NCBI RefSeq assembly: GCF_000337215.1 | Contig: NZ_AOHZ01000018.1 | Span: 400 to 64,399 of the forward strand | DNA: 64,000 nucleotides | Source: Natronolimnohabitans innermongolicus JCM 12255 | GTDB lineage: Archaea > Halobacteriota > Halobacteria > Halobacteriales > Natrialbaceae | Direction of reading: 5' to 3' | Shown: positions 1 to 64,000 of the stretch, one piece after another | How positions within the stretch are numbered: position 1 is the stretch's first letter | Layout: every line of letters starts with the position of its first letter | Program-made: the position numbers and the translations under genes | Notes under the pieces: generated by a model | Database searches by the model: none | Seen by the model: the letters and a program-made list of their open reading frames with translations, nothing else | What the model was told of the DNA's origin: nothing

Positions 1-99
1 CCGTCCAGCGAGATCCCCGAGCTCGGGAGCTTCGCCATCCGCGACATGGGTCAGACCATCGCGGCCGGCAAGGTCCTCGAGGTCCACGAACGGGAGTAA
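1..99 (+). CDS. Translation elongation factor EF-1 alpha, C-terminal end (partial)
   Basis: Frame 1 is open from the window edge to TAA at 97-99 and encodes 32 residues. It contains [20 protein letters not shown], which matches the strongly conserved last beta-barrel of archaeal EF-1 alpha, the GTPase that brings aminoacyl-tRNA to the ribosome. The start and the GTPase domain lie outside the window. In many haloarchaea rpsJ (ribosomal protein S10) follows this gene. Here the next gene is purK, so either the order differs or this is a paralog. The family is assigned from a short but very characteristic stretch. Confidence 0.85.
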
Positions 100-229
100 C
101 GCTCACGAGGGCGGGTAGCCGGGCTCCGTCCTCACACCGGCCGTGACGCCGCCGATCGAGGCGCGCGCGGCGTCGGGTGGAGACCGTGCTCGAGGAGGTG
201 TCGATCGTCGGACAGCCACGGATTACCAA

Positions 230-237
230 TTCTTAAG
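230..237 (+). promoter_or_regulatory. TATA-like box of purK
   Basis: TTCTTAAG lies 25 bases upstream of the chosen purK ATG at 263. This spacing puts the transcription start at or just before the ATG, as expected for a leaderless haloarchaeal mRNA. It is also why the ATG at 263 is preferred over the in-frame ATG at 143. Confidence 0.5.
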
Positions 238-262
238 CGCAATCGCTGTCAACGGGCGCGCA

Positions 263-1471
263 ATGACAACGCTACGGACGCCGGGTCCGACGCTCGGGGT
301 CGTCGGCGGGGGACAGCTCGGACGGATGCTCGCGGAGGCCGCGTCGCCGCTCGGCGTCGAGGTCGTCGTCCTCGATCCGACGCCGGACTGCCCGGCCGCG
401 CCGGTCGCCCGCGACCAGATCGTCGCCGACTTCGACGACGAGGCGGGGATCCGCGAACTCGCCTCGCGCGCGGACGTTCTTACGTTCGAGATCGAACTCG
501 CCGACCAGGACGTTCTGGAACGCGTCAGCGAGGACTCCGGAACGCCCGTCCACCCGAAGCCGAAGACCTTGCGGACGATCCACGACAAACTCGTCCAGAA
601 GCGCGAACTCGAGGCTGCTGGGATTCCGGTGCCGCCGTTTCGCGAAGTCGAGGATGTCGACGACGTCCGTGAAGCCATCGACGACTACGGCGCGCCCGTC
701 ATGCTGAAGGCCAGAACGGGCGGCTACGACGGACGCGGAAACGTCCCCGTCGAGTCCAAGGACGAGGCCGCAGACGCCCTCGAGTCGGTCGCCGGCCCCG
801 CGATGGTCGAGGCGTTCGTCGACTTCGAACGCGAGGTGTCCGTGATGGCCGTCAAGGGCGAAGACGAGGTTGCGACCTTCCCCGTAAGCGAGAACATCCA
901 CGTCGACGAGATCCTGCGGGAAACGATCGTTCCCGCGCGCGCGACCGACGCGGCCGCCGAGCGCGCCTCCGACGTGGCCCGGGACGTCCTCGAAGTGATG
1001 GAGGGTCGCGGTGTGTACGGTATCGAACTGTTCGAAATGAGCGAGGCGCCACGCGCCTCGGAACACTCGAGCGGACAAAGCCCGCGAGCGGGCGACGGGG
1101 AGATACTGCTCAACGAGATCGCGCCGCGTCCCCACAACTCGGGACACTGGACGATCGAAGGGGCGCAGTCCTCGCAGTTCGAACAGCACGTACGGGCGGT
1201 GCTCGGCTGGCCGCTCGGCTCGACCGACCTCCGCTCGCCGACGGCGCTTGTGAACCTGCTCGCCGACGTCGAGGAGAACCAGGACGCGAAACTGAGTGAC
1301 GTCGACCGCGTGCTCGAGACGCCCGGCGCCCACCTCCACTGGTACGGGAAACGCCAGTCGCGCCCGGGTCGAAAGATGGGACACGTGACGGTGAGCGGCG
1401 ACGCGGACGCCGACGTCGAGGAACTGCTCGAGACCGGCCGGGAACTCGAGGATGTGCTGACGTTCCGCTGA
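263..1471 (+). CDS. purK: 5-(carboxyamino)imidazole ribonucleotide synthase PurK
   Basis: The 402-residue protein is an ATP-grasp enzyme that carboxylates AIR to N5-CAIR with ATP and bicarbonate in purine synthesis. The N-terminal GVVGGGQLGRML dinucleotide-like loop, the KARTGGYDGRGN ATP-grasp segment and LLNEIAPRPHNSGHW near residue 285 are PurK hallmarks. The in-frame extension back to 143 has no family similarity, and a TATA-like box fits a start at 263. Oddly, about 20 residues rich in Ser, Arg, Ala and Gly interrupt the protein just before LLNEIAPRP. They are encoded by two perfect short hairpins (see the repeat at 1043-1093). PurE, which uses the product, is encoded at 2113. Confidence 0.95.
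   Translation: MTTLRTPGPTLGVVGGGQLGRMLAEAASPLGVEVVVLDPTPDCPAAPVARDQIVADFDDEAGIRELASRADVLTFEIELADQDVLERVSEDSGTPVHPKPKTLRTIHDKLVQKRELEAAGIPVPPFREVEDVDDVREAIDDYGAPVMLKARTGGYDGRGNVPVESKDEAADALESVAGPAMVEAFVDFEREVSVMAVKGEDEVATFPVSENIHVDEILRETIVPARATDAAAERASDVARDVLEVMEGRGVYGIELFEMSEAPRASEHSSGQSPRAGDGEILLNEIAPRPHNSGHWTIEGAQSSQFEQHVRAVLGWPLGSTDLRSPTALVNLLADVEENQDAKLSDVDRVLETPGAHLHWYGKRQSRPGRKMGHVTVSGDADADVEELLETGRELEDVLTFR
1043..1093 (+). repeat. In-frame double-hairpin insert inside purK
   Basis: Two perfect inverted repeats lie next to each other within the reading frame: GAGGCGC/GCGCCTC (1043-1049 and 1053-1059, 3-base loop) and GCCCGC/GCGGGC (1080-1085 and 1088-1093, 2-base loop). They encode a low-complexity segment between the conserved IELFEM and ILLNEIAPRP parts of PurK, in a place where most PurK proteins have only a short loop. 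It looks like a small palindromic repeat tolerated inside a gene. Confidence 0.6.
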
Positions 1472-1568
1472 CGTCTCGCTGTTGGTCAGAGACGGGTGGC
1501 GAGGATCCCACGCTGTCGTTCGAACGATCACCGGCGGCGACCGGTATTCTCAGCATACACTTCGGAAA

Positions 1569-1576
1569 CTATATGA
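1569..1576 (+). promoter_or_regulatory. TATA box for the small membrane-protein gene
   Basis: CTATATGA lies 24 bases before the ATG at 1601. This spacing fits leaderless transcription of the 131-residue membrane-protein gene, so that gene probably has its own promoter rather than depending on purK readthrough. Confidence 0.55.
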
Positions 1577-1600
1577 CAACTATGGGGCAGAAACTGTTGC

Positions 1601-1996
1601 ATGAGCGGTCGAACCGACGCCGGCGATGAGACGGAGCGAACTCAGGGCCGGTTTCATCCCGAGAACATGGGCCATGTCTTCGGGAAACTGCTCGCGATCT
1701 CCATGGCTGTGTTCTGGCTCTCGCTCGTCTCGCTGGTCGTGGTGCTGGTCGCGAGCTCCGAAGAGAACCCGACGCTGACGACGACGAACTTTCCGGTTTA
1801 CCTGGCCATCGGATCGTGGGTCGGCATCTGGGCGTCGATACTCGGCTACAGCGGGTGGTCGTTCTGGCTCCTTCGGCACATGGAGAAGGCCGACGACCCG
1901 GCGGCCTACGAGAGGCGGTTGAAACGCGCGCTCAAATCGCTCGGGATGGGGCTGTTCGTGCTCGTCGGGATCCCGATCGGGATCCTGTTCGGCTGA
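1601..1996 (+). CDS. Small membrane protein of unknown function
   Basis: The 131-residue protein has a polar N-terminus of about 25 residues, then three hydrophobic segments near residues 29-52, 66-88 and 112-130. A charged stretch (HMEKADDPAAYERRLKRAL) separates the second and third and is probably cytoplasmic. I see no catalytic motif and do not recognise the family with confidence. It lies between purK and purE on the same strand, with 129 bases before it and 116 after it. Function is unknown. Confidence 0.75.
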   Translation: MSGRTDAGDETERTQGRFHPENMGHVFGKLLAISMAVFWLSLVSLVVVLVASSEENPTLTTTNFPVYLAIGSWVGIWASILGYSGWSFWLLRHMEKADDPAAYERRLKRALKSLGMGLFVLVGIPIGILFG

Positions 1997-2112
1997 GTGG
2001 CGGCCGGTGCCGCGGACGTTCTCTCGACACAGACCGGCGACCCTCCCGGATCCAGTTCGGCAGTGCCGGCGAACCATACCGTTTCTTTGCGACCGGGGCG
2101 CAACGTCCGGCC

Positions 2113-2748
2113 ATGACCGCGAACTCGGTTTCGGAACTGATCGATCGCTTGCGGGCGGAAGCCGAGCAAGACCGTCCGACCGAACAGACCCCCGACGTGG
2201 GAATCGTCATGGGCAGCGACTCCGACCTCGAGGTCATGATGACCGGCGGGAAACGCCGCGGCGCCTACGACGCCTTCGTCGACGAACTCGATTTCGCCGA
2301 GCAGACCGACTACGAGTCCCCGCCTGCGGAGCGATTTACCTTCGAGACGTACGTCACGTCGGCCCACCGGACGCCCGACTTAATGACCGCTTACGCCGAG
2401 ACGGCCGAAGCCCGCGGTCTCGAGGTTATCATCGCGGGCGCGGGCGGGAAGTCGGCGGATCTGCCGAACATGACGGCCTCGATCGCGTATCCGCTGCCGG
2501 TGATCGGCGTGCCGGTCCAGGAGAAGTCCGTCGACAGCGTCATCGGCATGCCGACCGGCGCGCCGCTCGTGGCGGTCGACGCGGGCAAGTCGTTCAACGC
2601 GGCGCTTTCGGCGGCCCAGATCCTCGCGCGCCAACACGACGACGTTCGCGAGCGCCTCGTCGAGTACCACGAGGGGCTTCGAGAAGGCGTCGGCGACGTC
2701 TCCCGTCGACTACACGATTCGGGAACGGTCGCGTTCGGCGACGAGTAG
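2113..2748 (+). CDS. purE: N5-CAIR mutase PurE
   Basis: The 211-residue protein moves the carboxyl group of N5-CAIR to give CAIR, the step after PurK in purine synthesis. Diagnostic motifs are GIVMGSDSDLEVM near residue 38, SAHRTPD near residue 90, and AGAGGKSADLPNM followed by PVIGVPVQ. The ATG at 2113 begins the conserved protein; the open frame extends upstream to 1816 only by chance. An insert of about 30 residues rich in Asp, Glu and Tyr separates the first two motifs, making the protein longer than the usual 160-residue bacterial form. It lacks the fused second domain found in some archaeal PurE proteins. Confidence 0.95.
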   Translation: MTANSVSELIDRLRAEAEQDRPTEQTPDVGIVMGSDSDLEVMMTGGKRRGAYDAFVDELDFAEQTDYESPPAERFTFETYVTSAHRTPDLMTAYAETAEARGLEVIIAGAGGKSADLPNMTASIAYPLPVIGVPVQEKSVDSVIGMPTGAPLVAVDAGKSFNAALSAAQILARQHDDVRERLVEYHEGLREGVGDVSRRLHDSGTVAFGDE

Positions 2749-3058
2749 GCACCGACGGCGATGGGGTGGGTGGCCCACAGTCCGCTCCGTGGCCGTGACG
2801 CAAAATTTACCATTCGTCAAATTACGAACGTACGAGAAGCGAGTAGATACTTTCTCGCCCCGATGCCGTCTGCCGATTTCCACTGTCGAGTAACCTGACG
2901 ATACCGATTTGTACGCTTATAAAATGAACATATATAGTATAAGGTGATTATTCAGGCGATTTTGGACGTCGGAAGTCGGCGCTGTAGCCCGTCTGCGGCC
3001 GGAAAACGAACAATCAACCCTTATATGCGTGCGGTCTGAACTTCCGAACGTTACGGAG
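2749..3058 (+). promoter_or_regulatory. Intergenic region with the nuo operon promoter
   Basis: These 310 bases hold no convincing gene. The segment from 2911 to 2945 is unusually AT-rich and contains two TATA-like strings, GCTTATAAAA (2915-2924) and ATATATAGTATAA (2930-2942). A third, CTTATATG, at 3020-3027 lies 31 bases before the nuoA ATG and is the best candidate for the main start of the complex I transcript. Two promoters, giving a long and a short leader, are possible. Confidence 0.5.
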
Positions 3059-3469
3059 ATGAACGATTGGATCGCTATCGGGGCGTTGGCGCTCGTGGGG
3101 TTGTTGATACCGCTGGGCATGATGCTGGTATCGTACCTCCTGCGGCCGACCGTTCCCGAAACGAGTAAACGTGCCACCTACGAGAGTGGCGAGATCCCGA
3201 CCGGCGGGACGCGCGTTCGGTTCAACATCCAGTACTATATGGTCGCGCTTCTGTTCCTCGTTTTCGATATCGAGACCGCCTTCCTGTTCCCCTGGGCGGT
3301 CGCGTACCTGGATGCGGTCGAATCGGACGCTATCTCGCTGCTCGAGGTCCTCGGACCGATGTTGCTGTTCGTCGCCATCCTGCTAATCGGACTCGCGTGG
3401 GCGTGGCGCAACGGCGCAGTACAGTGGGCACAGACACCGCGTCAGGTAGAGGCCGACTCTGATCGATAA
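3059..3469 (+). CDS. nuoA: Complex I subunit NuoA
   Basis: The 136-residue membrane subunit has three hydrophobic segments (about residues 4-26, 62-82 and 96-116). It carries the signature YESGEIPTGGTRVRFNIQYY and LVFDIETAFLFPWA between the first two helices. The ATG at 3059 is preferred over an upstream GTG at 3029, because the latter overlaps the likely TATA box and adds residues not seen in the family. It is the first gene of an 11-gene complex I operon, and its stop overlaps the nuoB start (TAATG). Confidence 0.95.
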   Translation: MNDWIAIGALALVGLLIPLGMMLVSYLLRPTVPETSKRATYESGEIPTGGTRVRFNIQYYMVALLFLVFDIETAFLFPWAVAYLDAVESDAISLLEVLGPMLLFVAILLIGLAWAWRNGAVQWAQTPRQVEADSDR

Positions 3470-4176
3470 TGAGTAGCAACAATCCACAGCAGTCAATTCA
3501 CGACAGCACCGCACCGTCGACGGATACCCGCGACTCGCGGATCGGCGAGGGGCCGGACGATCGGTTCAACTCGAAACTCCGGGAGGCGTTCGGCTCGACG
3601 CCGTTCATCCTCACGAAGTTCGACAAGTTCATGAACTGGGTGCGGGGGAACTCGATGTTCATGCTGCAGTTCGGGATCGCCTGCTGTAGCATCGAGATGA
3701 TGCACACGTACGCGATCAAACACGACCTCGACCGCTTCGGCGCCGGCGTTCCCCGCGCCTCGCCGCGGCAAGCCGACGTGATGATCGTCCCCGGAACGAT
3801 CGTCTCGAAGTTCGGGCCGCGCATGAAGCGCGTCTACGACCAGATGCCCGAGCCGAAGTTCGTCGTCGGCATGGGCTCGTGTACGATCTCCGGCGGCCCG
3901 TTCCAGGAAGGGTACAACGTCGTCAAAGGAGCCGAGGAGATCATCCCCATCGACATTCACGTTCCGGGTTGCCCTCCTCGTCCCGAAGCGCTGGTCTACG
4001 GCGTCGCCAAACTGCAAGAGCGCATCCGAAACGGCGAGTCCTCGGCCGTCGTCGTCAAACCCTACGAACTCGAGCAGTTCGGCGATCTCGAGCGGGACGA
4101 ACTCGTCCAGAAACTCGCCGACGACATCGACGAAGAGGACCTCGTCATGCGCTACAACTGGGCTGATTCGCCATGA
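3469..4176 (+). CDS. nuoB: Complex I subunit NuoB (cluster N2)
   Basis: The 235-residue peripheral subunit binds the terminal [4Fe-4S] cluster N2, which passes electrons to quinone. All four ligands are present: Cys72 and Cys73 in ACCSIEMM, Cys138 in [12 protein letters not shown] and Cys168 in [10 protein letters not shown]. The first 40 residues are a polar, acidic, haloarchaeal extension. The start overlaps the nuoA stop, and the end overlaps the nuoCD start (ATGA), which suggests translational coupling. Confidence 0.97.
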
Positions 4177-5831
4177 GCACGGGACTCGAGCGAGAACGGC
4201 CGCCGGTCGAGGTGACCGAGGCGGACCTCGAAGCGGTCATCGGGGATCGTGCGCTTTCGCGAGACGATCACCTGAACGCGCCGGGGTTCGTTATCCGGCC
4301 CGACGACGTCCAGGACGTCCTCTCGGATCTGAAAGAGCGGGCGGGCTTCGATCACCTCTCCTGTCTCACGGCCCAGCAGTACGAGGACCGCTACGAGTCG
4401 ATCTATCACATGAAAAAGTACGCCGATCCCACACAGGAAGTGTCGATCGTCGTGCCGACGCCGACCGACGAGCCGGTCAGCGAGTCCGCGGAACCGGTGT
4501 TCCGGACCGCCGACTGGCACGAGCGGGAGGCGTTCGACCTCGTCGGCATCGACTACGAGGGCCATCCTGATCCGCGCCGAATCCTGCTCCCGGAAACCTG
4601 GCAGGGACACCCGCTCTCGCACGATTACGATCAGGAGAAGCCACAGCTCGTCACGCTGACCGAACACGCTAATCCAGTACAGCCCGACCACCACGAGGCC
4701 GAGTCGGACACGATGTTCCTGAACGTCGGCCCGCACCACCCGGCGACCCACGGCGTGCTCCACATCAAGGCGGTCCTCGACGGGGAGTCGGTCGTCGACG
4801 TCGACCCCGACATCGGCTACCTCCACCGCTGCGAGGAGCAGATGTGCCAGCAGGGGACCTACCGTCACCAGATCATGCCCTACCCCGACCGCTGGGACTA
4901 CGTCTCGGCGGGACTGTTAAACGAGTGGGCCTACGCGCGGGCCGCGGAGGACCTTGCGGATATCGAGGTGCCCGAGTACGCCCAGATCATCCGGACGATG
5001 GGCGCCGAGTTCTGCCGGATCGCCTCGCACATGCTCGCGCTGGCGACGTTCGCACTGGACGTCTACGGCGACTTCACCGCCATCTTCCAGTACGGTATGC
5101 GCGACCGCGAGGTCGTACAGGACATCTTAGAGGATCTGACGGGCCAGCGACTGATGTTCAACTACTTCCGACTGGGCGGCGTCGCCTGGGATCTGCCCGA
5201 ACCCCGCGAAGAGTTCTTCGCGAAGTGTCGGAACTTCCTCGACGAACTGCCCGCGAAGGTCGACGAGTACCACGACCTGCTCACCGGCAACGAGATCTTC
5301 CAGGTCCGAACGATCGATACGGGCATCCTGGAACCCGACGTCGCCAAGGACTACGGCTGTACGGGTCCCGTCGCCCGCGGATCGGGCATCGACTACGACC
5401 TTCGCCGAGACGACCCCTACGGCTACTACCCCGAACTCGACTGGAACGTCGTCACGATGGACGGCTGTGACAACTACGCGCGAGTCCTCACCCGGATGCA
5501 GGAGGTCGAGGAGTCCGCGAAGATCATCGAACAGTGTCTCGACCTCCTCGAGGACTGGCCGGAAGACGAACGCGACATTCAGTCCAACGTCCCTCGGACG
5601 CTCAAACCGGACGCCGACTCGGAGATCTACCGCGCCGTCGAGGGCGCGAAGGGCGAACTCGGGATCTACATCCGCTCGGACGGGACGGACAAGCCCGCCC
5701 GGTTCAAGATCCGCAGTCCGTGTTTCCACAACCTCTCGGCGCTCGGTGAGATGGTCGAAGACGAGTACATCCCCGACCTGATCGCCTCGCTGGGTAGCCT
5801 CGACATCGTTCTCGGGGAGGTGGATCGGTAA
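4173..5831 (+). CDS. nuoCD: Complex I fused subunit NuoCD
   Basis: The 552-residue protein fuses the 30-kDa (NuoC) and 49-kDa (NuoD) subunits of the connecting arm. Residues 1-165 carry the NuoC part, with [22 protein letters not shown] cut to the typical [10 protein letters not shown] core. The NuoD part begins near residue 180 with [15 protein letters not shown], whose His residues line the quinone pocket, and ends with [18 protein letters not shown]-type sequence (here FKIRSPCF) is near residue 510. Fusion of C and D also occurs in enterobacteria. The gene overlaps nuoB by four bases. Confidence 0.97.
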
Positions 5832-5833
5832 GT

Positions 5834-6937
5834 ATGGACGGGAGGATCGACGCAGTGGCGCCGGCGCCGCTGCAAAACGACGAGACCGTCTTGCTCCCCG
5901 AGCGAATCGGCGAGCTAACCGGGCTCGACGGGTTCGGCGTCGGCGGCGAACTGCTCGCGGCCTTCCTCGCGGCCTTCCTCGTCGGCAACCTGATGCTGGC
6001 GATGACCGGCGTCGCCGGCCCGTGGGCGAAACGAAAGATCACCGCCGCGTTCACCGACCGTATCGCGGTCAATCGCCTCGGCCCGGCCGGCCTGTTCATC
6101 ATCGTCGCCGACGCCGTGCGACTGCTCTCGAAGGAACTGGTCATCCCCGAGAACGCCGACCGACCGGCATACGATCTCGCGCCGATCGTCGTCGCTTCCT
6201 CGGCGCTGCTCGGCTTCGCCGTGATTCCGATGGGCAGCGGCATCCACCTGGCGGATCCCGAAGTCGGACTCGCGTTCGTCTTCGCGGTCGCCGGAATCGC
6301 CAGCATCGGACTGGTGATGGCCGGCTACGCGTCGTCGAACAAGTACTCGCTGCTCGGCGGTCTGCGGGCGGTCGCACAGAACGTCGCCTACGAGATTCCG
6401 CTCGTGATAACGGGGCTGTCGGTCGTCATCTTCGCCGGCTCGCTCCAGATGAGTACGATCGTCGAGGCGCAGGCGGAGACGCTGGTCGACCTCGGCGTCG
6501 TCACCATTCCGGCGTGGTACGCGCTGGTCAATCCGTTCGCGTTCGTCCTCTTCCTGCTGGCGAACTTCGCCGAAGTCGGCCGAAACCCGTTCGACACGCC
6601 CGAAGCACCGACCGAGATCGTCGCCGGCTACCAGACCGAGTACTCCTCGGTGTACTTCGTGTTGATCTACCTCGGGGAGTTCCTCCACATCTTCCTCGGC
6701 GGCGCGATCATCGCGACGATCTTCCTCGGCGGCCCGGCCGGACCCGGACCCGCCGAACTCGGCATCGTCTGGTTCCTCATCAAGATCTGGGCGGTGTTCC
6801 TTCTGACCCAGTGGCTCCGCTCTGCGGTGCCACGCGTCAGAATCGACCAGCTGATCGAGATCGGCTGGAAGGGACTGCTCGTCCTCTCCTTTGCTAATCT
6901 CATCCTGACCGCAGTGATTGTGGGGCTGATAGCATGA
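5834..6937 (+). CDS. nuoH: Complex I membrane subunit NuoH
   Basis: The 367-residue polytopic protein (about eight helices) forms the quinone-access channel next to NuoB and NuoD. GPWAKRKITAAFTDR and NRLGPAGLFII (cytoplasmic loop 1), YASSNKYSLLGGLRAVAQ, and NPFDTPEAPTEIVAGYQTEYS are strong family markers. A ribosome-binding site, GGGGAGGTGGAT, ends just before the nuoCD stop. The end overlaps the nuoI start (ATGA). Confidence 0.97.
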   Translation: MDGRIDAVAPAPLQNDETVLLPERIGELTGLDGFGVGGELLAAFLAAFLVGNLMLAMTGVAGPWAKRKITAAFTDRIAVNRLGPAGLFIIVADAVRLLSKELVIPENADRPAYDLAPIVVASSALLGFAVIPMGSGIHLADPEVGLAFVFAVAGIASIGLVMAGYASSNKYSLLGGLRAVAQNVAYEIPLVITGLSVVIFAGSLQMSTIVEAQAETLVDLGVVTIPAWYALVNPFAFVLFLLANFAEVGRNPFDTPEAPTEIVAGYQTEYSSVYFVLIYLGEFLHIFLGGAIIATIFLGGPAGPGPAELGIVWFLIKIWAVFLLTQWLRSAVPRVRIDQLIEIGWKGLLVLSFANLILTAVIVGLIA

Positions 6938-7395
6938 TTGGAATACTGAAATCCATGGCCACGACGATGAAACACGCACTGGATGGCTCGACGTTCACCG
7001 TCGAGTATCCCGAAACTGCACCCGACGTCTCCCCGCGGTTCAGGGGCGTCCACAAGTTCAGCCAGGAGCGGTGTATCTGGTGTCGCCAGTGCGAGAACGT
7101 CTGTCCGAACGATACGATCCAGATCGTGATGGACGACAAGCGAAACGGCGAACAGTACAACCTCCACATCGGACAGTGTATCTACTGTCGACTCTGCGAG
7201 GAGGTCTGTCCCGTCGACGCCATCCTGTTGACCCAGAACTTCGAGTTCACGGCGGACACGAAACACGATTTCGTCTACAACAAAGAACAGCTGAAAGCCG
7301 TCCCGTGGTACAAGGATATCGACCCGCTCGAGTCGCGCGAACCCGACCGCGGCGCGTGGATCGGCGAAGGTGACGGGGAGGTCGATTACCAGTAA
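6934..7395 (+). CDS. nuoI: Complex I ferredoxin-like subunit NuoI
   Basis: The 153-residue protein carries two [4Fe-4S] sites: CIWCRQCENVCP near residue 47 and CIYCRLCEEVCP near residue 86. It passes electrons through the connecting arm to NuoB. Because nuoE, nuoF and nuoG are absent from this operon, NuoI is the natural docking point for an electron donor that is not NADH. The start overlaps the nuoH stop by four bases. Confidence 0.96.
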   Translation: MIGILKSMATTMKHALDGSTFTVEYPETAPDVSPRFRGVHKFSQERCIWCRQCENVCPNDTIQIVMDDKRNGEQYNLHIGQCIYCRLCEEVCPVDAILLTQNFEFTADTKHDFVYNKEQLKAVPWYKDIDPLESREPDRGAWIGEGDGEVDYQ

Positions 7396-7397
7396 CC

Positions 7398-7667
7398 ATG
7401 CTGTTCGAAATCGCGTTCGCGCTGTTTGCGTTCGTGACCATCGCCAGCTCGCTGGGCGTGGTCCTCTTGCGGGACCCCTGGCACGCGGCGCTGATGCTCG
7501 GCGTCGCGCTGATGAGCATCGCGGTGCACTTCGTGATGCTCGCCGCCGAGTTCATCGCCGTGATGCAGGTCCTCGTCTACGTCGGCGGGGTCCTCATCCT
7601 CATCACGTTCGCCGTGATGCTCACCCAGCGTGAAGAGGACGCCTCCGAGGAGGTGGTCCAGTCGTGA
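7398..7667 (+). CDS. nuoJ1: Complex I subunit NuoJ, N-terminal half
   Basis: The 89-residue membrane protein matches the first three helices of bacterial NuoJ, with the conserved VLLRDPWHAALMLGVAL, EFIAVMQVLVYVGGVLILITFAVML pattern read as three segments. It ends in a short acidic tail. Haloarchaea split nuoJ into two genes, and the other half follows directly. The stop overlaps the GTG start of nuoJ2. Confidence 0.93.
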   Translation: MLFEIAFALFAFVTIASSLGVVLLRDPWHAALMLGVALMSIAVHFVMLAAEFIAVMQVLVYVGGVLILITFAVMLTQREEDASEEVVQS

Positions 7668-8182
7668 CGAACGGACCGAAGCTCCGGACCGGGAAAACGC
7701 TCGTTCCCGGACTGCTCGCGGTCGCGCTGTTCGGGTTGATGGCGCTGATCGTCCTCAACACCACGTTCCAACCGCTTTCCGACGGCGGCTTCGAGGCCGA
7801 CTCGATCACCGCCGCGATCGGCTACGCGATGTTTAACCTCGAGCCGCTCCAGGAGGAAGCGGGCGTGACCGGCACCGAGCCGTTCCTCGCGGCCGTGTTG
7901 TTGATCGCCGTCGCACTCGACGCGGCGCTCGACGCCTCGCTCGTGCTCGCAAAGCGCGAAGAACAGGGCGAGCCGGTCGCCGCGCTCTCGAGTACGACCC
8001 CCGACCAGACCGGCCCCGGTGCCGGTCCGGCGCCCGACTCGAGCGGCTTCGGGCGCTCGGAGCCGACGGCGACCGACGGCGGCGCGGAGTCGAGTTCGAG
8101 TTCGAGTTCGAGTTCGAGTTCGAGTTCGGGTTCGTCCGCGGCCGACGCCGACTCGGAGTCCGCGGGAGGTGAGAGCCGATGA
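7664..8182 (+). CDS. nuoJ2: Complex I subunit NuoJ, C-terminal half, with poly-Ser tail
   Basis: The 172-residue protein starts with GTG overlapping the nuoJ1 stop (GTGA) and is preceded by GAGGAGGTGG. It has two membrane helices, near residues 14-32 and 68-88, matching the C-terminal half of NuoJ. From residue 100 on it is a hydrophilic tail ending in a serine run (about residues 142-158) encoded by six AGTTCG repeats at 8093-8128, then an acidic end. The tail is probably a disordered cytoplasmic or surface extension and is not needed for the NuoJ fold. Its length may vary between strains. Confidence 0.88.
   Translation: MTNGPKLRTGKTLVPGLLAVALFGLMALIVLNTTFQPLSDGGFEADSITAAIGYAMFNLEPLQEEAGVTGTEPFLAAVLLIAVALDAALDASLVLAKREEQGEPVAALSSTTPDQTGPGAGPAPDSSGFGRSEPTATDGGAESSSSSSSSSSSSSGSSAADADSESAGGESR
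8093..8128 (+). repeat. Six tandem AGTTCG hexamers in nuoJ2
   Basis: Six exact AGTTCG units lie in frame, each encoding Ser-Ser, followed by one variant unit, GGTTCG. Slipped-strand changes here would lengthen or shorten the serine run without breaking the frame. Confidence 0.9.
8165..8172 (+). promoter_or_regulatory. Strong ribosome-binding site of nuoK
   Basis: GGAGGTGA lies six bases before the nuoK ATG at 8179, inside the end of nuoJ2. It is an eight-base complement to the usual archaeal 16S 3' end and fixes the nuoK start. Confidence 0.8.
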
Positions 8183-8481
8183 TCGGGGTCGAGTACTACG
8201 TGTTGCTGTCGATGGCCGTCTTCTGTATCGGCCTCGTCGGCGTGCTGACGCGTCGCAACGCACTGACGTTCCTGATGTCCGTCGAGCTGATGCTGAACGC
8301 GGCCAACATCAATCTGATCGCGTTCGCGTTCTACCACGGCAACCTCACGGGGCAGGTGTTCGCCCTGTTTACGATGGCGCTCGCCGCCGCCGAGGTCGCC
8401 GTTGGACTCGGGATCATCCTGGTGCTGTATCGAAACTTCCGTGACGTCGACGTCACGGTTCCGACGACGATGAGGTGGTAA
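8179..8481 (+). CDS. nuoK: Complex I membrane subunit NuoK
   Basis: The 100-residue protein has three helices. It carries the family pattern LTRRNALTFLMSVELMLNAANINLIAF, of which GRRNA-like RRNA, the helix-2 Glu (VELMLN) and the helix-3 Glu (AAAEVAVGLGI) are proton-pathway positions. The start overlaps the nuoJ2 stop (ATGA) and is led by a strong ribosome-binding site. Confidence 0.96.
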   Translation: MIGVEYYVLLSMAVFCIGLVGVLTRRNALTFLMSVELMLNAANINLIAFAFYHGNLTGQVFALFTMALAAAEVAVGLGIILVLYRNFRDVDVTVPTTMRW

Positions 8482-8482
8482 G

Positions 8483-10516
8483 ATGGAAGGGGCATTCTCC
8501 TACGCGCCGGCGATAGCGGCGTTCCCCCTCGTGGCCTTCGTAGTCGCGCTCGTCTTCGGCAAGTGGATGCCGAAGAAGGGTGCGATCGCTGGCATCGCAG
8601 CGACAGGCGCCTCCCTGGTGTTCTCGCTGTGGATGCTCGCGGCGGTCGCGAGCGGCGAAACGTATCACGAGACGCTTTACGAGTGGACGGCCGGCGAGGC
8701 CGCAAGCGAGATCGGCGCCGACACGATCGGATTCTCGTTCGGCATCCTGATCGATCCGCTCGCGGCGCTCATGCTGGTCATCGTCTCGCTCGTGGCGTTT
8801 CTCGTCCACGTCTTCAGCCTCGGCTACATGAACGCCGAGGGCGAGACCGGCCTCCCGCGGTACTACGCCGGGCTCGGTCTCTTTACGTTCAGCATGCTCT
8901 CGTTCGTCTACGCGGACAACCTGCTGATGGCGTTCATGTTCTTCGAACTGGTCGGGCTGTGTTCGTTCCTGCTGATCGGCTTCTGGTTCCGCACCCGATC
9001 GGCGCCCTCGGCCGCGAAGAAGGCGTTCCTGGTCACCCGCTTCGGTGACTACTTCTTCCTGCTCGGGGTCGTCGCCATCGCGGCGACGTTCGGAACCCTC
9101 CAGTTCGCCGGCGACGAGTCGTTCGTCGCGGCGGCGGAGGCCGCTATCGACGACGGCGGCCAACTGTTCGGCTTCGACGCGGAAACCTGGGTCACGATCA
9201 CCGGGCTGCTCGTGCTGGGCGGCGTCATCGGGAAGTCCGCCCAGTTCCCGCTGCACACGTGGCTGCCCGACGCGATGGAAGGTCCCACGACGGTTTCGGC
9301 GCTGATCCACGCGGCGACGATGGTCGCGGCCGGCGTCTACCTCGTCGCGCGGATGTTCGGTTACTACGCGCTGTCTCCGACGACGCTTGCGATCATCGCC
9401 TTTATCGGCGGCTTCACCGCACTGTTCGCCGCGACGATGGGCGTCGTCAAAGACGACGTCAAGCAGGTGCTCGCGTACTCGACGATCAGCCAGTACGGCT
9501 ACATGATGCTGGGACTCGGCGTCGGCGGCTACGTCGCCGGAGTCTTCCACCTCATGAACCACGCCTTCTTCAAGGCGCTGCTGTTCCTCGGGGCCGGCGC
9601 CGTCATCGTCCTCATGCACCACGAACAGAACATGTGGAAGATGGGCGGACTCAAAGACAAGGCGCCCGTCACCTACTACACGTTCCTGGCGGGTGCGCTC
9701 GCGCTCGCGGGCATCATTCCGTTCTCGGGCTTCTGGTCGAAAGACGAGATCCTCTACGACGCCCTGATCGTCGGACTCGAGGAGCCGCTGATTATGGCGG
9801 CCTACGCGATGGGGCTACTCGCCGTCTTCTTCACCGGCTTCTACACCTTCCGGATGGTCTTCCTGACCTTCCACGGCGAGCCTCGCTCCGAGGCCGCCGA
9901 GGACCCGCATCCGGTCGGCTGGTCGATCAAGCTCCCGCTGATCGTCCTGGGGATCCTCGCGGTCGTCGCCGGGATCGCCAACCTCGCGCCCGTGGCCAAG
10001 CTCGCGAACGTCGATATCACGTTCCTGGAACACTGGCTCGACGGCGAGTACGGCGGGATCGATGAAGTGACCTACAGCGCCTACAGCGAACTGCTCGCCT
10101 ACGAAACGGGCGTCATCAGCTCCGAGCAGGTGACCGTCCTGATCGCGGCGGGACTCTCCTTGCTGCTTGCCTTCTCGGGTGCCGGACTGGCCTGGAAGCT
10201 CTACAGCGATCCCGAACCGACCGCACACAAGGAGCGACTGGGCTCCGCCGGGACGGTCGTCGAGGACAACTACTACCAGGACGAGTATCAGGTCTGGCTC
10301 GCGGAAGGAGTCACGCTCCCGCTCGCGCGGGTCGCCGACCGCTTCGACCAGACCGTCATCGACGGCACCGTCAACGGCGTATCGACCGCCAGCCTGTTCG
10401 GCAGCAGCTGGGTGAAACGCATCCAGACCGGCATCGTGACGAACTACGCGGCGCTACTCATCGCCGGGTTCATCGCCTTACTGCTCGGTCTCGGCGTCTA
10501 CGGAGGGTGGTTCTGA
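8483..10516 (+). CDS. nuoL: Complex I proton-pumping subunit NuoL
   Basis: The 677-residue polytopic protein is the distal antiporter-like subunit. [38 protein letters not shown]-type sequence (here [16 protein letters not shown]), [16 protein letters not shown] and GFWSKDEIL are family hallmarks. Residues 515-620 form the lateral-helix region, with a hydrophilic loop before the last helix. It starts one base after the nuoK stop, with GAGGTGG upstream, and ends where nuoM begins. Confidence 0.97.
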   Translation: [677 protein letters not shown]

Positions 10517-12046
10517 ATGATGATCGAAGCGCTCATTGCGGTCGCGCTGATCGGCGCGCTCGTCACGTTCGTCGCGCCGAATCGCGTCGCGGGGAAGCTG
10601 GCCTTTGCGATCAGCCTCGTTCCCGCGGCGATCAGCCTCTGGTTGTTCGCGACCTTCGACGGTAGTGGTAACGCCTTACTCGAGGGCACGCTCGCCTTCG
10701 AGTCACAGTACGAGTGGATTCAACTCGGCGAGTACTCGATCTCGTGGTTCGTCGGTCTCGACGGTATCAGCCTGCCGCTCGTGGTGCTGACGACCGTCCT
10801 CACGTCGCTGGCGATCATGAGCTCGTGGACGCCGATCGACGAGCGCGAGTCCCAGTTCTACGGGCTCGTGCTCTTCATCGAGGCGAACTTGATCGGCGTC
10901 TTCGTGGCGCTCGATTTCTTCCTCTGGTTCATCTTCTGGGAGGCCGTCCTCATCCCGATGTACCTGCTGATCGGCGTCTGGGGCGGTCCGCGCCGGAAGT
11001 ACGCGGCGATCAAGTTCTTCGTCTACACGAACGTCGCCTCCCTGCTGATGTTCGGTGCGTTCATCGCGCTCGTCTTCGGCCTCGGCGACGCCGTCACGAG
11101 CTTTGCGCTCCCCGAGGTGGCCGACGCCATGGTCAACGGCGAGGGCATCCAGCAGACGCTATTCGGCCTCGAGCCGACGACGCTCGCGTCGCTCGTCTTC
11201 GTCGCGATGTTTATCGGGTTCGCCGTGAAGGTCCCGGTGGTGCCGTTCCACACGTGGCTGCCGGACGCCCACGTCGAGGCGCCGACGCCGGCGTCGGTGC
11301 TGCTGGCCGGCGTCCTGCTGAAGATGGGGACCTACGCCCTGCTCCGGTTCAACTTCACGATGTTCCCGGAGCAGGTCGAGACCTACGCGATCCCGATCGC
11401 GGCAATCGCCGTCATCAGCGTCATCTACGGCGCGATGCTGGCGCTCGCTCAGACGGACTTGAAGCGAATCGTCGCCTACTCCTCGGTGTCGTCGATGGGC
11501 TACGTCATCCTCGGCCTGATCGCCTACACCCAGTTCGGGGTCGGCGGCGCGACGTTCCAGATGGTCTCTCACGGCCTCATCTCGGGGCTGATGTTCATGG
11601 CCGTCGGCGTCATCTACAACGCCACTCACACCCGACTCGTCACCGACATGTCGGGGATGGCCGATCGGATGCCCGTCGCGGTGGGCATCCTCATCGCCGG
11701 CGCATTCGGCTACATGGGGCTGCCCCTGATGAGCGGATTCGCCGCCGAGTACTTCATCTTCTTCGGCGCGTTCGGCGCCGACTTCGACTACGCCCCGATC
11801 TTCACGGGGCTGGCGATGTTCGGCATCGTCCTCGTGGCCGGCTACCTGCTGTTTGCGCTCCAGCGAGCCGTCTTCGGACCGTACAGCCTCGAAACCGACT
11901 ACGAGGTGAGCCGCGCCCCGCTACACGACCTCGCGCCGATGTTCGTCCTGCTGGGACTGATCATCGCGCTGGGCGTGGCTCCCGACCTGATCTTCGACAT
12001 GATAACCGACGCAGTCGATCCGATCCTCGAGGGAGGTGATAGCTAA
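10517..12046 (+). CDS. nuoM: Complex I proton-pumping subunit NuoM
   Basis: The 509-residue protein has about 14 helices. FFLWFIFWEAVLIPMYLLIG carries the Glu of the proton channel. KVPVVPFHTWLPDAHVEAPT, LKRIVAYSSVSSMGYVILG and GLPLMSGFAAEYFIFFGAF are typical of NuoM. GGAGGG lies about ten bases before the start. There are two adjacent ATG codons at 10517 and 10520; the first directly follows the nuoL stop. The end overlaps nuoN (TAATG). Confidence 0.97.
   Translation: MMIEALIAVALIGALVTFVAPNRVAGKLAFAISLVPAAISLWLFATFDGSGNALLEGTLAFESQYEWIQLGEYSISWFVGLDGISLPLVVLTTVLTSLAIMSSWTPIDERESQFYGLVLFIEANLIGVFVALDFFLWFIFWEAVLIPMYLLIGVWGGPRRKYAAIKFFVYTNVASLLMFGAFIALVFGLGDAVTSFALPEVADAMVNGEGIQQTLFGLEPTTLASLVFVAMFIGFAVKVPVVPFHTWLPDAHVEAPTPASVLLAGVLLKMGTYALLRFNFTMFPEQVETYAIPIAAIAVISVIYGAMLALAQTDLKRIVAYSSVSSMGYVILGLIAYTQFGVGGATFQMVSHGLISGLMFMAVGVIYNATHTRLVTDMSGMADRMPVAVGILIAGAFGYMGLPLMSGFAAEYFIFFGAFGADFDYAPIFTGLAMFGIVLVAGYLLFALQRAVFGPYSLETDYEVSRAPLHDLAPMFVLLGLIIALGVAPDLIFDMITDAVDPILEGGDS
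12032..12040 (+). promoter_or_regulatory. Strong ribosome-binding site of nuoN
   Basis: GGAGGTGAT lies five bases before the nuoN ATG at 12046, within the last codons of nuoM. It is a near-full complement to the 16S 3' end. Confidence 0.8.
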
Positions 12047-13599
12047 TGGCGATCTACGAACTCCCGGAGTGGACGGCCCTCGGGCCGGCGCTGATCCTCG
12101 CCGTGACGGCGCTGGCGCTGTTCGCGTTCGACAGCATCTCGCCGCGGTCGACGAACCGGCAGCTACTCGCCGGCACCGCAGTCGCCGGCTCGCTGACCTC
12201 CCTCGGCGTCGCCGTCTGGTTCACCGTCGCCGGCGTCGGCACGCCGACGGCCGACGGCGGTAACGGCGTCATCGACCCGACCCACGGCTTCGTCGTCGAC
12301 CAGCTGGCGCTGTACTTCATGATCATCGTCGCCGTCGTGACGGCGCTGATCGTCGTCGCCAGCTACGACTACCTGGTCGACCACGCCTATCAGGCCGAGT
12401 ACTACTCACTGGTCATCCTCGCGGCGACCGGCATGTCGCTGATGGCGGCCGCCGACAGCCTCGTGACGATTCTCATCGCGCTCGAGCTGGCGAGCCTGCC
12501 GTCCTATGCCCTCGTCGCCATCCTGAAGGACAACCGCGGGAGCGTCGAGGCCGGGCTGAAGTACTTCCTGATCGGCTCGCTCTCGTCGGCGATCTTCATC
12601 TACGGGATCTCGCTGGTCTACGGCGCGACGGGTCATCTCGAGCTCGCGGCGATCGCGGAGGTCGTCTCCGGCGAGACCGAAGCGGGATCGGGCCACGACA
12701 TCACCGAGATGGGCGGCCTGCTCGGGCTCGGCATCCTGATGTTGATCGGCGGCTTCGCGTTCAAGACCGCGAGCGTCCCGTTCCACTTCTGGGCGCCCGA
12801 AGCCTACGAGGGCGCGCCCGCACCGATCAGCGCGTTCCTCTCGTCGGCCTCGAAAGCCGCCGGCTTCGTCGTCCTCTTCCGGGTCTTCACGGAGGCGTTC
12901 CCGCTCGGTGAGATCGGCGCCGTTATCGGCTTCGACTGGACGGTCGCGTTCATCGTGCTCGCGATCGTCACCATGACACTCGGGAACTTCGCGGCCGCGA
13001 CCCAGGACAGCGTCAAGCGGATGCTCGCCTACTCGTCGATCGGCCACGCCGGCTACGCCCTGATCGGGCTGGCCGGTCTGACCGCCGACGGCGGTGAACT
13101 CGTCATGGGCGCGGCGATGATGCACCTGCTCGTCTACGGCTTCATGAACACCGGCGCATTCCTGTTCGTCGCACTGGCCGAACACTGGGGCGTCGGGCGC
13201 ACCTTCGAGGACTACAACGGCCTCGCGGCGCAGGCGCCGGTCGCCTGTGCGGCCATGGCCGTCTTCATGTTCAGCCTCGCGGGCATCCCGCCGTTCGGCG
13301 GCTTCTTCAGCAAGTACTTCCTGTTCGTCGGCGCCCTCGAGGCCGCGACGGCGAGCACGGCGATGCTCGTCGTCGCCGCCGTGCTGGTCATCAACAGCGC
13401 GCTCTCGCTGTACTACTACTCGCGGCTGGTCAAGGCGATCTGGATCGAGGACCCGCCGGCGACGCGGGACCGACTCGCCCAGCCGACCGGGCTCTACGCG
13501 GCGATCATCGTCGCCGCCGTGATGACGATCGTCATCCTGCCCGGCTTCGGCCCGGTCGTCGACGCCGCGCTCGACGCGGCCGGTGCAGTCGTCGGCTGA
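12046..13599 (+). CDS. nuoN: Complex I proton-pumping subunit NuoN
   Basis: The 517-residue polytopic protein is the third antiporter-like pump. ALELASLPSYALVAI (helix-5 Glu), YFLIGSLSSAIFIYGISL, KTASVPFHFWAPEAYEGAPAP cut around VPFHFWAPEAYEG, VKRMLAYSSIGHAGY and IPPFGGFFSKYF identify it. It is the last gene of the operon. A short T-run (13638-13642) after the stop could end transcription. No nuoE, nuoF or nuoG follows. Confidence 0.97.
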   Translation: MAIYELPEWTALGPALILAVTALALFAFDSISPRSTNRQLLAGTAVAGSLTSLGVAVWFTVAGVGTPTADGGNGVIDPTHGFVVDQLALYFMIIVAVVTALIVVASYDYLVDHAYQAEYYSLVILAATGMSLMAAADSLVTILIALELASLPSYALVAILKDNRGSVEAGLKYFLIGSLSSAIFIYGISLVYGATGHLELAAIAEVVSGETEAGSGHDITEMGGLLGLGILMLIGGFAFKTASVPFHFWAPEAYEGAPAPISAFLSSASKAAGFVVLFRVFTEAFPLGEIGAVIGFDWTVAFIVLAIVTMTLGNFAAATQDSVKRMLAYSSIGHAGYALIGLAGLTADGGELVMGAAMMHLLVYGFMNTGAFLFVALAEHWGVGRTFEDYNGLAAQAPVACAAMAVFMFSLAGIPPFGGFFSKYFLFVGALEAATASTAMLVVAAVLVINSALSLYYYSRLVKAIWIEDPPATRDRLAQPTGLYAAIIVAAVMTIVILPGFGPVVDAALDAAGAVVG

Positions 13600-13669
13600 T
13601 CGCCGACGCCGAGATCGTCGCAACCCGGACCCGGTAGTTTTTCCCCCGCGCGGTTACAACACGCGGTAG

Positions 13670-15229
13670 ATGGTTTTCCGCCTCGTGCTCGGGTGTGGAA
13701 CGGTCGGCCGCCAGGTGGTCGAACAGCTTCCCGAGCGCGACGGCAGCGACGCCGACCGGCTGCTCGTCATCACCGACGACGAGAGCGTCGTCGAAGCGCT
13801 GCGCGACGAGAGCTGTCCCGCCCGCTGTGCCGATCCGACCGACCCGTCGGTCATCGCGAACCTCGAGCCACCGGACGTGGTCTTCGTCGCCAGCGACCGC
13901 ACCGATGTCAACCGCGGTGCCCTCGAGATCGCCCGCGATCAGTTTCCGAGGGCGTCGATCGCCGCGTACCTCGGCGGAAACGCGATTGCAGCCAACCGCG
14001 AGCGGTTCGACGCGCTCGCCGACCACGTCGTCGACGCCCGCGAGGCGATGGTCGGCCACGTCCTCGACGGTGCCGTGAGTCCGTCCGCCGGCGCCGCGAT
14101 CGGGCTGCGAAGTCAGCTGTCGACGATCGACGGCCGACTGGCGGTCGTCATGCACGACAACCCCGATCCCGACGCGATCGCCAGCGCCGTCGCGCTGGTC
14201 GATATCGCCGCAGAGCTCGGACTCGAGGCCGACGCCTGCTACTTCGGCGAGATTTCCCACCAGGAGAACCGGGCGATGGTCAACTTGCTCGACCTCGAGT
14301 TGCGAAACCTCTCCCCGGAGGAGCCACTCGAGGAGTATGCCGGCTTCGCGCTGGTCGACCACTCGCGGCCCGGCGTCAACGACCAGTTGCCCGAAGATCT
14401 GACGGTCGACGTCGTCATCGACCACCACCCGCCCCGCGGGCCCGTCCCCGGCGAGTTCGTCGACCTCCGCCAGCAAGCTGGCGCGACCAGTACCGTCCTG
14501 ACGGAGTATCTGGACCGATTCAGCCTCGAGCCCAGACGATCGACGGCGACGGCGCTGCTGTACGGCATCCGAATCGACACGAACGACTTCACGCGAGAGG
14601 TCTCGGCGGCCGATTTCAACGCCGCCTCGTTGCTCTGGCCACACGTCGACACGTCGATCTTAGATCAGATCGAGCAGCCGACCGTCGAGGGAGAGACGCT
14701 CGATACGATCGCTCGAGCGATCAAGAACCGCATCCAGCGCGACTCGGTCGCCGTCGCGAGCGTCGGGCGGATCACCGACCGCGACGCCCTTCCGCAGGCG
14801 GCCGACCAGTTGCTTACGATGGATGGCATCGAGACGTCGCTCGTGTTCGGCTTTCGCGACGAGATGGCCTACCTCTCGGCGCGGTCGCGAGCCGGCGACG
14901 TCGACCTCGGCGAAGCGGTTCGGGACGCCTTCGACAGGATCGGGAGCGCCGGCGGCCACACCGACATGGCCGGCGCCCAACTCGAGGTCGGCATCCTCGG
15001 GACGACCGACGACGACGACGAGGTCGAGTCGATCGTTAGCGTCGTCGAGGAGGTCATCACGAACCGGTTCTTCGAGGCGGTCGACAGCGGACCGGGCGTC
15101 CCCGTCGGCGCCTACAGCCAGACCAGCGAGCGGCTGTTCTCCGTCGGCGACGAGCGCGCGGACGAGCGGACCGCAGGCGACGGCGTCGCCGAAGACGATC
15201 GGGCAAGGGGAAGCGGCGAGTCGGCGTAG
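13670..15229 (+). CDS. TrkA-N / DHH-DHHA1 phosphoesterase
   Basis: The 519-residue protein has two parts. Residues 1-130 form a Rossmann TrkA-N (RCK-N) domain starting LVLGCGTVGRQVV. Residues 155-470 form a DHH-DHHA1 phosphoesterase, with metal-binding motifs HDNPDPDAIAS (162-172), ALVDHSRPG (around 230), VIDHHPPRG (250-253) and GSAGGHTDMAG near residue 425. DHH-DHHA1 enzymes cleave oligoribonucleotides, pAp or cyclic di-AMP. Coupling to a TrkA-N domain suggests nucleotide sensing, or control of K+ homeostasis by cyclic di-AMP. The substrate is inferred, not shown. A polar tail of about 40 residues follows. The next gene carries nucleotide-binding CBS domains. Confidence 0.88.
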   Translation: MVFRLVLGCGTVGRQVVEQLPERDGSDADRLLVITDDESVVEALRDESCPARCADPTDPSVIANLEPPDVVFVASDRTDVNRGALEIARDQFPRASIAAYLGGNAIAANRERFDALADHVVDAREAMVGHVLDGAVSPSAGAAIGLRSQLSTIDGRLAVVMHDNPDPDAIASAVALVDIAAELGLEADACYFGEISHQENRAMVNLLDLELRNLSPEEPLEEYAGFALVDHSRPGVNDQLPEDLTVDVVIDHHPPRGPVPGEFVDLRQQAGATSTVLTEYLDRFSLEPRRSTATALLYGIRIDTNDFTREVSAADFNAASLLWPHVDTSILDQIEQPTVEGETLDTIARAIKNRIQRDSVAVASVGRITDRDALPQAADQLLTMDGIETSLVFGFRDEMAYLSARSRAGDVDLGEAVRDAFDRIGSAGGHTDMAGAQLEVGILGTTDDDDEVESIVSVVEEVITNRFFEAVDSGPGVPVGAYSQTSERLFSVGDERADERTAGDGVAEDDRARGSGESA

Positions 15230-15313
15230 GCTCGAGAGCGATCCCGTCGGCCGACAGCCCGCCGGTCTCGACGGGAAGACAGTCTTTTGCACGCGGACGC
15301 CGTTGTGTCGGCT

Positions 15314-16117
15314 ATGGAGGTCGCGTCGGAGCGAAGCAAACCCCAGGTCAAGGAGTACATGACGCGTGACGTGGCGACGGTCGCGCCCGACGAATCCGTC
15401 GGCGACGTCGCCGCGCGAATCGCCGAGAGCGACGAGCACAGCGGATTTCCCGTCTGTGAACGCCGACGCGTCGAGGGGTTCGTCAGCGCGCGCGACCTGT
15501 TGCTGGCCGACGACGGCGAGCCGATTTTCAAGGTGATGACGACGGACCTGCTGGTCGCCCATCCGGATATGAAGGTGACCGACGCCGCCCGCGTCATCCT
15601 TCGGTCGGGTATCCAGAAACTCCCCGTCGTCGACGACGCCGGAAACCTCGTCGGCATCATCTCTAACGCCGACGTCATCCGCAGCCAGATCGAGCGAGCG
15701 ACCCCCGAGAAGGTGGGGAAACTCATGCGAACCCTCGAGGAGATTCACGAGATAACGCTCCAGCAAGAGCGGCGAACGATCTCGCTCGAGGAGCTCACGC
15801 CGACGCAGGGTCGCGTGTACGCCGACGAACTCGAGGGCCGACGGTACGAACTCGAACACGGGCTGGCCGAACCGCTGGTGGTCATCGACAACGACGGAAC
15901 GCTGTTGCTGGCCGACGGCCACCACCGCGTACTGGCGGCCGACCGGCTCGGAATCGACGGCATGGACGCCTACGTCATCGTCATCGACCACGAGATCGAT
16001 CTGGGCATGGCCCGAACCGCGGAGAAGGAAGGACTCGAGCGCATCGGCGACATCGAGGTCGTCGACTACGCGCGCCATCCGCTCGTCCAGACGACGAAGC
16101 GTCTGCAGTCCGATTGA
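15314..16117 (+). CDS. CBS-pair protein with ParB/Srx-like domain
   Basis: The 267-residue protein has two CBS domains. The first starts VKEYMTRDVATVAPDES near residue 12, the second VMTTDLLVAHPDMKVTDAA near residue 75. They usually bind adenine nucleotides. Residues 155-240 form a ParB/sulfiredoxin-like fold with the motif LADGHHRVLAADRLG around residue 200. That fold is used by ParB, by sulfiredoxin and by ATP/ADP-dependent free-serine kinases. The pairing suggests an adenylate-gated kinase or regulator. The ATG at 15314 is preferred over 15287 because similarity begins there. The gene lies 84 bases after the DHH gene on the same strand. Confidence 0.85.
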   Translation: MEVASERSKPQVKEYMTRDVATVAPDESVGDVAARIAESDEHSGFPVCERRRVEGFVSARDLLLADDGEPIFKVMTTDLLVAHPDMKVTDAARVILRSGIQKLPVVDDAGNLVGIISNADVIRSQIERATPEKVGKLMRTLEEIHEITLQQERRTISLEELTPTQGRVYADELEGRRYELEHGLAEPLVVIDNDGTLLLADGHHRVLAADRLGIDGMDAYVIVIDHEIDLGMARTAEKEGLERIGDIEVVDYARHPLVQTTKRLQSD

Positions 16118-16167
16118 GGAGTGAGCATCAGCCGACCCCGTCGGCGGCGACCCGCGCTGTGTCGCCG

Positions 16168-16644
16168 CTACTGTACGTGTGTCACCGGCACGTCGCTTCG
16201 CCGAGCGACCAGTTCAGAGACGTCGCGAAGCCGCGGCCGCGTCGCTGTCTCCTGGTGGTCGGTGACGACGATGCGATCGGCACCGCACTCGACGGCGTAG
16301 TCGACGATCTCTTCGACGGCGTCGCCCGATCGAACGGCAGTATCGATCTCTCGTTCGTATTCGCCGGCGAGTTCGACCGCCCGCTCGAAGACGCACTCGG
16401 CCCACTCGCGCTGTGCTCGCGTTAACGAGTTCGGGTCCAGGATAGTCTCGTCGGCGACCTCGGTGGCGCCATCGGGAACCATGTAGTCTTCCGGCTCCGG
16501 CGTTCCGAAGAGATCGAACGGGTCGCTCGTCCCGGTCACGTGAATCACGGTAATCGCCGCGTCGGAAAACTCCTCGAGGGCGAACTCGAGGGCACGCGCC
16601 GAGCGCTCCGCTCGCCCCATCGCGACCAGCACGTGGGTACCCAT
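16168..16644 (-). CDS. Universal stress protein (UspA family)
   Basis: The 158-residue protein begins THVLVAMGRAERSARALEF, typical of the Usp alpha/beta fold, and ends with GADRIVVTDHQE and a strand DVPVTHVQ. The usual ATP-binding loop G-x2-G-x9-G-S/T is missing; the matching place reads TDHQETATRPRLRDVS. It is therefore probably a non-ATP-binding UspA-type member. The ATG at 16644 starts the conserved strand; the open frame extends further upstream without similarity. It converges with the CBS/ParB gene and diverges from the small zinc-finger-like gene. Confidence 0.88.
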   Translation of the reverse strand: MGTHVLVAMGRAERSARALEFALEEFSDAAITVIHVTGTSDPFDLFGTPEPEDYMVPDGATEVADETILDPNSLTRAQREWAECVFERAVELAGEYEREIDTAVRSGDAVEEIVDYAVECGADRIVVTDHQETATRPRLRDVSELVARRSDVPVTHVQ

Positions 16645-16822
16645 ACGCACTACTCGATCGGCGACGGGAAAACGATACCCCAGGAATATGACCACCGTTC
16701 TTTGTCGATTCGACCGCGAGTTCACGAGCGTCGCTCATCAATCGCACTCGCTCGTCTCCCACCGTTCGTACCCACTGTGTTTTGGAGACGGCTTCAACAC
16801 GATGCGTGGTCACGTATTGAGT

Positions 16823-17002
16823 ATGATGCAACACGCGACTCCCGACGCTCCAGACGCGGGCGGGGAACGAAAGACCGCCGTGCAGTGTGACGCGTGCCAG
16901 TCGATTTTCACGGCGGAGATCGACGGCGACGGCGCCGTGTTCCTGATCGGAATGGGTGATCAGTGTAACTGCGGCGGAACGGAGTTCCATCGGTTCGCGT
17001 AG
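16823..17002 (+). CDS. Small zinc-finger-like protein
   Basis: The 59-residue protein has CDAC near residue 19 and CNC near residue 49, giving three or four potential metal ligands around a short beta segment (SIFTAEIDGDGAVFLIGMG). Such tiny CxxC proteins are common in haloarchaea, and their roles are mostly unknown. Two adjacent ATG codons (16823 and 16826), and a third possible in-frame one at 16802, leave the start uncertain. It is divergent from the universal stress protein gene. No function is assigned. Confidence 0.65.
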   Translation: MMQHATPDAPDAGGERKTAVQCDACQSIFTAEIDGDGAVFLIGMGDQCNCGGTEFHRFA

Positions 17003-17101
17003 TGGCCGGTTCTACCGGCGGCGACGAGACTGAGCTGATCCGTTCGTTCACGACTTCTTTCGTGAATAGCTATGTGTCGCGTCGTGGTCGGTCACCGACG
17101 A

Positions 17102-17737
17102 ATGACGTCGCGACGCCAAACGACCGGAGACGTGAACCGACGACCGGTACTCACCGGCGCCCTCGCGAGCGCGAGTGCACTGGCACTCGCGGGCTGTCTC
17201 GACGCAACCGACGATAGCAGCGACTCGAGCGCCAACGGTTCGAACGCCGACGCGGACGGAGACGAGACTGAGGCCGAGGCCGACGACGAGGGCACGAACG
17301 GGAACTCGAGTAGCGACGACGACGAGACCGCCGACGAACTCCACGCGGAGTACGAAACGACCGACGTTCGCGTGCGGGGGGCGGACGGCGAGGAACTGGG
17401 CGAGGTCACCGCCGCGATCGCCGACACGCGGGCCCGACAGCAACTCGGACTGAGCGACACCGAGTCCCTCCCCGCAGATCGCGGGATGCTGTTCGTCTAC
17501 GAGGACGTCGCCGACCGTCGGTTCGCGATGCCGGAGATGTCGTTCGGGATCGATATCGTCTTCGCCGACGAGGAGGGCGTCATCACGAGCATCGCCAACG
17601 CACCCGAACCCGGACCCGACGAAGACGGTTCCGAACAGACCTACGAAGGGCGGGGACAGTACGTCCTCGAGGTCGTCTACGAGTGGACCGACGAGCGCGG
17701 CGTCGCGGAGGGCGACGTCCTCGAGTTCGACCTGTAA
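17102..17737 (+). CDS. DUF192 family lipoprotein
   Basis: The 211-residue protein has an N-terminal signal, NRRPVLTGALASASALALAGC cut at the lipobox LAGC (near residue 31). It suggests Tat export and lipid anchoring. An acidic Ser/Asp/Glu linker follows to about residue 85. The rest is a DUF192 domain: VTAAIADTRARQQLGLSDTE, RGMLFVYEDV, RFAMPEMSFGIDIVFAD and YVLEVVYEWTDERGVAEGD, taken as separate landmarks. DUF192 proteins are small beta-barrels of unclear role, found secreted in many prokaryotes. The ATG at 17102 is chosen; the one at 17072 precedes the signal with extra residues. Confidence 0.85.
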   Translation: MTSRRQTTGDVNRRPVLTGALASASALALAGCLDATDDSSDSSANGSNADADGDETEAEADDEGTNGNSSSDDDETADELHAEYETTDVRVRGADGEELGEVTAAIADTRARQQLGLSDTESLPADRGMLFVYEDVADRRFAMPEMSFGIDIVFADEEGVITSIANAPEPGPDEDGSEQTYEGRGQYVLEVVYEWTDERGVAEGDVLEFDL

Positions 17738-17842
17738 GGGTGGTAGCTTCCGTAGACAGTCGCCACTCGAGGGCTGTCGTCGGTTCCGGTCGCGTTCATG
17801 TTGATCGAGAGAACGGTACAGCCGAATGCGAGGGTACTCGAG

Positions 17843-17850
17843 TTTATAAG
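17843..17850 (+). promoter_or_regulatory. TATA box of the HNH endonuclease gene
   Basis: TTTATAAG ends 22 bases before the ATG at 17873, giving a leaderless mRNA and supporting that start over the in-frame ATG at 17798, which lies upstream of the promoter. Confidence 0.6.
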
Positions 17851-17872
17851 GGATGGCGCGGCGAAGGCGGGC

Positions 17873-18613
17873 ATGGACTGTCCGACCTGTGGACAATCGC
17901 TGGCGACGGAACGGGGAATGCGACAGCACCATACGAAGGTTCACGACGAGCCGTTGCCGAATCGGACGTGCAACGGCTGTAATGCGGAGTTTTACGACCC
18001 AAAATCGAGGCGCTCGTACTGCGACGATTGCAATCCGAACGCCGGGGAACACAACGGGAACTGGAAAGGAGGGACCGAAACTGCATCCTGTAAACGCTGT
18101 GAATCGACATTCGAATACTATCCGTCCGACAAACCGGGAGTCTACTGCTCGGATTGCGTTGTAGGAGCCGACGACTTTCTTGGGACACCTTACTACGAAT
18201 ATCACGATATAGAACGCGTTCAGAAGGTCTGTGAGTGGTGTGGGAAGATTTCGACTGTGCTTAAATCTAGGACGGAACGAGAACCGGTTCGGTTTTGCAG
18301 TCAGGTCTGCCTCAGCCGGTGGTTATCCGATCAGTGGGAAGACAGCGAAAACGCGTATAATGGACGATGGCGCGAAGTACGACGACAGGCGTTAGAAAGG
18401 GACGACCACTCGTGCCAACATTGTGGTATTACTCGAGAAGAGATTGGACACGAACCAGATGTTCACCATATTAAACCAGTTCGAGAATTTAACGACCAGC
18501 AACTCGCCCATACTCTCGATAACGTCATTTGCCTTTGTCGAAGCTGTCATCGATACGCTGAAATCAAATCGATCGACGGACTTTCTCCTTCTAACTCTCG
18601 CAGCAAACAATAA
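17873..18613 (+). CDS. HNH endonuclease with N-terminal C2H2 zinc finger
   Basis: The 246-residue protein starts with a C2H2 finger (CPTCGQSLATERGMRQHH, residues 3-21). It continues with three Cys-pair zinc ribbons (CNGCNAEF...CDDC; CKRCESTF...CSDC; CEWCGK...CSQVC). It ends in an HNH nuclease domain with CQHCGI, DVHHIKPVREF and LDNVICLCRSCHR. HNH enzymes nick or cut DNA. This layout is typical of haloarchaeal mobile or viral nucleases. Codon use is more AT-rich toward the end than in neighbouring genes. It sits directly before tRNA-Gln, a common integration target, so it may be the relic of an integrated element. Confidence 0.88.
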   Translation: MDCPTCGQSLATERGMRQHHTKVHDEPLPNRTCNGCNAEFYDPKSRRSYCDDCNPNAGEHNGNWKGGTETASCKRCESTFEYYPSDKPGVYCSDCVVGADDFLGTPYYEYHDIERVQKVCEWCGKISTVLKSRTEREPVRFCSQVCLSRWLSDQWEDSENAYNGRWREVRRQALERDDHSCQHCGITREEIGHEPDVHHIKPVREFNDQQLAHTLDNVICLCRSCHRYAEIKSIDGLSPSNSRSKQ

Positions 18614-18653
18614 CTCATAAGCCATTCAGTCGCTAACCCAAAACTGGCGACGT

Positions 18654-18726
18654 AGTCCCGTGGTGTAGTGGCCAATCATATGGGCCTTTGGAGCCCATGA
18701 CAGCGGTTCGAATCCGCTCGGGACTA
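18654..18726 (+). tRNA. tRNA-Gln (anticodon TTG)
   Basis: A 73-base cloverleaf is complete. The seven-pair acceptor stem AGTCCCG/CGGGACT (18654-18660 and 18719-18725) is followed by a D-arm with GTAGTGG. The anticodon stem TGGGC/GCCCA encloses the loop CTTTGGA, giving anticodon TTG. The T-arm is AGCGG-TTCGAAT-CCGCT. Discriminator A is at 18726. CCA is not encoded. There is no intron. Confidence 0.95.
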
Positions 18727-18768
18727 CTTCTGCTGCGAACAAATTCGTGAGCAACGGGTATCACCGAT

Positions 18769-18788
18769 GATTCGAATCCATTCGAGAC
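18769..18788 (+). repeat. Degenerate duplicate of the tRNA-Gln 3' end
   Basis: GATTCGAATCCATTCGAGAC matches the tRNA segment GGTTCGAATCCGCTCGGGAC (18705-18724) at 16 of 20 positions in the same orientation, 64 bases downstream. Duplicated tRNA 3' ends are what integrases leave when elements insert into tRNA genes. The copy is imperfect, so it may be an old scar or chance. Confidence 0.4.
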
Positions 18789-18987
18789 AGGAACTGAGCG
18801 GTTACATCCTAATTCCGGGCCGTTGACACCGTCAACGCGGCAGGAACAAACGGTCGTCCCCCACAAATCAGAGACTGTTTGTAGAGCAGATTGAGAAGAT
18901 AGATGGCCACCGCAGCTCCGATGGGGTACTGTATTCAGTGGGTGTACACCAGGGTCGGTCTGCTCGGGCTAAGATAGGCGTTTATGG

Positions 18988-19125
18988 TCATATGAATCGT
19001 CCATGCGCCGCGAGAATGGCTATCGCACCGTGAGCAATTTGTAAGATGAGAACCAAGGTGATCAGCTGCTGCTCAAATCTACCTGCACGGAATCGCAGTT
19101 TCAATTCTCCCTCGTTGGCGGTCAC
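18988..19125 (-). CDS. Possible 45-residue membrane peptide
   Basis: A GTG at 19125 overlaps the TGA of the upstream 106-residue frame (GTGA-type junction) and reads 45 codons. The peptide is a basic stretch (LKLRFRAGRFEQQ) followed by one hydrophobic segment (LITLVLILQIAHGAIAIL). Membrane-like sequence continues downstream in other frames beyond its stop, so this may be the head of a broken membrane protein. No family is recognised. Confidence 0.3.
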   Translation of the reverse strand: MTANEGELKLRFRAGRFEQQLITLVLILQIAHGAIAILAAHGRFI

Positions 19126-19442
19126 ACGTAATCAACTCCGTCAAGCCATAGTATCCCTTCTTGTAGGTTGATCTTTTCTTCAGCTATCGTGCTTGTTGTA
19201 CTCGAGCTAACCTCCTTCTGATGTGCCTGATCGGTACATCGAAACCACAGCGGTGAATCGTATCGTTCTGTTCCGCAGTAAGATAGCAGAGCGAAACTCT
19301 CGAGTTGGCGTTCAACGCGCCTAAGCATGAGCGACACCGGTAGAACGTACAGGATGCGCCATGGACGGCCCGCTGCCGTTTGCATCGTGACCAACGGAGT
19401 CGAGTGGAGCGATCGACGATAATCGTTCTCCGTTCGTCGCAA
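19122..19442 (-). CDS. Uncertain 106-residue frame in the decayed region
   Basis: The frame has a basic N-terminus, one modest hydrophobic stretch (ILYVLPVSLML) and a polar end with WFRCTDQAHQKEV and ILWLDGVDYV. Composition is less acidic than normal for this genome. It could be a fragment of a mobile-element protein or a chance frame in low-GC DNA. I see no family match and call it with low confidence. Confidence 0.3.
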   Translation of the reverse strand: MRRTENDYRRSLHSTPLVTMQTAAGRPWRILYVLPVSLMLRRVERQLESFALLSYCGTERYDSPLWFRCTDQAHQKEVSSSTTSTIAEEKINLQEGILWLDGVDYV

Positions 19443-19535
19443 TCGTGGAAACGCGCTCTTACAGTCCGACCTCGAGAGGGGGTGTCGTGGTCACTGTGAC
19501 GCCAGTATCCCCTCGCAGTCCGGCCGTCTTCGTGT

Positions 19536-19550
19536 TCATAAAATTATTTG
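19536..19550 (+). promoter_or_regulatory. AT-rich promoter candidate for the surface protein
   Basis: TCATAAAATTATTTG stands out against the GC-rich background about 60 bases before the ATG at 19611. If used, it would give an mRNA leader of roughly 35-45 bases. Confidence 0.4.
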
Positions 19551-19610
19551 TTGGGCTGACAATACGAATGAGCGTTTTACGGGGGAGGAGACTGCCGAGG
19601 GTACTAGACC

Positions 19611-20930
19611 ATGTACGGGGAGCAAGTATATCGACGGCGTCTCCTCGCCGGAATCGCCGGAACTGGTGCACTCGGGGTGACGGTGGGAGTCGGGAGCGCA
19701 CAAGAGGATGGGAGCGCACGTGTTCGACCAAGTGAGGACAGCGTGACAGTTCAACCAGGCACACGCCTGCTGTTCGAAGTAGATCCCGACGGTGCAGGCG
19801 GGTCGACGGGACCGGAGTGGTCCGTCGACGACGGATCCTCGGGCCTGTCCGTGGGACCGTGGTATAGCGCCTACCGGGACCACCAGGGCACGGAGTTCTG
19901 GCAGTACACGGTCGACGATGACTGTGAGGTCACCGCCACCATCGACCCCACCGGACAACCGACAACCACCACGTGGACGATCGAAGTCGGATCCGACGGC
20001 ATCGGATCGCCACAGATCCAGGCGGCCCGTCCGTCCCCGGACGAGAGCCGCGAGTTGGAAACGGGAACGACGCTGGATTGTGAACTCGACGTGTCCGACC
20101 CGAACGGAGACTTAGACCGCGTGATCTGGTGGGCGCTTGCAGCGGACCGCATTATCGAGGTTTCGGATATTAGCGGAGGCGAGGACACGGCAGGCATCGC
20201 GCCCGACGCATCCGAAATCGTTCCCGAAGGAATCACGGCGTGGGTAGTGAACGAACACGGGGCCGTCGTCGAATCCGACCGATGGGAGTTCGACTACCCC
20301 GACGACGACGGATCGACGTTCGAGATCTCGAGCGTGCGGACGAATTCGCCGATCGCGGGTGGCGAGACGCTCGAGGTGGAGGCCACGGTCGAGAACACCA
20401 GCGATCAGCCGGTCTCGTCGGCGGTCGAGCTCATCGTCGGTCACGATCCCGAAGGCGTCGACTCACGGACCGTGGGCCTTCAACCCGGTGAATCGGCCGA
20501 CGTCCCCCTGACGTTCGCGGCCGGCCATCCGGCCGGGGATCGGGAGGTCTTCCCCGGCGAAGTCACCACCGAGGACGATAGCGTCGAGTTCACGATCGTC
20601 GTCGAGGACGAAGACGAGGAACCGACCCCTGCGACGTTCGACGTGATGGAACTGTCGACGAACTCGCCGGTCGGCGGCGGCGAAACGCTCGAGGTCGACA
20701 CGCCGATCGAGAACGTCGGAGATGAGACCGGGACGACCGATATCGAGCTAATCGTCGGTCATTCCCCGGAGGTCGAAGACAGCGTGATGCGCACGCTCGG
20801 GCCCGGCGAATCCTCGACGTTCACGCTGACGTTTCAGGCGGGTGATCCCGCCGGCGGACGCGAAGAATTTCCCGTTGTCGTCGATACGGGAGCTGACACG
20901 GCCACCGAGACCGTCGCAGTTATCGACTGA
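19611..20930 (+). CDS. Tat-exported surface protein with two CARDB-like repeats
   Basis: The 439-residue acidic protein has a twin-arginine signal (YRRRLLAGIAGTGALGVTVG) with cleavage expected after GSAQ, near residue 30. Residues 30-225 are beta-rich, with two Ig-like segments (SVTVQPGTRLLFEV; and ARPSPDESRELETGTTLDCEL, taken in parts). Residues 233-325 and 340-439 are two related repeats, each with the pattern TNSPVGGGETLEV, IELIVGH and LGPGES, resembling CARDB adhesion modules. No transmembrane anchor is seen at the C-terminus. It is probably secreted or bound to the cell surface. The ligand is unknown. Confidence 0.75.
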   Translation: MYGEQVYRRRLLAGIAGTGALGVTVGVGSAQEDGSARVRPSEDSVTVQPGTRLLFEVDPDGAGGSTGPEWSVDDGSSGLSVGPWYSAYRDHQGTEFWQYTVDDDCEVTATIDPTGQPTTTTWTIEVGSDGIGSPQIQAARPSPDESRELETGTTLDCELDVSDPNGDLDRVIWWALAADRIIEVSDISGGEDTAGIAPDASEIVPEGITAWVVNEHGAVVESDRWEFDYPDDDGSTFEISSVRTNSPIAGGETLEVEATVENTSDQPVSSAVELIVGHDPEGVDSRTVGLQPGESADVPLTFAAGHPAGDREVFPGEVTTEDDSVEFTIVVEDEDEEPTPATFDVMELSTNSPVGGGETLEVDTPIENVGDETGTTDIELIVGHSPEVEDSVMRTLGPGESSTFTLTFQAGDPAGGREEFPVVVDTGADTATETVAVID

Positions 20931-21181
20931 CTGAACCACCCTTGTTTCGGTCGACGCTACGGACGCCCTCGAGCGCGTCAAAACCGACCAGCGACCAGTC
21001 GTCGTCTACCAGTACTTCGTGGTCCGCTGTTGTTCTATCGGCGTTTTAGAGCGAACATTGTTAGCTAACCACACGGATCTAGCCCCTAAGATTGTGGATA
21101 GCTGGATGCGGAGACGAATGACATTCACCCATAAACATACATACAGTGACACTTATTGTGTAGGCCCGGTATTGATATGTT

Positions 21182-24100
21182 ATGGCACGGCATTCGCTGG
21201 ACCTCGATCGTCGGGGGTTCCTCAAAGCCGGTGCTGCAGGGGCACTCGCAACGGCGGTCGGTGGACGGACGCTCCTCGAGCGAGGCGACGACGCGTCGCC
21301 GCGCGTCGATCCCGGCACGGGTGACGAGCTGGTGAAGACGGTCTGTACGCACTGCTCGGTCGGCTGCGGGCTACAGATCGCCGTCGAGGACGACACGGTC
21401 GTCGGCCAGGAGAGCTGGGACGACAATCCGGTCAATCAGGGCGGACTTTGCTCGAAGGGCGCATCGCTTACACAGACGGAGAACTCGGAGCAACGACTGA
21501 AAGAACCGCTCAAACTCGAGGACGGGGAGTGGGTTCGGATGGACTGGGACGAGATCCTCGAGGAGATCACGGGTCGGTTAAACGACATCCGCGAGGAGAC
21601 CGGCCCGCACGGGACGTTCTGGTGTGGTTCGGCCTGTCACAGCAACGAAGCGGCGTACCTGATCCGCAAGCTGGCCGCATTTTACGGGACGAACAACGTC
21701 GACCATCAGGCGCGGATCTGTCACTCGACGACGGTCACAGGGATCGCGAACACCTGGGGCGTCGGCGCGATGACGAACAACAATAACGACATGCGGAACG
21801 TCGACGTCAACCTCATCATCGGTCACAACCCCCTCGAGAGCCATCCGGTGGCGTGGCAACACTTCCAGGAGGCTCAGCGGCGAGGCGGGACGCACATCGT
21901 CGCCGAGCCGCGATACACGAAGACGGCGGCCGCGGCGGACGACTACGTCCACTTCCGGTCGGGCACCGACGTCGCGTTCATCTACGGGCTCATCCACCAC
22001 ATCGTCGAGAACGACCTCCACGACGAGGAGTTCATCGAGAGTCGCGTGATGGTTCCGACGTGGGAAGAGTTCCGCGACGACGTCTTGCCGCAGTACGACG
22101 TCGAGACCGTCTCCGACATCTGCGGGACGCCCGAGTCGGACCTGCGCGACCTCGCCGAGACGCTCGCGGACGCCGAAGTCAGCTGCGTCGAGTGGGCGAT
22201 GGGCGGCACGCAGCACAACAACGGAACGGGCAACACCCGAGCGTACGCGATGTTGAATCTGACGCTCGGACACGCCGCACAGGAGGGCGGCGGGACGCCG
22301 ATCTACCGCGGCCACGACAACGTTCAGGGGGCGACCGACCTCGGCGTCGACGCCGGAAACACGCCGGGGTACTACGGACTCGACGAGGGCGCCTGGGAAC
22401 ACTGGGCGAACGTCTGGACCGAGTCGCCGTACACCTCCGGGGAGATTTCCTACGACGAACTGGTCGATCGGTTCCACGACACCGAGTTGATGGAGAAAAA
22501 CGGCTTCACCGTCGCCCGCTGGTTCGAAGGCGTTCTGGACGACCAGTGGGAGATCTATCAACCCGATCCGCTCCGCGCGGCGATCTTCTGGGGCCACGGC
22601 CTCGGCTCGCTCAGCGAGTACAAGCGCGTCCGCGAGGGGGTCAACGAACTCGAGTTCATCGTCAACGTCGACATCTTCCCGAATCAGGTCGCCGAACTCG
22701 CCGACGCCGACACGGACGTCTACATGCTGCCGGCGGCGACCAACTTGGAGGAAGCCGGCAGCGCGACGAACACCGGCCGGCAACTACAGTGGCGCAACCA
22801 GGCGGTTTCGCCGCGACACAACGCCCGGAAGGACTGGGAGCTGCTGTGTCAGTTCGCCGACCACCTCGGGTTCGGCGACCACTTCGACTACGACGAGGTC
22901 GAGGACGTCCTTCGGGAGATCAACCTCGGCGTTCGGTCGGTCGGCTACATCGGACAGACTCCCGAGCGGCTAAAGGCACACCAGGAACACGCCGATCGGT
23001 TCAGCGTCGAGGACCTTCGGGCCGAACTCGAGGACGACGAAGAGATCGAGGGCGTCCAGGACGGCGACGTTTACGGCCTGCCGTGGCCGTGCTGGCACGA
23101 CGAACACCCCGGGACGCCGATCCTCTACGACGCGTCGCTTCACCCCGCCGAGGGCGGCATGGACTTCCGCTCCAACTGGTGGGACGGCGCCGTCGACGCG
23201 GTCGACGATGGGGACGACCCCGAAGTCGATCCCGAGGATCACCTCCGCGATCCCGTCGATCCCGACTGGTGGGACGGCGACGGCGAACTCGAGGGCGTGC
23301 CGCAGTATCCGCTGTTCACGACCGTCTTGCCGGACGATCCGTCCGAACCCGCGTCGCTGACGCTCCCGATCGAAGGCGCACTCGACGAGGACACCTCGGT
23401 CGCCGACGTCGCCGAGGCGCTCGACGAGGAGGGATACGACGTCGATCTCGAGCGGTACGAGGACTTCACGAACGCCCAGCCTGACGCCCCGTGGGGCCGC
23501 GGTCGAGCCCGGATGAAAGCCTGGAACCTGGAAGACGAGATCCCGGTCCACCGCGAGCCGGCGGTGACGCCGCGGACGGATCTCGTCGAGGAGTTCCCGT
23601 GCAACGAGCGCGTCGAAGACCACTGGCGCGTCGAACTGGACAACGAGCGGGTCCAACAGGAGAACATCGACGCGATCGACGACCTCGCCGAGGTCGGCGA
23701 CGTCGATCCGATGGTTCTCACGTCGGGCCGGCAGGTCGAGCACACCGGCGCCGGCGCGAAGACCCGGAGCACGCTCGGAACCGCCTCGCGGTCGCCGATG
23801 ATGTACCTCGAGATCAATCCGGACGTCGGCGTCGAACTCGGCGTCGACGACGGCGACTGGATCGTCGTCACGACGCCCCACGCCGAGATGGTCGTCCAGG
23901 CGAGCGTCACCGAGCGAGTTCCGCAGGATCACGCGTTCGCGCCGTACCACTGGAGCGGCATCCTCGAGGGCGAAGCGCTGATGGAGAACTACGGCGGCGA
24001 GATGGAGGGTCTCGAGCCGCTGGTGATCGGCGAGTCGATCAACGCCGGGACTGCACCCGCCTACGACCGCGAGACGCAGATGCAAGAGACCAAGGTGACG

Positions 24101-24199
24101 CTCTGTAACGTCCGCGTCGCCGACGACGACGAGGTTCCCGAGCTGTCGGATCGGCAACTGCAGTGGCAGGAACAGCGCATCAACCGACACAAGCGATAG
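21182..24199 (+). CDS. Formate dehydrogenase-like molybdopterin oxidoreductase, catalytic subunit
   Basis: The 1005-residue protein has a Tat signal (DRRGFLKAGAAGALATA), so it works outside the membrane. A [4Fe-4S] site uses Cys55, Cys58, Cys62 and Cys90 (CTHCSVGC ... GLCSKG). The molybdopterin domains follow. Cys180-His181 in QARICHSTTVTG matches the Cys/Sec-His pair of formate dehydrogenases, here with cysteine. NNNNDM and GHNPLESHP follow as cofactor loops. The C-terminal dinucleotide-binding domain starts at about residue 840 (VLTSGRQVEHTGAGAKTRS in parts). An acidic insert lies near residues 670-705. The two following genes supply the electron chain. Formate is the likely substrate but is not proven. 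Confidence 0.88.
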   Translation: MARHSLDLDRRGFLKAGAAGALATAVGGRTLLERGDDASPRVDPGTGDELVKTVCTHCSVGCGLQIAVEDDTVVGQESWDDNPVNQGGLCSKGASLTQTENSEQRLKEPLKLEDGEWVRMDWDEILEEITGRLNDIREETGPHGTFWCGSACHSNEAAYLIRKLAAFYGTNNVDHQARICHSTTVTGIANTWGVGAMTNNNNDMRNVDVNLIIGHNPLESHPVAWQHFQEAQRRGGTHIVAEPRYTKTAAAADDYVHFRSGTDVAFIYGLIHHIVENDLHDEEFIESRVMVPTWEEFRDDVLPQYDVETVSDICGTPESDLRDLAETLADAEVSCVEWAMGGTQHNNGTGNTRAYAMLNLTLGHAAQEGGGTPIYRGHDNVQGATDLGVDAGNTPGYYGLDEGAWEHWANVWTESPYTSGEISYDELVDRFHDTELMEKNGFTVARWFEGVLDDQWEIYQPDPLRAAIFWGHGLGSLSEYKRVREGVNELEFIVNVDIFPNQVAELADADTDVYMLPAATNLEEAGSATNTGRQLQWRNQAVSPRHNARKDWELLCQFADHLGFGDHFDYDEVEDVLREINLGVRSVGYIGQTPERLKAHQEHADRFSVEDLRAELEDDEEIEGVQDGDVYGLPWPCWHDEHPGTPILYDASLHPAEGGMDFRSNWWDGAVDAVDDGDDPEVDPEDHLRDPVDPDWWDGDGELEGVPQYPLFTTVLPDDPSEPASLTLPIEGALDEDTSVADVAEALDEEGYDVDLERYEDFTNAQPDAPWGRGRARMKAWNLEDEIPVHREPAVTPRTDLVEEFPCNERVEDHWRVELDNERVQQENIDAIDDLAEVGDVDPMVLTSGRQVEHTGAGAKTRSTLGTASRSPMMYLEINPDVGVELGVDDGDWIVVTTPHAEMVVQASVTERVPQDHAFAPYHWSGILEGEALMENYGGEMEGLEPLVIGESINAGTAPAYDRETQMQETKVTLCNVRVADDDEVPELSDRQLQWQEQRINRHKR

Positions 24200-24213
24200 C
24201 GAGCGTGATCGAA

Positions 24214-24810
24214 ATGAGCACACAAGACAACGGCACGGCACGAGTCATCCCGAACTGGGAGTCCTGTATCGACTGCGGCGCCTGCGAGGTCGCGTGCCAG
24301 CGGACGTGGGACCTCCCGCCCGAGAGCGATCGTATTCAGGTGGTTGCGCTCGAGCACGGCACCGGCGACGAGACGAACAAGCCGATGCAGTGTTACAACT
24401 GCACGGACGCCCCCTGTATCGACGTCTGTCCGACCGACGCGTTACACTACAGTCAGAGCGATACCGTCCGCGTAGACGCGGGGATGTGCATCGGCTGTCA
24501 CTACTGCGGCGTCGGCTGTCCGTTCGGCGCGCCGCAGTACCCCGACGACGAGGTCCCCGAAGCGCAGGAAGAGCACCTGATGGGCGCCAAGAGCAACGGG
24601 TTGATGGACAAGTGTACGACCTGTGAGCCCCGCCAGGAAGAGGGGCTCGAGCCGGCCTGCGCTTCGGAGTGTCCGACGGATGCGTTGCTGTTCGGGACGC
24701 CCGAGGAGCTTTCGGAGAAACTCGAGGAAGACGGTGTCTCGACGCCGTTTAACGACGAGGCGGCCGAGATCGTCTTCGGAGACGACGCGGATATGATTAC
24801 CGGAGAGTGA
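24214..24810 (+). CDS. Four-cluster ferredoxin subunit (FdhB/DmsB type)
   Basis: The 198-residue protein carries four cysteine clusters: CIDCGACEVAC (near 20), CYNCTDAPCIDVC (near 65), CIGCHYCGVGC (near 95) and CTTC ... CASEC (near 130-150). This is the standard electron-transfer subunit of membrane molybdoenzymes. It has no signal of its own and probably travels with the Tat-exported catalytic subunit. The ATG at 24214 lies 14 bases after the previous stop; the in-frame GTG at 24205 is an alternative. Confidence 0.92.
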   Translation: MSTQDNGTARVIPNWESCIDCGACEVACQRTWDLPPESDRIQVVALEHGTGDETNKPMQCYNCTDAPCIDVCPTDALHYSQSDTVRVDAGMCIGCHYCGVGCPFGAPQYPDDEVPEAQEEHLMGAKSNGLMDKCTTCEPRQEEGLEPACASECPTDALLFGTPEELSEKLEEDGVSTPFNDEAAEIVFGDDADMITGE

Positions 24811-24816
24811 CCACCG

Positions 24817-25953
24817 ATGGCAGTCGAAATCGCATACGAACTACCGTACACGCAGTGGAACTGGAGGATCGGCGTCTACATCGCCATGATCGGCATCGCG
24901 AGCGGTGCGTACCTGATGGGCTACCTCGCGGACGTCCGCTCCTGGCGACTCGGCGAGCGCGAACACGGACGGATCGCCAAGTACGGCTATCTCGTCGGAC
25001 TGGCCGGGTTGGCGATCGGTCCGCCCGTTCTCCTCTCGCATCTGGCGACGCCGTTTCGCGCGATGATGATCCCGTTGACGATGACGAACCTGGGCTCGTG
25101 GATGGCACTCGGCGCGTACATGCTCATGTTCTTCGGTCTGGGAACGTTCATCATGTTCGTCTGGGTCGCGTTCGGCCGTGAACGACCCCACGGTACGACG
25201 ACGCCGGACGCCGACGAGGCGGTTGCGGCCGACGGCGGTCGCGACGTCGCCTCGGACGGCGGCTCCGAGAGCGGCCCTGCACAGGCTGCGACCGGCGGCG
25301 ACACGGCCGGTGGGATCCGGCGTGTCTTCAACCGAATCGGCCTGCTGGGCGCCGTCGACACCGTCGCCGATCGAACTCGGCCGACGGAGACGGTCCGCCT
25401 GGGAATCGGCGCGCTCTTCGGGCTCTTCGCCGCGGGCGTGCTGATCTACTCGGCGATGGCCTACGGCTCGGGCCCGACCGAGCGAGTGGCGCTGTGGGAT
25501 CCGACGTTCCTGGTTCCGGTACAGATCTTCGGGGGCCTCGCCGCCGGACTCACCGTCGCGGTCGGACTGGCGGCACTCGAGCGGGGACGGGCCGGCCGGG
25601 CGATCCAGCAGTACGCGCTGGTGGCCGCCGGATTGCTCGCGGCGACGCTCGTCGCCGTACTCGCGACGGTGGTCTTGCTTCCCGAACAGGTCCCGGCCGC
25701 GGAGCCCGCGGTCGATACCCTGCTGAGCACGCAGGCGACGCTGTTCGTCGGTGGAGCCGTCGTCGCCGGGCTGGTCGTCCCTATCGTCCTCTTGCTCGGC
25801 GGCGTCTTCGGACAGCGTCGGGAGGCGATTTCGCCGACTGGCACCGCGGCGGCGCTCGTCGCTGCCGGCGCCCTGGTGATCGTCGGCAAAGTCGCGCTTG
25901 CGCTGGCGTATCTGCTCGCCGCGGAGTTCACGCCGATGCCGCTGCCGATGTAG
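24817..25953 (+). CDS. NrfD/PsrC-type membrane quinone subunit
   Basis: The 378-residue protein has about eight to nine hydrophobic segments. ELPYTQWNWRIGVYIAMIGIASGAYL (start) and NLGSWMALGAYMLMFFG match the NrfD/PsrC family in the positions that bind quinone. This subunit anchors the enzyme and passes electrons to the quinone pool. A hydrophilic loop of about 65 residues (about 125-190), rich in Asp, Gly and Thr, lies after the fourth helix and is longer than usual. The start follows the ferredoxin stop by six bases, so the three genes form one operon. Confidence 0.88.
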   Translation: MAVEIAYELPYTQWNWRIGVYIAMIGIASGAYLMGYLADVRSWRLGEREHGRIAKYGYLVGLAGLAIGPPVLLSHLATPFRAMMIPLTMTNLGSWMALGAYMLMFFGLGTFIMFVWVAFGRERPHGTTTPDADEAVAADGGRDVASDGGSESGPAQAATGGDTAGGIRRVFNRIGLLGAVDTVADRTRPTETVRLGIGALFGLFAAGVLIYSAMAYGSGPTERVALWDPTFLVPVQIFGGLAAGLTVAVGLAALERGRAGRAIQQYALVAAGLLAATLVAVLATVVLLPEQVPAAEPAVDTLLSTQATLFVGGAVVAGLVVPIVLLLGGVFGQRREAISPTGTAAALVAAGALVIVGKVALALAYLLAAEFTPMPLPM

Positions 25954-26131
25954 CTGGACGAGTCTCGACGCGGACTCGAGTTTGAATCCGACCGCCGCCT
26001 TTTCGATGGCACGCTCGGCCGTCGCTTGCCACACCGACGCTAAACGGTCATGAACGGTAGTAAATCGGGAACAGACAGTCACAACTACCGAACAGTTATT
26101 TGTCGACTCGTCCGGGATGCCAGACTGTACG

Positions 26132-26653
26132 ATGGCAGACACGAACCACACTGCTCCGGCATCGCTCGAGCGAGAGACCGTTCAGTCGATCACCAAACTC
26201 GTCCTCGCGGCGCTGTCGTTGCTGTTCGTTCTCTATCTCGTCTCGGTGCTCCCCGGCGTTGGTCGGTTCGTTCCCGGAACGTCCGTGACGTTCGCCGCCG
26301 TGATCGGCGCCGTCGTGACGCTCGCGGTCGTCGGCCTCCTGCTGTCGCTGGCGCCCGCGCTCGCCGAACTCGTGCGCTCGGCGTTCGAAGGGCCCGACGA
26401 CGTCGTCGACGACGTGGCGTCGATCGTCCACCTGTTCGTCGTCCTCGCGGCCGTCCTGGTCGCACACCGCGGACTCGAGCCGGCGTTCGTGGGGCTGCTC
26501 GAGGGGGTGACGTGGGTCTACGACGTCGTCTTTCTCGCGCTTGCGCTGCCGCCGCTTGCGATCCTCGCGGCGCGGCTGTACGTCTCGCTCGATCCCATCT
26601 CGGAACTGTTGGCCGACCGCGTGACGGGATCGAGCGCCGACGAGCGCGACTAA
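26132..26653 (+). CDS. Membrane protein of unknown function
   Basis: The 173-residue protein has four hydrophobic segments, near residues 20-40, 52-78, 100-120 and 128-150, and a polar tail ending SSADERD. No catalytic motif is visible. An ATG at 26117 (five codons upstream) is an alternative start. A TATA-like CAGTTATTTG at about 26092-26101 gives a transcription start near 26120, which favours the ATG at 26132. It lies between the formate dehydrogenase-like operon and the Bat-type regulator, on the same strand. A link to either is only suggested by position. Confidence 0.7.
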   Translation: MADTNHTAPASLERETVQSITKLVLAALSLLFVLYLVSVLPGVGRFVPGTSVTFAAVIGAVVTLAVVGLLLSLAPALAELVRSAFEGPDDVVDDVASIVHLFVVLAAVLVAHRGLEPAFVGLLEGVTWVYDVVFLALALPPLAILAARLYVSLDPISELLADRVTGSSADERD

Positions 26654-26779
26654 CTGGAACCGGGTTAGAGGCGCGTCGGCGACGGCGAACCGACCAACGT
26701 TCCATTCGCTGCAACGGTAAGTTACACGGCCTATAGGTATGCCCGGCGGCGACGGACGAAGCGATACCACGACCAGCGC

Positions 26780-27436
26780 ATGGGATTTATCGCCGAAGTT
26801 CACCTCGTCCACGACGAACTCGCGTTAGCGGCGACGATCGAGAACCGTCCCGAGACGACGTTTCGGTACGAGTACGCGACGTCTTCCGACGAGCAGCGCT
26901 ACCTGTTTTGTTCGGCGTTCAGCGACGATCACGAGGCCATCGAGTCGGCGATGGCGTCCGATCCGACGGTCTCGGCGCCGACGCGCATCGCAGCGTTCGA
27001 GAACCGAACGATCTATCGCGTCGTCCTCGAGACCGATCTCGAGGTCGTTCCCGACCGCTGTGGGGAGTGCGGTCTGTTCGTGTTCGCGATCACGAGTGCC
27101 GAACGCGGCTGGTCTACGCGCGTGTATCTCCCGGACCGCGACGCGCTGACCGCGTTCCGTGCGTGGTGTCGGGACCGCGGCGTCTCGTTTCGCGTGACCC
27201 AGCTCTACGATACGTCGATCTCCGACAGCGGGACGTTTCATCTGACCGAACAGCAACACGAGATCCTGATGATGGCCTACTACGGCGGCTACTTCGATAT
27301 CCCGCGCGGAATGACACAGGATGACCTCGCCGAGCGACTCGGCATCTCGGACTCGGCGGTCTCCCAGCGGCTCCGGCGTGCCACCGCGGAACTGATCGCG
27401 GCGACGGTCGAGAACGATCGGATGCCCAATCAGTGA
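26780..27436 (+). CDS. Bat-type helix-turn-helix transcription regulator
   Basis: The 218-residue protein starts MGFIAEVHLVHDELAL, the usual start of haloarchaeal Bat-like regulators. Its N-terminal two thirds are an uncharacterised sensor-like region with one CGEC pair near residue 94. The C-terminus (about 155-210) is the HTH_10 domain: FHLTEQQHEILMMAYYGGYF, GMTQDDLAERLGIS and DSAVSQRLRRA, taken as separate landmarks. Members control phototrophy, respiration or stress genes. Its position suggests it may control the formate dehydrogenase-like operon or the upstream membrane protein. Confidence 0.88.
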   Translation: MGFIAEVHLVHDELALAATIENRPETTFRYEYATSSDEQRYLFCSAFSDDHEAIESAMASDPTVSAPTRIAAFENRTIYRVVLETDLEVVPDRCGECGLFVFAITSAERGWSTRVYLPDRDALTAFRAWCRDRGVSFRVTQLYDTSISDSGTFHLTEQQHEILMMAYYGGYFDIPRGMTQDDLAERLGISDSAVSQRLRRATAELIAATVENDRMPNQ

Positions 27437-27752
27437 TCGACCGGTGGCCCGATGGAAAGCGACGGGGGATTCGGCGGTAGTCACGGTAGTTGCGCTAGCC
27501 GTCGGACAGCTGTGATTCGTCGTTCAGAACGAGTTTTGGTATGTCAGTTGAAATGATTGTAAGACAGCGACAGTTCCGATTGAAGACGCTCGAGAGTTCC
27601 TGTATCTGCTATTTATTATCGCCCCAATTGCTTGTGCTCGATGCAACTATTAGGTGAATGAGTGATTACGTTCTCGATTTCGAACTTAAAGACTTGCTAT
27701 CCGAATCCATAGATACTGAACCCCTTCATCACTCAAAAAGAAGTGACTATCA
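27437..27752. other. AT-rich intergenic region before the glycan locus
   Basis: These 316 bases hold no secure gene. GCTATTTATTATC at 27608-27620 is a good TATA candidate. A leaderless ATG would be expected near 27645, and an ATG does sit at 27658, but its frame runs through the beta-helix gene out of phase. The region marks a drop in GC content and the start of the surface-glycan locus. Confidence 0.5.
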
Positions 27753-29390
27753 ATGTCGGAACGAAGTGATCTGTGGCGTTCGGATGGTGGGAACTCTGCT
27801 CGATCGACCGGACGGGATGCCGGTCGATCGAGCGACGACGACGTGTCGTCCGGACGATCTCGGCGAACGGTACTGCACGGAATCGCGGCTGCGGGTGTCG
27901 CTAGCGTCGGTCTGGCGTCCAGCGCTGGCGCCTCGACGAGCGCGTACGAACACTATTACGACGAATACGACCGCGTCGTCGACGTCACCGACGTCGGTGC
28001 CGACGCCACCGGTTCGGAATCGATCTCGCCGATTCTCGAGTCCCAGCGAGCGGACGATACGCTGTTTGTCTTTCCCGAAGGGCGGTACTACATGGATTCG
28101 CAGTTTCGGTTTACGGGCTTTGACAACGTCGGGTTCGTGGGTGACGGGGCGACGCTCGTCCCGGCGGACTACCACGCGTTCGACGGTCCCCAGTACCGGC
28201 TGTTTCGGCTGGGCGTCTCGTACGCCCCGGGTCGACGGCTCCGCTTCGAAGGGTTCGACGTCGATCAGACGGCGCCCGACACCGGGATCAGAGCGATCGA
28301 AGCCTACGCGTCCGAGCGCCTCGAGGTGCGCGATATCACGGTCAGGGGCGAACACGACAGCGGAACCTGGGGTCCCGGACTGTTCAGCGTCACCGACCCG
28401 AACGGGACGGGAATCGTCGAGCGGTTCCGGGCGCCCGACGGCGGCGAGTGGGTCGAGGAGACGCCGAACGACGGCAACCGCTGGCGGGGTCCGATCGGGA
28501 TCGAAGCCAACCAGAACGCGGGCACCCTCGAGTTCAGACGCTGCTGGCTCGGCGGCTTCCCCAACAACGGTCTGTACGCGGCGGGTGGCGACGGCAAGAT
28601 CATCGTCAGCGGTGGCCGCTACCGGAACAGCAACGGGGCGAACGTTCGCGTCGGCGGCGACGACAGCGAAATCCGGTGGCCGACGGTCGAAGTCGACGAG
28701 ACGCACCCGCGAGACCGCACCCAGCGGGGCATCCGAATCGAGAACGGTTCGGGCATCGAGATACACGGCGCGCTCGTCGATATCTCCTCGCCGAAACCGA
28801 CGAGTCACGCGATTTCGGTGATGAACTCGTGCGACGACGCCCGGATCGAAAACGTCGAGATCCGACTGCGCGGCGACGACGTCAACCACGGCATCGTCCT
28901 CTCGCCCGAGTGTGGCGAGACGGCGATCGTCGACACCGAAATTACGCACGAGACTGCGGGCGGTTACCCGCTGTGGCTCCGAGACAGCGCCAAGGCCGAA
29001 CCCGTCGTCGTCGAGCATCTCACCGTCTCCGGCGAGGCGGGCGACGAAAGCGGCTTCCGCGACGGAATCCGGTGTGAGCGCGATAACTGCAGATTTAGCC
29101 ACGTCGACGTTAGTCAGCGCGGTCGCGACGGCACAGACCGGAACGCCATCGTCAACACGGGTTCCAACCTGACCGTCTACCGGAGCGAACTGCGCGCCAG
29201 CCAGTACCCCTTCGTCGACCTCGGTTCCGAGTCGCTCGTTCGCGATTCGGACCTCGAGTCGACGGGCGACAACGAGGCCGTCTGCCTCTACGCGTCCGCG
29301 GCGAACCCGTCCTTCAAGAAGAACCGGCTGGCCGGCGGCATCCGCGACCTCGGCGCCAGCGGCGTCACGAACTGGCAGAACGTCTACTAG
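27753..29390 (+). CDS. Tat-exported beta-helix protein
   Basis: The 545-residue protein has a long polar N-region and a Tat signal (SRRTVLHGIAAAGVASVGLA, about residues 36-56). From residue 78 on (VVDVTDVGADATGSESI) it follows the pattern of pectate-lyase-like right-handed beta-helix proteins, with repeats of 20-25 residues such as IRIENGSGIEIHGALVDIS and DARIENVEIRLRGDDVNHG. No classic polysaccharide-lyase catalytic set could be confirmed. Related proteins bind or cut polysaccharides at the cell surface. It opens a locus of glycan synthesis genes and lies 88 bases before the small frame in front of the flippase gene. Confidence 0.8.
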   Translation: MSERSDLWRSDGGNSARSTGRDAGRSSDDDVSSGRSRRTVLHGIAAAGVASVGLASSAGASTSAYEHYYDEYDRVVDVTDVGADATGSESISPILESQRADDTLFVFPEGRYYMDSQFRFTGFDNVGFVGDGATLVPADYHAFDGPQYRLFRLGVSYAPGRRLRFEGFDVDQTAPDTGIRAIEAYASERLEVRDITVRGEHDSGTWGPGLFSVTDPNGTGIVERFRAPDGGEWVEETPNDGNRWRGPIGIEANQNAGTLEFRRCWLGGFPNNGLYAAGGDGKIIVSGGRYRNSNGANVRVGGDDSEIRWPTVEVDETHPRDRTQRGIRIENGSGIEIHGALVDISSPKPTSHAISVMNSCDDARIENVEIRLRGDDVNHGIVLSPECGETAIVDTEITHETAGGYPLWLRDSAKAEPVVVEHLTVSGEAGDESGFRDGIRCERDNCRFSHVDVSQRGRDGTDRNAIVNTGSNLTVYRSELRASQYPFVDLGSESLVRDSDLESTGDNEAVCLYASAANPSFKKNRLAGGIRDLGASGVTNWQNVY

Positions 29391-29442
29391 GTCGAGCGCT
29401 TCGATATCCCCGATATCCGCCGCTTCGAGCCGTTTAACACCC

Positions 29443-29450
29443 GTATAATA
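29443..29450 (+). promoter_or_regulatory. TATA box before the 26-residue frame and flippase gene
   Basis: GTATAATA ends 27 bases before the GTG at 29478, so the mRNA would begin almost exactly at that GTG. The flippase GTG at 29555 would then be internal, about 80 bases from the 5' end. Confidence 0.55.
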
Positions 29451-29477
29451 ACCTCTCCACGTAGTCAATCGATAGCC

Positions 29478-29558
29478 GTGAGTACGTCGAACGGTGGTCA
29501 GCCGACGGCGAGCGTCGCCCATCGGCTCGAACGGTCCGGGGTGCGGGTGATATCGTGA
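29478..29558 (+). CDS. Possible 26-residue leader peptide overlapping the flippase start
   Basis: The frame runs GTG to TGA and encodes a basic, non-hydrophobic 26-residue peptide (MSTSNGGQPTASVAHRLERS at its start). It begins at the expected transcription start of the GTATAATA promoter, and its TGA overlaps the flippase GTG by two bases (GTGA). This is the arrangement of translational coupling. It is too short to judge by composition, and it may only be the translated leader. Confidence 0.4.
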   Translation: MSTSNGGQPTASVAHRLERSGVRVIS

Positions 29559-31195
29559 ACAGGAGTCTCGCGAGCGGCGTCGCATCGGTCGTTAGCGCGA
29601 AGGTCGTCGTACTCGTCCTCACGATTCTCACGACCCCGTTGCTCTACCGGTTTCTGGGCGCGTCGGGGTACGGCGACTACGCGTTCTTGATGTCCGTGTT
29701 CGCGATCTACATGATCTTCGTCAGTTCCGGCATCACCGACGGCGTCCGGAAGTTTCTCGCCGAGGATCGAAACGCGGCCGACTGGAGCGAGTACGTCGTC
29801 GGCTTCTACTTTCGGCTGGCGATCACGCTCGCCGTCCTCGGCGCGGCCGGACTGGTTCTCGCCGCCCAGTTCGGTCTCGTCGGACTCGCGTTCGGCGAGG
29901 AGTTCGCGATATACTTCTACGCGCTCGCGCTGCTCGTCGTCACGGCCCAGTTTCGCGACTACGCTCGGAAGACGCTCATGGGATTCGGCCTCGAGCGGTA
30001 CTCGGAGCCGTTGAAAATCCTCGACAAGGTCGGCTTCGTCGTGGTCGCGATTCCGGCCGTCTACCTCGGTGCGGGGGTACTCGGCGCGCTCGCGGGGCAC
30101 CTCGTCGCGAGTCTGCTCGTCGCCACCGCCGGGTTGCTTCTCGTCCACCAACGCGTCTCGCTGTCGTCCGTCTTCGATTCGCCTCGCAACGGCGAGCGGT
30201 TCCCCCGACGAGAGATGCTCACGTTCAACTCGCTGAGCATCGTCCTCGTGTTCCTCCTGATGTCGCTCTATCACATCGACATCCTGATGCTCCAGCAGTT
30301 CAGGGACAGTGCGGACGTGGGTAACTACCGGGCGGCCCTTCAACTCGCCGAATTCCTCTGGTTCGTCCCGCTGGCGCTCCAGACCGTCTTCGTCCACTCG
30401 ACCTCGGAGCTGTGGTCCCAGGACCGCCGCCGCGAGATTACCGACCTCGCGTCCCGAACGACGCGGTATACGTTCCTACTGACCGCCGTCATGGCCGTGG
30501 GGCTCGCGGCGCTTGCAGACGTCGCCGTGCCGCTGTACTTCGGTTCCGAGGCGGTTCCGGCGATCGAGCCCCTGCTGTTGTTGCTCCCGGGGGCGCTCGG
30601 GTTCGCGCTCGCCCGGCCGATTCTCGCCGTCTCGCAGGGTGAAGGGACGCTTCGGTACCCGATCGCGGCCACCGGAACCGCGGCAGGGATCAACCTCGTC
30701 CTCAACGCGGTGTTGATCCCGAGCTACGGGATGCACGGCGCCGCGGCCGCAACCAGCGTCGGCTACGGGACGATGTTCGTCTTCCATTGCTGGAGCGCTC
30801 GCCAGGTCGGCTTCGATCCGCTGGCCGACGCGCGACTCGGTCGGTCGCTGCTGGCGACCGTCCTCGCGGCCGGTCCGATCGTCGCCCTCGCGTCGGCGAT
30901 TTCGAACCCGTGGCTCGCGCTCGCGGTCGTTCCGCCGTTCGGACTCGTCGTCTTCGTCGGGTTCGCGCTGCTGGTCGGCGCCCTGAACCCGGCCGAACCG
31001 TTCGAGGTTCTGTCAGCCTTTCCCGATCCCGTCGGCTCGCACGCGAGCGCGATCCGACGGCGACTCGAGAACGTCGGCATCAGTTCGTCGCGAAGCTGGT
31101 TCCAGAACCTGCTGTTCGTCACCGGTCTCTCGCTGCTGGTCTCCGGGCTCGCGCTCGGACTGCTCGAGCCCGGACTCCGGATACTCCTTCCCTGA
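29555..31195 (+). CDS. Wzx-type polysaccharide flippase
   Basis: The 546-residue protein has about 14 hydrophobic segments. It belongs to the MOP/MATE superfamily of oligosaccharide flippases: it starts VSAKVVVLVLTILTTPLLYR and RFLGASGYGDYAFLMS and has FNSLSIVLVFLLMSLYHIDILM in the middle. Such proteins move lipid-linked oligosaccharide across the membrane. The start is GTG, overlapping the stop of a small upstream frame. It is the only flippase in the window and fits a Wzx/Wzy-like or N-glycan assembly route. Confidence 0.9.
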   Translation: MNRSLASGVASVVSAKVVVLVLTILTTPLLYRFLGASGYGDYAFLMSVFAIYMIFVSSGITDGVRKFLAEDRNAADWSEYVVGFYFRLAITLAVLGAAGLVLAAQFGLVGLAFGEEFAIYFYALALLVVTAQFRDYARKTLMGFGLERYSEPLKILDKVGFVVVAIPAVYLGAGVLGALAGHLVASLLVATAGLLLVHQRVSLSSVFDSPRNGERFPRREMLTFNSLSIVLVFLLMSLYHIDILMLQQFRDSADVGNYRAALQLAEFLWFVPLALQTVFVHSTSELWSQDRRREITDLASRTTRYTFLLTAVMAVGLAALADVAVPLYFGSEAVPAIEPLLLLLPGALGFALARPILAVSQGEGTLRYPIAATGTAAGINLVLNAVLIPSYGMHGAAAATSVGYGTMFVFHCWSARQVGFDPLADARLGRSLLATVLAAGPIVALASAISNPWLALAVVPPFGLVVFVGFALLVGALNPAEPFEVLSAFPDPVGSHASAIRRRLENVGISSSRSWFQNLLFVTGLSLLVSGLALGLLEPGLRILLP

Positions 31196-31502
31196 CCCGA
31201 CTCGCCGCTGTCGGGACGCAGTCGATCCGACTCGAGCGTGTCGCGAGGGCGAGTGGGAGTTGGGGTTCGTTTTTGTCCGTCGGAACCGCAAGGGCGAGTC
31301 GACGGCGTCGACGAGTGCAGCGTCTGTCGCCGCTCGATCGGTGCGTCGAGCGCATCGTGTGGCCGAACCGTGCCGTCCTCGAGTTCGAGTGGTGAGAGTA
31401 ACAGCAAGTCGGTGATCGAAACAGCGGCTCAGTGGGACGGTGACGAGGGACGGAAACGAGACGGCGAAACCAGGAGAACGAGTAGACGAACGCCGCGACC
31501 GA
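31196..31502. other. Convergent intergenic region
   Basis: These 307 bases lie between two convergent stops (flippase and glycosyltransferase). I see no gene. A T5 run at 31270-31274 after the flippase could be an archaeal terminator. Nothing else stands out. Confidence 0.5.
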
Positions 31503-32573
31503 TCAGTACACCTGCTGCTCCAGGTGTTCGCTCTCGGCCATGTCGAACACCATCGCGAACAGCAAGAACGCGACGCCGGCGAGCACCAACAGCAGACTCG
31601 AGGCGCCGCCGACGATAGCGGGGACGAGACTCGAGAACGCCGCGCCGAGCAGCAGCGTCAGGCCGAGCACGCCGACCCCGGCGGCCGCCGCGCCGACGAG
31701 GTAAAACAGCGCGAGTGGGTGGAAGTCGAGCACGAGGTACTTCGTCTTGAGGCGCCACAGGAAGTTGCGAAGCAGCATCGTCGACACCTTCGGGACGTAC
31801 TGCGAGTAGGTGATGCTCGACTCCTCGTCGCCGTAGACGGCCGGCATGGCCACGTCGGCGACGCGCATCCCCTGGACGTTCAGCTTCACGAGCAGGTCGT
31901 TACAGTAGCCGTAGTACTCGTAGAGCCCCTCGAGGTCGACGGCCTCGAGCGCGTCGCCCGAGATAGCCGTGTAGCCGTTCTGGGGGTCCATCGTCTTCCA
32001 GTAGCCCGAGGCGATCTTCGTCAGGAACGTCAGGATGGCGTTGCCCACGAACCGAAATCGAGGCATCGCCGCGCGGTACTCGCGCGAGAGGAGCCGGTTT
32101 CCCTTGGCGTAGTCGGCGTCGCCCTCGGCGATCGGGTCGAGCAACCGCGGCATCTGAGACAGGTCCATCTGCCCGTCGGCGTCGACGGTAACCGTCGCGT
32201 CGACGCCGTCTTCGCGCGCGGCGAGGTAGCCGGTTTTGATCGCGCCGCCGGCGCCGAGGTTTTCGTGGTGTTGGATCGGGACGACCCGGCCGATCGGATC
32301 GCGGACCGTCGCTCGGGCGGACAGCGCCGACGCGCCGCCGTCGGTCAGCAGCGGCGTTTCGTCGGCCGCGTCGCGGTCCGAATCGACGTCGGCGCCGGCG
32401 CCGGCGTCTTCGCGCGCCGCCTCGAGGATCTCCCGCCAGGTTCCGTCGGTCGACCGGTCGTCGATCGCGTAGATCCGGTCGACGTAGTCGGGCATCTCGC
32501 GGATCACGTCGCCGACGAACCCCTCCTCGTCGTAGGCCGGCATCACGACGCCGACGGTCTGCCCCCGATACAT
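31503..32573 (-). CDS. GT2 glycosyltransferase with C-terminal membrane anchor
   Basis: The 356-residue protein starts with the GT-A fold: VGVVMPAYDEEGFVGDVI, YAIDDRSTDGTWRE, NLGAGGAIKTGYLAARE and TVDADGQMDL (the DxD site near residue 129). DPQNGYTAIS near residue 190 is typical of dolichol-phosphate-sugar synthases. Two hydrophobic helices (about 290-312 and 322-345) anchor the C-terminus. A loop of about 35 residues rich in Asp and Ala (residues 53-88) is inserted after the first strand pair. The start overlaps the stop of the deacetylase-like gene by one base, so the two are co-transcribed. Confidence 0.9.
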   Translation of the reverse strand: MYRGQTVGVVMPAYDEEGFVGDVIREMPDYVDRIYAIDDRSTDGTWREILEAAREDAGAGADVDSDRDAADETPLLTDGGASALSARATVRDPIGRVVPIQHHENLGAGGAIKTGYLAAREDGVDATVTVDADGQMDLSQMPRLLDPIAEGDADYAKGNRLLSREYRAAMPRFRFVGNAILTFLTKIASGYWKTMDPQNGYTAISGDALEAVDLEGLYEYYGYCNDLLVKLNVQGMRVADVAMPAVYGDEESSITYSQYVPKVSTMLLRNFLWRLKTKYLVLDFHPLALFYLVGAAAAGVGVLGLTLLLGAAFSSLVPAIVGGASSLLLVLAGVAFLLFAMVFDMAESEHLEQQVY

Positions 32574-33841
32574 CAGTCGCGTTCCCCCGTCGACTCCAGC
32601 AGATCACTCGGCGTGACGACGTCGACGTCGGCGTCGTCGATGTGTTCGAGGAGGTCCTCGAACGCCCGCTCCGAGAGGCCGTCGCCACCGATCTCCTCGA
32701 AGTGCAAGACCGCAAGCTGGCCGTGTTCGGCGGCGTAGTCGACGTACCGCTTCGTCGTCTCGCCGGCCCCACCGGAGAAGAAGCCGACGTTGTGGGGGTC
32801 CGTCAGCGGTTTCCCGTTCGGCCCGCCGCCGAAGCGAAACGCCGTGTCGTGGTACTCCCGGACCAGATCGATCGTCTCCGGCCCGAGCACGTTTCGCGGC
32901 GTGACGAAGTGGCGCGCGCCGTCTTCGAAACCGCGACTCTCGAGGAACGACTGGGTTCGCCTGATCGCCCCCTCCTGTTCCTCGGGCGAGAGTTCGTGCA
33001 TGAACTGCGCGCCGGTCCGCGGCCGTGCAGCCATCTCCCAGCCCGCGTTCGAGAGCGCCCCGAGGTCGGCGACCGAGAGCCGTCCGGGGTCGCCGAGCGC
33101 CTCGTAGAGCACCGCTTCGACGCCGGGGAAGCCGTACTCTTCGGTGTGCTCGAGGGCCGTCTCGTAGTGGCTCTCGAGGGCGCCGTCGAACAGCAGCATT
33201 ACGGAGCCATCGTCGGGCTGGTCGATCGCCCGGAGGTCGTCGATTCGGCAGTCGATCTCACCGTCAGAATCGCCGCGACGGCGGGCCGCCAGGCGAATCT
33301 CGCGGACGTTCTCGAGATTCGGCTGCCCGTCGACGCCGGTGATGCCGAAGTCGACGCGGACCCAGCGGTCGGTCGGACCGGTGAGCGTCCGCTCCAGTCG
33401 GTGGGCGTTCCCCGAACCCGGGGCGAACAACTCGAGCGTGAGGTGTAGCTGCTCGCGGTCGCTGAAGGAGACCGCAAGCGAGAGCGTCTTTTCGGACAGG
33501 TCGGTTCCACCGGGGAACGTCCGGTAGATCGCGGCGCGGTCGGTGCCTTCGTCGGCGAACAGCCGCGCCGACTGCGAACCCGCGTAGGGATCGTCGGTGT
33601 CGGCCTCGAGACGGCCGGCGTCGATCATCGACGTCCACTCGAGGGTCTCGAAGTCGTCGATCGACTCGCCCGGAAGCGTTGGCCCGTCTGTACCGCCATT
33701 GTCGCCGTCGCCGCCCTGGTCCGTCTGGGTCGACGACTCGTCGTCATCGTCCCCGCGGATACTCGAGAGGCAGCCGGCGAGGCCGATCGTTCCGGCGGTG
33801 GCAACGGTCGTCACGAACGTTCGTCGGTTCCTGTGCGTCAT
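32573..33841 (-). CDS. Secreted polysaccharide-deacetylase-like lipoprotein, probably inactive
   Basis: The 422-residue protein has a signal with NRRTFVTTVATAGTIGLAGC, the lipobox cysteine being Cys24, then an acidic linker. A beta-rich carbohydrate-binding-like region (60-205) is followed by a NodB-like barrel (210-420). In the barrel the first motif reads LLFDGA (217-221) where active enzymes have FDDG, and the metal-binding H-x3-H motif is replaced by AARPRTGAQ. It therefore seems to have lost catalysis, unlike its paralog at 37845-39179, with which it shares domain order and the ending HIDDADVDVVT. It heads an operon with the GT2 gene. Confidence 0.82.
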   Translation of the reverse strand: MTHRNRRTFVTTVATAGTIGLAGCLSSIRGDDDDESSTQTDQGGDGDNGGTDGPTLPGESIDDFETLEWTSMIDAGRLEADTDDPYAGSQSARLFADEGTDRAAIYRTFPGGTDLSEKTLSLAVSFSDREQLHLTLELFAPGSGNAHRLERTLTGPTDRWVRVDFGITGVDGQPNLENVREIRLAARRRGDSDGEIDCRIDDLRAIDQPDDGSVMLLFDGALESHYETALEHTEEYGFPGVEAVLYEALGDPGRLSVADLGALSNAGWEMAARPRTGAQFMHELSPEEQEGAIRRTQSFLESRGFEDGARHFVTPRNVLGPETIDLVREYHDTAFRFGGGPNGKPLTDPHNVGFFSGGAGETTKRYVDYAAEHGQLAVLHFEEIGGDGLSERAFEDLLEHIDDADVDVVTPSDLLESTGERD

Positions 33842-33971
33842 TGACCGTCCCGATGAGCCGTTTGGTCTTTCTTATAGAGCTCTTAGACGGCGAGTCGGGG
33901 CGGTCGAACGTCGCCGGTCGACGGGTTTAGCGACGCGATAATAATGGACCGCGCGACGGGAGTGGGAGGAA

Positions 33972-34961
33972 ATGCCCAGAGTCAGCGTCGTTATTCCGAC
34001 ATACAACAGAGCCGAGACGCTTCCCCGCGCGATCGACAGCGCGCTCGAACAGACGATGGACGACCTCGAGGTGGTCGTCGTCGACGACGGTTCGAGCGAC
34101 GAGACGCAGTCGGTGCTCGCGGACTACGACGATCCGCGAGTTCGACCGATCGTCCACGCGACGAATCAGGGGGCGAACGTCGCCCGAAACACCGGTATCG
34201 AGTACGCCCGCGGCGAGTACATCGCGTTCCTCGACTCCGACGATACGTGGCAGCCGACGAAGCTCGAACGACAACTCGAGGCCCTCGAGGGCCGTTCGGA
34301 CGACTGGGTCGGCGTCTACTGTGAGACGAGCTACGACCTGTCTGGCACAGACGGGCACGTTCGCGGCGCCGCCGCGTCCGTGCTCGCGCGGGCCGACGAG
34401 GAACCGACGATGGAAGGCGGCGACGAGTTAATCGGCGAGATCCTCGCCGACAACGTCCAGCCCGATGCTGGCTCAACGCTGCTCGTCCGCACCGAAGTCG
34501 CCCGCGAGGTCGACGGCTTCGACGAAGAACTCGATCGGTTCCAGGATCCCGAGTTCTGCCTCCGGGTACTCGAGGCGGGCAAACTCGCGTACGTCGACGA
34601 GTCGCTGGTCGTCCGCGAGGAGACGGGCCAGCCACCGGCGGACGTCATCAAAGCGGCCAGCGACCAGTATCTGGCGTCCTACGCCGACGCAGTCGAGCGG
34701 TTCGAAGCGGAGGGGTACGAGATCCGGGCCACGCACCGACTGCTCGTCGCGAAGGCGTATCTCTCCGAGGGACGGCTCCTCCGCGGACTCTGGTACCTGC
34801 GCGGCGCCGCGGTGCCGGCGCGGACCGTTCCCGGGCTCGGCTGGGCCGCCGGCACCGGCGTTCGACGACGGCCGCTCCCGATCGTCGGAACGATACTGGT
34901 CGCGTTCGTCGTGACGCTTCTGTATCTGGCGACGCCCGTCCGACGCGTGCTGACCGAGTAG
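33972..34961 (+). CDS. GT2 glycosyltransferase
   Basis: The 329-residue protein begins VSVVIPTYNRAETLPRAID. It has VVVDDGSSDETQ and the metal-binding FLDSDDTWQPTKLERQ segment near residue 85, all typical of GT2 family enzymes that add sugars from nucleotide donors. A hydrophobic segment near the C-terminus (about 300-320) may anchor it. GGGAGGA lies just before the ATG. It is divergent from the deacetylase-like gene across 130 bases, where GATAATAATGG (33937 region) is a possible TATA element. Confidence 0.9.
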   Translation: MPRVSVVIPTYNRAETLPRAIDSALEQTMDDLEVVVVDDGSSDETQSVLADYDDPRVRPIVHATNQGANVARNTGIEYARGEYIAFLDSDDTWQPTKLERQLEALEGRSDDWVGVYCETSYDLSGTDGHVRGAAASVLARADEEPTMEGGDELIGEILADNVQPDAGSTLLVRTEVAREVDGFDEELDRFQDPEFCLRVLEAGKLAYVDESLVVREETGQPPADVIKAASDQYLASYADAVERFEAEGYEIRATHRLLVAKAYLSEGRLLRGLWYLRGAAVPARTVPGLGWAAGTGVRRRPLPIVGTILVAFVVTLLYLATPVRRVLTE

Positions 34962-35084
34962 CGCGTCGGTGACGGGCGCGTCCGTTCGTTTCGCCGTCTC
35001 CGTTTGCAGTCGGGGCGTTCGTGTCGTAACTGCAACTGTCTTGGCGGTTCGATAACTAACAGGCGGGGGTACTGTTCTCGGAGC

Positions 35085-36245
35085 GTGAACGTCAGATCGA
35101 TCTACCACACCGCCAAGTCGGTGCGGAACCTCATCGCGGCCGAACGTGAGTCCGACGTCGACCGATCCGTGCGCCGGCGACTCTGGCTCTGGCGGCGCGG
35201 CTTCATCAGCCGTTCCGACGCCGTCTACGACCTCGAGGAATCGACCTACCGCGAGTACGTAAGCGACTATCAGCGGTTCGTGGGGACGAAACAGATCAAC
35301 GGAACGTGGTCGGTCGCGCTGTCGAACAAACTGCTGTTCCATCGGCTCATGCAGCCGTTCGAAGACGAGCGAGCGGGGGTCTACGGCATGGTCCGCGACG
35401 GCGGATTCTACCCGATCGATGAGCGACGCGACTACCGCGAGATGACCGACGGCGGCTCGGCGATTTCGGCGGCCGTCGACGACGAGAGCCCGACAGCCGC
35501 CGGCGAGAAGCGGCTGGCGTCGACGGGCGCGGCGACGAGAAACGCCGCCCAGCGAGTCGTCGACCGCCTCGAGGAGGACGGACGGCTGGTCCTGAAGTGG
35601 GTCCACGGCGGCGGCGGGAACAACGTACTGCTCTGTTCGCGCACCGACGACGGCTACCGGGTCAACGACGACCGCTACACCGAAGCCGAATTCCGCTCGC
35701 TGGTTTCGACCCTCGACGAGTACCTCGTCTGCGAGTTCGTCGAACAGGGGTCGTTCTCGGCCGGCCGCTATCCGGCGACGCCGAACACGATCCGAGTGAT
35801 CACGATGTACGATGCCGAAGCCGGCGAGCCGTTCATCGCGGCGGCGGTCCACCGGATCGGCACGACGAAATCCGCACCGCTTGACAACTTTACGCAAGGC
35901 GGGCTCTCGGCGGCGATCGACCTCGAGACGGGCGAACTCGGTCCCGGGGCGCAACCGCTCGACGACGGCGGTGTCGAGTGGTACGCCGTTCATCCGGACA
36001 TCGAGACGCGGATCGCCGGCGAACGAGTACCCGGCTGGAATCAGATTCGGGCGGGCGTCCTCGAACTGGCGGACGCCTGTTCGTTCCTTCCCTACGTGGG
36101 CTGGGACGTGATCGTCACCGACGACGGCGAGTTTACCGTTATCGAGGCGAACAGCTACCCCGGCCTCAAGTCGATTCAGGTCCACGGACCGCTGTTGGCC
36201 GACGATCGCGTTCGCCGGTTCTACGCGCGACACGGCGTCCGATGA
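35085..36245 (+). CDS. Sugar-transfer-associated ATP-grasp protein
   Basis: The 386-residue protein has an ATP-grasp fold: LVLKWVHGGGGNNVLLC near residue 170 (glycine-rich ATP loop), YLVCEFVEQGSFS near 212, PNTIRVITMY near 227, and GWDVIVTDDGEFTVIEANSYPG near 340-360 with the metal-binding Glu-x-Asn. Such proteins occur in capsule and lipopolysaccharide loci and are thought to ligate a carboxylate to an amine or another carboxylate acceptor on a sugar or lipid. The exact reaction is unknown. The start is a GTG at 35085; the frame upstream is not protein-like. The C-terminal hydrolase gene follows 159 bases later. Confidence 0.82.
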   Translation: MNVRSIYHTAKSVRNLIAAERESDVDRSVRRRLWLWRRGFISRSDAVYDLEESTYREYVSDYQRFVGTKQINGTWSVALSNKLLFHRLMQPFEDERAGVYGMVRDGGFYPIDERRDYREMTDGGSAISAAVDDESPTAAGEKRLASTGAATRNAAQRVVDRLEEDGRLVLKWVHGGGGNNVLLCSRTDDGYRVNDDRYTEAEFRSLVSTLDEYLVCEFVEQGSFSAGRYPATPNTIRVITMYDAEAGEPFIAAAVHRIGTTKSAPLDNFTQGGLSAAIDLETGELGPGAQPLDDGGVEWYAVHPDIETRIAGERVPGWNQIRAGVLELADACSFLPYVGWDVIVTDDGEFTVIEANSYPGLKSIQVHGPLLADDRVRRFYARHGVR

Positions 36246-36404
36246 CCGCTCGTCGGCCACGTTGTATTGCGGTCGCTCGTTGCCGTCGGCTGTCAAATTC
36301 ACTCTCGGCAACCGTTGCACGATCGTTTCGAGGCGCTCAAACGGATACGTTCGTCGATTATTCTCGCGATAGTAAATACGCGGGCAGGTAATGGAAAATG
36401 TGGA

Positions 36405-37640
36405 ATGCAGCGGAAATCGCTTTCACGACGATCCGTACTGTCAGTAGCAGGCGGCTTTGCATTGACGAGCGCTGGCATGGTCGCGGTTGGCGGCGCACAG
36501 GATGGTAACAACGGGGACGACGGTGGGAATACGCGCGAGTCGTTCACGATCCGGGACGGAACGGCGGAGGAGACGACGGTCCACGTCACTACGGCGGAGG
36601 CGGACGGCCCGACGGCCGTCGTCCTCGGTGGGGTCCACGGGAACGAGGTCGCCGGCTACGTGGCGGCCAACGCAATCGTCGACTGGCAAATCGACGCCGG
36701 AACGCTCGTCACGATTCCCGAGGCGAGCGCCATCGCGGTCGACCGCGGGACGCGAACGGACGACGACGGAATCGATCTGAACCGACAGTTCCCCGAAGGG
36801 GAGACGCCGGAAACCCAGCTCGCACGGGAGATCTGGGCGGTCGTCGCCGACTACGACGCCGACGTCGTGATCGACCTCCACGAGTCGACCGGGCTGTACG
36901 CCGGCGACCCCGTCGACGGCGTCGGGCAGGCGATCTTCCGCTCCGACGGGGGCTGGGCCGTCGCCGCGGCGAACGACGCTGCCGAGTACACCACGCGAAA
37001 CTACGTCGACGACCCCGAACTCGCGTTCCAGACCGGATCGTTCTCCGGACCCGACTCCGATCCGATGGGGCTGCTCGTCCACAAGGCGGCCCGCGATCTG
37101 GGTTCCGACGCGTTCCTCGTCGAGACGATCTCGACGGACGTCGACCTCGAGACGCGAGTTCAGTGGCACTCGGCGATCGTCGAGCGGCTGCTGACCAACG
37201 AGTTGCTGCTCGATGAACCCGCCAACGGTCACGGACCTGACGAGGACGAGTCCGCCGATGAGGATGACACCGACGATACCGACGACGGCGACGAATCTGA
37301 CGCAGCGGACGATACCGAGGACGATGCCGACGACGCTGACGACGATGATTCGGCGGCCGCCGACTCGCCGGTCCCAGTCATCGAGACCTGTCCCGAAAAC
37401 GTCGACGAACTGGCACTCGAGTCCGGGCAGACGGTCGAACTCGACGCGTCGGGATCGCACGCACCGGACAGCGAGATCGTTACCCACGAGTGGGATGTCG
37501 GCCAGACAGAACAGTTCGATAAATCCGGCGAGACGCTCGAGGTGACGGTCGGGTCGAACGGCCGCGATACGGTCGTGTTGCGCGTCGTCGACGATGACGG
37601 CGCCACCGCGACGGAGTCGATAACCCTGTCGACGAAGTAA
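36405..37640 (+). CDS. Tat-exported AstE/AspA-like zinc hydrolase with PKD domain
   Basis: The 411-residue protein has a Tat signal (LSRRSVLSVAGGFALTSAG). The hydrolase domain (about 45-270) has GGVHGNEVAGY (zinc His and Glu), DLNRQFPEG, VVIDLHEST (third ligand) and AFLVETIS (catalytic Glu), the full set of the succinylglutamate-desuccinylase/aspartoacylase branch of M14. These enzymes split amide bonds between an acyl group and an amino acid. An Asp-rich linker (about 275-315) leads to a C-terminal PKD domain (DASGSHAPDSEIVTHEWDVG). Export, PKD domain and context suggest it acts on an amide-bearing surface glycan or peptide. The start at 36405 sets up the signal correctly. Confidence 0.85.
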   Translation: MQRKSLSRRSVLSVAGGFALTSAGMVAVGGAQDGNNGDDGGNTRESFTIRDGTAEETTVHVTTAEADGPTAVVLGGVHGNEVAGYVAANAIVDWQIDAGTLVTIPEASAIAVDRGTRTDDDGIDLNRQFPEGETPETQLAREIWAVVADYDADVVIDLHESTGLYAGDPVDGVGQAIFRSDGGWAVAAANDAAEYTTRNYVDDPELAFQTGSFSGPDSDPMGLLVHKAARDLGSDAFLVETISTDVDLETRVQWHSAIVERLLTNELLLDEPANGHGPDEDESADEDDTDDTDDGDESDAADDTEDDADDADDDDSAAADSPVPVIETCPENVDELALESGQTVELDASGSHAPDSEIVTHEWDVGQTEQFDKSGETLEVTVGSNGRDTVVLRVVDDDGATATESITLSTK

Positions 37641-37844
37641 CACTCGTTCGGTGTCGCGCTCACGCTCACGCTCCCGCTGAACGCGCCGACATCCCCTGTC
37701 GCAGTTCAAACCGGTCGTTCAGCAGGCTCTTATGACCGCTTCGAGGAGACGGCGAGAAAACAGGCGTGGTACCACGGTACAGTCGTGTGCGAGTCGATGC
37801 GGGGTGTTCTGTGTGTGGACGACAGGTAGCTGACTCCGGTACGC

Positions 37845-39179
37845 TCAGTAGTGTTGTTCCGTGCGCAGTTCCCAGAGCCGGTCGAACGTGATGACCTCGA
37901 CGTCGGCATCGTCGATGTGCTCGAGCAGTTCCTCGTAATCGTCCTCGGGCATCGTGTTGTCCTCTTCGAAGGTGTGGAAGTTCAGGATCGTACACTGGTT
38001 GTGCTCCGCGGCGAGGTCGACACAGCGCTTCGAGATGTCGAGGTCGTGGCCGATCGTTCGCGGCAGCGCCAGCGGGTCGAAGCCGTAGACGTTCGTCAGG
38101 TTGACGTCACCGGCCTGGTTGAAGCCGCCGCAGTAGTGGAAGTCGGTCTTGTGCTCGAGGCTGGTCTTATCGTAGCTGTTGTGCGGGTAGACGATGTAAT
38201 CCGCGCCCTCGAAGCCGTTGGTGATGAACCACTGTTTGTCGGTCTCGAGGCGCCTCCGGATCTCCTCTTCGTCGTCGTATTCGTGGATCGGATCGTGGGT
38301 CCCGTGGACGACGATCTGATCGCCTTCTTCCTGGCGTTCCTGCAGTTCGGAAACCGACATGATGTCGTCGCCGCCGCGCTCGGTCCACTGCGGAACTGGC
38401 GCCTGGACCGTCCGGAAGCCGAACTCGTCGTGCAGCGGCGAGGCGGTGTCGTAGTAGTCGCTGAAGCCGTCGTCCCAGACGAGCATAACGTAGCCCTGAT
38501 CGGGCGTCTCGTGGGTCCGCAGGTCGTCGATCCAGACCTCGGCCTCGTCCATGGTGTGAAGCACCTGAATCTCGATGTAGTCGAGCGCGTCGAGCGTCGG
38601 TTCGTACGAACTCTCCTCGTAGACGCCCGGACTCGAGCGGAACCATCCGACGTCGGGTTCGCGGTACCTGATTTCGCGCAGCGAGTACACCTTTGCACTG
38701 CCGAACTGGTCAACGAGCCGCAGGTTGATCGTGATGTTCTGGGGCGTCGTCGTCCGGATCGCAAACGAGAAGTCAGTATCCGTGAAGTCCTCGCTGCTGA
38801 GCGAGCGGCGCGCGACGATGTTTTCCTCGCCGTCCGACTCCAGGTGGAGGCTCTGGTCGCCGTCGAACACGACGTCGGTGTCGGCTTCGCCGTTACCCTG
38901 AATCAGCTCCCAGTCGTCGAGGTCGCTGAAGTCGTCGAACGACTCCCCGGGCTGGCGGTACTGCTCGCGACTATCGTACTCGGTCTCGAGCGAAGGCACG
39001 CCGTCCGCGAGTGCGGCAGCCTGGCCCGACGACTCGTCGTCCGTTCCGTTCCCGTTCTCGTCGTCGTCGCTGGAGCCGACGACCGAATCGAGACGGTCAG
39101 CACAGCCGGCGAGGCCAGCGAGCGCAGTCGCGCTCGACAGTGCGAGAACTCGGCGTCGGGTTGGTCGCTGTTGTGACAT
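37845..39179 (-). CDS. Secreted polysaccharide deacetylase lipoprotein
   Basis: The 444-residue protein has a signal with TRRRVLALSSATALAGLAGC (lipobox Cys26) and an acidic linker. A beta-rich sugar-binding-like region (75-225) precedes a NodB barrel. Here the motifs are intact: VMLVWDDGFSDYYD (235-244), VVHGTHDPIH with His292, His295 and His299, and VYPHNSYDKTS. It probably removes acetyl groups from a surface polysaccharide. It is a paralog of the protein at 32573-33841 and uses its own promoter: CCTATAATAA on the minus strand (39211-39220) lies 31 bases upstream. The ATG at 39179 precedes the signal; the longer frame is spurious. Confidence 0.88.
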   Translation of the reverse strand: MSQQRPTRRRVLALSSATALAGLAGCADRLDSVVGSSDDDENGNGTDDESSGQAAALADGVPSLETEYDSREQYRQPGESFDDFSDLDDWELIQGNGEADTDVVFDGDQSLHLESDGEENIVARRSLSSEDFTDTDFSFAIRTTTPQNITINLRLVDQFGSAKVYSLREIRYREPDVGWFRSSPGVYEESSYEPTLDALDYIEIQVLHTMDEAEVWIDDLRTHETPDQGYVMLVWDDGFSDYYDTASPLHDEFGFRTVQAPVPQWTERGGDDIMSVSELQERQEEGDQIVVHGTHDPIHEYDDEEEIRRRLETDKQWFITNGFEGADYIVYPHNSYDKTSLEHKTDFHYCGGFNQAGDVNLTNVYGFDPLALPRTIGHDLDISKRCVDLAAEHNQCTILNFHTFEEDNTMPEDDYEELLEHIDDADVEVITFDRLWELRTEQHY

Positions 39180-39210
39180 TGGCGGGCCGATGATAGCGAC
39201 AGTTGGCCCA

Positions 39211-39220
39211 TTATTATAGG
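39211..39220 (-). promoter_or_regulatory. TATA box of the deacetylase gene
   Basis: CCTATAATAA on the minus strand lies 31 bases before the ATG at 39179 and stands out in the 229-base divergent region. It supports the 39179 start. Confidence 0.55.
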
Positions 39221-39408
39221 TCCAATAGACGGCACTCGGCGGTCGATCGAGCCAGACGATTCTGGCTGCTTCAGACCTTAACAATGCCATAGTAAACGTC
39301 GGACGGATTCGAGCAAACAGGACGTACGCGTTCGCGATGGGAGCGGTACCGCAGTCGCGGTCTGTGCGACCACGGCGGCCCATCCGAACGACACTGCGGT
39401 GGTCTCCG

Positions 39409-41109
39409 ATGAACAGGGAACTCTTCGGCATATTCGGCGACAGAGCGGCATTCGAACGATTCAGATCGAGCGATGCGTTCGATCGGGTGTTCACCGGCTC
39501 GTCCGTGACGGTCGGGCTCAGGGATCCCGATCGTGGAACGCCCGGCTGGACGAGCAGCGACGAACGCGACGGCGGATTCTGCGTCGTCTGGGGCGAGGCC
39601 TACACCCCCGACGACGTGGCCGAAACGAACGCCGCTCGCTGGCTGTTCGACCGATACGAAACGGCGGGCCGCGACGCGCTCTCGGCGCTCAACGGCTCGT
39701 ATCTCGTCGTACTCGAGCCGGCGACAGGCGAGGAAGCGATCGTCGCGACCGATCCCGTTCGGTCCCGCGAGTGTTTTTACACGGATACACCAGGGGACCG
39801 CGTCTTCGGAACCGACGCGGCCGCGATCGGTCGGACGGTCTCGGAGCCGACGGTCGATCGAGAGGGCGTCCTGGAGTTTCTCCACCTCGGCGTTGCACTC
39901 GGCGAGAAGACCGCACTCGAGGAACTGCAGCGATTACCGATCGACAGCGTTCTCACGCCGTCGTCGGTCGACTCACTCGACCGCTTCGTCTACCGTCCGT
40001 CGGAGTTCGACTACGCGGCCGAACTCGCCGATCGACTCGAGCGCGCGTTCCAGCGCCGATCGGTACTGCCCGGTCCAGCGGGCGTTCTCCTCTCGGCCGG
40101 CTTCGATTCGCGCATCGTCCTCTCCCGACAGCCCCAGATCGAACACAGCTACACGGTCGGGGCCCCGGAGGCCAGAGAGGTACGGGTTGCACGCCAACTC
40201 GCGGAACAGTACGATGCAACACACACGGCGTTTCCGCCGAACGAACGATACCTTCGACCGGACGACGCGAAAGTTCAGTACTCACAGGGGATCAAGGAGT
40301 CGCTGCACATTCACCACGCCGGCTACACCGACGAGATCGACGTCGGAACGATGTTCCACGGGCTGCTCTCCGATACGTTCTTTCGCGGCCACTTCACCGC
40401 AGAGACGACGCTCGACGTCCTCGACAAGCGGATTCCGACCGGCCGGCTCGATCCGGATCCCGATCCAGTCGCGGAACTGCTCGAGACGTTCGGCTACAGC
40501 CCCGACGCCAGCGCCGCACTCGCCGATCGAACGTCGTTCGGCGTCGAGCCGGAGTCCTATCTCCGCGGAGCGATCGCCGACGAAGTCGACGCTTGCGCGC
40601 CCCGGGCCGATAGCGTTCAAAATACGTTGACCTGCGTCGGCATCGCGAATCAGCCCTCGGTTCCGTTCCACACGCACCTGGCGGATCAGTTCATCACGTC
40701 GTTTCTGGCAACCGACCGCGAACTGATCGACTGGCACCTCCGGACGCCGCCCGAACACCGGACGACCGAAACCTTCCTCGAGGCCTGCGAGCGCCTCGAC
40801 GACTCGGTACTCCAGCACAGACCGCCGGATCGGCCCCACGAGGGAGCGTTGCTCAACGAAGTCGAGCGGTTCGTCCGCCGAAAGACGCCGTTACTCGAGT
40901 CATTCCAACCGCCGTGGCCCGATCGCGAGACGCTGTTCGACCGATACGAGTTCGATCAGCGGTTTCTGGCCGATCTTGAACACGTTCACGACCTCCCTGT
41001 GAGACACAAACTGCGACTCGTCGACCTCCGTTCGTGGCTCGAGTTCTGCGACGAGGCGCCGAATCGATCGCTGCCGTGGCTCGCACAACCCGCGTTTACG
41101 GCCGACTAA
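39409..41109 (+). CDS. Asparagine-synthase-like protein without glutaminase cysteine
   Basis: The 566-residue protein aligns in layout with AsnB: an N-terminal Ntn-hydrolase-like half (1-190; LFGIFGDRAAF, ALNGSYLVVLEP, ATDPVRSRECFY) and a C-terminal ATP-pyrophosphatase half (200-566) with the PP-loop LSAGFDSRIV (228-237). The second residue is Asn, not the Cys needed to take ammonia from glutamine, and no Cys lies near the N-terminus. It may use free ammonia or another amine, as do beta-lactam synthetase-type relatives. In a glycan locus it may amidate or aminoacylate sugar carboxyls. ATG at 39409 gives the family-like start. The frame upstream lacks similarity. Confidence 0.85.
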   Translation: MNRELFGIFGDRAAFERFRSSDAFDRVFTGSSVTVGLRDPDRGTPGWTSSDERDGGFCVVWGEAYTPDDVAETNAARWLFDRYETAGRDALSALNGSYLVVLEPATGEEAIVATDPVRSRECFYTDTPGDRVFGTDAAAIGRTVSEPTVDREGVLEFLHLGVALGEKTALEELQRLPIDSVLTPSSVDSLDRFVYRPSEFDYAAELADRLERAFQRRSVLPGPAGVLLSAGFDSRIVLSRQPQIEHSYTVGAPEAREVRVARQLAEQYDATHTAFPPNERYLRPDDAKVQYSQGIKESLHIHHAGYTDEIDVGTMFHGLLSDTFFRGHFTAETTLDVLDKRIPTGRLDPDPDPVAELLETFGYSPDASAALADRTSFGVEPESYLRGAIADEVDACAPRADSVQNTLTCVGIANQPSVPFHTHLADQFITSFLATDRELIDWHLRTPPEHRTTETFLEACERLDDSVLQHRPPDRPHEGALLNEVERFVRRKTPLLESFQPPWPDRETLFDRYEFDQRFLADLEHVHDLPVRHKLRLVDLRSWLEFCDEAPNRSLPWLAQPAFTAD

Positions 41110-41223
41110 TCGGTCGATTGCGCGAGTCGAATGGTTTCGCGCCTGATTCGAGTGACCGAAACGGTCGTTGGCACGTCGCTAAGTCCGCATCGCCGACGTG
41201 CCCACCGATAAACCGTAACAATC

Positions 41224-41231
41224 CTTATATA
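41224..41231 (+). promoter_or_regulatory. TATA box of the membrane-HTH gene
   Basis: CTTATATA ends 22 bases before the ATG at 41254, an ideal leaderless arrangement. Confidence 0.65.
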
Positions 41232-41253
41232 CCACGCAGTTTTACCGCGGAAT

Positions 41254-41748
41254 ATGCGTCTGACGCCGTTTTGGTTGTACGCGACGTCGGCAGGCTCCGC
41301 CGGCGATAGCTCCAGTGACGTCGGTTCAGGTGTCACGATCTATCGCTCACCATCAACACAGTTCTCGAACGATAGTTCTGCCGAGGACCACCTCCCGGAC
41401 ACCGACGAGGAACTGCTCGCCGTACTCGACGAGATGGAGACGCCCGTAACTGTCGACAAGATCGTCGATCGGTTGACTTACCCTGAGCAGCCGCCCGTAG
41501 AGACGTGGGCGACGGTTCACGAACGCCTCTATCAGACTCGACTGCCGTCGCTCGAAGCGGCGGGTCACATCGAGTTCGATCAGGAACAGGGGCTCGTCGA
41601 ACGTTCGACGGTACAGGCGGACGCTGCCAGCCGTCGCTCGTCGAGTGGAGTCGGTATCGTCTCATTGGGTCTCAAACTCGCGGTCGTCGTGTGTTTTCTC
41701 GTGGCTGCGGCGACCACTGCAGCTGTCGCGGGTTTGATTCCCGTCTAA
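41254..41748 (+). CDS. Membrane-anchored winged-helix regulator (DUF7344-like)
   Basis: The 164-residue protein has a winged-helix domain (about 48-120) with TDEELLAVLDEMETPVTVDKI, YQTRLPSLEAAGHIEFDQEQG cut around LPSLEAAGHIEFD, resembling DUF7344. A single hydrophobic helix (about 135-160) ends the protein, so the DNA-binding part faces the cytoplasm. It converges with a second regulator of the same kind at 41785-42369, only 36 bases away. Both lie inside the glycan locus and may control it. Confidence 0.78.
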   Translation: MRLTPFWLYATSAGSAGDSSSDVGSGVTIYRSPSTQFSNDSSAEDHLPDTDEELLAVLDEMETPVTVDKIVDRLTYPEQPPVETWATVHERLYQTRLPSLEAAGHIEFDQEQGLVERSTVQADAASRRSSSGVGIVSLGLKLAVVVCFLVAAATTAAVAGLIPV

Positions 41749-41784
41749 ATCACCTCGAACGGCGTCGTAGCGGGTGGCAAATCG

Positions 41785-42369
41785 TCAGTTGAACACGCGA
41801 CCGAGCGTCGCGACGGTAAAGAGGAGCAAGATCAGCGCGCTCAGTGCGACCCCAGAGAGCAGCGACATGACTGGGAGCTCGAGCACCGTGCCAAGCAGCA
41901 GTGCGAATCCGAGGACCGTCGAGCCGATGTGATAATCGGTCCAGGCGGCGTCGGGTTGTCGACCGTCGGCTGTATCGTCCGCCGGAACCTGGAGGTACCG
42001 GTCGGCCACGTCGGCAGCAGGTTTCCGCTCGACGATCCCGCGACTCTTCTGATAGTCGATGAGCCCTGCCTCATCGAGTTTCGTCAGGTGCGATTGGTAC
42101 AGCGGGATGTAGACGCGCTGGCGCTGCTTCGAGGTGAGTTCCTCGACGGTCGTATCGTGTTCCCACGCCGCCACCTGCTCGGCGACGTCGCGCATACGAA
42201 CCGGCTCTTCAGTGCCACGGAGGAATCTGAGCACCAGCCGTCGTCGCTCGTTTTGCAGGAGGTGAAAGAGTTCGTCTTTCGAGAGTGACGCGGCCACATC
42301 TGGACTCTCATCCGCGTCGTCCATCTCCTGTTCACTCACTTCTTCGGAGCTGATATGTTTCGCTTTCAT
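41785..42369 (-). CDS. Membrane-anchored winged-helix regulator (DUF7344)
   Basis: The 194-residue protein has a DUF7344-type winged helix (about 25-120): LQNERRRLVLRFLRG, VRMRDVAEQVAAWEHDTTVE in part, and LYQSHLTKLDEAGLIDY. Two hydrophobic helices (about 145-165 and 170-190) anchor it. AGGAGGTTAC lies 10 bases before the ATG and TCTTTATT (minus strand, 42401-42408) about 32 bases before, so it has its own promoter. It is convergent with the related regulator at 41254. Confidence 0.85.
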   Translation of the reverse strand: MKAKHISSEEVSEQEMDDADESPDVAASLSKDELFHLLQNERRRLVLRFLRGTEEPVRMRDVAEQVAAWEHDTTVEELTSKQRQRVYIPLYQSHLTKLDEAGLIDYQKSRGIVERKPAADVADRYLQVPADDTADGRQPDAAWTDYHIGSTVLGFALLLGTVLELPVMSLLSGVALSALILLLFTVATLGRVFN

Positions 42370-42739
42370 CGCGCCAGTAACCTCCTAATCAGAAGGGGGT
42401 AATAAAGATTTCTCGTTTGGTTGATTTTCACTCGCTATGAAGACTTTTCACGTCATTTCATAACAGCAGATATACGGCGTCTGAAGGCCTGTATGTTCGA
42501 TTGTACGATTCCAAATCGGCCGTATTTAGCTAAGACGATAGACATTTATTCGGCCAGGTAAATATTGAATTTGTAACTGTTTATGGATCTAGAACGGTTC
42601 AGAACCGGCGGAACCTACTTAAGCAGATTCTGTATCGAGAATGTGATATATGGGCGTCTGACGGCCGTCCGACGACCCCCAATTCACGGGGCTTATCGTG
42701 CCGATAATAAACCCCCTGACGGTCGTCTTTCCGACCACG
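42370..42739. promoter_or_regulatory. AT-rich divergent promoter region
   Basis: These 370 bases lie between the DUF7344 regulator (minus) and the DUF1616 protein (plus). I see no gene. The minus-strand TATA element is at 42401-42408. On the plus strand, CGATAATAAAC at 42700-42710 lies about 30 bases before the ATG at 42740. The middle (42480-42650) is AT-rich, with several TATA-like strings, a likely place for regulator binding. Confidence 0.45.
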
Positions 42740-43738
42740 ATGAGCGACAACCAGTGGTGGTTTCTGGATCTGGCGGCAGTAATCGCGTTCACCGGAGCCC
42801 TCACGCTCGGGATTCTTTCCGGACTTGAGGGAGCGATCAGAATCGCACTTGGGATTCCGCTCGTCTGCTTCCTTCCGGGATATGCGCTTGTTTCCGTGCT
42901 GTTTCCATCGGAGCCGACTGACGAATACCAGTCGTTCGACCGAGAGAAAACCGGACTCAAGACACCGCGACTCGTCGCCGGCGGACTCGAACCGATCGAA
43001 CGGGTCGGCCTGTCAGTTGCATTTAGTATTGCACTCGTTCCGGCGATTACCCTTTTCACCTCCGTGACCCCTAGGGGTATTGCCCTCGAAACGGTGCTCC
43101 CCGGGATTGCGTTACTCACCGTCGGTCTTTGCCTCCTCGCGATCATCGCTCGATACCGTTGTCCGGCAGAGAGACGGTTTCTGCCGGGCGTTTCGCTCGG
43201 GTCCCTGTTCTTCAGCCGTCGCGGGCCGCGAGTGTACGACCGAGTCAATCCGCGACCGTACAACGTCGCCATCGCGATTGGATTGCTCCTCCTCGTCGCG
43301 ACGGCCGGGTTCGCCCTTGCCAATCCATCGCAGGGAGACGGATTCACCGAGTTCGCGGTCGAAACCGAAAACGTAACTGGAGATACAGAAACGATGTACG
43401 AGTCGACGTACTCCGCAGGTGAGACCGCTGAGCTCGGAGCGACGATCACCAACAACGAACACGAAGAACGCGACTACGAGACCGTCGTGATACTCGAGCG
43501 GATCGGCGACGGCGATGGCGACGACGAGAACGCGAACGTCACCGAGCGAGAGGAACTCGACCGAGCGTCGACGACCGTCGCCGACGGCGAGACCGACGAA
43601 CAATCGTTCGAGATCGAACCGACGATGACGGGAAGCGATCTTCGGCTGACGCTGTTGCTCTTCGAAGACGACGCGCCGTCCGAACCGACCACTGATGACG
43701 CGTACCAGACGATCCATCTCCCGGTTGACGTCGAGTAA
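42740..43738 (+). CDS. DUF1616 membrane protein
   Basis: The 332-residue protein has four or five hydrophobic segments in its first half, including LGIPLVCFLPGYALVSVLFP, the hallmark of DUF1616, with LPGYAL near residue 48. The second half, after a helix near residue 200, is an acidic Ig-like or CARDB-like outer domain (about 210-332: YSAGETAELGATITNNEHEE in part). Such proteins are frequent beside archaeal surface-glycan genes, but their role is unknown. The ATG at 42740 is preferred over the GTG at 42698, which overlaps the likely TATA element. The stop overlaps the next start (TAATG). Confidence 0.82.
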   Translation: MSDNQWWFLDLAAVIAFTGALTLGILSGLEGAIRIALGIPLVCFLPGYALVSVLFPSEPTDEYQSFDREKTGLKTPRLVAGGLEPIERVGLSVAFSIALVPAITLFTSVTPRGIALETVLPGIALLTVGLCLLAIIARYRCPAERRFLPGVSLGSLFFSRRGPRVYDRVNPRPYNVAIAIGLLLLVATAGFALANPSQGDGFTEFAVETENVTGDTETMYESTYSAGETAELGATITNNEHEERDYETVVILERIGDGDGDDENANVTEREELDRASTTVADGETDEQSFEIEPTMTGSDLRLTLLLFEDDAPSEPTTDDAYQTIHLPVDVE

Positions 43739-44145
43739 TGTGGCCGTGGGAGCACCTGGCCGTCGCCTACGTACTGTACTCGCTGCTGGCAAACGGCGTC
43801 CGTCGCCGGTCGCCGTCGACCGGCGAGACGACCGCCGTCGTCGGGGGCTCGCAGCTCCCGGATCTCATCGACAAACCGCTCGCCTGGACGCTCGGAGTCA
43901 CGGAGACCGGCTACGCGATCGGTCACTCGATTTTCGTCGCGCCGCTCGTCTGTCTGGCCGTCTACGCCGCGGCGGTCCGCCGCGGAATCGAGAATCGCCT
44001 CGTTCCGGGTGCGTTCGCGCTCGCGTACGCCTCACACCTCGTGACCGACGTCTACGACCCTCCCCGGCCGGATCGCGGCGTCGTACTGGAGGTCGTCCTC
44101 TGGCCGTTCGCGTCGCCACCGGCGGCCGACACGGTGGGTTTCTGA
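43738..44145 (+). pseudogene. DUF457-like membrane protein, apparently truncated by frameshift
   Basis: The intact frame encodes 135 residues: PWEHLAVAYVLYSLLANG, GSQLPDLIDKPLAWTLG, GHSIFVAPLV and ASHLVTDVYDPPR. These are the His/Asp pattern of the DUF457 (YdjM-like, 'membrane-bound metal-dependent hydrolase') family. It ends VGF-stop at 44143-44145. The +1 frame from 44144 continues at once with DHFVVYFFRYVNELAAGGLTP, which reads as natural family sequence until a stop at 44219-44221. A one- or two-base indel at 44141-44146 thus seems to have cut the gene. A sequencing error would look the same. It overlaps the DUF1616 gene. Confidence 0.65.
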
Positions 44146-44591
44146 TCACTTCGTCGTGTACTTCTTCCGCTACGTGAACGAACTCGCCGCCGGCGGGCTG
44201 ACGCCGCGGGTCGCCGCGTGACTGGCCGCGCTGGCGCGAGCTGAGACGGTCGTTCCGCCGTTCCGACCCGTTTCCGGTCGGCCGGTACGCGGTCTACGAG
44301 ACGGTCCGAACGCGCGCCGAATCGGCCGCCCGTATCGACGTCCCGCTCGAGGATCGAGCCGTCGTTCGCTCCTTCTCGACGATCGTTTCTCGCCTGGAAT
44401 ACGCACCCGTTCGAAGACGGATCCGACGCCCTCGAGTTAGTTCACGCGACACGACGGTCTCCGTCCGTCGGGCAGCGATATCAGGCGAGACGTTCCGGCG
44501 CGCTGGACAGCGGCGAGTGCCACAGCGGCTTCGAAGTCAGCGTTGGAACCAGTCGCTGCCGGAGAGGCAGAAGGCGACAACACCGTCGTGA
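44146..44591 (+). pseudogene. Coding remnants downstream of the DUF457-like gene
   Basis: After the frameshift segment (44144-44221) a second coding-like stretch opens in the third frame at 44223. It begins WPRWRELRRSF and includes DPFPVGRYAVYETVR and SAARIDVPLEDRAVVRSFS. It looks like real protein up to about 44440 and then decays into Arg-rich translation until a TGA at 44589-44591. I do not recognise its family. It is probably the tail of a different broken gene, joined here by deletion. Confidence 0.4.
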
Positions 44592-44980
44592 CTACCGATG
44601 AGGCGCGGGATAGCGAGTCGCCGATTCGAGACGCTGTGTCGGCTGTGACGACCGTTCCTGGCGAGGGATGGTTGTGTGACCCTCGAGTCGACGGTCACTC
44701 GATGGCCACTGAACGCCACTGCACGCCCGATCGTACGACGGACGGAAGGTGGGAACGAGCGCGGTTCTCGTTCACGTCGTTCGCTCCGAACCGTGATGCA
44801 AACGAAGCGGAACGGCCCGTGAGCCCGACGTGAGCAAGCTGTGCGACCGGTGTGTATCGGCCTGCTCCGATAGCGCCGTCCTGGCCACAAGAGCACTCGG
44901 GGGAGGAAAAAATCAGTACCGACGGTCGAGTCGAGACTCGAGGATTGAGGATCGAACCTCGAATTCGGAACCGAGAGAGC
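44592..44980. other. Intergenic DNA without recognisable gene
   Basis: No frame on either strand looks like protein, and no RNA gene was seen. The stretch separates coding remnants from two palindromic elements. Confidence 0.5.
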
Positions 44981-45066
44981 CTATAGTAGCCACTGAAACG
45001 AGTTACACACTGCTCGCGACGCCGTACTGCGAGCAGGTGTGCACTGACGGTCAGTGGCTACTATAG
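44981..45066. repeat. 86-base palindromic element with 16-base perfect ends
   Basis: CTATAGTAGCCACTGA at 44981-44996 is the exact reverse complement of TCAGTGGCTACTATAG at 45051-45066. Inside, CACACTGCTCGC and GCGAGCAGGTGTG pair again with one bulged base, so nearly the whole element can fold into one long hairpin. No coding frame is present. The form is that of a MITE-like or other non-autonomous mobile repeat. The family is not identified. Confidence 0.75.
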
Positions 45067-45071
45067 TGGCT

Positions 45072-45141
45072 TCCCAAGCCTGAACTGATGGGGCGAATCA
45101 TGCGGTATGGTCCGATTCGCCCCATCAGTCGACGCTTGGGA
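45072..45141. repeat. Second palindrome, possible terminator of the GT-C operon
   Basis: ACTGATGGGGCGAATC (45084-45099) pairs exactly with GATTCGCCCCATCAGT (45114-45129) around a 14-base loop. Outside it, TCCCAAGC (45072-45079) pairs with GCTTGGGA (45134-45141). The element starts six bases after the first palindrome and ends six bases before the stop codon of the minus-strand GT-C-like gene. It could be a second mobile repeat or a transcription end signal for that operon. Confidence 0.7.
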
Positions 45142-45146
45142 GGGTA

Positions 45147-47141
45147 CTAGCCTGGGCCGGGCGTACACATCGTCACGTCACCGTTCGTGTAGACCGTGGC
45201 CTGATCCGGCCCGCAGAGTCGATCCTGCGAGACCTGCTCGATCCGCCCCTCGCCGTCGGCGTCCTGGAAGTAGACGGCCTCGCTCGAGGCGGCCGAGCGA
45301 TAGACCGTGTACTCGTGATCTGCACTCTCCCCGTCGGGAACCGTCGCGGTGAACGTCGCCGAATAGGCCCCGGATCTGGTTATCAGCGTCTGATAGGGGT
45401 GGTCGGTGTAGAGGCGCTGATCCGGACGGATTTCGCTCCCGTCCGGCGATCCGGTCATCGCGCCGATCGATTCCGCCGCGGCGAGTTCCGACTCGTCGTA
45501 CGCGAGTCGTTCGTGCTGATTGTCGAAGACCGGGTTGTCGATGTTACTTTCGGCGGCCATCACCATCGCGCCCGGATAGATGAGCACGAACAGCAACAAC
45601 ACGGTGAAGAGGAGTCGCGGCGAGAGGTTGCGATGGAGGGTTTGCAGCCCGATCGCGGCGAGGATCGCCATCGGCCCGTAGAGGAACGCGAACCAGCGCG
45701 TCGGGATGAACGTGTGGATCCCGAACATCGGGAAGCCGAGGACGAACACGAGCATGAACGCCGACGCGAGCAACAGCGTAAACACCGATTGCTCGGCCCG
45801 GCGACGGTGGACGATGTACAGACAGCCGACGAACGTCGCACCGAGGAGCAGGAGGAAGCCGAGGGTGTCGATGTACGGAACGGCCTGATCGAGAAGCGTC
45901 GTCGCGGCCTCGGCGGCCCCCTCCTCGGCCTCCTCGTCGGCCGTCGTTCCGCTCGCGATATTCAGGAAGCCGGCGCTCTCCTCGACGGTCTGGGAGAAGA
46001 AGCTGAGGACGGTCGCGAGGAACGACTGCTCGCGGTAGGGCGTCAGCGACCAGACGAAGATCGTCAGCCCGAAGTTGAAGACGACGAGGCCGATGAGGTT
46101 GACCGGTTTCTTCGTCCGGAACACGCTCGTATCGAGTCGCGTGAGTCCGAGCGGCCCGATCTCGAACACCAGCTGAGCGACGAACGCCGCGAGCAACAAC
46201 ACGAGCATGATGAACGTCGAGACCTGGTGGGTGAGGATGACGGCGACGCTCATCAACAGGAGCAACGAGAAGTCGCGGACCGCATACTCGATGCGCATCA
46301 CGCGGAGCAGGGCGTACAACAACCCGAGGAAGAACACGAGTCCCATACTCGTCGGGATGAGGTGCAGACCCCACATCGAGACGTGACTGGCGATCGCAAA
46401 CAGCGCCGTCGCGAGCGTCGCCCACCGCTGTGGGACCAGCAGGTTCGTCGAGGCGTACACCAACAGGACCGAGAGCGGCATCGCAACTCCCAGCGAGAGA
46501 TACAGCGCGGTCCGCAGCGAAACGTCGAACACGAGCGACGACGCGACTACTAGCAGGTGGTAAAACGGCGACGCGTAGTGTTTGTCGTGGGAGATCCCAC
46601 TAACCGCGCCTTCGGAGGCGATCTGTTCGGTCAGCGCCATGTGCGTCCAGACGTCGATCCCGACGTATCCCGGCGTCGCGTACAGCGCGGTAAACCGGAA
46701 GACGAACGCGAACGCGATGATCTGGAGCAACAGGAGGCGGACGTTCAAATCGTCGTCGGTCGCGAAGACGATCTGGCCGATCAGGAGCGTCCCGACGACG
46801 CTCGCCAGTCCGAAAAAGCGAACCGTTCGTGACCCCTCGAGAACGGTCAGCGCGACCAGCCCCGAGAGACCGACGAGAACGACCGCTGGAAGCGCCATCG
46901 TGATCCGCGACGGGAGCGCCAACTGCTCGTGACCGCTCGAGCGCTGTTGCTGGTAGAGACAGACGAGATAGAGCGCACACGCGGTACCGAGGACTATCGG
47001 GACGGTGTTCAGGTAGATCTGCGACGCCAGCAACCGCAGCGGGAGCAACGCAAGCGCGAGCAACAGCCCAACGATCGCGGCGACCGTGTCGAGTCGGAAC
47101 GGGCGGTGCTCGGAAATCGTGCGAACTGGATTACGTACCAT
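45147..47141 (-). CDS. GT-C-like polytopic membrane protein
   Basis: The 664-residue protein has about 14 hydrophobic segments up to residue 530 and a soluble C-terminal domain of 130 residues, presumably outside the cell. GYVGIDVWTHMALTEQIA near residue 160 sits in the first large outer loop, where GT-C enzymes keep acidic catalytic residues. FGIHTFIPTRWFAFLYGP lies near residue 470. It lacks the WWDYG motif of AglB, so it is not the oligosaccharyltransferase. It may be a lipid-sugar-dependent glycosyltransferase or a polymerase. It is the last gene of a four-gene operon and overlaps the GT4 gene by 11 bases. Confidence 0.75.
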   Translation of the reverse strand: MVRNPVRTISEHRPFRLDTVAAIVGLLLALALLPLRLLASQIYLNTVPIVLGTACALYLVCLYQQQRSSGHEQLALPSRITMALPAVVLVGLSGLVALTVLEGSRTVRFFGLASVVGTLLIGQIVFATDDDLNVRLLLLQIIAFAFVFRFTALYATPGYVGIDVWTHMALTEQIASEGAVSGISHDKHYASPFYHLLVVASSLVFDVSLRTALYLSLGVAMPLSVLLVYASTNLLVPQRWATLATALFAIASHVSMWGLHLIPTSMGLVFFLGLLYALLRVMRIEYAVRDFSLLLLMSVAVILTHQVSTFIMLVLLLAAFVAQLVFEIGPLGLTRLDTSVFRTKKPVNLIGLVVFNFGLTIFVWSLTPYREQSFLATVLSFFSQTVEESAGFLNIASGTTADEEAEEGAAEAATTLLDQAVPYIDTLGFLLLLGATFVGCLYIVHRRRAEQSVFTLLLASAFMLVFVLGFPMFGIHTFIPTRWFAFLYGPMAILAAIGLQTLHRNLSPRLLFTVLLLFVLIYPGAMVMAAESNIDNPVFDNQHERLAYDESELAAAESIGAMTGSPDGSEIRPDQRLYTDHPYQTLITRSGAYSATFTATVPDGESADHEYTVYRSAASSEAVYFQDADGEGRIEQVSQDRLCGPDQATVYTNGDVTMCTPGPG

Positions 47142-48090
47142 GGCTCCCCCCCGCCGGTCGGCTCGCCGAGTCCGGTCGGTCGAGGAGTCCGCGATACAGT
47201 TCGAGCAGTCGGTCGCCTAACGCCTCGAGGCTCAGGTCGTCGATCGCCTCGCGACCGTTCGTCCGACGGCGAGCCGTAGCCGCCCGCTCGAGGCCGGCGA
47301 CCAGGTCGCGGTCGTCGTCGCTGACCACGCAGTCTGTGACGTCCTCGAGCGTCTCGCGGACGAAGCCGACGTCGGTCGAAACGACCGGACGGTTACAGGC
47401 GGCGGCCTCCTTGACGACCATCGGTCCGCTCTCGCGGTTCGACGTCACCAGAAGAACGTCGCTCGCGTTCATGTAGTATGGAATCTCCTCGTGGTCGACG
47501 CCGGAGACCGACCGCAACTCGAGGTCGACGTCGGCCCGTTCGACGAGCCGTCGCGCCCGCGGGAAGTCCTTCACGGCGCGGTCGGTATCGTACGGAAACA
47601 GTGCGACCGGTCGATCAGTCTGCCAGCCGATACGTTCGCGGGCACGGTCGCGGTCGATCGGCCGGAACAGGTCGGTATCGACGCCGAACGGAATCAGGTG
47701 GTGATCCGTCTCGAGCGCCGCCGACATCGGCTGGCTCGGAACGATCGTCGCGTCGGCGAGACGGGCGGCGGTTCGGCTACACGTCCGGAGCCACGACCGA
47801 TCGCTCATCAGGTCGGTTCCCCACAGAGTCACCGCCACCGGGCGCGTCGGCTGGGCGAGTGCGACCGGCGCCGTCAGCCCGTAGTTCGCGTGGACCAGGT
47901 CGTAGTCGTCCGAGCGGATCTCGGAGAGGACGGACGGATAGAACCGGGCGTAGTCGGCGGGCGATCGCCCGCCGTCGCGGTCGGCGCCGGGAACGGGACG
48001 AACCGTACAGTCGACGCCGCGCGCTTCCAGGACCGATACCTGGTGATCGAAAAACGGACGCGGCGAGGTGACCAGCTGGAGGACCTTCAT
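47131..48090 (-). CDS. GT4 glycosyltransferase
   Basis: The 319-residue protein has a GT-B fold: MKVLQLVTSPRPFFDHQV at the start, DLVHANYGLTAPVAL near 65, and a donor-binding half with LIPFGVDTDLFRP near 130. ESGPMVVKEAAACNRPVV near residue 220 contains the E-x7-E motif of GT4 enzymes. It moves a sugar from a nucleotide donor with retention of configuration. It overlaps the DUF354 gene by four bases and the GT-C-like gene by 11, so it is inside the minus-strand operon from 50596. Confidence 0.9.
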   Translation of the reverse strand: MKVLQLVTSPRPFFDHQVSVLEARGVDCTVRPVPGADRDGGRSPADYARFYPSVLSEIRSDDYDLVHANYGLTAPVALAQPTRPVAVTLWGTDLMSDRSWLRTCSRTAARLADATIVPSQPMSAALETDHHLIPFGVDTDLFRPIDRDRARERIGWQTDRPVALFPYDTDRAVKDFPRARRLVERADVDLELRSVSGVDHEEIPYYMNASDVLLVTSNRESGPMVVKEAAACNRPVVSTDVGFVRETLEDVTDCVVSDDDRDLVAGLERAATARRRTNGREAIDDLSLEALGDRLLELYRGLLDRPDSASRPAGGSHGT

Positions 48091-49198
48091 ACTTGGCTTG
48101 GATCAGTCGTTGGTGTCGAGTTCGAGCGGTTCGACGCGGACGTCCGCGCGAGCGTTTCGATCTTCTCGACGACGAATTCCGAGACGTCGATTCGGTCTGC
48201 GAGCAGTTTCTGGCGCCGGCGCGGCCACGTTTCCGGGGGCTCTTCGAGTATCGACACGGCGCGCTCGAGGCCGCGGACGTGGCGCATCTCGCCGGTGTAC
48301 TCGAAACAGAGCCCGTACGTCTCCTCGAGTTCGGACGTGTATCCCAGCGAGAGCGGGTTGACGTAGACCGCCGGCGTACCGAGGACGGCGGCTTCCGCCG
48401 CGGTCGTCGCGCCCTCGCTCAACACGACGTCCGCGTAGGCGAGCAGGTCGTGCAAGTGCTCCGGGGCCGTCTCGAACTGGTAGTCCTCGAGGTCGGCCGG
48501 CGGCTCGCCCTCCGCCGAGAGTAGGACCTCCACGCCGGCGTCTTCGAACCGATCGGCGATCTCGCGGGGATCGTCGAATCCGGCGTGGCCGACGTCGTGA
48601 GAGGCTTCCCAGCTACCGAGGCGGACGACGGCGAACCGGTCGTCGGGCGCCAGATCGAGCGGCTCGAGGACCGCTGGATCGGGAGTGAACCGGTCGGGAT
48701 GGAGGTAGGCGAGTTCGTGGTAGCCCGGATACGTCTCCTGTTTCGAGCCGATCTCGCCCCGATAGCACGACGGCGTGCAGATGACGTCCGCGAACGGATA
48801 GGCCAGCTTCGTCACCAGCGTCGCGTGCTCGGTATCGTAGAAGACGAGACTCGTCGTGCGAAGCATCGACGCGACGTGGGCGGCGGCGACGCCGCCGATG
48901 GCCGTGATCACGTCCGGGTCGATCCGCCGTGCCCGACGCAGTAGCTTCGCCTCGTAGGTGGCCTGGACGGCCGCAAGCGACAGCAGCGAGTCCGACGCAC
49001 CGGCCAGCACCTCGTGTTCGATGTCGTACGCCTCGAGGAGGTCGATCGCCACGTCGTTTTCCCGGGCGAAGACGAACACCTCGTGGCCGCGGGTCCGGAG
49101 CGTCTCGATCGGCTCGCGAAAGAAGTGGACGTGACCGGGATGCTGGATGGTCACGATAACCCGCGCGGGTTCCTCCGCGAGCGGCTGGCTGTGTGCCG

Positions 49199-49202
<4 letters not shown>
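48087..49202 (-). CDS. DUF354 protein (UDP-GlcNAc 2-epimerase fold)
   Basis: The 371-residue protein belongs to DUF354: VIVTIQHPGHVHFFREPIE, ARENDVAIDLLEAYDIEHEV cut around the start, VVRLGSWEASHDVGHAGFDD near 195 and ADVVLSEGATTAAEAAVLGTP near 280. The fold is the GT-B type shared with UDP-GlcNAc 2-epimerase (WecB) and glycosyltransferases. Its place directly after a nucleotide-sugar dehydrogenase is the place WecB often holds, which suggests a part in making or using a UDP-hexosamine or its uronate. Activity is unproven. It overlaps both neighbours by four bases. Confidence 0.85.
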
Positions 49203-50596
<1,394 letters not shown>

Positions 50597-50947
50597 ACGT
50601 GAGATGAGTTCGCTGAGCCGACACACGACCGCGTGTGACGGTGGTTTCCTACTGTTCGTGGTCGTGAATCCTCGAGTCGAGAGAGACAGGCCGGGCGGTT
50701 TACTATAGCCGGAATAAACGGTTTCACCGAGCACATCGGACGGAAACCGCGCCCGCTGTGGCCGCTGTGGGCCGCGCATCTCGATTTCCTCGACGGCTCC
50801 TGCAGGCGGCTTAGAAGGGTGTTAAACGCCACTATACAGATCTATAATGAAGGGGGATGGCCGACGAGATATCCTCGCGGTCGGCGCGGCTCCCGTTCCG
50901 AATCGTCCGACGCGGTTGCCGTCGACCGCCACTGAATCGCAACACCC
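50597..50947. promoter_or_regulatory. Divergent promoter region of the dehydrogenase operon
   Basis: These 351 bases carry no secure gene. GGTTTACTATAG on the plus strand (50697-50708), read as CTATAGTAAACC on the minus strand, and CTATACAGATCTATAATG (50832-50849) are TATA-like. The first probably serves the dehydrogenase operon (leader of about 80 bases), the second the membrane-HTH gene at 50948 (leader of about 75 bases). Confidence 0.4.
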
Positions 50948-51643
50948 ATGGTGCCACCTCAGATCGGAAGCTACGTCCCGTTCGCGGCGATTTACAGCAG
51001 CGCGCCTATCGATGCGATCCCGGCGTCGGCTCACCGGCTCGCCACACACACGTTCGTTTCGGCCCCACCCGTTCCAACGTCCGCAACGAACACTGGTGGG
51101 CCCGCGGTGGGATCCTCGCTGCTCCGGCTTACGTCGCCCGCCGAGGTGGTCCTAATTGCGGTTCTGTTCTTGCTGGTATGCGGTCTCGTCGCCCTTCGAG
51201 TTGCAGACGCACTGTCGGAACGAGACGTCGAGTTGTCCCGCACACTTCGATCGGCGACGAACGCGAAACCGAGCGCATCGGCGGCTGCAACCACCGAGTC
51301 GTCGACGGCGTCGACGGAGCGAGAGCCAACTAGCTCACCCACCGACGATCACCAGTCGTTCGAACATTACATCGCTCCCGAAACGCCGTCCGAACTCTTA
51401 AGCGACGAAGGGGAGGTCGTCCGACTCCTCGTCGCCAACCACGGTCGACTCCGGCAACACCGAATCGCCGACGAGACCGGATGGTCGAAGTCGAAGGTCA
51501 GTCGCATCTGTTCGCGGATGGACGCCGACGACACGATCGAGAAGTCGTCGGTCGGCCGCGAGAACGTTATCACACTGTCCGACCGGTCGGCCGACGACGC
51601 GACGCAGTCGGACGACGTCGAGAACCCGGACCCGGTTCCGTAA
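50948..51643 (+). CDS. Membrane-anchored MarR/IclR-like HTH regulator
   Basis: The 231-residue protein begins with about 60 residues rich in Ala, Pro and Thr, presumably outside. A transmembrane helix follows (about 65-85, SPAEVVLIAVLFLLVCGLVA). A Ser/Thr-rich linker (90-140) leads to a winged-helix domain (150-205) with EGEVVRLLVANHGRLRQHRI, DETGWSKSKVSRICSRM and VGRENVITL. This layout is common in haloarchaeal membrane-bound regulators. It is divergent from the nucleotide-sugar dehydrogenase operon and is a candidate to control it. Confidence 0.82.
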   Translation: MVPPQIGSYVPFAAIYSSAPIDAIPASAHRLATHTFVSAPPVPTSATNTGGPAVGSSLLRLTSPAEVVLIAVLFLLVCGLVALRVADALSERDVELSRTLRSATNAKPSASAAATTESSTASTEREPTSSPTDDHQSFEHYIAPETPSELLSDEGEVVRLLVANHGRLRQHRIADETGWSKSKVSRICSRMDADDTIEKSSVGRENVITLSDRSADDATQSDDVENPDPVP

Positions 51644-52337
51644 CCGTTCGACGAAGAGACATCATCCAGGAATCGGGACGAATCCATCGCGCCAGACGGA
51701 TTCTCCCCGACGTCGGTTCGGTTTCGCCACGTTTCGCTTTCTCGCTGCGTCCAGTTCGACACTGCCGTGTCGCCGCAGTCGGTTTCCGTACCCCGTCTCC
51801 GTCCAGACACGTCTCACCGTCAGACGGCGGCGCGGCCTCGCGTTTCGGTTGCAGTTTCCCGTTGTGGGATCGTCTGCGGCACGGCGCTCGCTTCGCGTCG
51901 AGGGCCTGAGCGCACACGCCGGAGGCAGCAGTCGGTTCGCCAGCCCCGTGACGGCGCCACGACACCGTCGTCTCGAACGGCCCGATCCTGGCCGGGTGCG
52001 GCCGCATCGATCGGTCGGCGTTCGGCGGAGAACTGGACGGAAGTAAGCCGTTCAGCGGGATCGTTGCAGTAGCTGCAATAGATTTCCGACTTATTCACCC
52101 GATAGCCGATGTTTTATTCGTGGTATAGTAATGGGCCGATCCGCCATTGACTCCGGTAACGACCCGCTCCGCCGTCGGCGGACGCGGGTGACTGAGAACT
52201 ATGACACGAACTATGATGCTCCCGATCGCTGGCTCGAACCGCGCGCCGACCCTCGAGGCGACGGCCCAGTACAGCGCCTCTCACTCATCTGCGACCGACT
52301 CGCGGGCGGCGGCCGCTCGAGTGGAGGTGAGCGGCTG
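51644..52337. other. Gap before glmS with promoter and long leader
   Basis: About 690 bases without a secure gene. Frames on both strands from 51650 to 52070 are Arg/Ser-rich and look spurious. TGTTTTATTCG (52111-52121) and GTATAGTAATG (52123-52133) are AT-rich promoter candidates. Use of either would leave an mRNA leader of about 180-200 bases before the glmS ATG at 52338. Confidence 0.45.
52323..52330 (+). promoter_or_regulatory. Ribosome-binding site fixing the glmS start
   Basis: GGAGGTGA lies seven bases before the ATG at 52338. The enzyme needs Cys as its second residue, and that ATG gives MCGIIA. The open frame upstream (to 52131) is therefore leader, not protein. Confidence 0.85.
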
Positions 52338-54146
52338 ATGTGCGGAATTATCGCCCGGATCGGCCACGGCGATGCGACCGAGACGCTGCTGTCCGGACTC
52401 GAGAACCTCGAATACCGCGGCTACGACTCCGCGGGGATCGCCGTTCAGAACGGCGACGGCGTCAAGGTCCGGAAGTGTTCGGGCGAGGTCGACCAGCTCA
52501 AGACGTCGGTCGAGCCTCGGCTTCACGGCAACATGGGGATCGGCCACACGCGCTGGAGTACCCACGGCCCGCCGACCGACGCGAACGCCCACCCGCACAC
52601 GGACACGGTCGGCGACGTCGCCGTCGTCCACAACGGCGTCATCGACAACTACGACGAACTCCGCGCGGAGCTGCAGGCGGCGGGTCACGAGTTCGAGAGC
52701 GACACCGACTCCGAGGTTATCCCCCACCTCATCGACGAGTACCGCGACCGCCACGGCGACACCGAACGCGCCGTCCGCGAGACCGTCGAAACGCTCGAGG
52801 GCAGCTACGCGATCGCCGCGATCGTCGACGGCGAGGAGCGCGTCTACGCCGCGCGAAAGGGCTCGCCGCTCGTCCTCGGCCTGGACGACGAGGAGTGGTT
52901 CCTCGCCAGCGACGTCCCGGCGTTTCTCGATCACACCGACGAGGTCATCTACCTCGAGGACGGCGACCTCGTCGTTCTCGAGCCCGACTCATACCAGATC
53001 ACCGACCTCGCCGGGTCGCCCGTCGAGCGGCCGGTCGACACCGTCGACTGGGACCCCGAGGACGCGGGGAAAGGCGAGTACGACCACTACATGCTAAAGG
53101 AGATCCACACGCAGCCGACGGCGCTCTCGAACACCATCGAGGGCCGCGTCGAAGACGGCGACGTCGCGTTCGAGGATCTCCCTGCGGGGACGTTCAGCGA
53201 CGTCGATACCGTCCAGTTCGTCGCCTGCGGAACCTCCTACCACGCGGCGATGTACGGCGCCCAGCTCCTCCGATCGGCCGGCGTCCGAACGGACGTCGTC
53301 CGCGCGAGCGAGTACGCGTCGAAAACCGGCCCCGTCGACGACGCGACGCTCGTCGTCGCGGTCACGCAGAGCGGCGAGACTGCCGACACGCTCGACGCGG
53401 TTCGCAAGGCGACCGACCGCGGCGCTCGATCGCTGGCCGTCACCAACGTCGTCGGATCGACGGCCGCCCGCGAGGCCGACGACGCGGTTTACATCCGCGC
53501 CGGTCCCGAGGTCGGCGTCGCCGCGACGAAGACGTTCTCCTCGCAGGCGGTCACGCTCGCGTTGCTCTCCCAGCGCATCGCCGCGGACGTTCCGGAGGCG
53601 GCCGCCGCCGCGGATCGCGAGACGATGCTCGAGGACCTGACCGACCTTCCCGAACACGTCGAGACCGTCCTCGAGACGACCGACGCCGAGGGAATCGCCC
53701 GCGAGTTCCACGACAGCGACTCGTACTTCTTCATCGGCAACGGTCTGGGCCACCCGGTGGCGCTCGAGGGCGCCCTGAAGTTCAAGGAGATCACCTACGA
53801 GCACGCGGAAGGGTTCGCCGCGGGCGAACTCAAACACGGTCCGCTGGCGCTCGTGACCGACGAGACGCCCGTGTTCGCGGTCGCCACCAGCGGCGACGAC
53901 GAGAAGACGAAGACGAACGCGATCGAAGCCCAGACCCGCGGCGCGCCGATCGTCGCGGTCTGTCCGGACGACCACCCGCTCGTCGACGTCGCCGAGGTCC
54001 ACCTCTCGATCCCCGACACCCATCCCGTCTGGGCCGGCCTGCTCGCGAACGTCCAGTTGCAGCTGGTCTCCTACCACGCGGCGGACCTCCTCGAGCGTCC
54101 GATCGACAAGCCGCGAAACCTCGCGAAGAGCGTCACGGTCGAGTAA
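52338..54146 (+). CDS. glmS: Glutamine-fructose-6-phosphate aminotransferase GlmS
   Basis: The 602-residue enzyme makes glucosamine-6-phosphate from fructose-6-phosphate and glutamine, the entry to UDP-GlcNAc. The start MCGIIARIG gives the catalytic Cys after Met removal. The glutaminase half has GIGHTRWSTHGPP. Two SIS sugar-isomerase domains follow (about 285-420 and 450-590), with CGTSYHAAMYG, TQSGETADTL and KEITYEHAEGFAAGELKHGP. The C-terminus KPRNLAKSVTVE is invariant in the family. It supplies amino sugars for the surrounding glycan genes. It is transcribed alone. Confidence 0.97.
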   Translation: MCGIIARIGHGDATETLLSGLENLEYRGYDSAGIAVQNGDGVKVRKCSGEVDQLKTSVEPRLHGNMGIGHTRWSTHGPPTDANAHPHTDTVGDVAVVHNGVIDNYDELRAELQAAGHEFESDTDSEVIPHLIDEYRDRHGDTERAVRETVETLEGSYAIAAIVDGEERVYAARKGSPLVLGLDDEEWFLASDVPAFLDHTDEVIYLEDGDLVVLEPDSYQITDLAGSPVERPVDTVDWDPEDAGKGEYDHYMLKEIHTQPTALSNTIEGRVEDGDVAFEDLPAGTFSDVDTVQFVACGTSYHAAMYGAQLLRSAGVRTDVVRASEYASKTGPVDDATLVVAVTQSGETADTLDAVRKATDRGARSLAVTNVVGSTAAREADDAVYIRAGPEVGVAATKTFSSQAVTLALLSQRIAADVPEAAAAADRETMLEDLTDLPEHVETVLETTDAEGIAREFHDSDSYFFIGNGLGHPVALEGALKFKEITYEHAEGFAAGELKHGPLALVTDETPVFAVATSGDDEKTKTNAIEAQTRGAPIVAVCPDDHPLVDVAEVHLSIPDTHPVWAGLLANVQLQLVSYHAADLLERPIDKPRNLAKSVTVE

Positions 54147-54385
54147 GGGTCTAATCGACACTCGAGACGGAACGCCGTCTCGACGCTCCGGCGGACCCGC
54201 GACCGACCGCGGGCGCCGGCGGGGGCGGCGGTCCGTCCAGGCGCGTTCGGAGCATCTCACTCGGTTCTGTCGTCTCTCGGTTCGGTTTCTGTTCTCGCGT
54301 CGGTCTCGAGCGGTCGCTGGTGCTCACCGAGGGGACTACTGTATCGCGCGGGTGGGATTTTGTCACTGGCTGGCCTACGAACAGT

Positions 54386-54805
54386 ATGACGATAGTGAAC
54401 TGGCTGTTTGCAGCACTGCTGGTACTCCAGGCCCACTTTGCGGCTTCGTATCTCGTCCCACTGGACGGCGACGCCCAGCGAGAGTTCGGCGGTCTCTTGC
54501 GGTGGGTCTGGCCCTGGAGCGATGGCGACAGCGGGCTATTGGGCCAGGTTTCGATGTCGGCCGACTTGCCGCTTACTGGGTTGTTTCTCGCGCTGATCGC
54601 GGCAACGCTCTTTTTCTGTGCTGCCCTCGCAGTGGTAGAGATCCGGGTCCCGTTCGGCTGGTGGCGGATCCTGGCTGGGGGCGGGGCCATCCTGTCGCTT
54701 GCGCTCATGGCGGGGTTCTTCGGCGCCACGAAGGTGATGCCGATGGCCCTCGATGTCGTCGTGTTGTGGGCTATCGCAACTGATTTGCTCCATCCTCCCG
54801 GCTGA
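54386..54805 (+). CDS. Membrane protein of unknown function
   Basis: The 139-residue protein has four hydrophobic segments (about 3-22, 55-80, 88-110 and 112-132) and a loop with YLVPLDGDAQREFGGLLRWV between the first two. No catalytic motif is seen. The ATG at 54386 starts just before the first helix. A longer frame from 54320 adds polar residues and is less likely. It has no clear operon partner. Confidence 0.65.
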   Translation: MTIVNWLFAALLVLQAHFAASYLVPLDGDAQREFGGLLRWVWPWSDGDSGLLGQVSMSADLPLTGLFLALIAATLFFCAALAVVEIRVPFGWWRILAGGGAILSLALMAGFFGATKVMPMALDVVVLWAIATDLLHPPG

Positions 54806-55455
54806 TGTCGATAGCACTCCCCCCGATTCCCGGCTGCTGCCGATGGCACTCCATCCGACTCGAGGTCGCGGGATGGCAGGTGGTCGATTTACTGAACGCT
54901 CCAACTCGGACCTTCTCACCGGCCGAACAACCGGTTCGCTATTGCGAGTCCGGAACGTCTCTTCTCCACCGTTGTGACGACCCAACCGTCTCACACTGGA
55001 TTTTCCCTTCCACCGAGCGACCGTAAGCGGGCCGCGTGATCGAGTACGCCGTGGCCGACCGGTGGCGACATTTCGAGTCGATCGTCCTCGAGGCGGCGCC
55101 GCTCGAGGCGCTCAGCGCACTGAACGCCCGCAGCGTCTTTCGAGGGGGACCGCGGGCACCAGAGAACGCTGGATTGGGGAGTCTGCCCTATATGACCGCG
55201 TCGACGGTCGTTCAGTGGCCGTCCTCACAGTCTCGAACTCGACGGCGAGACGGATCGCCCCACCGGTTTCTGCGACTCGAGCGGCGCGAGACCGATAGAA
55301 TGGAACTGTCAGGAAATCGAGAGCCGCGCTGATCGTCGAGTGACCGCGTGAGAAGAACAGGAAACAGCGCCGAGCGCGGTCGAGTCGCGACCGCGAACGG
55401 GGTACTCGAGCCGGAGCCGTCGGCAGTACGAAACGGGAAGGGGCGCTACGAAGCG
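54806..55455. other. Gap without recognisable gene
   Basis: About 650 bases. Several short frames exist (for example 55036-55332), but all are Arg/Ser-rich and lack family motifs. No RNA gene, repeat or strong promoter was seen. It may contain decayed sequence. Confidence 0.45.
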
Positions 55456-56430
55456 CTACTCTTCCTCGAGGACGAGCGTGACCGATTCGTCGTCGCCGTC
55501 GATTTCGACGTCGGTCTCGTCGCTCTCGTAGTCGTCGGCCTCCGCGGAGACCGCGTACTCGCCGTCCTCGAGTTCGAACTCGACCTCGCCGTCGTCGTCG
55601 GTGTCTCGCTCTTCGCTCGAGCCGAAGAGAACGGCGTCGTCCTCGACGGTGACGGTGGCGTCCTCGATCGCGTCGCCGTCGTCGTCCTCGACGGTCACGT
55701 CCAGGTCGTGGGTTTCGTCGTCGCTGTCGTCGCTGTCGTCGTCATCATCGTCATCGTCGTCCGCTTCGAGGACGAGCGTGACCGTTTCGTCGTCGCCGTC
55801 GATTTCGACGTCGGTCTCGTCGCTCTCGTAGTCGTCGGCCTCGGCGGAGACCTCGTACTCGCCGTCCTCGAGGTCGAACTCGACCTCGCCGTCGTCGGCG
55901 TCACGGTCGTCTTCGGATCCGCTTTCGGGGTCGACGAAGACGGTGGCGTCGTCGACCGAATCGCCGTCGTCGTCCTCGACGAAGACCGTCAGGGTGTGGG
56001 TTTCGTCCTCGTCGTCTTCGTCGTCCGCGTCGTCGGAGTCGTCGCTGTCGTCGTCACCGTTTTCGTCGCTGTCACCGTCGTCGGCATCCGAATCGTCCCC
56101 GTCATCGTCAGTTTCGTCGCTATCGCCGTCATCGGTGTCATCGCCGCTGTCATCACCGCCGTCGTCGGCGTCGTCGTCCGCATCGGCGTCGTCTCCGTCG
56201 CCCTCGTCATCGTCGGCATCGTCGCTCGCGGGGTCTTCCTCGTCGTCCGTGTCGTCCGTGACGGAGCCGACCATCCCGGTGATGGAGGCGCCGCTGGCCG
56301 CGAATACCAGCCCGATTACCAGGAAGACGACCCCGCTGACGGTAAGCAGGATCTGTACGTGTTTCTGAAGCGCTCGCGTCTCCGTACTCGGCTCTCGGAC
56401 GTTTCGGCTCATTGTATTCTCCTCTTGCAT
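55456..56430 (-). CDS. Membrane-anchored Asp-rich protein with two PEGA/CarboxypepD-like repeats
   Basis: The 324-residue protein has one N-terminal membrane helix (about 25-45, VQILLTVSGVVFLVIGLVFA). A very acidic linker made almost only of Asp, Ser, Gly and Glu follows (about 58-150). Two beta-sandwich repeats end the protein (about 150-222 and 240-324), each with the pattern GEVEFDLEDGEYEVSAEADDY and VTLVLE. They resemble carboxypeptidase-regulatory-like modules of surface proteins. The two repeats share a 102-base stretch with 99 identical positions, so duplication was recent or kept by gene conversion. A second ATG (56412, MSRN) is an alternative start. Confidence 0.8.
   Translation of the reverse strand: MQEENTMSRNVREPSTETRALQKHVQILLTVSGVVFLVIGLVFAASGASITGMVGSVTDDTDDEEDPASDDADDDEGDGDDADADDDADDGGDDSGDDTDDGDSDETDDDGDDSDADDGDSDENGDDDSDDSDDADDEDDEDETHTLTVFVEDDDGDSVDDATVFVDPESGSEDDRDADDGEVEFDLEDGEYEVSAEADDYESDETDVEIDGDDETVTLVLEADDDDDDDDDSDDSDDETHDLDVTVEDDDGDAIEDATVTVEDDAVLFGSSEERDTDDDGEVEFELEDGEYAVSAEADDYESDETDVEIDGDDESVTLVLEEE
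55471..55572 (-). repeat. 102-base direct repeat, copy A, in the Asp-rich protein gene
   Basis: It matches 55771-55872 at 99 of 102 positions. The copies start exactly 300 bases (100 codons) apart, so both are read in the same frame. Confidence 0.95.
55771..55872 (-). repeat. 102-base direct repeat, copy B, in the Asp-rich protein gene
   Basis: It is the partner of the copy at 55471-55572, with three base differences. It codes for the upstream of the two PEGA-like modules. Confidence 0.95.
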
Positions 56431-56777
56431 CTGCGTTACGTCGGCGTACCTGCACTCTGTCGGGCCGATGCCGATCGAACGACGATCGATCGGCTATCGA
56501 CCCCGTTCGCCGTCGAGGCGCTGTCTGCAGTCCGACTCGTCGAATGCCGTCTCAGCTCGCGTCTCGGTTCCCGGTCGGCGTTCGGGAACGCGCAAGCAGG
56601 ACAAACGTGGTTCATTACCTGTCCGTTTCAGCTATCGACGGTTCACTATACCCTCGATAAGGAGCGCGCTATCGCATCGATAAGACCGTTGCAGTTCGTG
56701 AAACAGTGTCCGACGACCGCTTGCTCGAGCCTCGAAGATCCGTTCGACCGCCGAACGCGGACGGCGGCCGACGTCCG
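56431..56777. other. Gap between two minus-strand genes
   Basis: These 347 bases contain no convincing gene or RNA. The stretch must hold the promoter of the Asp-rich protein gene (read leftward), but no TATA element stands out. Two small plus-strand frames are Arg/Ser-rich and were not called. Confidence 0.45.
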
Positions 56778-57767
56778 CTACTCGACTGTCTGTAGTTCGC
56801 CCGCGTCCGCGACTCGTGAACGGGAGTCGACGACGGTATCGCGAACGGTGCGAATGTGATCGACGACTGACGGTCCGACCACGGCGAAACAACAGAGCGC
56901 GAGACTCGCGACCGACGGGTCGTGGCGCGTGGCTTGTAGCCCGTATCGAAGTGCGCGGCGCCTGTTGTTCTGGTCGAGTTCCGTCCAGGCGGAGTTGATC
57001 TGCCGACCGTGCCGGAATCGGCGTTCGATCCCGGGATTGCTGGTAATATCGTCGCGATACTTCGACCAGATGCGACCGCAGACGTCGGTGGCCTCATCGA
57101 GGTCGCGGTGCAGTTGTTCGCGCTGTTCGACCGCGGCCAGTTCGGAGACGTTCCTGTCGTGGTACTGGCGAACCACCAGCGGCTCGTCGACGTACTCGTA
57201 CTCGTACTCCCGGGCGACTCGGATCGTCAAATCCCAGTCTTCGCCGCAGTCGAACTCGGTGTCGTAGCCGCCGACGGTCTCGAAGCACTCGGCTCGGTAC
57301 ATGTGTCCGGAGTAGGGCTTGCAGTCGAATCCGGCGAGGATCTCCGGGTAGATATCGCCGCGAAGCGACGGCGTGTACGTGTCGACGGTTCGACCGCCTC
57401 TCTTGGCGACACCACCGGTATAGACGACTCCACACGCCGGGTTGTCCGCCATCACCGCGAGTTGTTTCTCGACTTTCGTCGGCGCCCAGCGGTCGTCGTC
57501 GTCGAGGATGCAGACGAACTCTCCGCGGGCGTACTCGAGCGCGCGATTTCGACTCCCCGAGATGCCGCGTCGTTCGTCGTTATACAACGGCCGAACGCGG
57601 TCGTCGTCGGCGTAGGACTCGAGGACGCGTCTGGTGTCGTCGCTCGGCGGGTCACAGACGATGACGACCTCGATTTCGTCGTGAGTCTGTCCCAGCGCCG
57701 TTTCGACCGCCCCTTCGATGTACTCGGGCCGGTCGTATGTCGGAACGAGTACACTGACGAGCGTCAT
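56778..57767 (-). CDS. GT2 glycosyltransferase
   Basis: The 329-residue protein has the GT-A core VSVLVPTYDRPEYIEGAVE, VVIVCDPPSDDTRRVLESY and GEFVCILDDDDRWAPTKVEKQ (metal-binding DDDD near residue 90), plus CGEDWDLTIRVAREYEY near 175. The C-terminus (about 290-310) has one weak hydrophobic stretch. It transfers a sugar from a nucleotide donor with inversion. It is divergent from the GT2 gene at 58098. Confidence 0.9.
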   Translation of the reverse strand: MTLVSVLVPTYDRPEYIEGAVETALGQTHDEIEVVIVCDPPSDDTRRVLESYADDDRVRPLYNDERRGISGSRNRALEYARGEFVCILDDDDRWAPTKVEKQLAVMADNPACGVVYTGGVAKRGGRTVDTYTPSLRGDIYPEILAGFDCKPYSGHMYRAECFETVGGYDTEFDCGEDWDLTIRVAREYEYEYVDEPLVVRQYHDRNVSELAAVEQREQLHRDLDEATDVCGRIWSKYRDDITSNPGIERRFRHGRQINSAWTELDQNNRRRALRYGLQATRHDPSVASLALCCFAVVGPSVVDHIRTVRDTVVDSRSRVADAGELQTVE

Positions 57768-58097
57768 AGACGACTGTCACTCCGAACACGTGGTCTTCCT
57801 CTAGCACGTTCGTATCGGGCGACGGTACACATAGCCGGAACGATTGGCTAGCGGTACTTATTCATGAAGTGGATTATCGGTTTGTCGGGATTAAATCGGT
57901 GTCGTGACTGATCGATACCGCCGAATCTCGTGCCGAGAGCCATTCCGCTTCGTTGGGTCCGCAGCCACCAGTTTTCTCCCTGTATCGGTTCGTTATTGTC
58001 TCCTCTGCGTGATAGTCGCAGCCGGAATGCTGTCGCTACTTTTTACGATCGGTCTCGTTCGCTCGGTCAGTAACCCTGCAGTCTCACTCGAGCGACG
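57768..58097. other. Divergent gap between two GT2 genes
   Basis: These 330 bases hold no gene that I can support. AT-rich TACTTATTCATGAAG (about 57855-57869) and CTACTTTTTACG (about 58037-58048) are possible promoter parts for the two divergent glycosyltransferase genes. Confidence 0.4.
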
Positions 58098-59060
58098 ATG
58101 AACGACCACGACCCACCAACCGATCGATCGGTCGAGGAGCAACGTGACGCGGAAGCGCCGCTGATTTCGGTCGTCGTTCCGGTCTACAACGATCCCGACG
58201 GCGTCGAGGCGACTCTCGAGGCGCTTACCTCGCAGACGTACCCCGACGGGGGCCACGAGATTCTGGTCGTCGACAACGATTCGACCGACGAGACGCCGAC
58301 CGTCGTTCGGGCGTACGCCGACGAGCACGACCACGTCACGTCCCTGCTCGAGGACGAGCGCCAGAGCTCGTATGCGGCGCGAAATACGGGTATCGAGCAC
58401 GCGAGCGGCTCGATATTCGCGTTCGTCGACGCGGACATGATCGTCGAGGAGACGTGGCTCGCGGACGCCGTCGACGCGTTCGAGCGTCTGGACGCGTCGT
58501 ACATGGGCTGTGACGTCGAGATGGTTCCAGCCGAGCGGTCGGAGTCGCTGGCCCAGCGGTACAACCGCCGTACCGGCTTTCCGATCGAGGAGTTCGTCGC
58601 TGAGATGGGGTTCGCCCCGACGTGTTGTCTGTTCGTCCGGCGGTCGGTGCTCGAGGACGTCGGCGCGTTCGATCCGCGGCTGGTCTCGGGCGGCGACCGG
58701 GAGTTCGGACACCGCGTCCGCGACGCGGGCTACGACCAGCACTACACGGACGCGGTGACGATGTACCATCCGACTCGGTCGACCGCCGATGCAATCTTGC
58801 GGAAGGCCCGTCGCGTCGGCCGCGGCGTCACCCAGCTACGAGCGTTTCATCCCGACCGCTACGGAGGCCGCATTCCGGCGGTCTGTAATCCGCTGCCCTA
58901 CCTCCCGCCGCGACTGCAGAGCGTCCGGGGGATCGAAGGCTGGGCGTCGCTCTCGCGCCGCGAGAAGGTCGGCTTCTACCTGCTATCGTACGGACGCGGT
59001 ATCTCGAACGGGATGGGGCGGATCGAAGAAACGGTGCGGCGGCGCGTTCTCGGCGGCTGA
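58098..59060 (+). CDS. GT2 glycosyltransferase
   Basis: The 320-residue protein has the GT2 start LISVVVPVYNDPDGVEAT near residue 23, ILVVDNDSTDETPTVVR, SSYAARNTGIEHASGSIFA and FVDADMIVEETW (DxD near residue 114). GFAPTCCLFVRRSVLEDVG and GGDREFGHRVRDAGYD follow near 175-215. The polar N-terminus of about 20 residues is haloarchaeal. A 32-base perfect palindrome lies 25 bases after its stop and may end transcription. Confidence 0.9.
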   Translation: MNDHDPPTDRSVEEQRDAEAPLISVVVPVYNDPDGVEATLEALTSQTYPDGGHEILVVDNDSTDETPTVVRAYADEHDHVTSLLEDERQSSYAARNTGIEHASGSIFAFVDADMIVEETWLADAVDAFERLDASYMGCDVEMVPAERSESLAQRYNRRTGFPIEEFVAEMGFAPTCCLFVRRSVLEDVGAFDPRLVSGGDREFGHRVRDAGYDQHYTDAVTMYHPTRSTADAILRKARRVGRGVTQLRAFHPDRYGGRIPAVCNPLPYLPPRLQSVRGIEGWASLSRREKVGFYLLSYGRGISNGMGRIEETVRRRVLGG

Positions 59061-59084
59061 TACGGTTTACTGTCCGTCAGGTCC

Positions 59085-59116
59085 GGCGCACCCGCCGCCC
59101 GGGCGGCGGGTGCGCC
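59085..59116. terminator. 32-base perfect GC palindrome
   Basis: GGCGCACCCGCCGCCC is followed at once by its exact reverse complement GGGCGGCGGGTGCGCC, giving 16 pairs with no loop. It lies between the convergent GT2 gene (stop 59060) and FkbM gene (stop 59231). It has no T-run, so it may act as a bidirectional structural terminator, or be a mobile palindrome of another kind. Confidence 0.5.
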
Positions 59117-59230
59117 GGGACATCGGTACAGCAATCCGTATGAGTCGGAGACGACGTCGTCTCGTCGTCCCCTCGTGACCGTCTCGCCGATCGACTGTCG
59201 GTGTGGATACGACGGCCGGCGGCGGTCGAA

Positions 59231-60256
59231 CTACGTTTTCCGAACGATGCACTCGATCGAGTGATCGCTCGCTGCCATCGCTTGCTCGAGGTCGCCAAGG
59301 GTTTCGACGCCGCAGTCGAGGCCGTGCCAGCGGCGGGCGTCGTCGACGCCGGCGGCGGCGTCGGTTCGGACGGCCGAGGCGACCTCGAACCCGGTCTCCG
59401 CAAAGCGGGAGACGATCGCTCGTTGCGTCTCGGCGTCTAAATCGAGCGGATGCAACTCGAGGAAGACGACGGTCGGGCCGGGCGCCTCGAGGACGGTCGA
59501 GAGTCCATCGAGCACCTCGGACTCGTACCCCTCGACGTCGAATCGGACGGCGTTGATCGACGCGGGATCGAGCCCGCGACGCTCGAGATAACGGTCGCCG
59601 GTCGTCTGATCGACGCTGATCGTCCGCGTCTCGTCGCCGTCGGCGTCCGTCGTCGCCTCCCGAACGCGGTGCTGGTTCGAGTGCGTGCTCAGCGCCACCT
59701 CGACCGTTCGATCCGCGGCGCCGAACGCCAGCCGATCGACGGTCGCTCGGTCGGCGACCCCGTTTCGCTCGAGGTTTTCCTCGAGTACGTCGACGTTCGA
59801 GGGAATCGGTTCGACCGCGTGGATCCGCGCTCGGTCGCCGAGAACGCCGTCGGCGACGGTACAGAAGTAGCCGATGTTCGCGCCGACCTCGAGCAGTCGA
59901 ACGGGTCCGTCGACGGTTTCGGCGAGCCACTCGAGTTCGCGCTCGTAGGCGACCGTCGAGCGGTGCTCGTGGACGCCGTAGGCGAGCAGCGTCCGCGAGA
60001 TGCCGGCGTCTTCGGCGTCGACGACCAGTTCGTGTTCGCCGACGACGACGGTCTGATAACGCTCGTCCCCCAGTCGGTACGCGTAGTAGGGGTTCCGTCC
60101 GGTCGCCAGTTCGGCGACCGAGCCGAGCGCCGCGCCGGGTCGGCCCGCTCGCAGGAGGGTGGCGAGTTTCCGTCCCTCGAGTCGGGCGTACCGGGCCACG
60201 AGTGATTCGGTCGACGCGATCGACCGGAATCGACTCACGGGCGTTCGCGTACTCAT
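59231..60256 (-). CDS. FkbM family methyltransferase
   Basis: The 341-residue protein has the SAM-binding loop VRLLEVGANIGYFCTVA (about 118-134), HAVEPIPSNVDVLEENLERN, and FDVEGYESEVLDGLS near 235 with the FkbM signature D-x-E-G-x-E. FkbM enzymes methylate hydroxyl groups of sugars or polyketides, and are common in surface-glycan loci. Its position at the end of the glycan locus suggests O-methylation of a glycan. The first 85 residues are a variable N-terminal domain. Confidence 0.88.
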   Translation of the reverse strand: MSTRTPVSRFRSIASTESLVARYARLEGRKLATLLRAGRPGAALGSVAELATGRNPYYAYRLGDERYQTVVVGEHELVVDAEDAGISRTLLAYGVHEHRSTVAYERELEWLAETVDGPVRLLEVGANIGYFCTVADGVLGDRARIHAVEPIPSNVDVLEENLERNGVADRATVDRLAFGAADRTVEVALSTHSNQHRVREATTDADGDETRTISVDQTTGDRYLERRGLDPASINAVRFDVEGYESEVLDGLSTVLEAPGPTVVFLELHPLDLDAETQRAIVSRFAETGFEVASAVRTDAAAGVDDARRWHGLDCGVETLGDLEQAMAASDHSIECIVRKT

Positions 60257-60719
60257 CGCGATTCTAGCGGTCGTGATACTGTCGGACAGCAGTCAGTGCA
60301 CCGTCGGTCGCGAATTCGCGGTCGGCTCCGACGGCGACGGCCGAATTCGAGCGACCGATCGTCGAATAGAGCTGTCCGGCAGTATGAGCGGATCGGTCGG
60401 CGGTCCATTCCTGTCGGGACGGACATCGCGACGGCGAATAAATCCGGAGACGTCTCTCGCACGTTGAGATGGCGCCGGTGGTCCAGTCTCACGGCCGTTT
60501 GATTCGAGCTGATCAATCGTCGATGTAATACGTGCTTAACCGACGCCCGCACCGCGACGAAGTACGTCATTGGGAGCTCGAAACCGCGTCTTTGCTCGGA
60601 GGGCCGTTCGATGGTGCCATCGGCGGTAGGCTCCTGTTTCGGCGGTGAAGTGGATCGCCGGCTGGAACGGTCACGCCGCTTTTTGCGCGCTCGCGGCGAG
60701 CGCTCGAGTGGAGATCACC
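60257..60719. other. Gap between the FkbM and SPW-repeat genes
   Basis: These 463 bases contain no frame that looks like protein and no RNA gene. GTTTGATTCGAG-type AT-rich DNA lies around 60495-60545. The ribosome-binding-like GGAG at 60710-60713 belongs to the downstream gene. Confidence 0.4.
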
Positions 60720-61166
60720 ATGAGCGAAGCAATGACCGACGACACCACGACCCGTGGACAGGGCGAGCCGGAGGGACAGAAGTGGCTCAGCGGGATCGTC
60801 TCCGTGATCGGGCTCTGGATCGCCGTCTCGCCCGGCGTCTACGAGGCGGCGGCCTCGATCACGTGGAACAACGGTCTCGTCGGCGGCGCGATCTTCTTGC
60901 TCGCCGGCTACAACTACTACCGGATCGTGACGGGCCACCCGACAAGCACCGGCGTGATGTCGCTGGTCGCGGTGCTCGCGCTGTGGACGATCGCCGCGCC
61001 GTTCGCCTTCGAGGGGCAGTTCGCGATGGAGGGCCTCGAGGTCGCCCAGGCGGGGCTCCTCTGGAGTACCGTCGTCACCGGGATCGTCGTGGCGGCGCTG
61101 GCCGGATACGTCGCGTACGCGGCGCGCACCGACGTCCGCACGGGAACGGCGGCCGGGACGCGATAG
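60720..61166 (+). CDS. SPW-repeat membrane protein
   Basis: The 148-residue protein has four hydrophobic segments arranged as two similar pairs. The first is near 22-68 (LSGIVSVIGLWIAVSPGVYE, LVGGAIFLLAGYNYY) and the second near 75-130 (VMSLVAVLALWTIAAPFAFE, GLLWSTVVTGIVVAALAGY). This is the SPW-repeat pattern, a small membrane family without known function that is frequent in haloarchaea. GGAGATCACC just before the ATG at 60720 is a ribosome-binding site and selects this start over an upstream ATG at 60645. Confidence 0.82.
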   Translation: MSEAMTDDTTTRGQGEPEGQKWLSGIVSVIGLWIAVSPGVYEAAASITWNNGLVGGAIFLLAGYNYYRIVTGHPTSTGVMSLVAVLALWTIAAPFAFEGQFAMEGLEVAQAGLLWSTVVTGIVVAALAGYVAYAARTDVRTGTAAGTR

Positions 61167-61210
61167 CGACGGCTGCGAACTCGGATTTCCCGCCGCTACC
61201 GCCCGCGGTG

Positions 61211-62140
61211 TCATCGCGACCGCCCGCTCGAGTCGCGCTCCGACACCGAATCGGTCGGAACGCGCCGATCGAGGAGGTCGAGGACCGGTTCGCTTGCCGC
61301 GACGCGTAGGCCGAACCGGGTGAGCCGATCCCGAACGACGGCGGGAACGAGCGTGCCGTACAGCGAGCCGAGCAGCGGCAGCGGTCCGACGCGGTAGTAC
61401 GCCGACGGCGACGACTCGCTCGCGGCCTCGAGGATCGTCCGCGCGACGCGGTCGGGATCGTTGATCAGCGGACCGCCGCCCTCGATCGCCCGAAGGCGAC
61501 GGAGCGCACGGTAGTAGTCCGCGTGTGGCGAGGGTCCCGCGGTGGATTCGGTTTCGTCGAGTTCGGCGGCGACGCGGTCGTAAAAGTCCGTTTTCACGAC
61601 ACCCGGCTGGACGACCGCCACGTCGACGGTCGTGTCGGTCAGCTCCTGTCGCAAGGCGTCGTGCAGTCCCGCTGCGGCCCACTTCGAGGCGTTGTAGCCG
61701 CCGATTCCCGCCAGGGCGAGTCGGTCGGCGGCGCTGGTGACGGTGACGATCCGCCCGCCGCCGCGCTCGCGCATTCCCGGAAGGACGGCCCGGATCAGTC
61801 GATGCGGGCCGAAACAGTGGACGGCGAACTGCGCTTCGAGTTTTTCGGTGTCGAGATCCTCGAGCGGCCCGAACTGGCCGTACCCCGCGTTGTTGACGAG
61901 ACAGTCGACGCCGCCGGCGTCCGCGCGGATCCGGTCGACGACGCGGTCGATATCGTCGGGGTTCGTCAGATCGAGCGCGGCGATTTCGGCGCCGCGGGAC
62001 TCGAGGTCGCGCAGGTCGTCCCGATCGCGGGACCGGGCGGTGGCGTAGACGCGCCAGTCGCGGTCTGCCTCGAGGAACGCTCGAGCGGTCGCGAAGCCGA
62101 TGCCGGACGAGCAGCCGGTGACGAGGACGGTGCGGGTCAT
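61211..62140 (-). CDS. Short-chain dehydrogenase/reductase
   Basis: The 309-residue protein has the NAD(P) loop [15 protein letters not shown] (8-22), [11 protein letters not shown] (85-95), a catalytic Ser near residue 136 ([10 protein letters not shown]), and Tyr-x3-Lys in GGYNASKWA (150-156). These define a classical SDR. The longer C-terminus (from about 225) is typical of SDRs acting on sterol-, retinol- or isoprenoid-like substrates, but the substrate cannot be read from sequence. It is convergent with the SPW gene. Confidence 0.9.
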
Positions 62141-62203
62141 ACGGATGTGATCGACGGCGACGGTCCAAAAGCTCCGGATTTCGACGGCGGCGACTGCGGC
62201 GGG

Positions 62204-62851
62204 TTACGGACCGGCGTCGTCAGGCGGTCCGGCGTCGTCGGGCGCACCGGCGTCCTCGGGTGGGCCTGCGTCGTCGGCCGGTCCTGGGTCGTCGTCACCG
62301 TCGTCTGCGAATTCGTCAGTCGGATCGGGACCGTCGTCGGCGTCCCCGGGCTCGACGGTATCGTCCCCTTCTGCGTCGTCGCCGTCATCGTCGGCCAGGA
62401 CCGACTCGAGGGTGTCCCACGGGAAGTCGGTGCCGTCCGCGTCGTCATCGGGCGAATCGTCTGCACCGTCGCCATCGTCACCGTCAGCGCCATCGCCGTC
62501 GTCGTCCGCGTCGCTGCCATCACCGTCGCCCGGGTCCGGCAGGTCGCCGTCATCGGAGTCGTCCGGCGGACCCGTCCCGTCGTCGGGCGGTGCGTCGCCG
62601 TCGTCATCGTCGACATCGTCGTCCGTCTCGTTCTCCTCGCCGGCGTCGTCGTCGCCGTCGTCGGTACCGTTGTCGGGCGTCGGCGTCGAGTCGTCGTTCT
62701 CCGCCTCCTCGACGCTCTCGTCCGGGCCGACCAGCGTCGGCCCGATCCCGGGCGTGACGACCATCGCGATGGCGCCGAAGGTCAGCAACACCACCACGGC
62801 GGTGACGAGCAACGCTGTCGTCGACGGCTCGGAGTCATCGGCCCCGCTCAT
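62204..62851 (-). CDS. Membrane-anchored Asp/Pro-rich protein
   Basis: The 215-residue protein has one membrane helix (about 12-35, [19 protein letters not shown]). The rest is almost wholly Asp, Gly, Pro, Glu and Ala. A short ordered island, [14 protein letters not shown], lies near residue 143. The C-terminus repeats a [10 protein letters not shown]-like unit. It is probably a disordered acidic stalk outside the cell. The ATG at 62849-62851 is used; the upstream continuation of this frame is the complement of leuS and is not real. Confidence 0.7.
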
Positions 62852-63034
62852 TGCTCGAGTCGTCGTTTCGCCCGTATCAGCTTTGTTAACCGCTGCCCAC
62901 TCGACGGTAACTGCCACCGACCGCGGCCGACCGTCGAGTGCGGACACCGCGGCCGCGACGCGCGTAGCCGGCGTTTCGGACAGCCGAACAATGATATGGC
63001 CGGCACGCCCAGTAGAGGACAAGACCGCTCTACT

Positions 63035-64000
63035 ATGACGACCCACTACGACCACGCGCAGGTCCAGGAGTTCTGGCAGTACGTCTGGGAGCGCGACGAC
63101 GTCTACGCGCTGCCGGACGACGCCGACGACCCCACCTACGTGCTCGGGATGTTTCCGTACACGTCGGGGACGCTCCACATGGGCCACGTGCGCAACTACG
63201 CGATCACCGATGCCTACGCGCGCTACCGGCGGATGCGCGGCGACGACGTCCTCCACCCGATGGGGTGGGACGCGTTCGGCCTCCCCGCCGAAAACGCCGC
63301 GTTCGAACGCAAGACCGATCCGCGCTCGTGGACCGAAGCCTGTATCCGCCGGATGCGCGAGGAACTCGAGACCATGGGCTTTGGCTACGACTGGTCTCGA
63401 GAGATCACCACCTGCGAACCGGACTACTACCGGTGGAACCAGTGGTTCTTCAAGCGCCTCTACGAGGAGGGGCTCGTCGAGTACGAGGCGGCGTCGGTCA
63501 ACTGGTGTCCCGACTGCGAGACCGTCCTCGCGGCGGCCCAGGTCGAGGAACGGGAGATCGAGCGGAGCGAGACCGCGGAGACTGCGAGCGGCGGAGCCGC
63601 GAGCCGCGACGTCGAACGCGTCTGCTGGCGCTGCGAGACGCCCGTCACCCGACGAGAGCTCGACCAGTGGTTCTTCACGATCACCGACTACGCCGAGGAG
63701 CTTCACGAGGGGTTAGACGACCTCGAGGGCTGGCCCGAGGGCGTCCGCGAGATCCAGCGCAACTGGATCGGCCGCCAGGAGGGCGCACGGATCACGTTCG
63801 AGGTGGACCAGCCGCACGCGGACGGCGCCGACCGTCCCGTCGACGTCTTCACCACTCGACCGGACACCGTCTACGGCGCCACGTATCTGGCCGTTTCACC
63901 CGGCCACGACCTCGCTCGAGAGCTGGCCGAAACGGACGACGACGTGGGCGCGTACGTCGAAACCGCTCGCGAGGCGGACCCCGACGAGATCGGCTTCGCG
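63035..64000 (+). CDS. leuS: Leucyl-tRNA synthetase, N-terminal part (truncated by the window end)
   Basis: 322 codons are present and the frame is still open at the window edge. [21 protein letters not shown] contains the HIGH-type motif (HMGH). [36 protein letters not shown] in part, and [13 protein letters not shown] identify bacterial-type LeuRS. The zinc part CWRC...RRELDQWFF and the start of the editing domain ([19 protein letters not shown]) follow. About 18 residues rich in Glu, Ser and Ala (about residues 176-193) are inserted between VEEREIE and VERVCWRC, encoded by GC-rich hairpin-containing DNA (63560-63610) much like the purK insert. Confidence 0.96.
63588..63600 (+). repeat. Hairpin within the leuS insert
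   Basis: GCGGC and GCCGC pair across a three-base loop inside an insert encoding low-complexity sequence. This resembles the insert in purK. Confidence 0.45.

What the first reader, a model, noticed from the sequence alone, without database searches (positions are those of the whole stretch)
27753..60256. Surface-glycan locus with a possible carboxyl amidation or aminoacylation system
Within one locus lie a WecC/WbpO-type UDP-sugar dehydrogenase (makes uronic acids), a DUF354 epimerase-fold protein, GlmS, an asparagine-synthase-like protein without glutaminase, an ATP-grasp carboxylate ligase-type protein of the sugar-transfer group, and an exported AstE/AspA-like hydrolase that cuts acyl-amino acid bonds. 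Together they suggest that uronic acid carboxyls are joined to ammonia or amino acids, and that the amide can be removed outside the cell. Bacterial O-antigens have amidated uronates made with AsnB-like enzymes. An archaeal version with both a ligase set and an exported amidase has, to my knowledge, not been described.
Basis: inference. Interest (0 to 1): 0.62.

Follow-up and report, generated by a model that had tools for sequence, protein, structure and literature searches.

The report
Haloarchaeal glycan locus with amide-bond genes
A salt-loving archaeon carries a conserved gene island for a surface sugar chain that always includes an odd asparagine-synthetase relative and often an exported amide-cutting enzyme, which suggests, without proving it, that acidic sugars in the chain are capped or joined through amide bonds.

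Summary
The genes are really there. The region is the core of a surface-glycan island found in about half of sampled Natrialbaceae; the window belongs to Natronolimnohabitans. The three genes are not one obligate set.

(1) The AsnB-like protein is the constant member. In 61 relatives it occurs in exactly the 21 genomes that have the island's oligosaccharyltransferase-fold GT-C protein at 43% identity or more. It has the two-domain AsnB fold and ATP-binding residues. It lacks the glutaminase Cys, and E348 and K449 of E. coli AsnB have no aligned equivalent.

(2) An intact, TAT-exported M14 AstE/AspA-type hydrolase lies beside AsnB in 30 of 42 loci. All 38 genomes with it also have AsnB.

(3) The intact ATPgrasp_ST ligase is beside AsnB in 15 of 42; all three occur in 13.

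Five Haloferax loci carry AsnB, a related M14 and an unrelated PylC-like ATP-grasp beside UDP-HexNAc pathway genes, so the combination arose more than once.

Amide chemistry on a hexosaminuronate glycan is the best explanation but is unproven. Against it: missing AsnB catalytic residues and a neutral published exopolysaccharide for H. gibbonsii ATCC 33959. I found no report of this gene combination in archaea in the open-access papers searched.

The parts
26780..27436 (+). HTH_10 (bacterio-opsin activator-type) regulator at the upstream edge of the island
   Evidence: Pfam PF04967 64 bits; present at the same place in most syntenic loci
27753..29390 (+). TAT-exported right-handed beta-helix (pectate-lyase-like) protein
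   Evidence: PF13229 26.2 vs 25.9 bits; RRTVLHG TAT signal; conserved
29555..31195 (+). Wzx-type polysaccharide flippase
   Evidence: PF01943 50.6 bits
31503..32573 (-). GT2 with C-terminal membrane helices and DADGQ motif; distant AglJ/AepG-like dolichol-phosphate glycosyltransferase
   Evidence: PF00535; TIGR04182 66 bits, below cut-off; DADGQ motif in sequence
32573..33841 (-). NodB-like TAT lipoprotein 1; NodB metal-site residues not conserved relative to lipoprotein 2, probably inactive paralogue
   Evidence: sequence, alignment with lipoprotein 2
33972..34961 (+). GT2 glycosyltransferase
   Evidence: PF00535 136 bits
35085..36245 (+). ATPgrasp_ST: ATP-grasp carboxylate-amine ligase of the sugar-transfer group, catalytic residues intact
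   Evidence: PF14397 107 bits; motifs conserved in 19 aligned homologues
36405..37640 (+). TAT-exported M14 AstE/AspA-like metallo-hydrolase with acidic linker and PKD domain; zinc and catalytic residues intact
   Evidence: PF24827 37.8, PF18911 32.4 bits; HGNE, LNRQF, DLHES, VET conserved
37845..39179 (-). NodB-like TAT lipoprotein 2 (PgaB-like polysaccharide deacetylase fold), divergent from AsnB
   Evidence: PF01522 30.4 bits; WDDG and HGTH motifs
39409..41109 (+). AsnB-like protein: class-B asparagine synthetase fold, Cys nucleophile lost, PP-loop SAGFDS kept
   Evidence: PF00733 29.3 bits; profile-profile 99.5% probability to AsnB; Foldseek to TsnB9/CarA/AsnB
41254..41748 (+). DUF7344 protein a (putative regulator)
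   Evidence: PF24035 33 bits
41785..42369 (-). DUF7344 protein b
   Evidence: PF24035 101 bits
42698..43738 (+). DUF1616 membrane protein
   Evidence: PF07760 278 bits
43738..44145 (+). YdjM-family membrane protein
   Evidence: PF04307 44 bits
45147..47141 (-). GT-C membrane protein with oligosaccharyltransferase (AglB-like) fold
   Evidence: AlphaFold pLDDT 80.8; Foldseek best hits AglB 3waj/7e9s, E 6e-7
47131..48090 (-). GT4 glycosyltransferase
   Evidence: PF00534 46 bits
48087..49202 (-). DUF354 GT-B protein, MurG-like, probable glycosyltransferase
   Evidence: PF04007 44 bits; weak MurG hits
49199..50596 (-). UDP-sugar 6-dehydrogenase of the UDP-HexNAc type (start could be upstream, to 50779)
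   Evidence: TIGR03026 401 bits, TviB 361 bits; 4r16 and Cap5O best PDB matches
50948..51643 (+). DUF7343 membrane-anchored winged-helix regulator
   Evidence: PF24034 91 bits
52335..54146 (+). GlmS, glucosamine-6-phosphate synthase, with intact MCGI glutaminase start
   Evidence: SIS 171 bits, GATase_6 75 bits; sequence
55456..56430 (-). highly acidic membrane-anchored protein with two repeated beta-rich modules
   Evidence: sequence and conservation in syntenic loci
56778..57767 (-). GT2 glycosyltransferase, variable end of island
   Evidence: PF00535 109 bits
58098..59060 (+). GT2 glycosyltransferase, variable end of island
   Evidence: PF00535 99 bits
59231..60256 (-). FkbM-family methyltransferase, variable end of island
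   Evidence: PF05050 56 bits

Best explanation
The region is a haloarchaeal surface-glycan island. Shown from sequence: it encodes nucleotide-sugar supply (GlmS and a UDP-HexNAc-type 6-dehydrogenase, probably giving a UDP-hexosaminuronate), a dolichol-phosphate-type GT2, several GTs, a Wzx flippase, an oligosaccharyltransferase-fold GT-C protein, and exported tailoring proteins (NodB-like lipoproteins, beta-helix, M14). Inferred: in the cytoplasm the AsnB-like protein activates a carboxyl group of the hexosaminuronate (on nucleotide sugar or lipid-linked glycan) with ATP and forms an amide with ammonia or another amine supplied directly, because its own glutaminase is dead. In strains that have it, the ATP-grasp ligase adds an amino acid through a second amide bond. 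After flipping and transfer by the GT-C protein, the exported M14 enzyme hydrolyses some of these amides at the surface, tuning charge. AsnB is the core step; M14 and ATP-grasp are variable tailoring steps.
For: Catalytic residues of the ATP-grasp and M14 are conserved, and the M14 has a TAT signal. AsnB-like keeps the PP-loop SxGxDS and the second Mg Asp and the whole two-domain fold. In 61 relatives AsnB occurs in exactly the 21 genomes with the GT-C protein at 43% identity or more, including one where the two lie about 195 kb apart. In 294 genomes, 38 of 38 M14 genomes have AsnB, against 84 of 294 overall. M14 paralogues outside the locus occur in 13 of 19 AsnB+ and 0 of 18 AsnB- family members (tested). 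ATP-grasp and AsnB lie adjacent but divergently arranged in two other lineages, one of them not a glycan locus. Five Haloferax loci carry a PylC/ATPgrasp_Ter ATP-grasp, AsnB and M14 with GlmS, GlmM, GlmU-like and a UDP-sugar dehydrogenase. Precedent: AsnB-family WbpS makes the uronamide in P. gingivalis (PMC7468200); amino acids are amide-linked to GalA in a Vibrio EPS (PMC4663550).
Against: In the AsnB-like family, E348 and K449 of E. coli AsnB align to Leu and Pro (low-confidence part of the alignment), and it scores far below AsnB and WbpS equivalog cut-offs. ATPgrasp_ST is absent from most loci (27 of 42), and presence of M14 is not tied to ATP-grasp among them (Fisher p 0.16). AsnB copies exist outside glycan loci, e.g. 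next to DHDPS-family genes in one genus. The published EPS of Haloferax gibbonsii ATCC 33959, which has the combination, is neutral, without uronic acid (table in PMC3191746). Phyletic counts are not corrected for phylogeny; linkage on one island explains part of them. No chemistry is available.
Confidence: 0.45

Rival explanations
1. The amide bonds are on amino sugars, not on uronate carboxyls. NodB-like lipoproteins (or a cytoplasmic step) free an amino group, the ATP-grasp joins the carboxyl of an amino acid to it (as in N-glycyl-glucosamine or N-seryl sugars), and the M14 acts as an exported N-deacylase of the AspA/DoeB kind.
For: M14 best PDB and NCBIfam relatives include N-acetyl-diaminobutyrate deacetylase DoeB and aspartoacylase. 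NodB-like lipoproteins flank the trio and lipoprotein 2 keeps WDDG and HGTH motifs. Halococcus has N-glycyl-glucosaminyl bridges (PMC4187196). P. gingivalis linking sugar carries both an N-seryl group and a uronamide (PMC7468200).
Against: NodB-like lipoproteins are extracytoplasmic while the ATP-grasp is cytoplasmic, so the order of steps is awkward. It leaves the constant AsnB and the UDP-HexNAc-type dehydrogenase without a linked role.
Confidence: 0.22
2. The AsnB-like protein has lost amide synthesis and serves another role (other adenylate chemistry, or a structural or regulatory partner of the glycan machinery). M14 is an ordinary exported peptidase, and the glycan has no amide modification.
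For: Missing Cys, E348 and K449 equivalents; scores far below AsnB equivalog cut-offs; uneven co-occurrence of the ATP-grasp; neutral EPS in H. gibbonsii.
Against: PP-loop and Mg Asp are invariant, so ATP use is likely kept. Beta-lactam and carbapenam synthetases, also without the Cys, still make amides (family knowledge). Haloferax loci pair it with a different ATP-grasp.
Confidence: 0.22
3. The locus makes or decorates a peptide-containing wall polymer such as the Natronococcus glutaminylglycan, with the ATP-grasp as amino-acid ligase and M14 as gamma-glutamyl hydrolase.
For: Natronococcus species have the syntenic locus and a glycosylated polyglutamine wall is reported for the genus (PMC4243693).
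Against: The locus is spread over many Natrialbaceae genera and Haloferax, not known for such walls. The Natronococcus loci seen lack the ATP-grasp in the island. No polyglutamate synthase was recognised among window genes.
Confidence: 0.07

Closest known systems
WbpS / WbqG / eps_aminotran_1 (TIGR03108) uronamide amidotransferases of O-antigens and the P. gingivalis A-LPS linking sugar
   Same: AsnB-superfamily protein encoded beside Wzx, glycosyltransferase and UDP-HexNAc dehydrogenase genes; in the bacterial exosortase loci also beside a polysaccharide deacetylase (PMC7468200)
   Different: The archaeal protein lacks the glutaminase Cys and scores 20.7 bits against a cut-off of 816.9; the locus also has an OST-fold GT-C and an exported M14
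Beta-lactam synthetase and carbapenam synthetase (BLS, CarA)
   Same: AsnB fold with dead glutaminase domain and PP-loop; among best structural matches
   Different: Those retain the catalytic Lys and a Tyr/Glu dyad and cyclise small molecules (family knowledge); no equivalent Lys was seen in the alignment here
ATPgrasp_ST (PF14397), predicted cell-surface polysaccharide ATP-grasp amidoligases
   Same: Full Pfam match with intact motifs, in a polysaccharide locus
   Different: No member with a tested substrate was found in the papers searched; here it is an accessory to an AsnB-containing archaeal locus
M14 AstE/AspA family (aspartoacylase, DoeB deacetylase; Csd4/M99)
   Same: Zinc and catalytic motifs intact
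   Different: TAT-exported with PKD domain and acidic linker; restricted to AsnB-bearing genomes in the class sample at E 1e-50
Haloarchaeal AepG/HAH_1206 acidic EPS pathway (Haloarcula hispanica)
   Same: DolP-type GT2 with DADxQ motif in a cluster with an OST homologue (PMC9943897)
   Different: No AsnB, ATP-grasp or M14 mentioned in the passages read; glucuronic acid rather than predicted HexNAcA

Membership tests
Class-B asparagine synthetase (AsnB, TIGR01536) | Score above equivalog cut-off | tested here: not met
   50.8 bits against 267.1
Class-B asparagine synthetase (AsnB) | N-terminal catalytic Cys of the glutaminase domain | tested here: not met
   ELFGVFG replaces MCGI; absent in all 22 members
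AsnB superfamily | PP-loop SxGxDS and second Mg-binding Asp | tested here: met
   S229, G231, D233, S234, D322
AsnB superfamily synthetase chemistry | K449 and E348 equivalents (E. coli numbering) | tested here: inconclusive
   Aligned to Pro472 and Leu319, but the alignment is weak there
WbpS / eps_aminotran_1 (TIGR03108) | Score above cut-off | tested here: not met
   20.7 bits against 816.9
ATPgrasp_ST (PF14397) | Gathering score and ATP/Mg residues | tested here: met
   107 bits against 31.4; KxxxGGGG, GWDV, ExN conserved
M14 AstE/AspA (PF24827) | Gathering score and HxxE, NR, H, catalytic E | tested here: met
   37.8 bits against 25; motifs conserved
M14 AstE/AspA | Cleaves acyl-amino acid or amide bonds of the glycan | not testable with these tools
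   needs biochemistry
Nucleotide sugar dehydrogenase (TIGR03026) | Score above cut-off | tested here: met
   401 bits against 189.8
UDP-HexNAc 6-dehydrogenase (TviB, archaeal UDP-ManNAc DH) | Score above equivalog cut-off | tested here: not met
   361 against 592 and 257 against 750; still higher than UDP-glucose DH AglM (196)
Oligosaccharyltransferase-type GT-C (AglB/STT3) | GT-C fold match | tested here: met
   AlphaFold pLDDT 80.8, Foldseek best hit 3waj E 6e-7
Oligosaccharyltransferase (AglB/STT3) | WWDYG-type acceptor motif and transfer to protein | not tested
   no sequence family match; could be polymerase, ligase or OST

The most novel reading that the evidence does not exclude
A Halobacteria-wide glycan system in which a Cys-less AsnB homologue, using ammonia or a free amine with new catalytic residues, makes hexosaminuronamide units as a required step for an OST-like GT-C transferase, with two unrelated ATP-grasp ligases independently recruited to add amino acids and an exported M14 enzyme that edits the amides on the cell surface.
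Probability: 0.22. Interest if true: 0.75.

Novelty: new variant of a known kind. Interest (0 to 1): 0.5.

Why it matters
If right, it would give archaea a genetically tractable counterpart (Haloferax gibbonsii and relatives) of bacterial uronate amidation and aminoacylation, name the enzymes, and add surface editing by an exported hydrolase. It would also explain a family of Cys-less AsnB homologues that is strictly co-inherited with one glycan transferase, and it bears on how highly acidic haloarchaeal surfaces tune charge, cation binding and virus attachment.

Tried and rejected
phmmer of the AsnB-like protein against PDB found nothing; a profile was needed. Pfam PF18471, guessed first as a locator query, was the wrong family; it served only to place the window. 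The GT2 DolP-like protein had no PDB sequence match. Haladaptatus ATP-grasp plus AsnB neighbourhoods looked at first like further glycan loci, but they hold DHDPS, mandelate-racemase, amidase and M20 genes, so I did not count them as support for glycan amidation. The idea that loci without ATPgrasp_ST hide another ATP-grasp within 10 kb was checked with a profile and found no candidate; a more distant ATP-grasp family could be missed. The 2009 amidoligase survey (PMC3268129) is not held, so its statements were not used as evidence. The glutaminylglycan reading was considered and rated low.
Full report
WHAT IS THERE. From 26.8 to 54.1 kb the order is: HTH_10 regulator, TAT beta-helix protein, Wzx flippase, DolP-type GT2, NodB-like TAT lipoprotein 1, GT2, ATPgrasp_ST, TAT M14 with PKD domain, NodB-like TAT lipoprotein 2, AsnB-like, two DUF7344, DUF1616, YdjM, a 664-aa membrane protein, GT4, DUF354, UDP-sugar dehydrogenase, DUF7343, GlmS. 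From 55 to 60 kb there is a highly acidic membrane-anchored protein, two more GT2s and an FkbM methyltransferase; this end is variable between genomes.

ORIGIN. A genome of the same genus (G001) has a 144,870-base contig identical in length to NZ_JAVDDV010000009.1 of Natronolimnohabitans sp. A-GB9, with the same AsnB position, so the window is inferred to be from Natronolimnohabitans, Natrialbaceae.

SYNTENY. Loci fetched from relatives and 71 named loci show one island in many Natrialbaceae genera (Natrinema, Natronorubrum, Natrialba, Natronococcus, Haloterrigena, Halobiforma, Natronosalvus and others). AsnB with NodB lipoprotein 2, the DUF7344 pair, DUF1616, the membrane protein, GT4, DUF354 and the dehydrogenase is nearly invariant. 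ATP-grasp and M14 lie between GT2 and NodB lipoprotein 2 and may be present or absent.

CO-OCCURRENCE COUNTS. In 294 genomes of the class (summarised) AsnB-like is in 84, M14 (E up to 1e-50) in 38, ATP-grasp (E up to 1e-25) in 50. All 38 M14 genomes and 36 of 50 ATP-grasp genomes have AsnB. In 42 family loci, M14 lies within 12 kb of AsnB in 30, ATP-grasp in 15, both in 13. M14 and ATP-grasp are not significantly associated with each other within those loci (p 0.16). In the 37 sampled genomes of the same family (p-values), 17 of 19 AsnB+ and 0 of 18 AsnB- have M14; 13 of 19 and 0 of 18 have ATP-grasp; counting only M14 copies outside the locus, I get 13 of 19 and 0 of 18. These p-values ignore phylogeny, but presence and absence also vary within single genera (g8, g9 and g10 each contain AsnB+ M14+ and AsnB- M14- species).

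CORE PARTNER. The 664-aa membrane protein was modelled with 28 homologues (pLDDT 80.8). Its best structural matches are the archaeal oligosaccharyltransferase AglB and other GT-C transferases (E 6e-7). In 61 relatives, homologues of at least 43% identity occur in exactly the 21 genomes with AsnB and in none of the other 40, including a genome where the two lie about 195 kb apart (G015). More distant homologues (38% or less) occur in four AsnB-negative genomes. AsnB therefore looks like a required part of this particular transferase system.

ASNB-LIKE PROTEIN. Conservation starts at M25 of the longest ORF (39409) with M(N/K)xELFGVFG across 22 sequences. Profile comparison with canonical AsnB gives 99.5% probability over the whole length, and the predicted model (pLDDT 64.7, moderate) matches TsnB9, CarA, AsnB and BLS. 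So the N-terminal Ntn-type domain is retained but the Cys is gone. PP-loop S229-G231-D233-S234 and D322 (AsnB D238 and D351) are kept. E348 and K449 align to L319 and P472 (one search checks the numbering); that stretch of the alignment is weak, so loss of these residues is likely but not certain. The protein can probably bind and cleave ATP; whether it makes an amide is open.

ATP-GRASP AND M14. Both retain their catalytic residues across homologues. The M14 carries a TAT signal, a zinc site HGNE...H, the R and E residues, an acidic linker and a PKD domain; its nearest solved relatives are N-acyl-diaminobutyrate deacetylase-like and aspartoacylase proteins. One family member's ATP-grasp match holds an in-frame TGA (G026) and one locus keeps only a fragment (L133), so the gene is dispensable.

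SUGAR. The dehydrogenase scores 361 bits to TviB and 257 to archaeal UDP-ManNAc dehydrogenase but 196 to UDP-glucose dehydrogenase AglM; its best PDB match is annotated as UDP-ManNAcA dehydrogenase. None reaches an equivalog cut-off, so substrate remains inferred. Loci in other families add a GlmU-like nucleotidyltransferase (13 loci), a GlmM-like phosphomutase (8), GlmS (20) and a WecB-like epimerase (3; by sequence appearance), which favours UDP-HexNAc as precursor. Haloferax EPS with GlcNAcA and GlcA2,3NAc are known (table in PMC3191746).

INDEPENDENT RECRUITMENT. In Haloferax gibbonsii ATCC 33959 (L191) the order is dehydrogenase, DUF354, an ATP-grasp of the PylC/ATPgrasp_Ter kind (PF21360, PF15632), GT-C, a DUF7537 protein, a Thioredoxin_4 protein, GlmS, AsnB, GlmU-like, M14, GlmM-like. 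The ATP-grasp and ATPgrasp_ST do not find each other in tblastn, and the Haloferax M14 carries an N-terminal extension that looks thioredoxin-like (fold not tested). The set recurs in H. massiliensis, H. elongans, H. larsenii and H. prahovense; in H. massiliensis the M14 match is split in two pieces. That two unrelated ATP-grasps sit beside AsnB and M14 in glycan loci is the best sequence argument for a shared amide chemistry. Against it, the published EPS of exactly this H. gibbonsii strain is neutral, so the product would have to be another glycan.

KNOWN PARALLELS. Bacterial WbpS (AsnB superfamily, eps_aminotran_1) amidates HexNAcA in O-antigens and in the P. gingivalis linking sugar, which also bears an N-seryl group (PMC7468200). 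Amino acids amide-linked to GalA occur in a Vibrio EPS (PMC4663550). ATP-grasp amino-acyl ligases beside a peptidase-like protein in bacterial polysaccharide loci were noted for CA_C2195 (PMC4000134). In archaea, Halococcus has N-glycyl-glucosaminyl bridges (PMC4187196) and Natronococcus a glycosylated polyglutamine wall (PMC4243693). I found no paper on this gene combination in archaea in ten open-access searches; subscription literature was not searched.

VERDICT.

Noticed in passing
window 55456-56430 (-): Gene for a 324-aa membrane-anchored protein with about 46% Asp+Glu and two repeated beta-rich modules; conserved near GlmS in several relatives although the window between 54.2 and 56.8 kb looks gene-poor.
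   Followed up: partly
window 32573-33841 (-): Second NodB-like TAT lipoprotein whose aligned NodB motifs are changed relative to lipoprotein 2; probably a non-catalytic paralogue.
   Followed up: partly
L191 13176-14543 (-): Haloferax M14 carries a long N-terminal extension that looks thioredoxin/DsbA-like, and a separate Thioredoxin_4 protein is encoded upstream of GlmS in many loci.
   Followed up: no
L232, L228, L231, L225: AsnB-like copies outside glycan loci: beside DHDPS-family, mandelate-racemase, acetamidase and M20 genes in one genus, and adjacent to a divergent ATP-grasp with amidohydrolase and peptide-transport genes in another (L225); possibly a separate peptide or amide metabolism.
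   Followed up: partly
L006 and L133: Decaying ATPgrasp_ST genes: in-frame TGA in one Natrialbaceae genome and only a fragment left in Halobiforma haloterrestris.
   Followed up: no
window 62204-63706 (-): Low-complexity acidic open frame with tandem 18-base repeats at the edge of the window; start uncertain.
   Followed up: no
window 42698-43738 (+): DUF1616 protein in the island; a DUF1616 protein (HVO_2173) is an experimentally observed N-glycoprotein in Haloferax volcanii (PMC8241124).
   Followed up: no

Follow-up and report, generated by a model that had tools for sequence, protein, structure and literature searches.

The Stowaway/Tc1-mariner MITEs of plants have TA as their target. An IS630-based transposon is reported to prefer the TA in 5'-CTAG-3' (Tenzen and Ohtsubo, 1991, cited in PMC2170065). 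In haloarchaea, CTAG is described as an underrepresented motif and as the likely target of a conserved orphan methylase (PMC6471742), and mobility without an intact cognate transposase has been noted for the Haloquadratum MITE HqIRS39 (PMC3119063). Here we describe a hairpin that, judged by sequence comparison, is very probably (roughly 85%) a non-autonomous mobile element (MITE) of the IS630/Tc1/mariner type, with an IS630-type transposase presumably acting on it in trans. Elements of this kind are already known, and the novelty lies in the family, in its exact target and in a likely partner.

The hairpin occupies positions 44981–45066 of the window, the 64,000-nucleotide stretch of DNA that we analysed (Table 1). 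Its inverted ends pair over 16 bases without a mismatch (44981–44996 with 45051–45066), exactly where the initial annotation had placed them; 13 of the 16 bases belong to the element and the other three are target bases. Because an inner stem is also present, the hairpin is nearly continuous over the whole interval, and folding bears out the near-total self-complementarity that had been noticed. With 10-base flanks, the DNA fold reached −31.9 kcal/mol versus a shuffled mean of −14.9 (z = −6.4) and the RNA fold −55.6 versus −32.1 (z = −6.4), with none of 200 shuffles equalling the real sequence in either case. A scan of the window for perfect 14-bp arms separated by no more than 70 gave four sites (27798, 44981, 45084 and 59083), and 20 mononucleotide shuffles of it gave none. 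Two of the other sites, at 59083–59118 and 27798–27833, combine short spacers with perfect inverted arms that are 14 bases or longer.

No ORF of at least 90 aa covers 44981–45066, in agreement with the earlier statement that the element lacks coding capacity, and a heuristic ORF test on the fetched stretches of the source genome found no ORF spanning any copy. The hairpin had also been described as lying in decayed DNA between genes. This holds for its left side, which is a gene-poor stretch, but not for its right side, where the edge of the hairpin abuts a second, different hairpin repeat, followed by the stop of an ORF.

Table 1. Positions in the window of the hairpin element, its target bases and the adjoining repeat.
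Feature	Positions	Strand	Basis or remark
Mobile element proper, 80-bp MITE, TAGTAGCC...GGCTACTA	44984..45063	.	Empty versus filled sites; end conservation in 117 copies
Left TA of the target duplication	44982..44983	.	Comparison of CTAG with CTA[80]TAG
Right TA of the target duplication	45064..45065	.	Comparison of CTAG with CTA[80]TAG
C from the original CTAG target	44981..44981	.	C in 74% of 117 copies
G from the original CTAG target	45066..45066	.	G in 69% of 117 copies
Left terminal inverted repeat (perfectly paired portion, target bases excluded)	44984..44996	+	Outermost TAGTA in common with the ISNma7/ISNamo16 IS630 group
Right terminal inverted repeat (perfectly paired portion, target bases excluded)	45051..45063	-	
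Inner stem and loop of the hairpin	45010..45036	.	Delimited by folding the family consensus
Second 80-bp hairpin repeat, unlike the first, with CTAG borders	45067..45146	.	Left CTAG border is the site that the MITE entered
Intact CTAG border of the second repeat	45147..45150	.	Holds the TAG stop of the minus-strand ORF 45147-47141

BLAST with the element and its 10-base flanks gave 47 matches in the source genome (Natronolimnohabitans innermongolicus JCM 12255, G000; a 4.59-Mb draft in 121 contigs); three of these are the palindrome matched again on the reverse strand. A profile search of the fetched stretches yielded 68 distinct copies or fragments on 35 contigs, about three of which are N-separated duplicates and probably assembly artefacts; 55 of the 68 cover at least 81 of the 86 positions. 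Near-identical adjacent copies with N between them were seen at C84:74446, C15:51837, C50:7395, C17:80289 and C4:9784 of this genome. Such N-separated tandem hairpin copies, and also an IS in G003, are likely to be artefacts of assembly at hairpins.

The 16-base end motif, allowing up to one mismatch, occurs 53 and 48 times in the source genome versus 0 and 0 times for the reversed control; it matches in 28 of 61 genomes, the reversed control giving one or two matches in a few of the other genomes. By BLAST, the element is present in 29 of the 61 genomes, its own included, and 27 of these 29 are from the same family as the source organism. It is also carried by 37 of 72,556 plasmid records, at 134 places, with Haloarcula and Halomicrobium among the hosts. 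None of 50,697 phage records carries the MITE, and viral_contigs contain no exact match to the 25-base end pattern. The repeat is therefore multi-copy in its own and in related genomes, as the initial annotation had anticipated, rather than a single copy at a conserved position, which that annotation had named as the case against mobility.

We determined the boundaries of the element from 117 of 135 unique copies, namely those exactly 86 long. Read from the outside in, conservation starts on the left with the C and a TATA conserved at 83–93% per base; on the right it runs through TATA (86–95%) and the G, and then ends (percentages for C and G are given in Table 1). Conservation that stops at C-TA and TA-G fits insertion into CTAG with duplication of the TA, in the form C-TA-[80 bp]-TA-G. 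An empty orthologous site supports this arrangement: CTAG is uninterrupted in megaplasmid 2 of the haloarchaeon TuA4 at the position of a decayed copy in Natrinema pallidum pNPA200. This was the one orthologous empty allele found, and its filled counterpart, being decayed, has mutated TA copies. Taken together with the borders of the second repeat, which serve as further empty sites, the comparison establishes at the level of sequence that the mobile part is 80 bp and that CTAG becomes CTA[80 bp]TAG; the target duplication that had been looked for at the ends is a 2-bp TA within CTAG. The target is scarce, with 14 CTAG in the window versus 59.5 expected from trinucleotides.

Other searches for empty sites were less informative. 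For two copies of the source genome, the flanks align with orthologous stretches only within genes. In seven stretches from other genera, the gene ends orthologous to those beside these two copies lack the MITE, and these stretches weigh little because the intergenic DNA there is unalignable. For six more plasmid copies, no match joined both flanks without the MITE. We saw no current movement: the closest strain pairs examined, in Halomontanus rarus and in Haloarcula hispanica/CBA1115, share the copy position.

A short, palindromic, extragenic repeat in high copy number could in principle be a REP-type palindrome moved by a REP-associated tyrosine (HUH) transposase, or by an IS200/IS605 relative as in PATE-like elements. 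The anatomy of the ends makes this scarcely credible. PATEs, as described in PMC3119063, possess neither terminal inverted repeats nor a target duplication, and the MITE possesses both, its duplication being TA; REPs are described as 20–40 bp (PMC3733652), and the empty-site comparisons also disfavour such an origin.

The second repeat bears on the insertion anatomy of the MITE. It occurs at 12 places in the source genome, at least two of which are N-separated duplicates, and in 14 of the 61 genomes. Among 27 distinct second-repeat sequences from the fetched loci, CTAG is kept on both sides in 14, and in six a border CTAG is broken by the MITE, as read directly from the junctions; this set is biased, in that L053 and L168 were fetched for their MITEs and the N-separated pairs in C17 and C4 are included. 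The six interrupted borders comprise four in the source genome (C18, which is the window, C4, C6 and C61), one in G016 and one in G033; in the source genome, 4 of the 12 second-repeat places thus have a MITE inserted in a border CTAG. By coordinates alone, the two repeats are also neighbours in G013, G016 and G018. Since the MITE is found at either border, the two repeats do not form one composite element.

In the window, the minus-strand ORF at 45147–47141 (664 aa) has its TAG stop within the CTAG border of the second repeat, and an insertion that duplicates CTAG would therefore spare the stop. We take the second repeat to be, possibly, a MITE of IS5 type that duplicates the 4-bp CTAG. A search of Rfam with this repeat returned only mir-434 matches, far under the family cut-off. 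At L281, second-repeat units stand in tandem with one CTAG in common. One second-repeat copy (L168 near 392, in G033:C5) has CTATAG as its right border and no MITE adjoining; in this one case, the sequence could be the footprint of an excised element that duplicates TA.

The initial annotation had offered a family of structured RNAs as another possibility. Under such a reading, the hairpin would act in transcripts, for example as a bidirectional terminator or a processing site, and would be kept for that function. The RNA fold is very stable, and variation is lower in the stems (0.18–0.20) than in the loop (0.43). Watson-Crick pairing across 112 distinct sequences is 0.795 versus 0.743 for shuffled columns (maximum 0.750), although the column shuffles ignore the relatedness of the copies. 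The excess is found in the inner stem (0.900 versus 0.805) and the outer stem (0.819 versus 0.769), and almost none is found in the middle pairs (0.623 versus 0.610). RNAalifold detected almost no consensus structure in 112 sequences, and pairs were therefore counted on the fold of the consensus sequence, a structure that derives from the same sequences and is thus favoured by the count. Some pairs show changes on both sides (e.g. 13/74, 16/71, 31/55 and 32/54), and double changes at paired sites number 65 versus 49.4 expected.

Comparison of nearest relatives gives a different picture of how individual copies change. For relatives with up to 6 differences, the ratio of one-sided breaks to paired changes is 54:2 in the outer stem and 22:2 in the inner stem; for 7–15 differences, the ratios are 100:12 and 37:13; and for more than 15 differences, they are 95:0 and 22:2. 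These counts suggest that some paired changes separate subfamilies and that single copies mostly decay, from which we infer that selection acts on the copies that move. Placement also counts against a role in transcripts. Copies are mostly intergenic: in annotated plasmid stretches, for which the gene table is incomplete, 18 of 22 lie wholly between genes, four overlap a gene terminus by 12–68 bases, and none of the 22 lies inside an annotated gene. Yet their flanking genes are tandem in 11 cases, convergent in six and divergent in three (two are split by an IS), so that all three kinds of gene pair carry copies and the hairpin has no fixed position relative to genes. No Rfam family matched the element at E values up to 1. 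Given these observations, the breaks that prevail among close copies and the precise CTAG/TA insertion anatomy, we consider a structured-RNA family very unlikely.

We compared the ends of the MITE, TATAGTAGYCASTGAAACG, with those of autonomous elements. Similar ends were found in one set of transposons only, the ISNma7/ISNamo16 group of IS630-family ISs, whose ends read C-TA-TAGTARNC among the DDE_3 (IS630-type) loci of relatives. The members on N. magadii pNMAG02, ISNma7 and ISNamo16, are annotated as IS630-like, and ISs of the group encode a helix-turn-helix ORF that overlaps a DDE_3 ORF. Our IS set came from a scan of GTDB genomes that gave 161 confirmed stretches, of which 80 loci were kept; 69 of these loci provided end pairs, 80 pairs in total, and the length spanned, with both TA copies counted, is 1059 bp in 48 of them.

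On pNMAG02, of which we viewed 250 of 255 kb, both copies annotated as IS630-like lie in MITE copies. In each case, ISNma7 or ISNamo16 has entered the MITE copy at its internal CTAG, with the TA duplicated (L144:14278–15420 and L145:9495–10636), indicating that the target is common to the ISs and the MITE. The MITE lineage split by these insertions carries an internal CTAG and so offers a ready landing site. Apart from these two cases, no half of a MITE adjoined an IS end in the 104 loci fetched around IS630 matches.

Alignment of 234 MITE ends with 127 IS ends showed that, with the target excluded, the commonest base is identical at TAGTA (positions 4–8), C11, T14, A17 and A18. The two sets differ at position 13; at position 15, where the ISs have A in 100% and the MITE has G in 97%; and at position 16, where the ISs have G in 98% and the MITE has A or C. 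The best typed MITE consensus matches a single IS end at 15–16 of 20 bases, three of which are target bases. The expectation of a full IS with the same ends was thus borne out for the outermost bases, which match those of the ISNma7/ISNamo16 group, but not further in, where the ends diverge. Other IS630 groups (L099–L109 and L113–L119) were considered and rejected, as no TATAGTAG-type end pair was seen in them; a lone match with one mismatch occurs in L109.

The similar IS ends, the same CTAG/TA site and the presence of ISs inside MITE copies together point to a MITE of IS630/Tc1 type. The element has the features of a MITE, being 80 bp, non-coding, bounded by inverted ends, dispersed in many copies and flanked by a TA duplication, with ends related to those of an IS. 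The initial suggestion of a MITE-type repeat is accordingly upheld by the copy number, by the TA duplication relative to empty sites and by ISs with the same outermost bases. With regard to the IS630/Tc1/mariner assignment, the duplicated TA target was found, and a transposase in the same genome, whose presence would have been supportive only, was not.

The source genome ranks among the richest in MITE copies despite this lack of a detected IS630-type transposase: its 121-contig draft yielded no DDE_3, no IS-type ends and no matches to the IS OrfB (E up to 1e-10). The draft assembly could miss an IS. An autonomous parent in this genome was rejected: of 13 unpaired exact end motifs, chosen among 100 of 146 matches listed, 11 are MITE copies or fragments by profile, and the remaining two (L121 and L122) have no profile match and look like degenerate or isolated matches. 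The IS OrfB is absent also from four other genomes that carry the MITE (G009, G036, G006 and G005). In G033, the genome richest in copies, there is one OrfB copy with an internal stop; in the copy-rich G019 and G026, OrfB is present. Judging from the source genome and the others without the IS, mobilisation seems to depend either on an ISNma7-type IS that is gained and lost again or on a sister group not yet seen.

It is possible, though we think it the less probable course, that the MITE is moved by an unseen transposase from outside the ISNma7 group, belonging, for example, to an extinct or unsampled IS630 sister group or to another family that happens to duplicate TA. The systematic differences between MITE and IS at end positions 13, 15 and 16 would be explained in this way, as would the copy-rich genomes without the ISNma7-group IS and the assignment of nearly all of the unpaired end motifs above to the MITE itself. 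Nevertheless, the ISNma7 group agrees with the MITE in its outermost bases, in its CTAG target and in duplicating TA, and no other element with MITE ends was found in the searches made. The distribution raises a concrete question, namely how copies multiply in genomes where the matching transposase is not found.

If the element is an IS630/Tc1-type MITE, an IS630-type transposase supplied in trans would bind its inverted ends, excise it and paste it into another CTAG. The transposase would come from the ISNma7 group or from a close sister group, and might be brought in at times, for example by plasmids. The palindrome would be retained in copies that still move, and copies that become fixed would then decay. 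A broader and more doubtful proposal is that haloarchaea harbour an economy of tiny CTAG hairpins, in which the MITE uses up one CTAG per insertion, the second repeat supplies CTAGs at its borders and is entered by the MITE time and again, and the MITE lineage with an internal CTAG receives possible IS630 mobilisers. Under this proposal, the whole palindrome would be selected in mobile copies, and would be kept along its length, and not only at its ends, because transposition needs it.

Among the results listed in a literature search made largely outside subscription journals and without ISfinder, we found no published description of this MITE family. The family is not mentioned in passages of a survey (PMC12306157) and a review (PMC10969869), and the N. 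magadii genome paper (PMC3403918) contains none of the terms 'MITE', 'IS630' and 'inverted repeat'. Within the searched literature, the repeat thus appears to be an undescribed, widespread haloarchaeal MITE family, now with defined boundaries, target and likely mobiliser, and it connects a mobile element with the CTAG motif, which is underrepresented in haloarchaea. Dozens of genomes could be annotated for it immediately, and culturable species allow it to be tested.

The Stowaway/Tc1-mariner MITEs of plants differ from the haloarchaeal MITE in being eukaryotic and longer, and to our knowledge no restriction to CTAG is known for them. They resemble it in being short and, according to PMC6881990, mobilised by a mariner-type transposase. 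The Haloquadratum repeats HqIRS39, SMR-A and SMR-B are, as described in PMC3119063, likewise short, high-copy haloarchaeal repeats that lack a transposase and insert into other repeats. By contrast, the same source describes the SMRs as having no target duplication and ends unlike those of any transposon, a description that sets them apart from the MITE. IS630 of Shigella sonnei is reported to duplicate TA (PMC2170065), as the MITE does; however, it is bacterial and autonomous, and the likeness described here is one of target. The ISNma7/ISNamo16 group differs from the MITE in its length of about 1.06 kb, in encoding a transposase in two overlapping ORFs, and in its nearly invariant A15 and G16, where the MITE has G15 and A or C at 16. 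It nevertheless shares with the MITE insertion into CTAG with duplication of the TA, the outermost TAGTA, C11, T14 and A17–A18.
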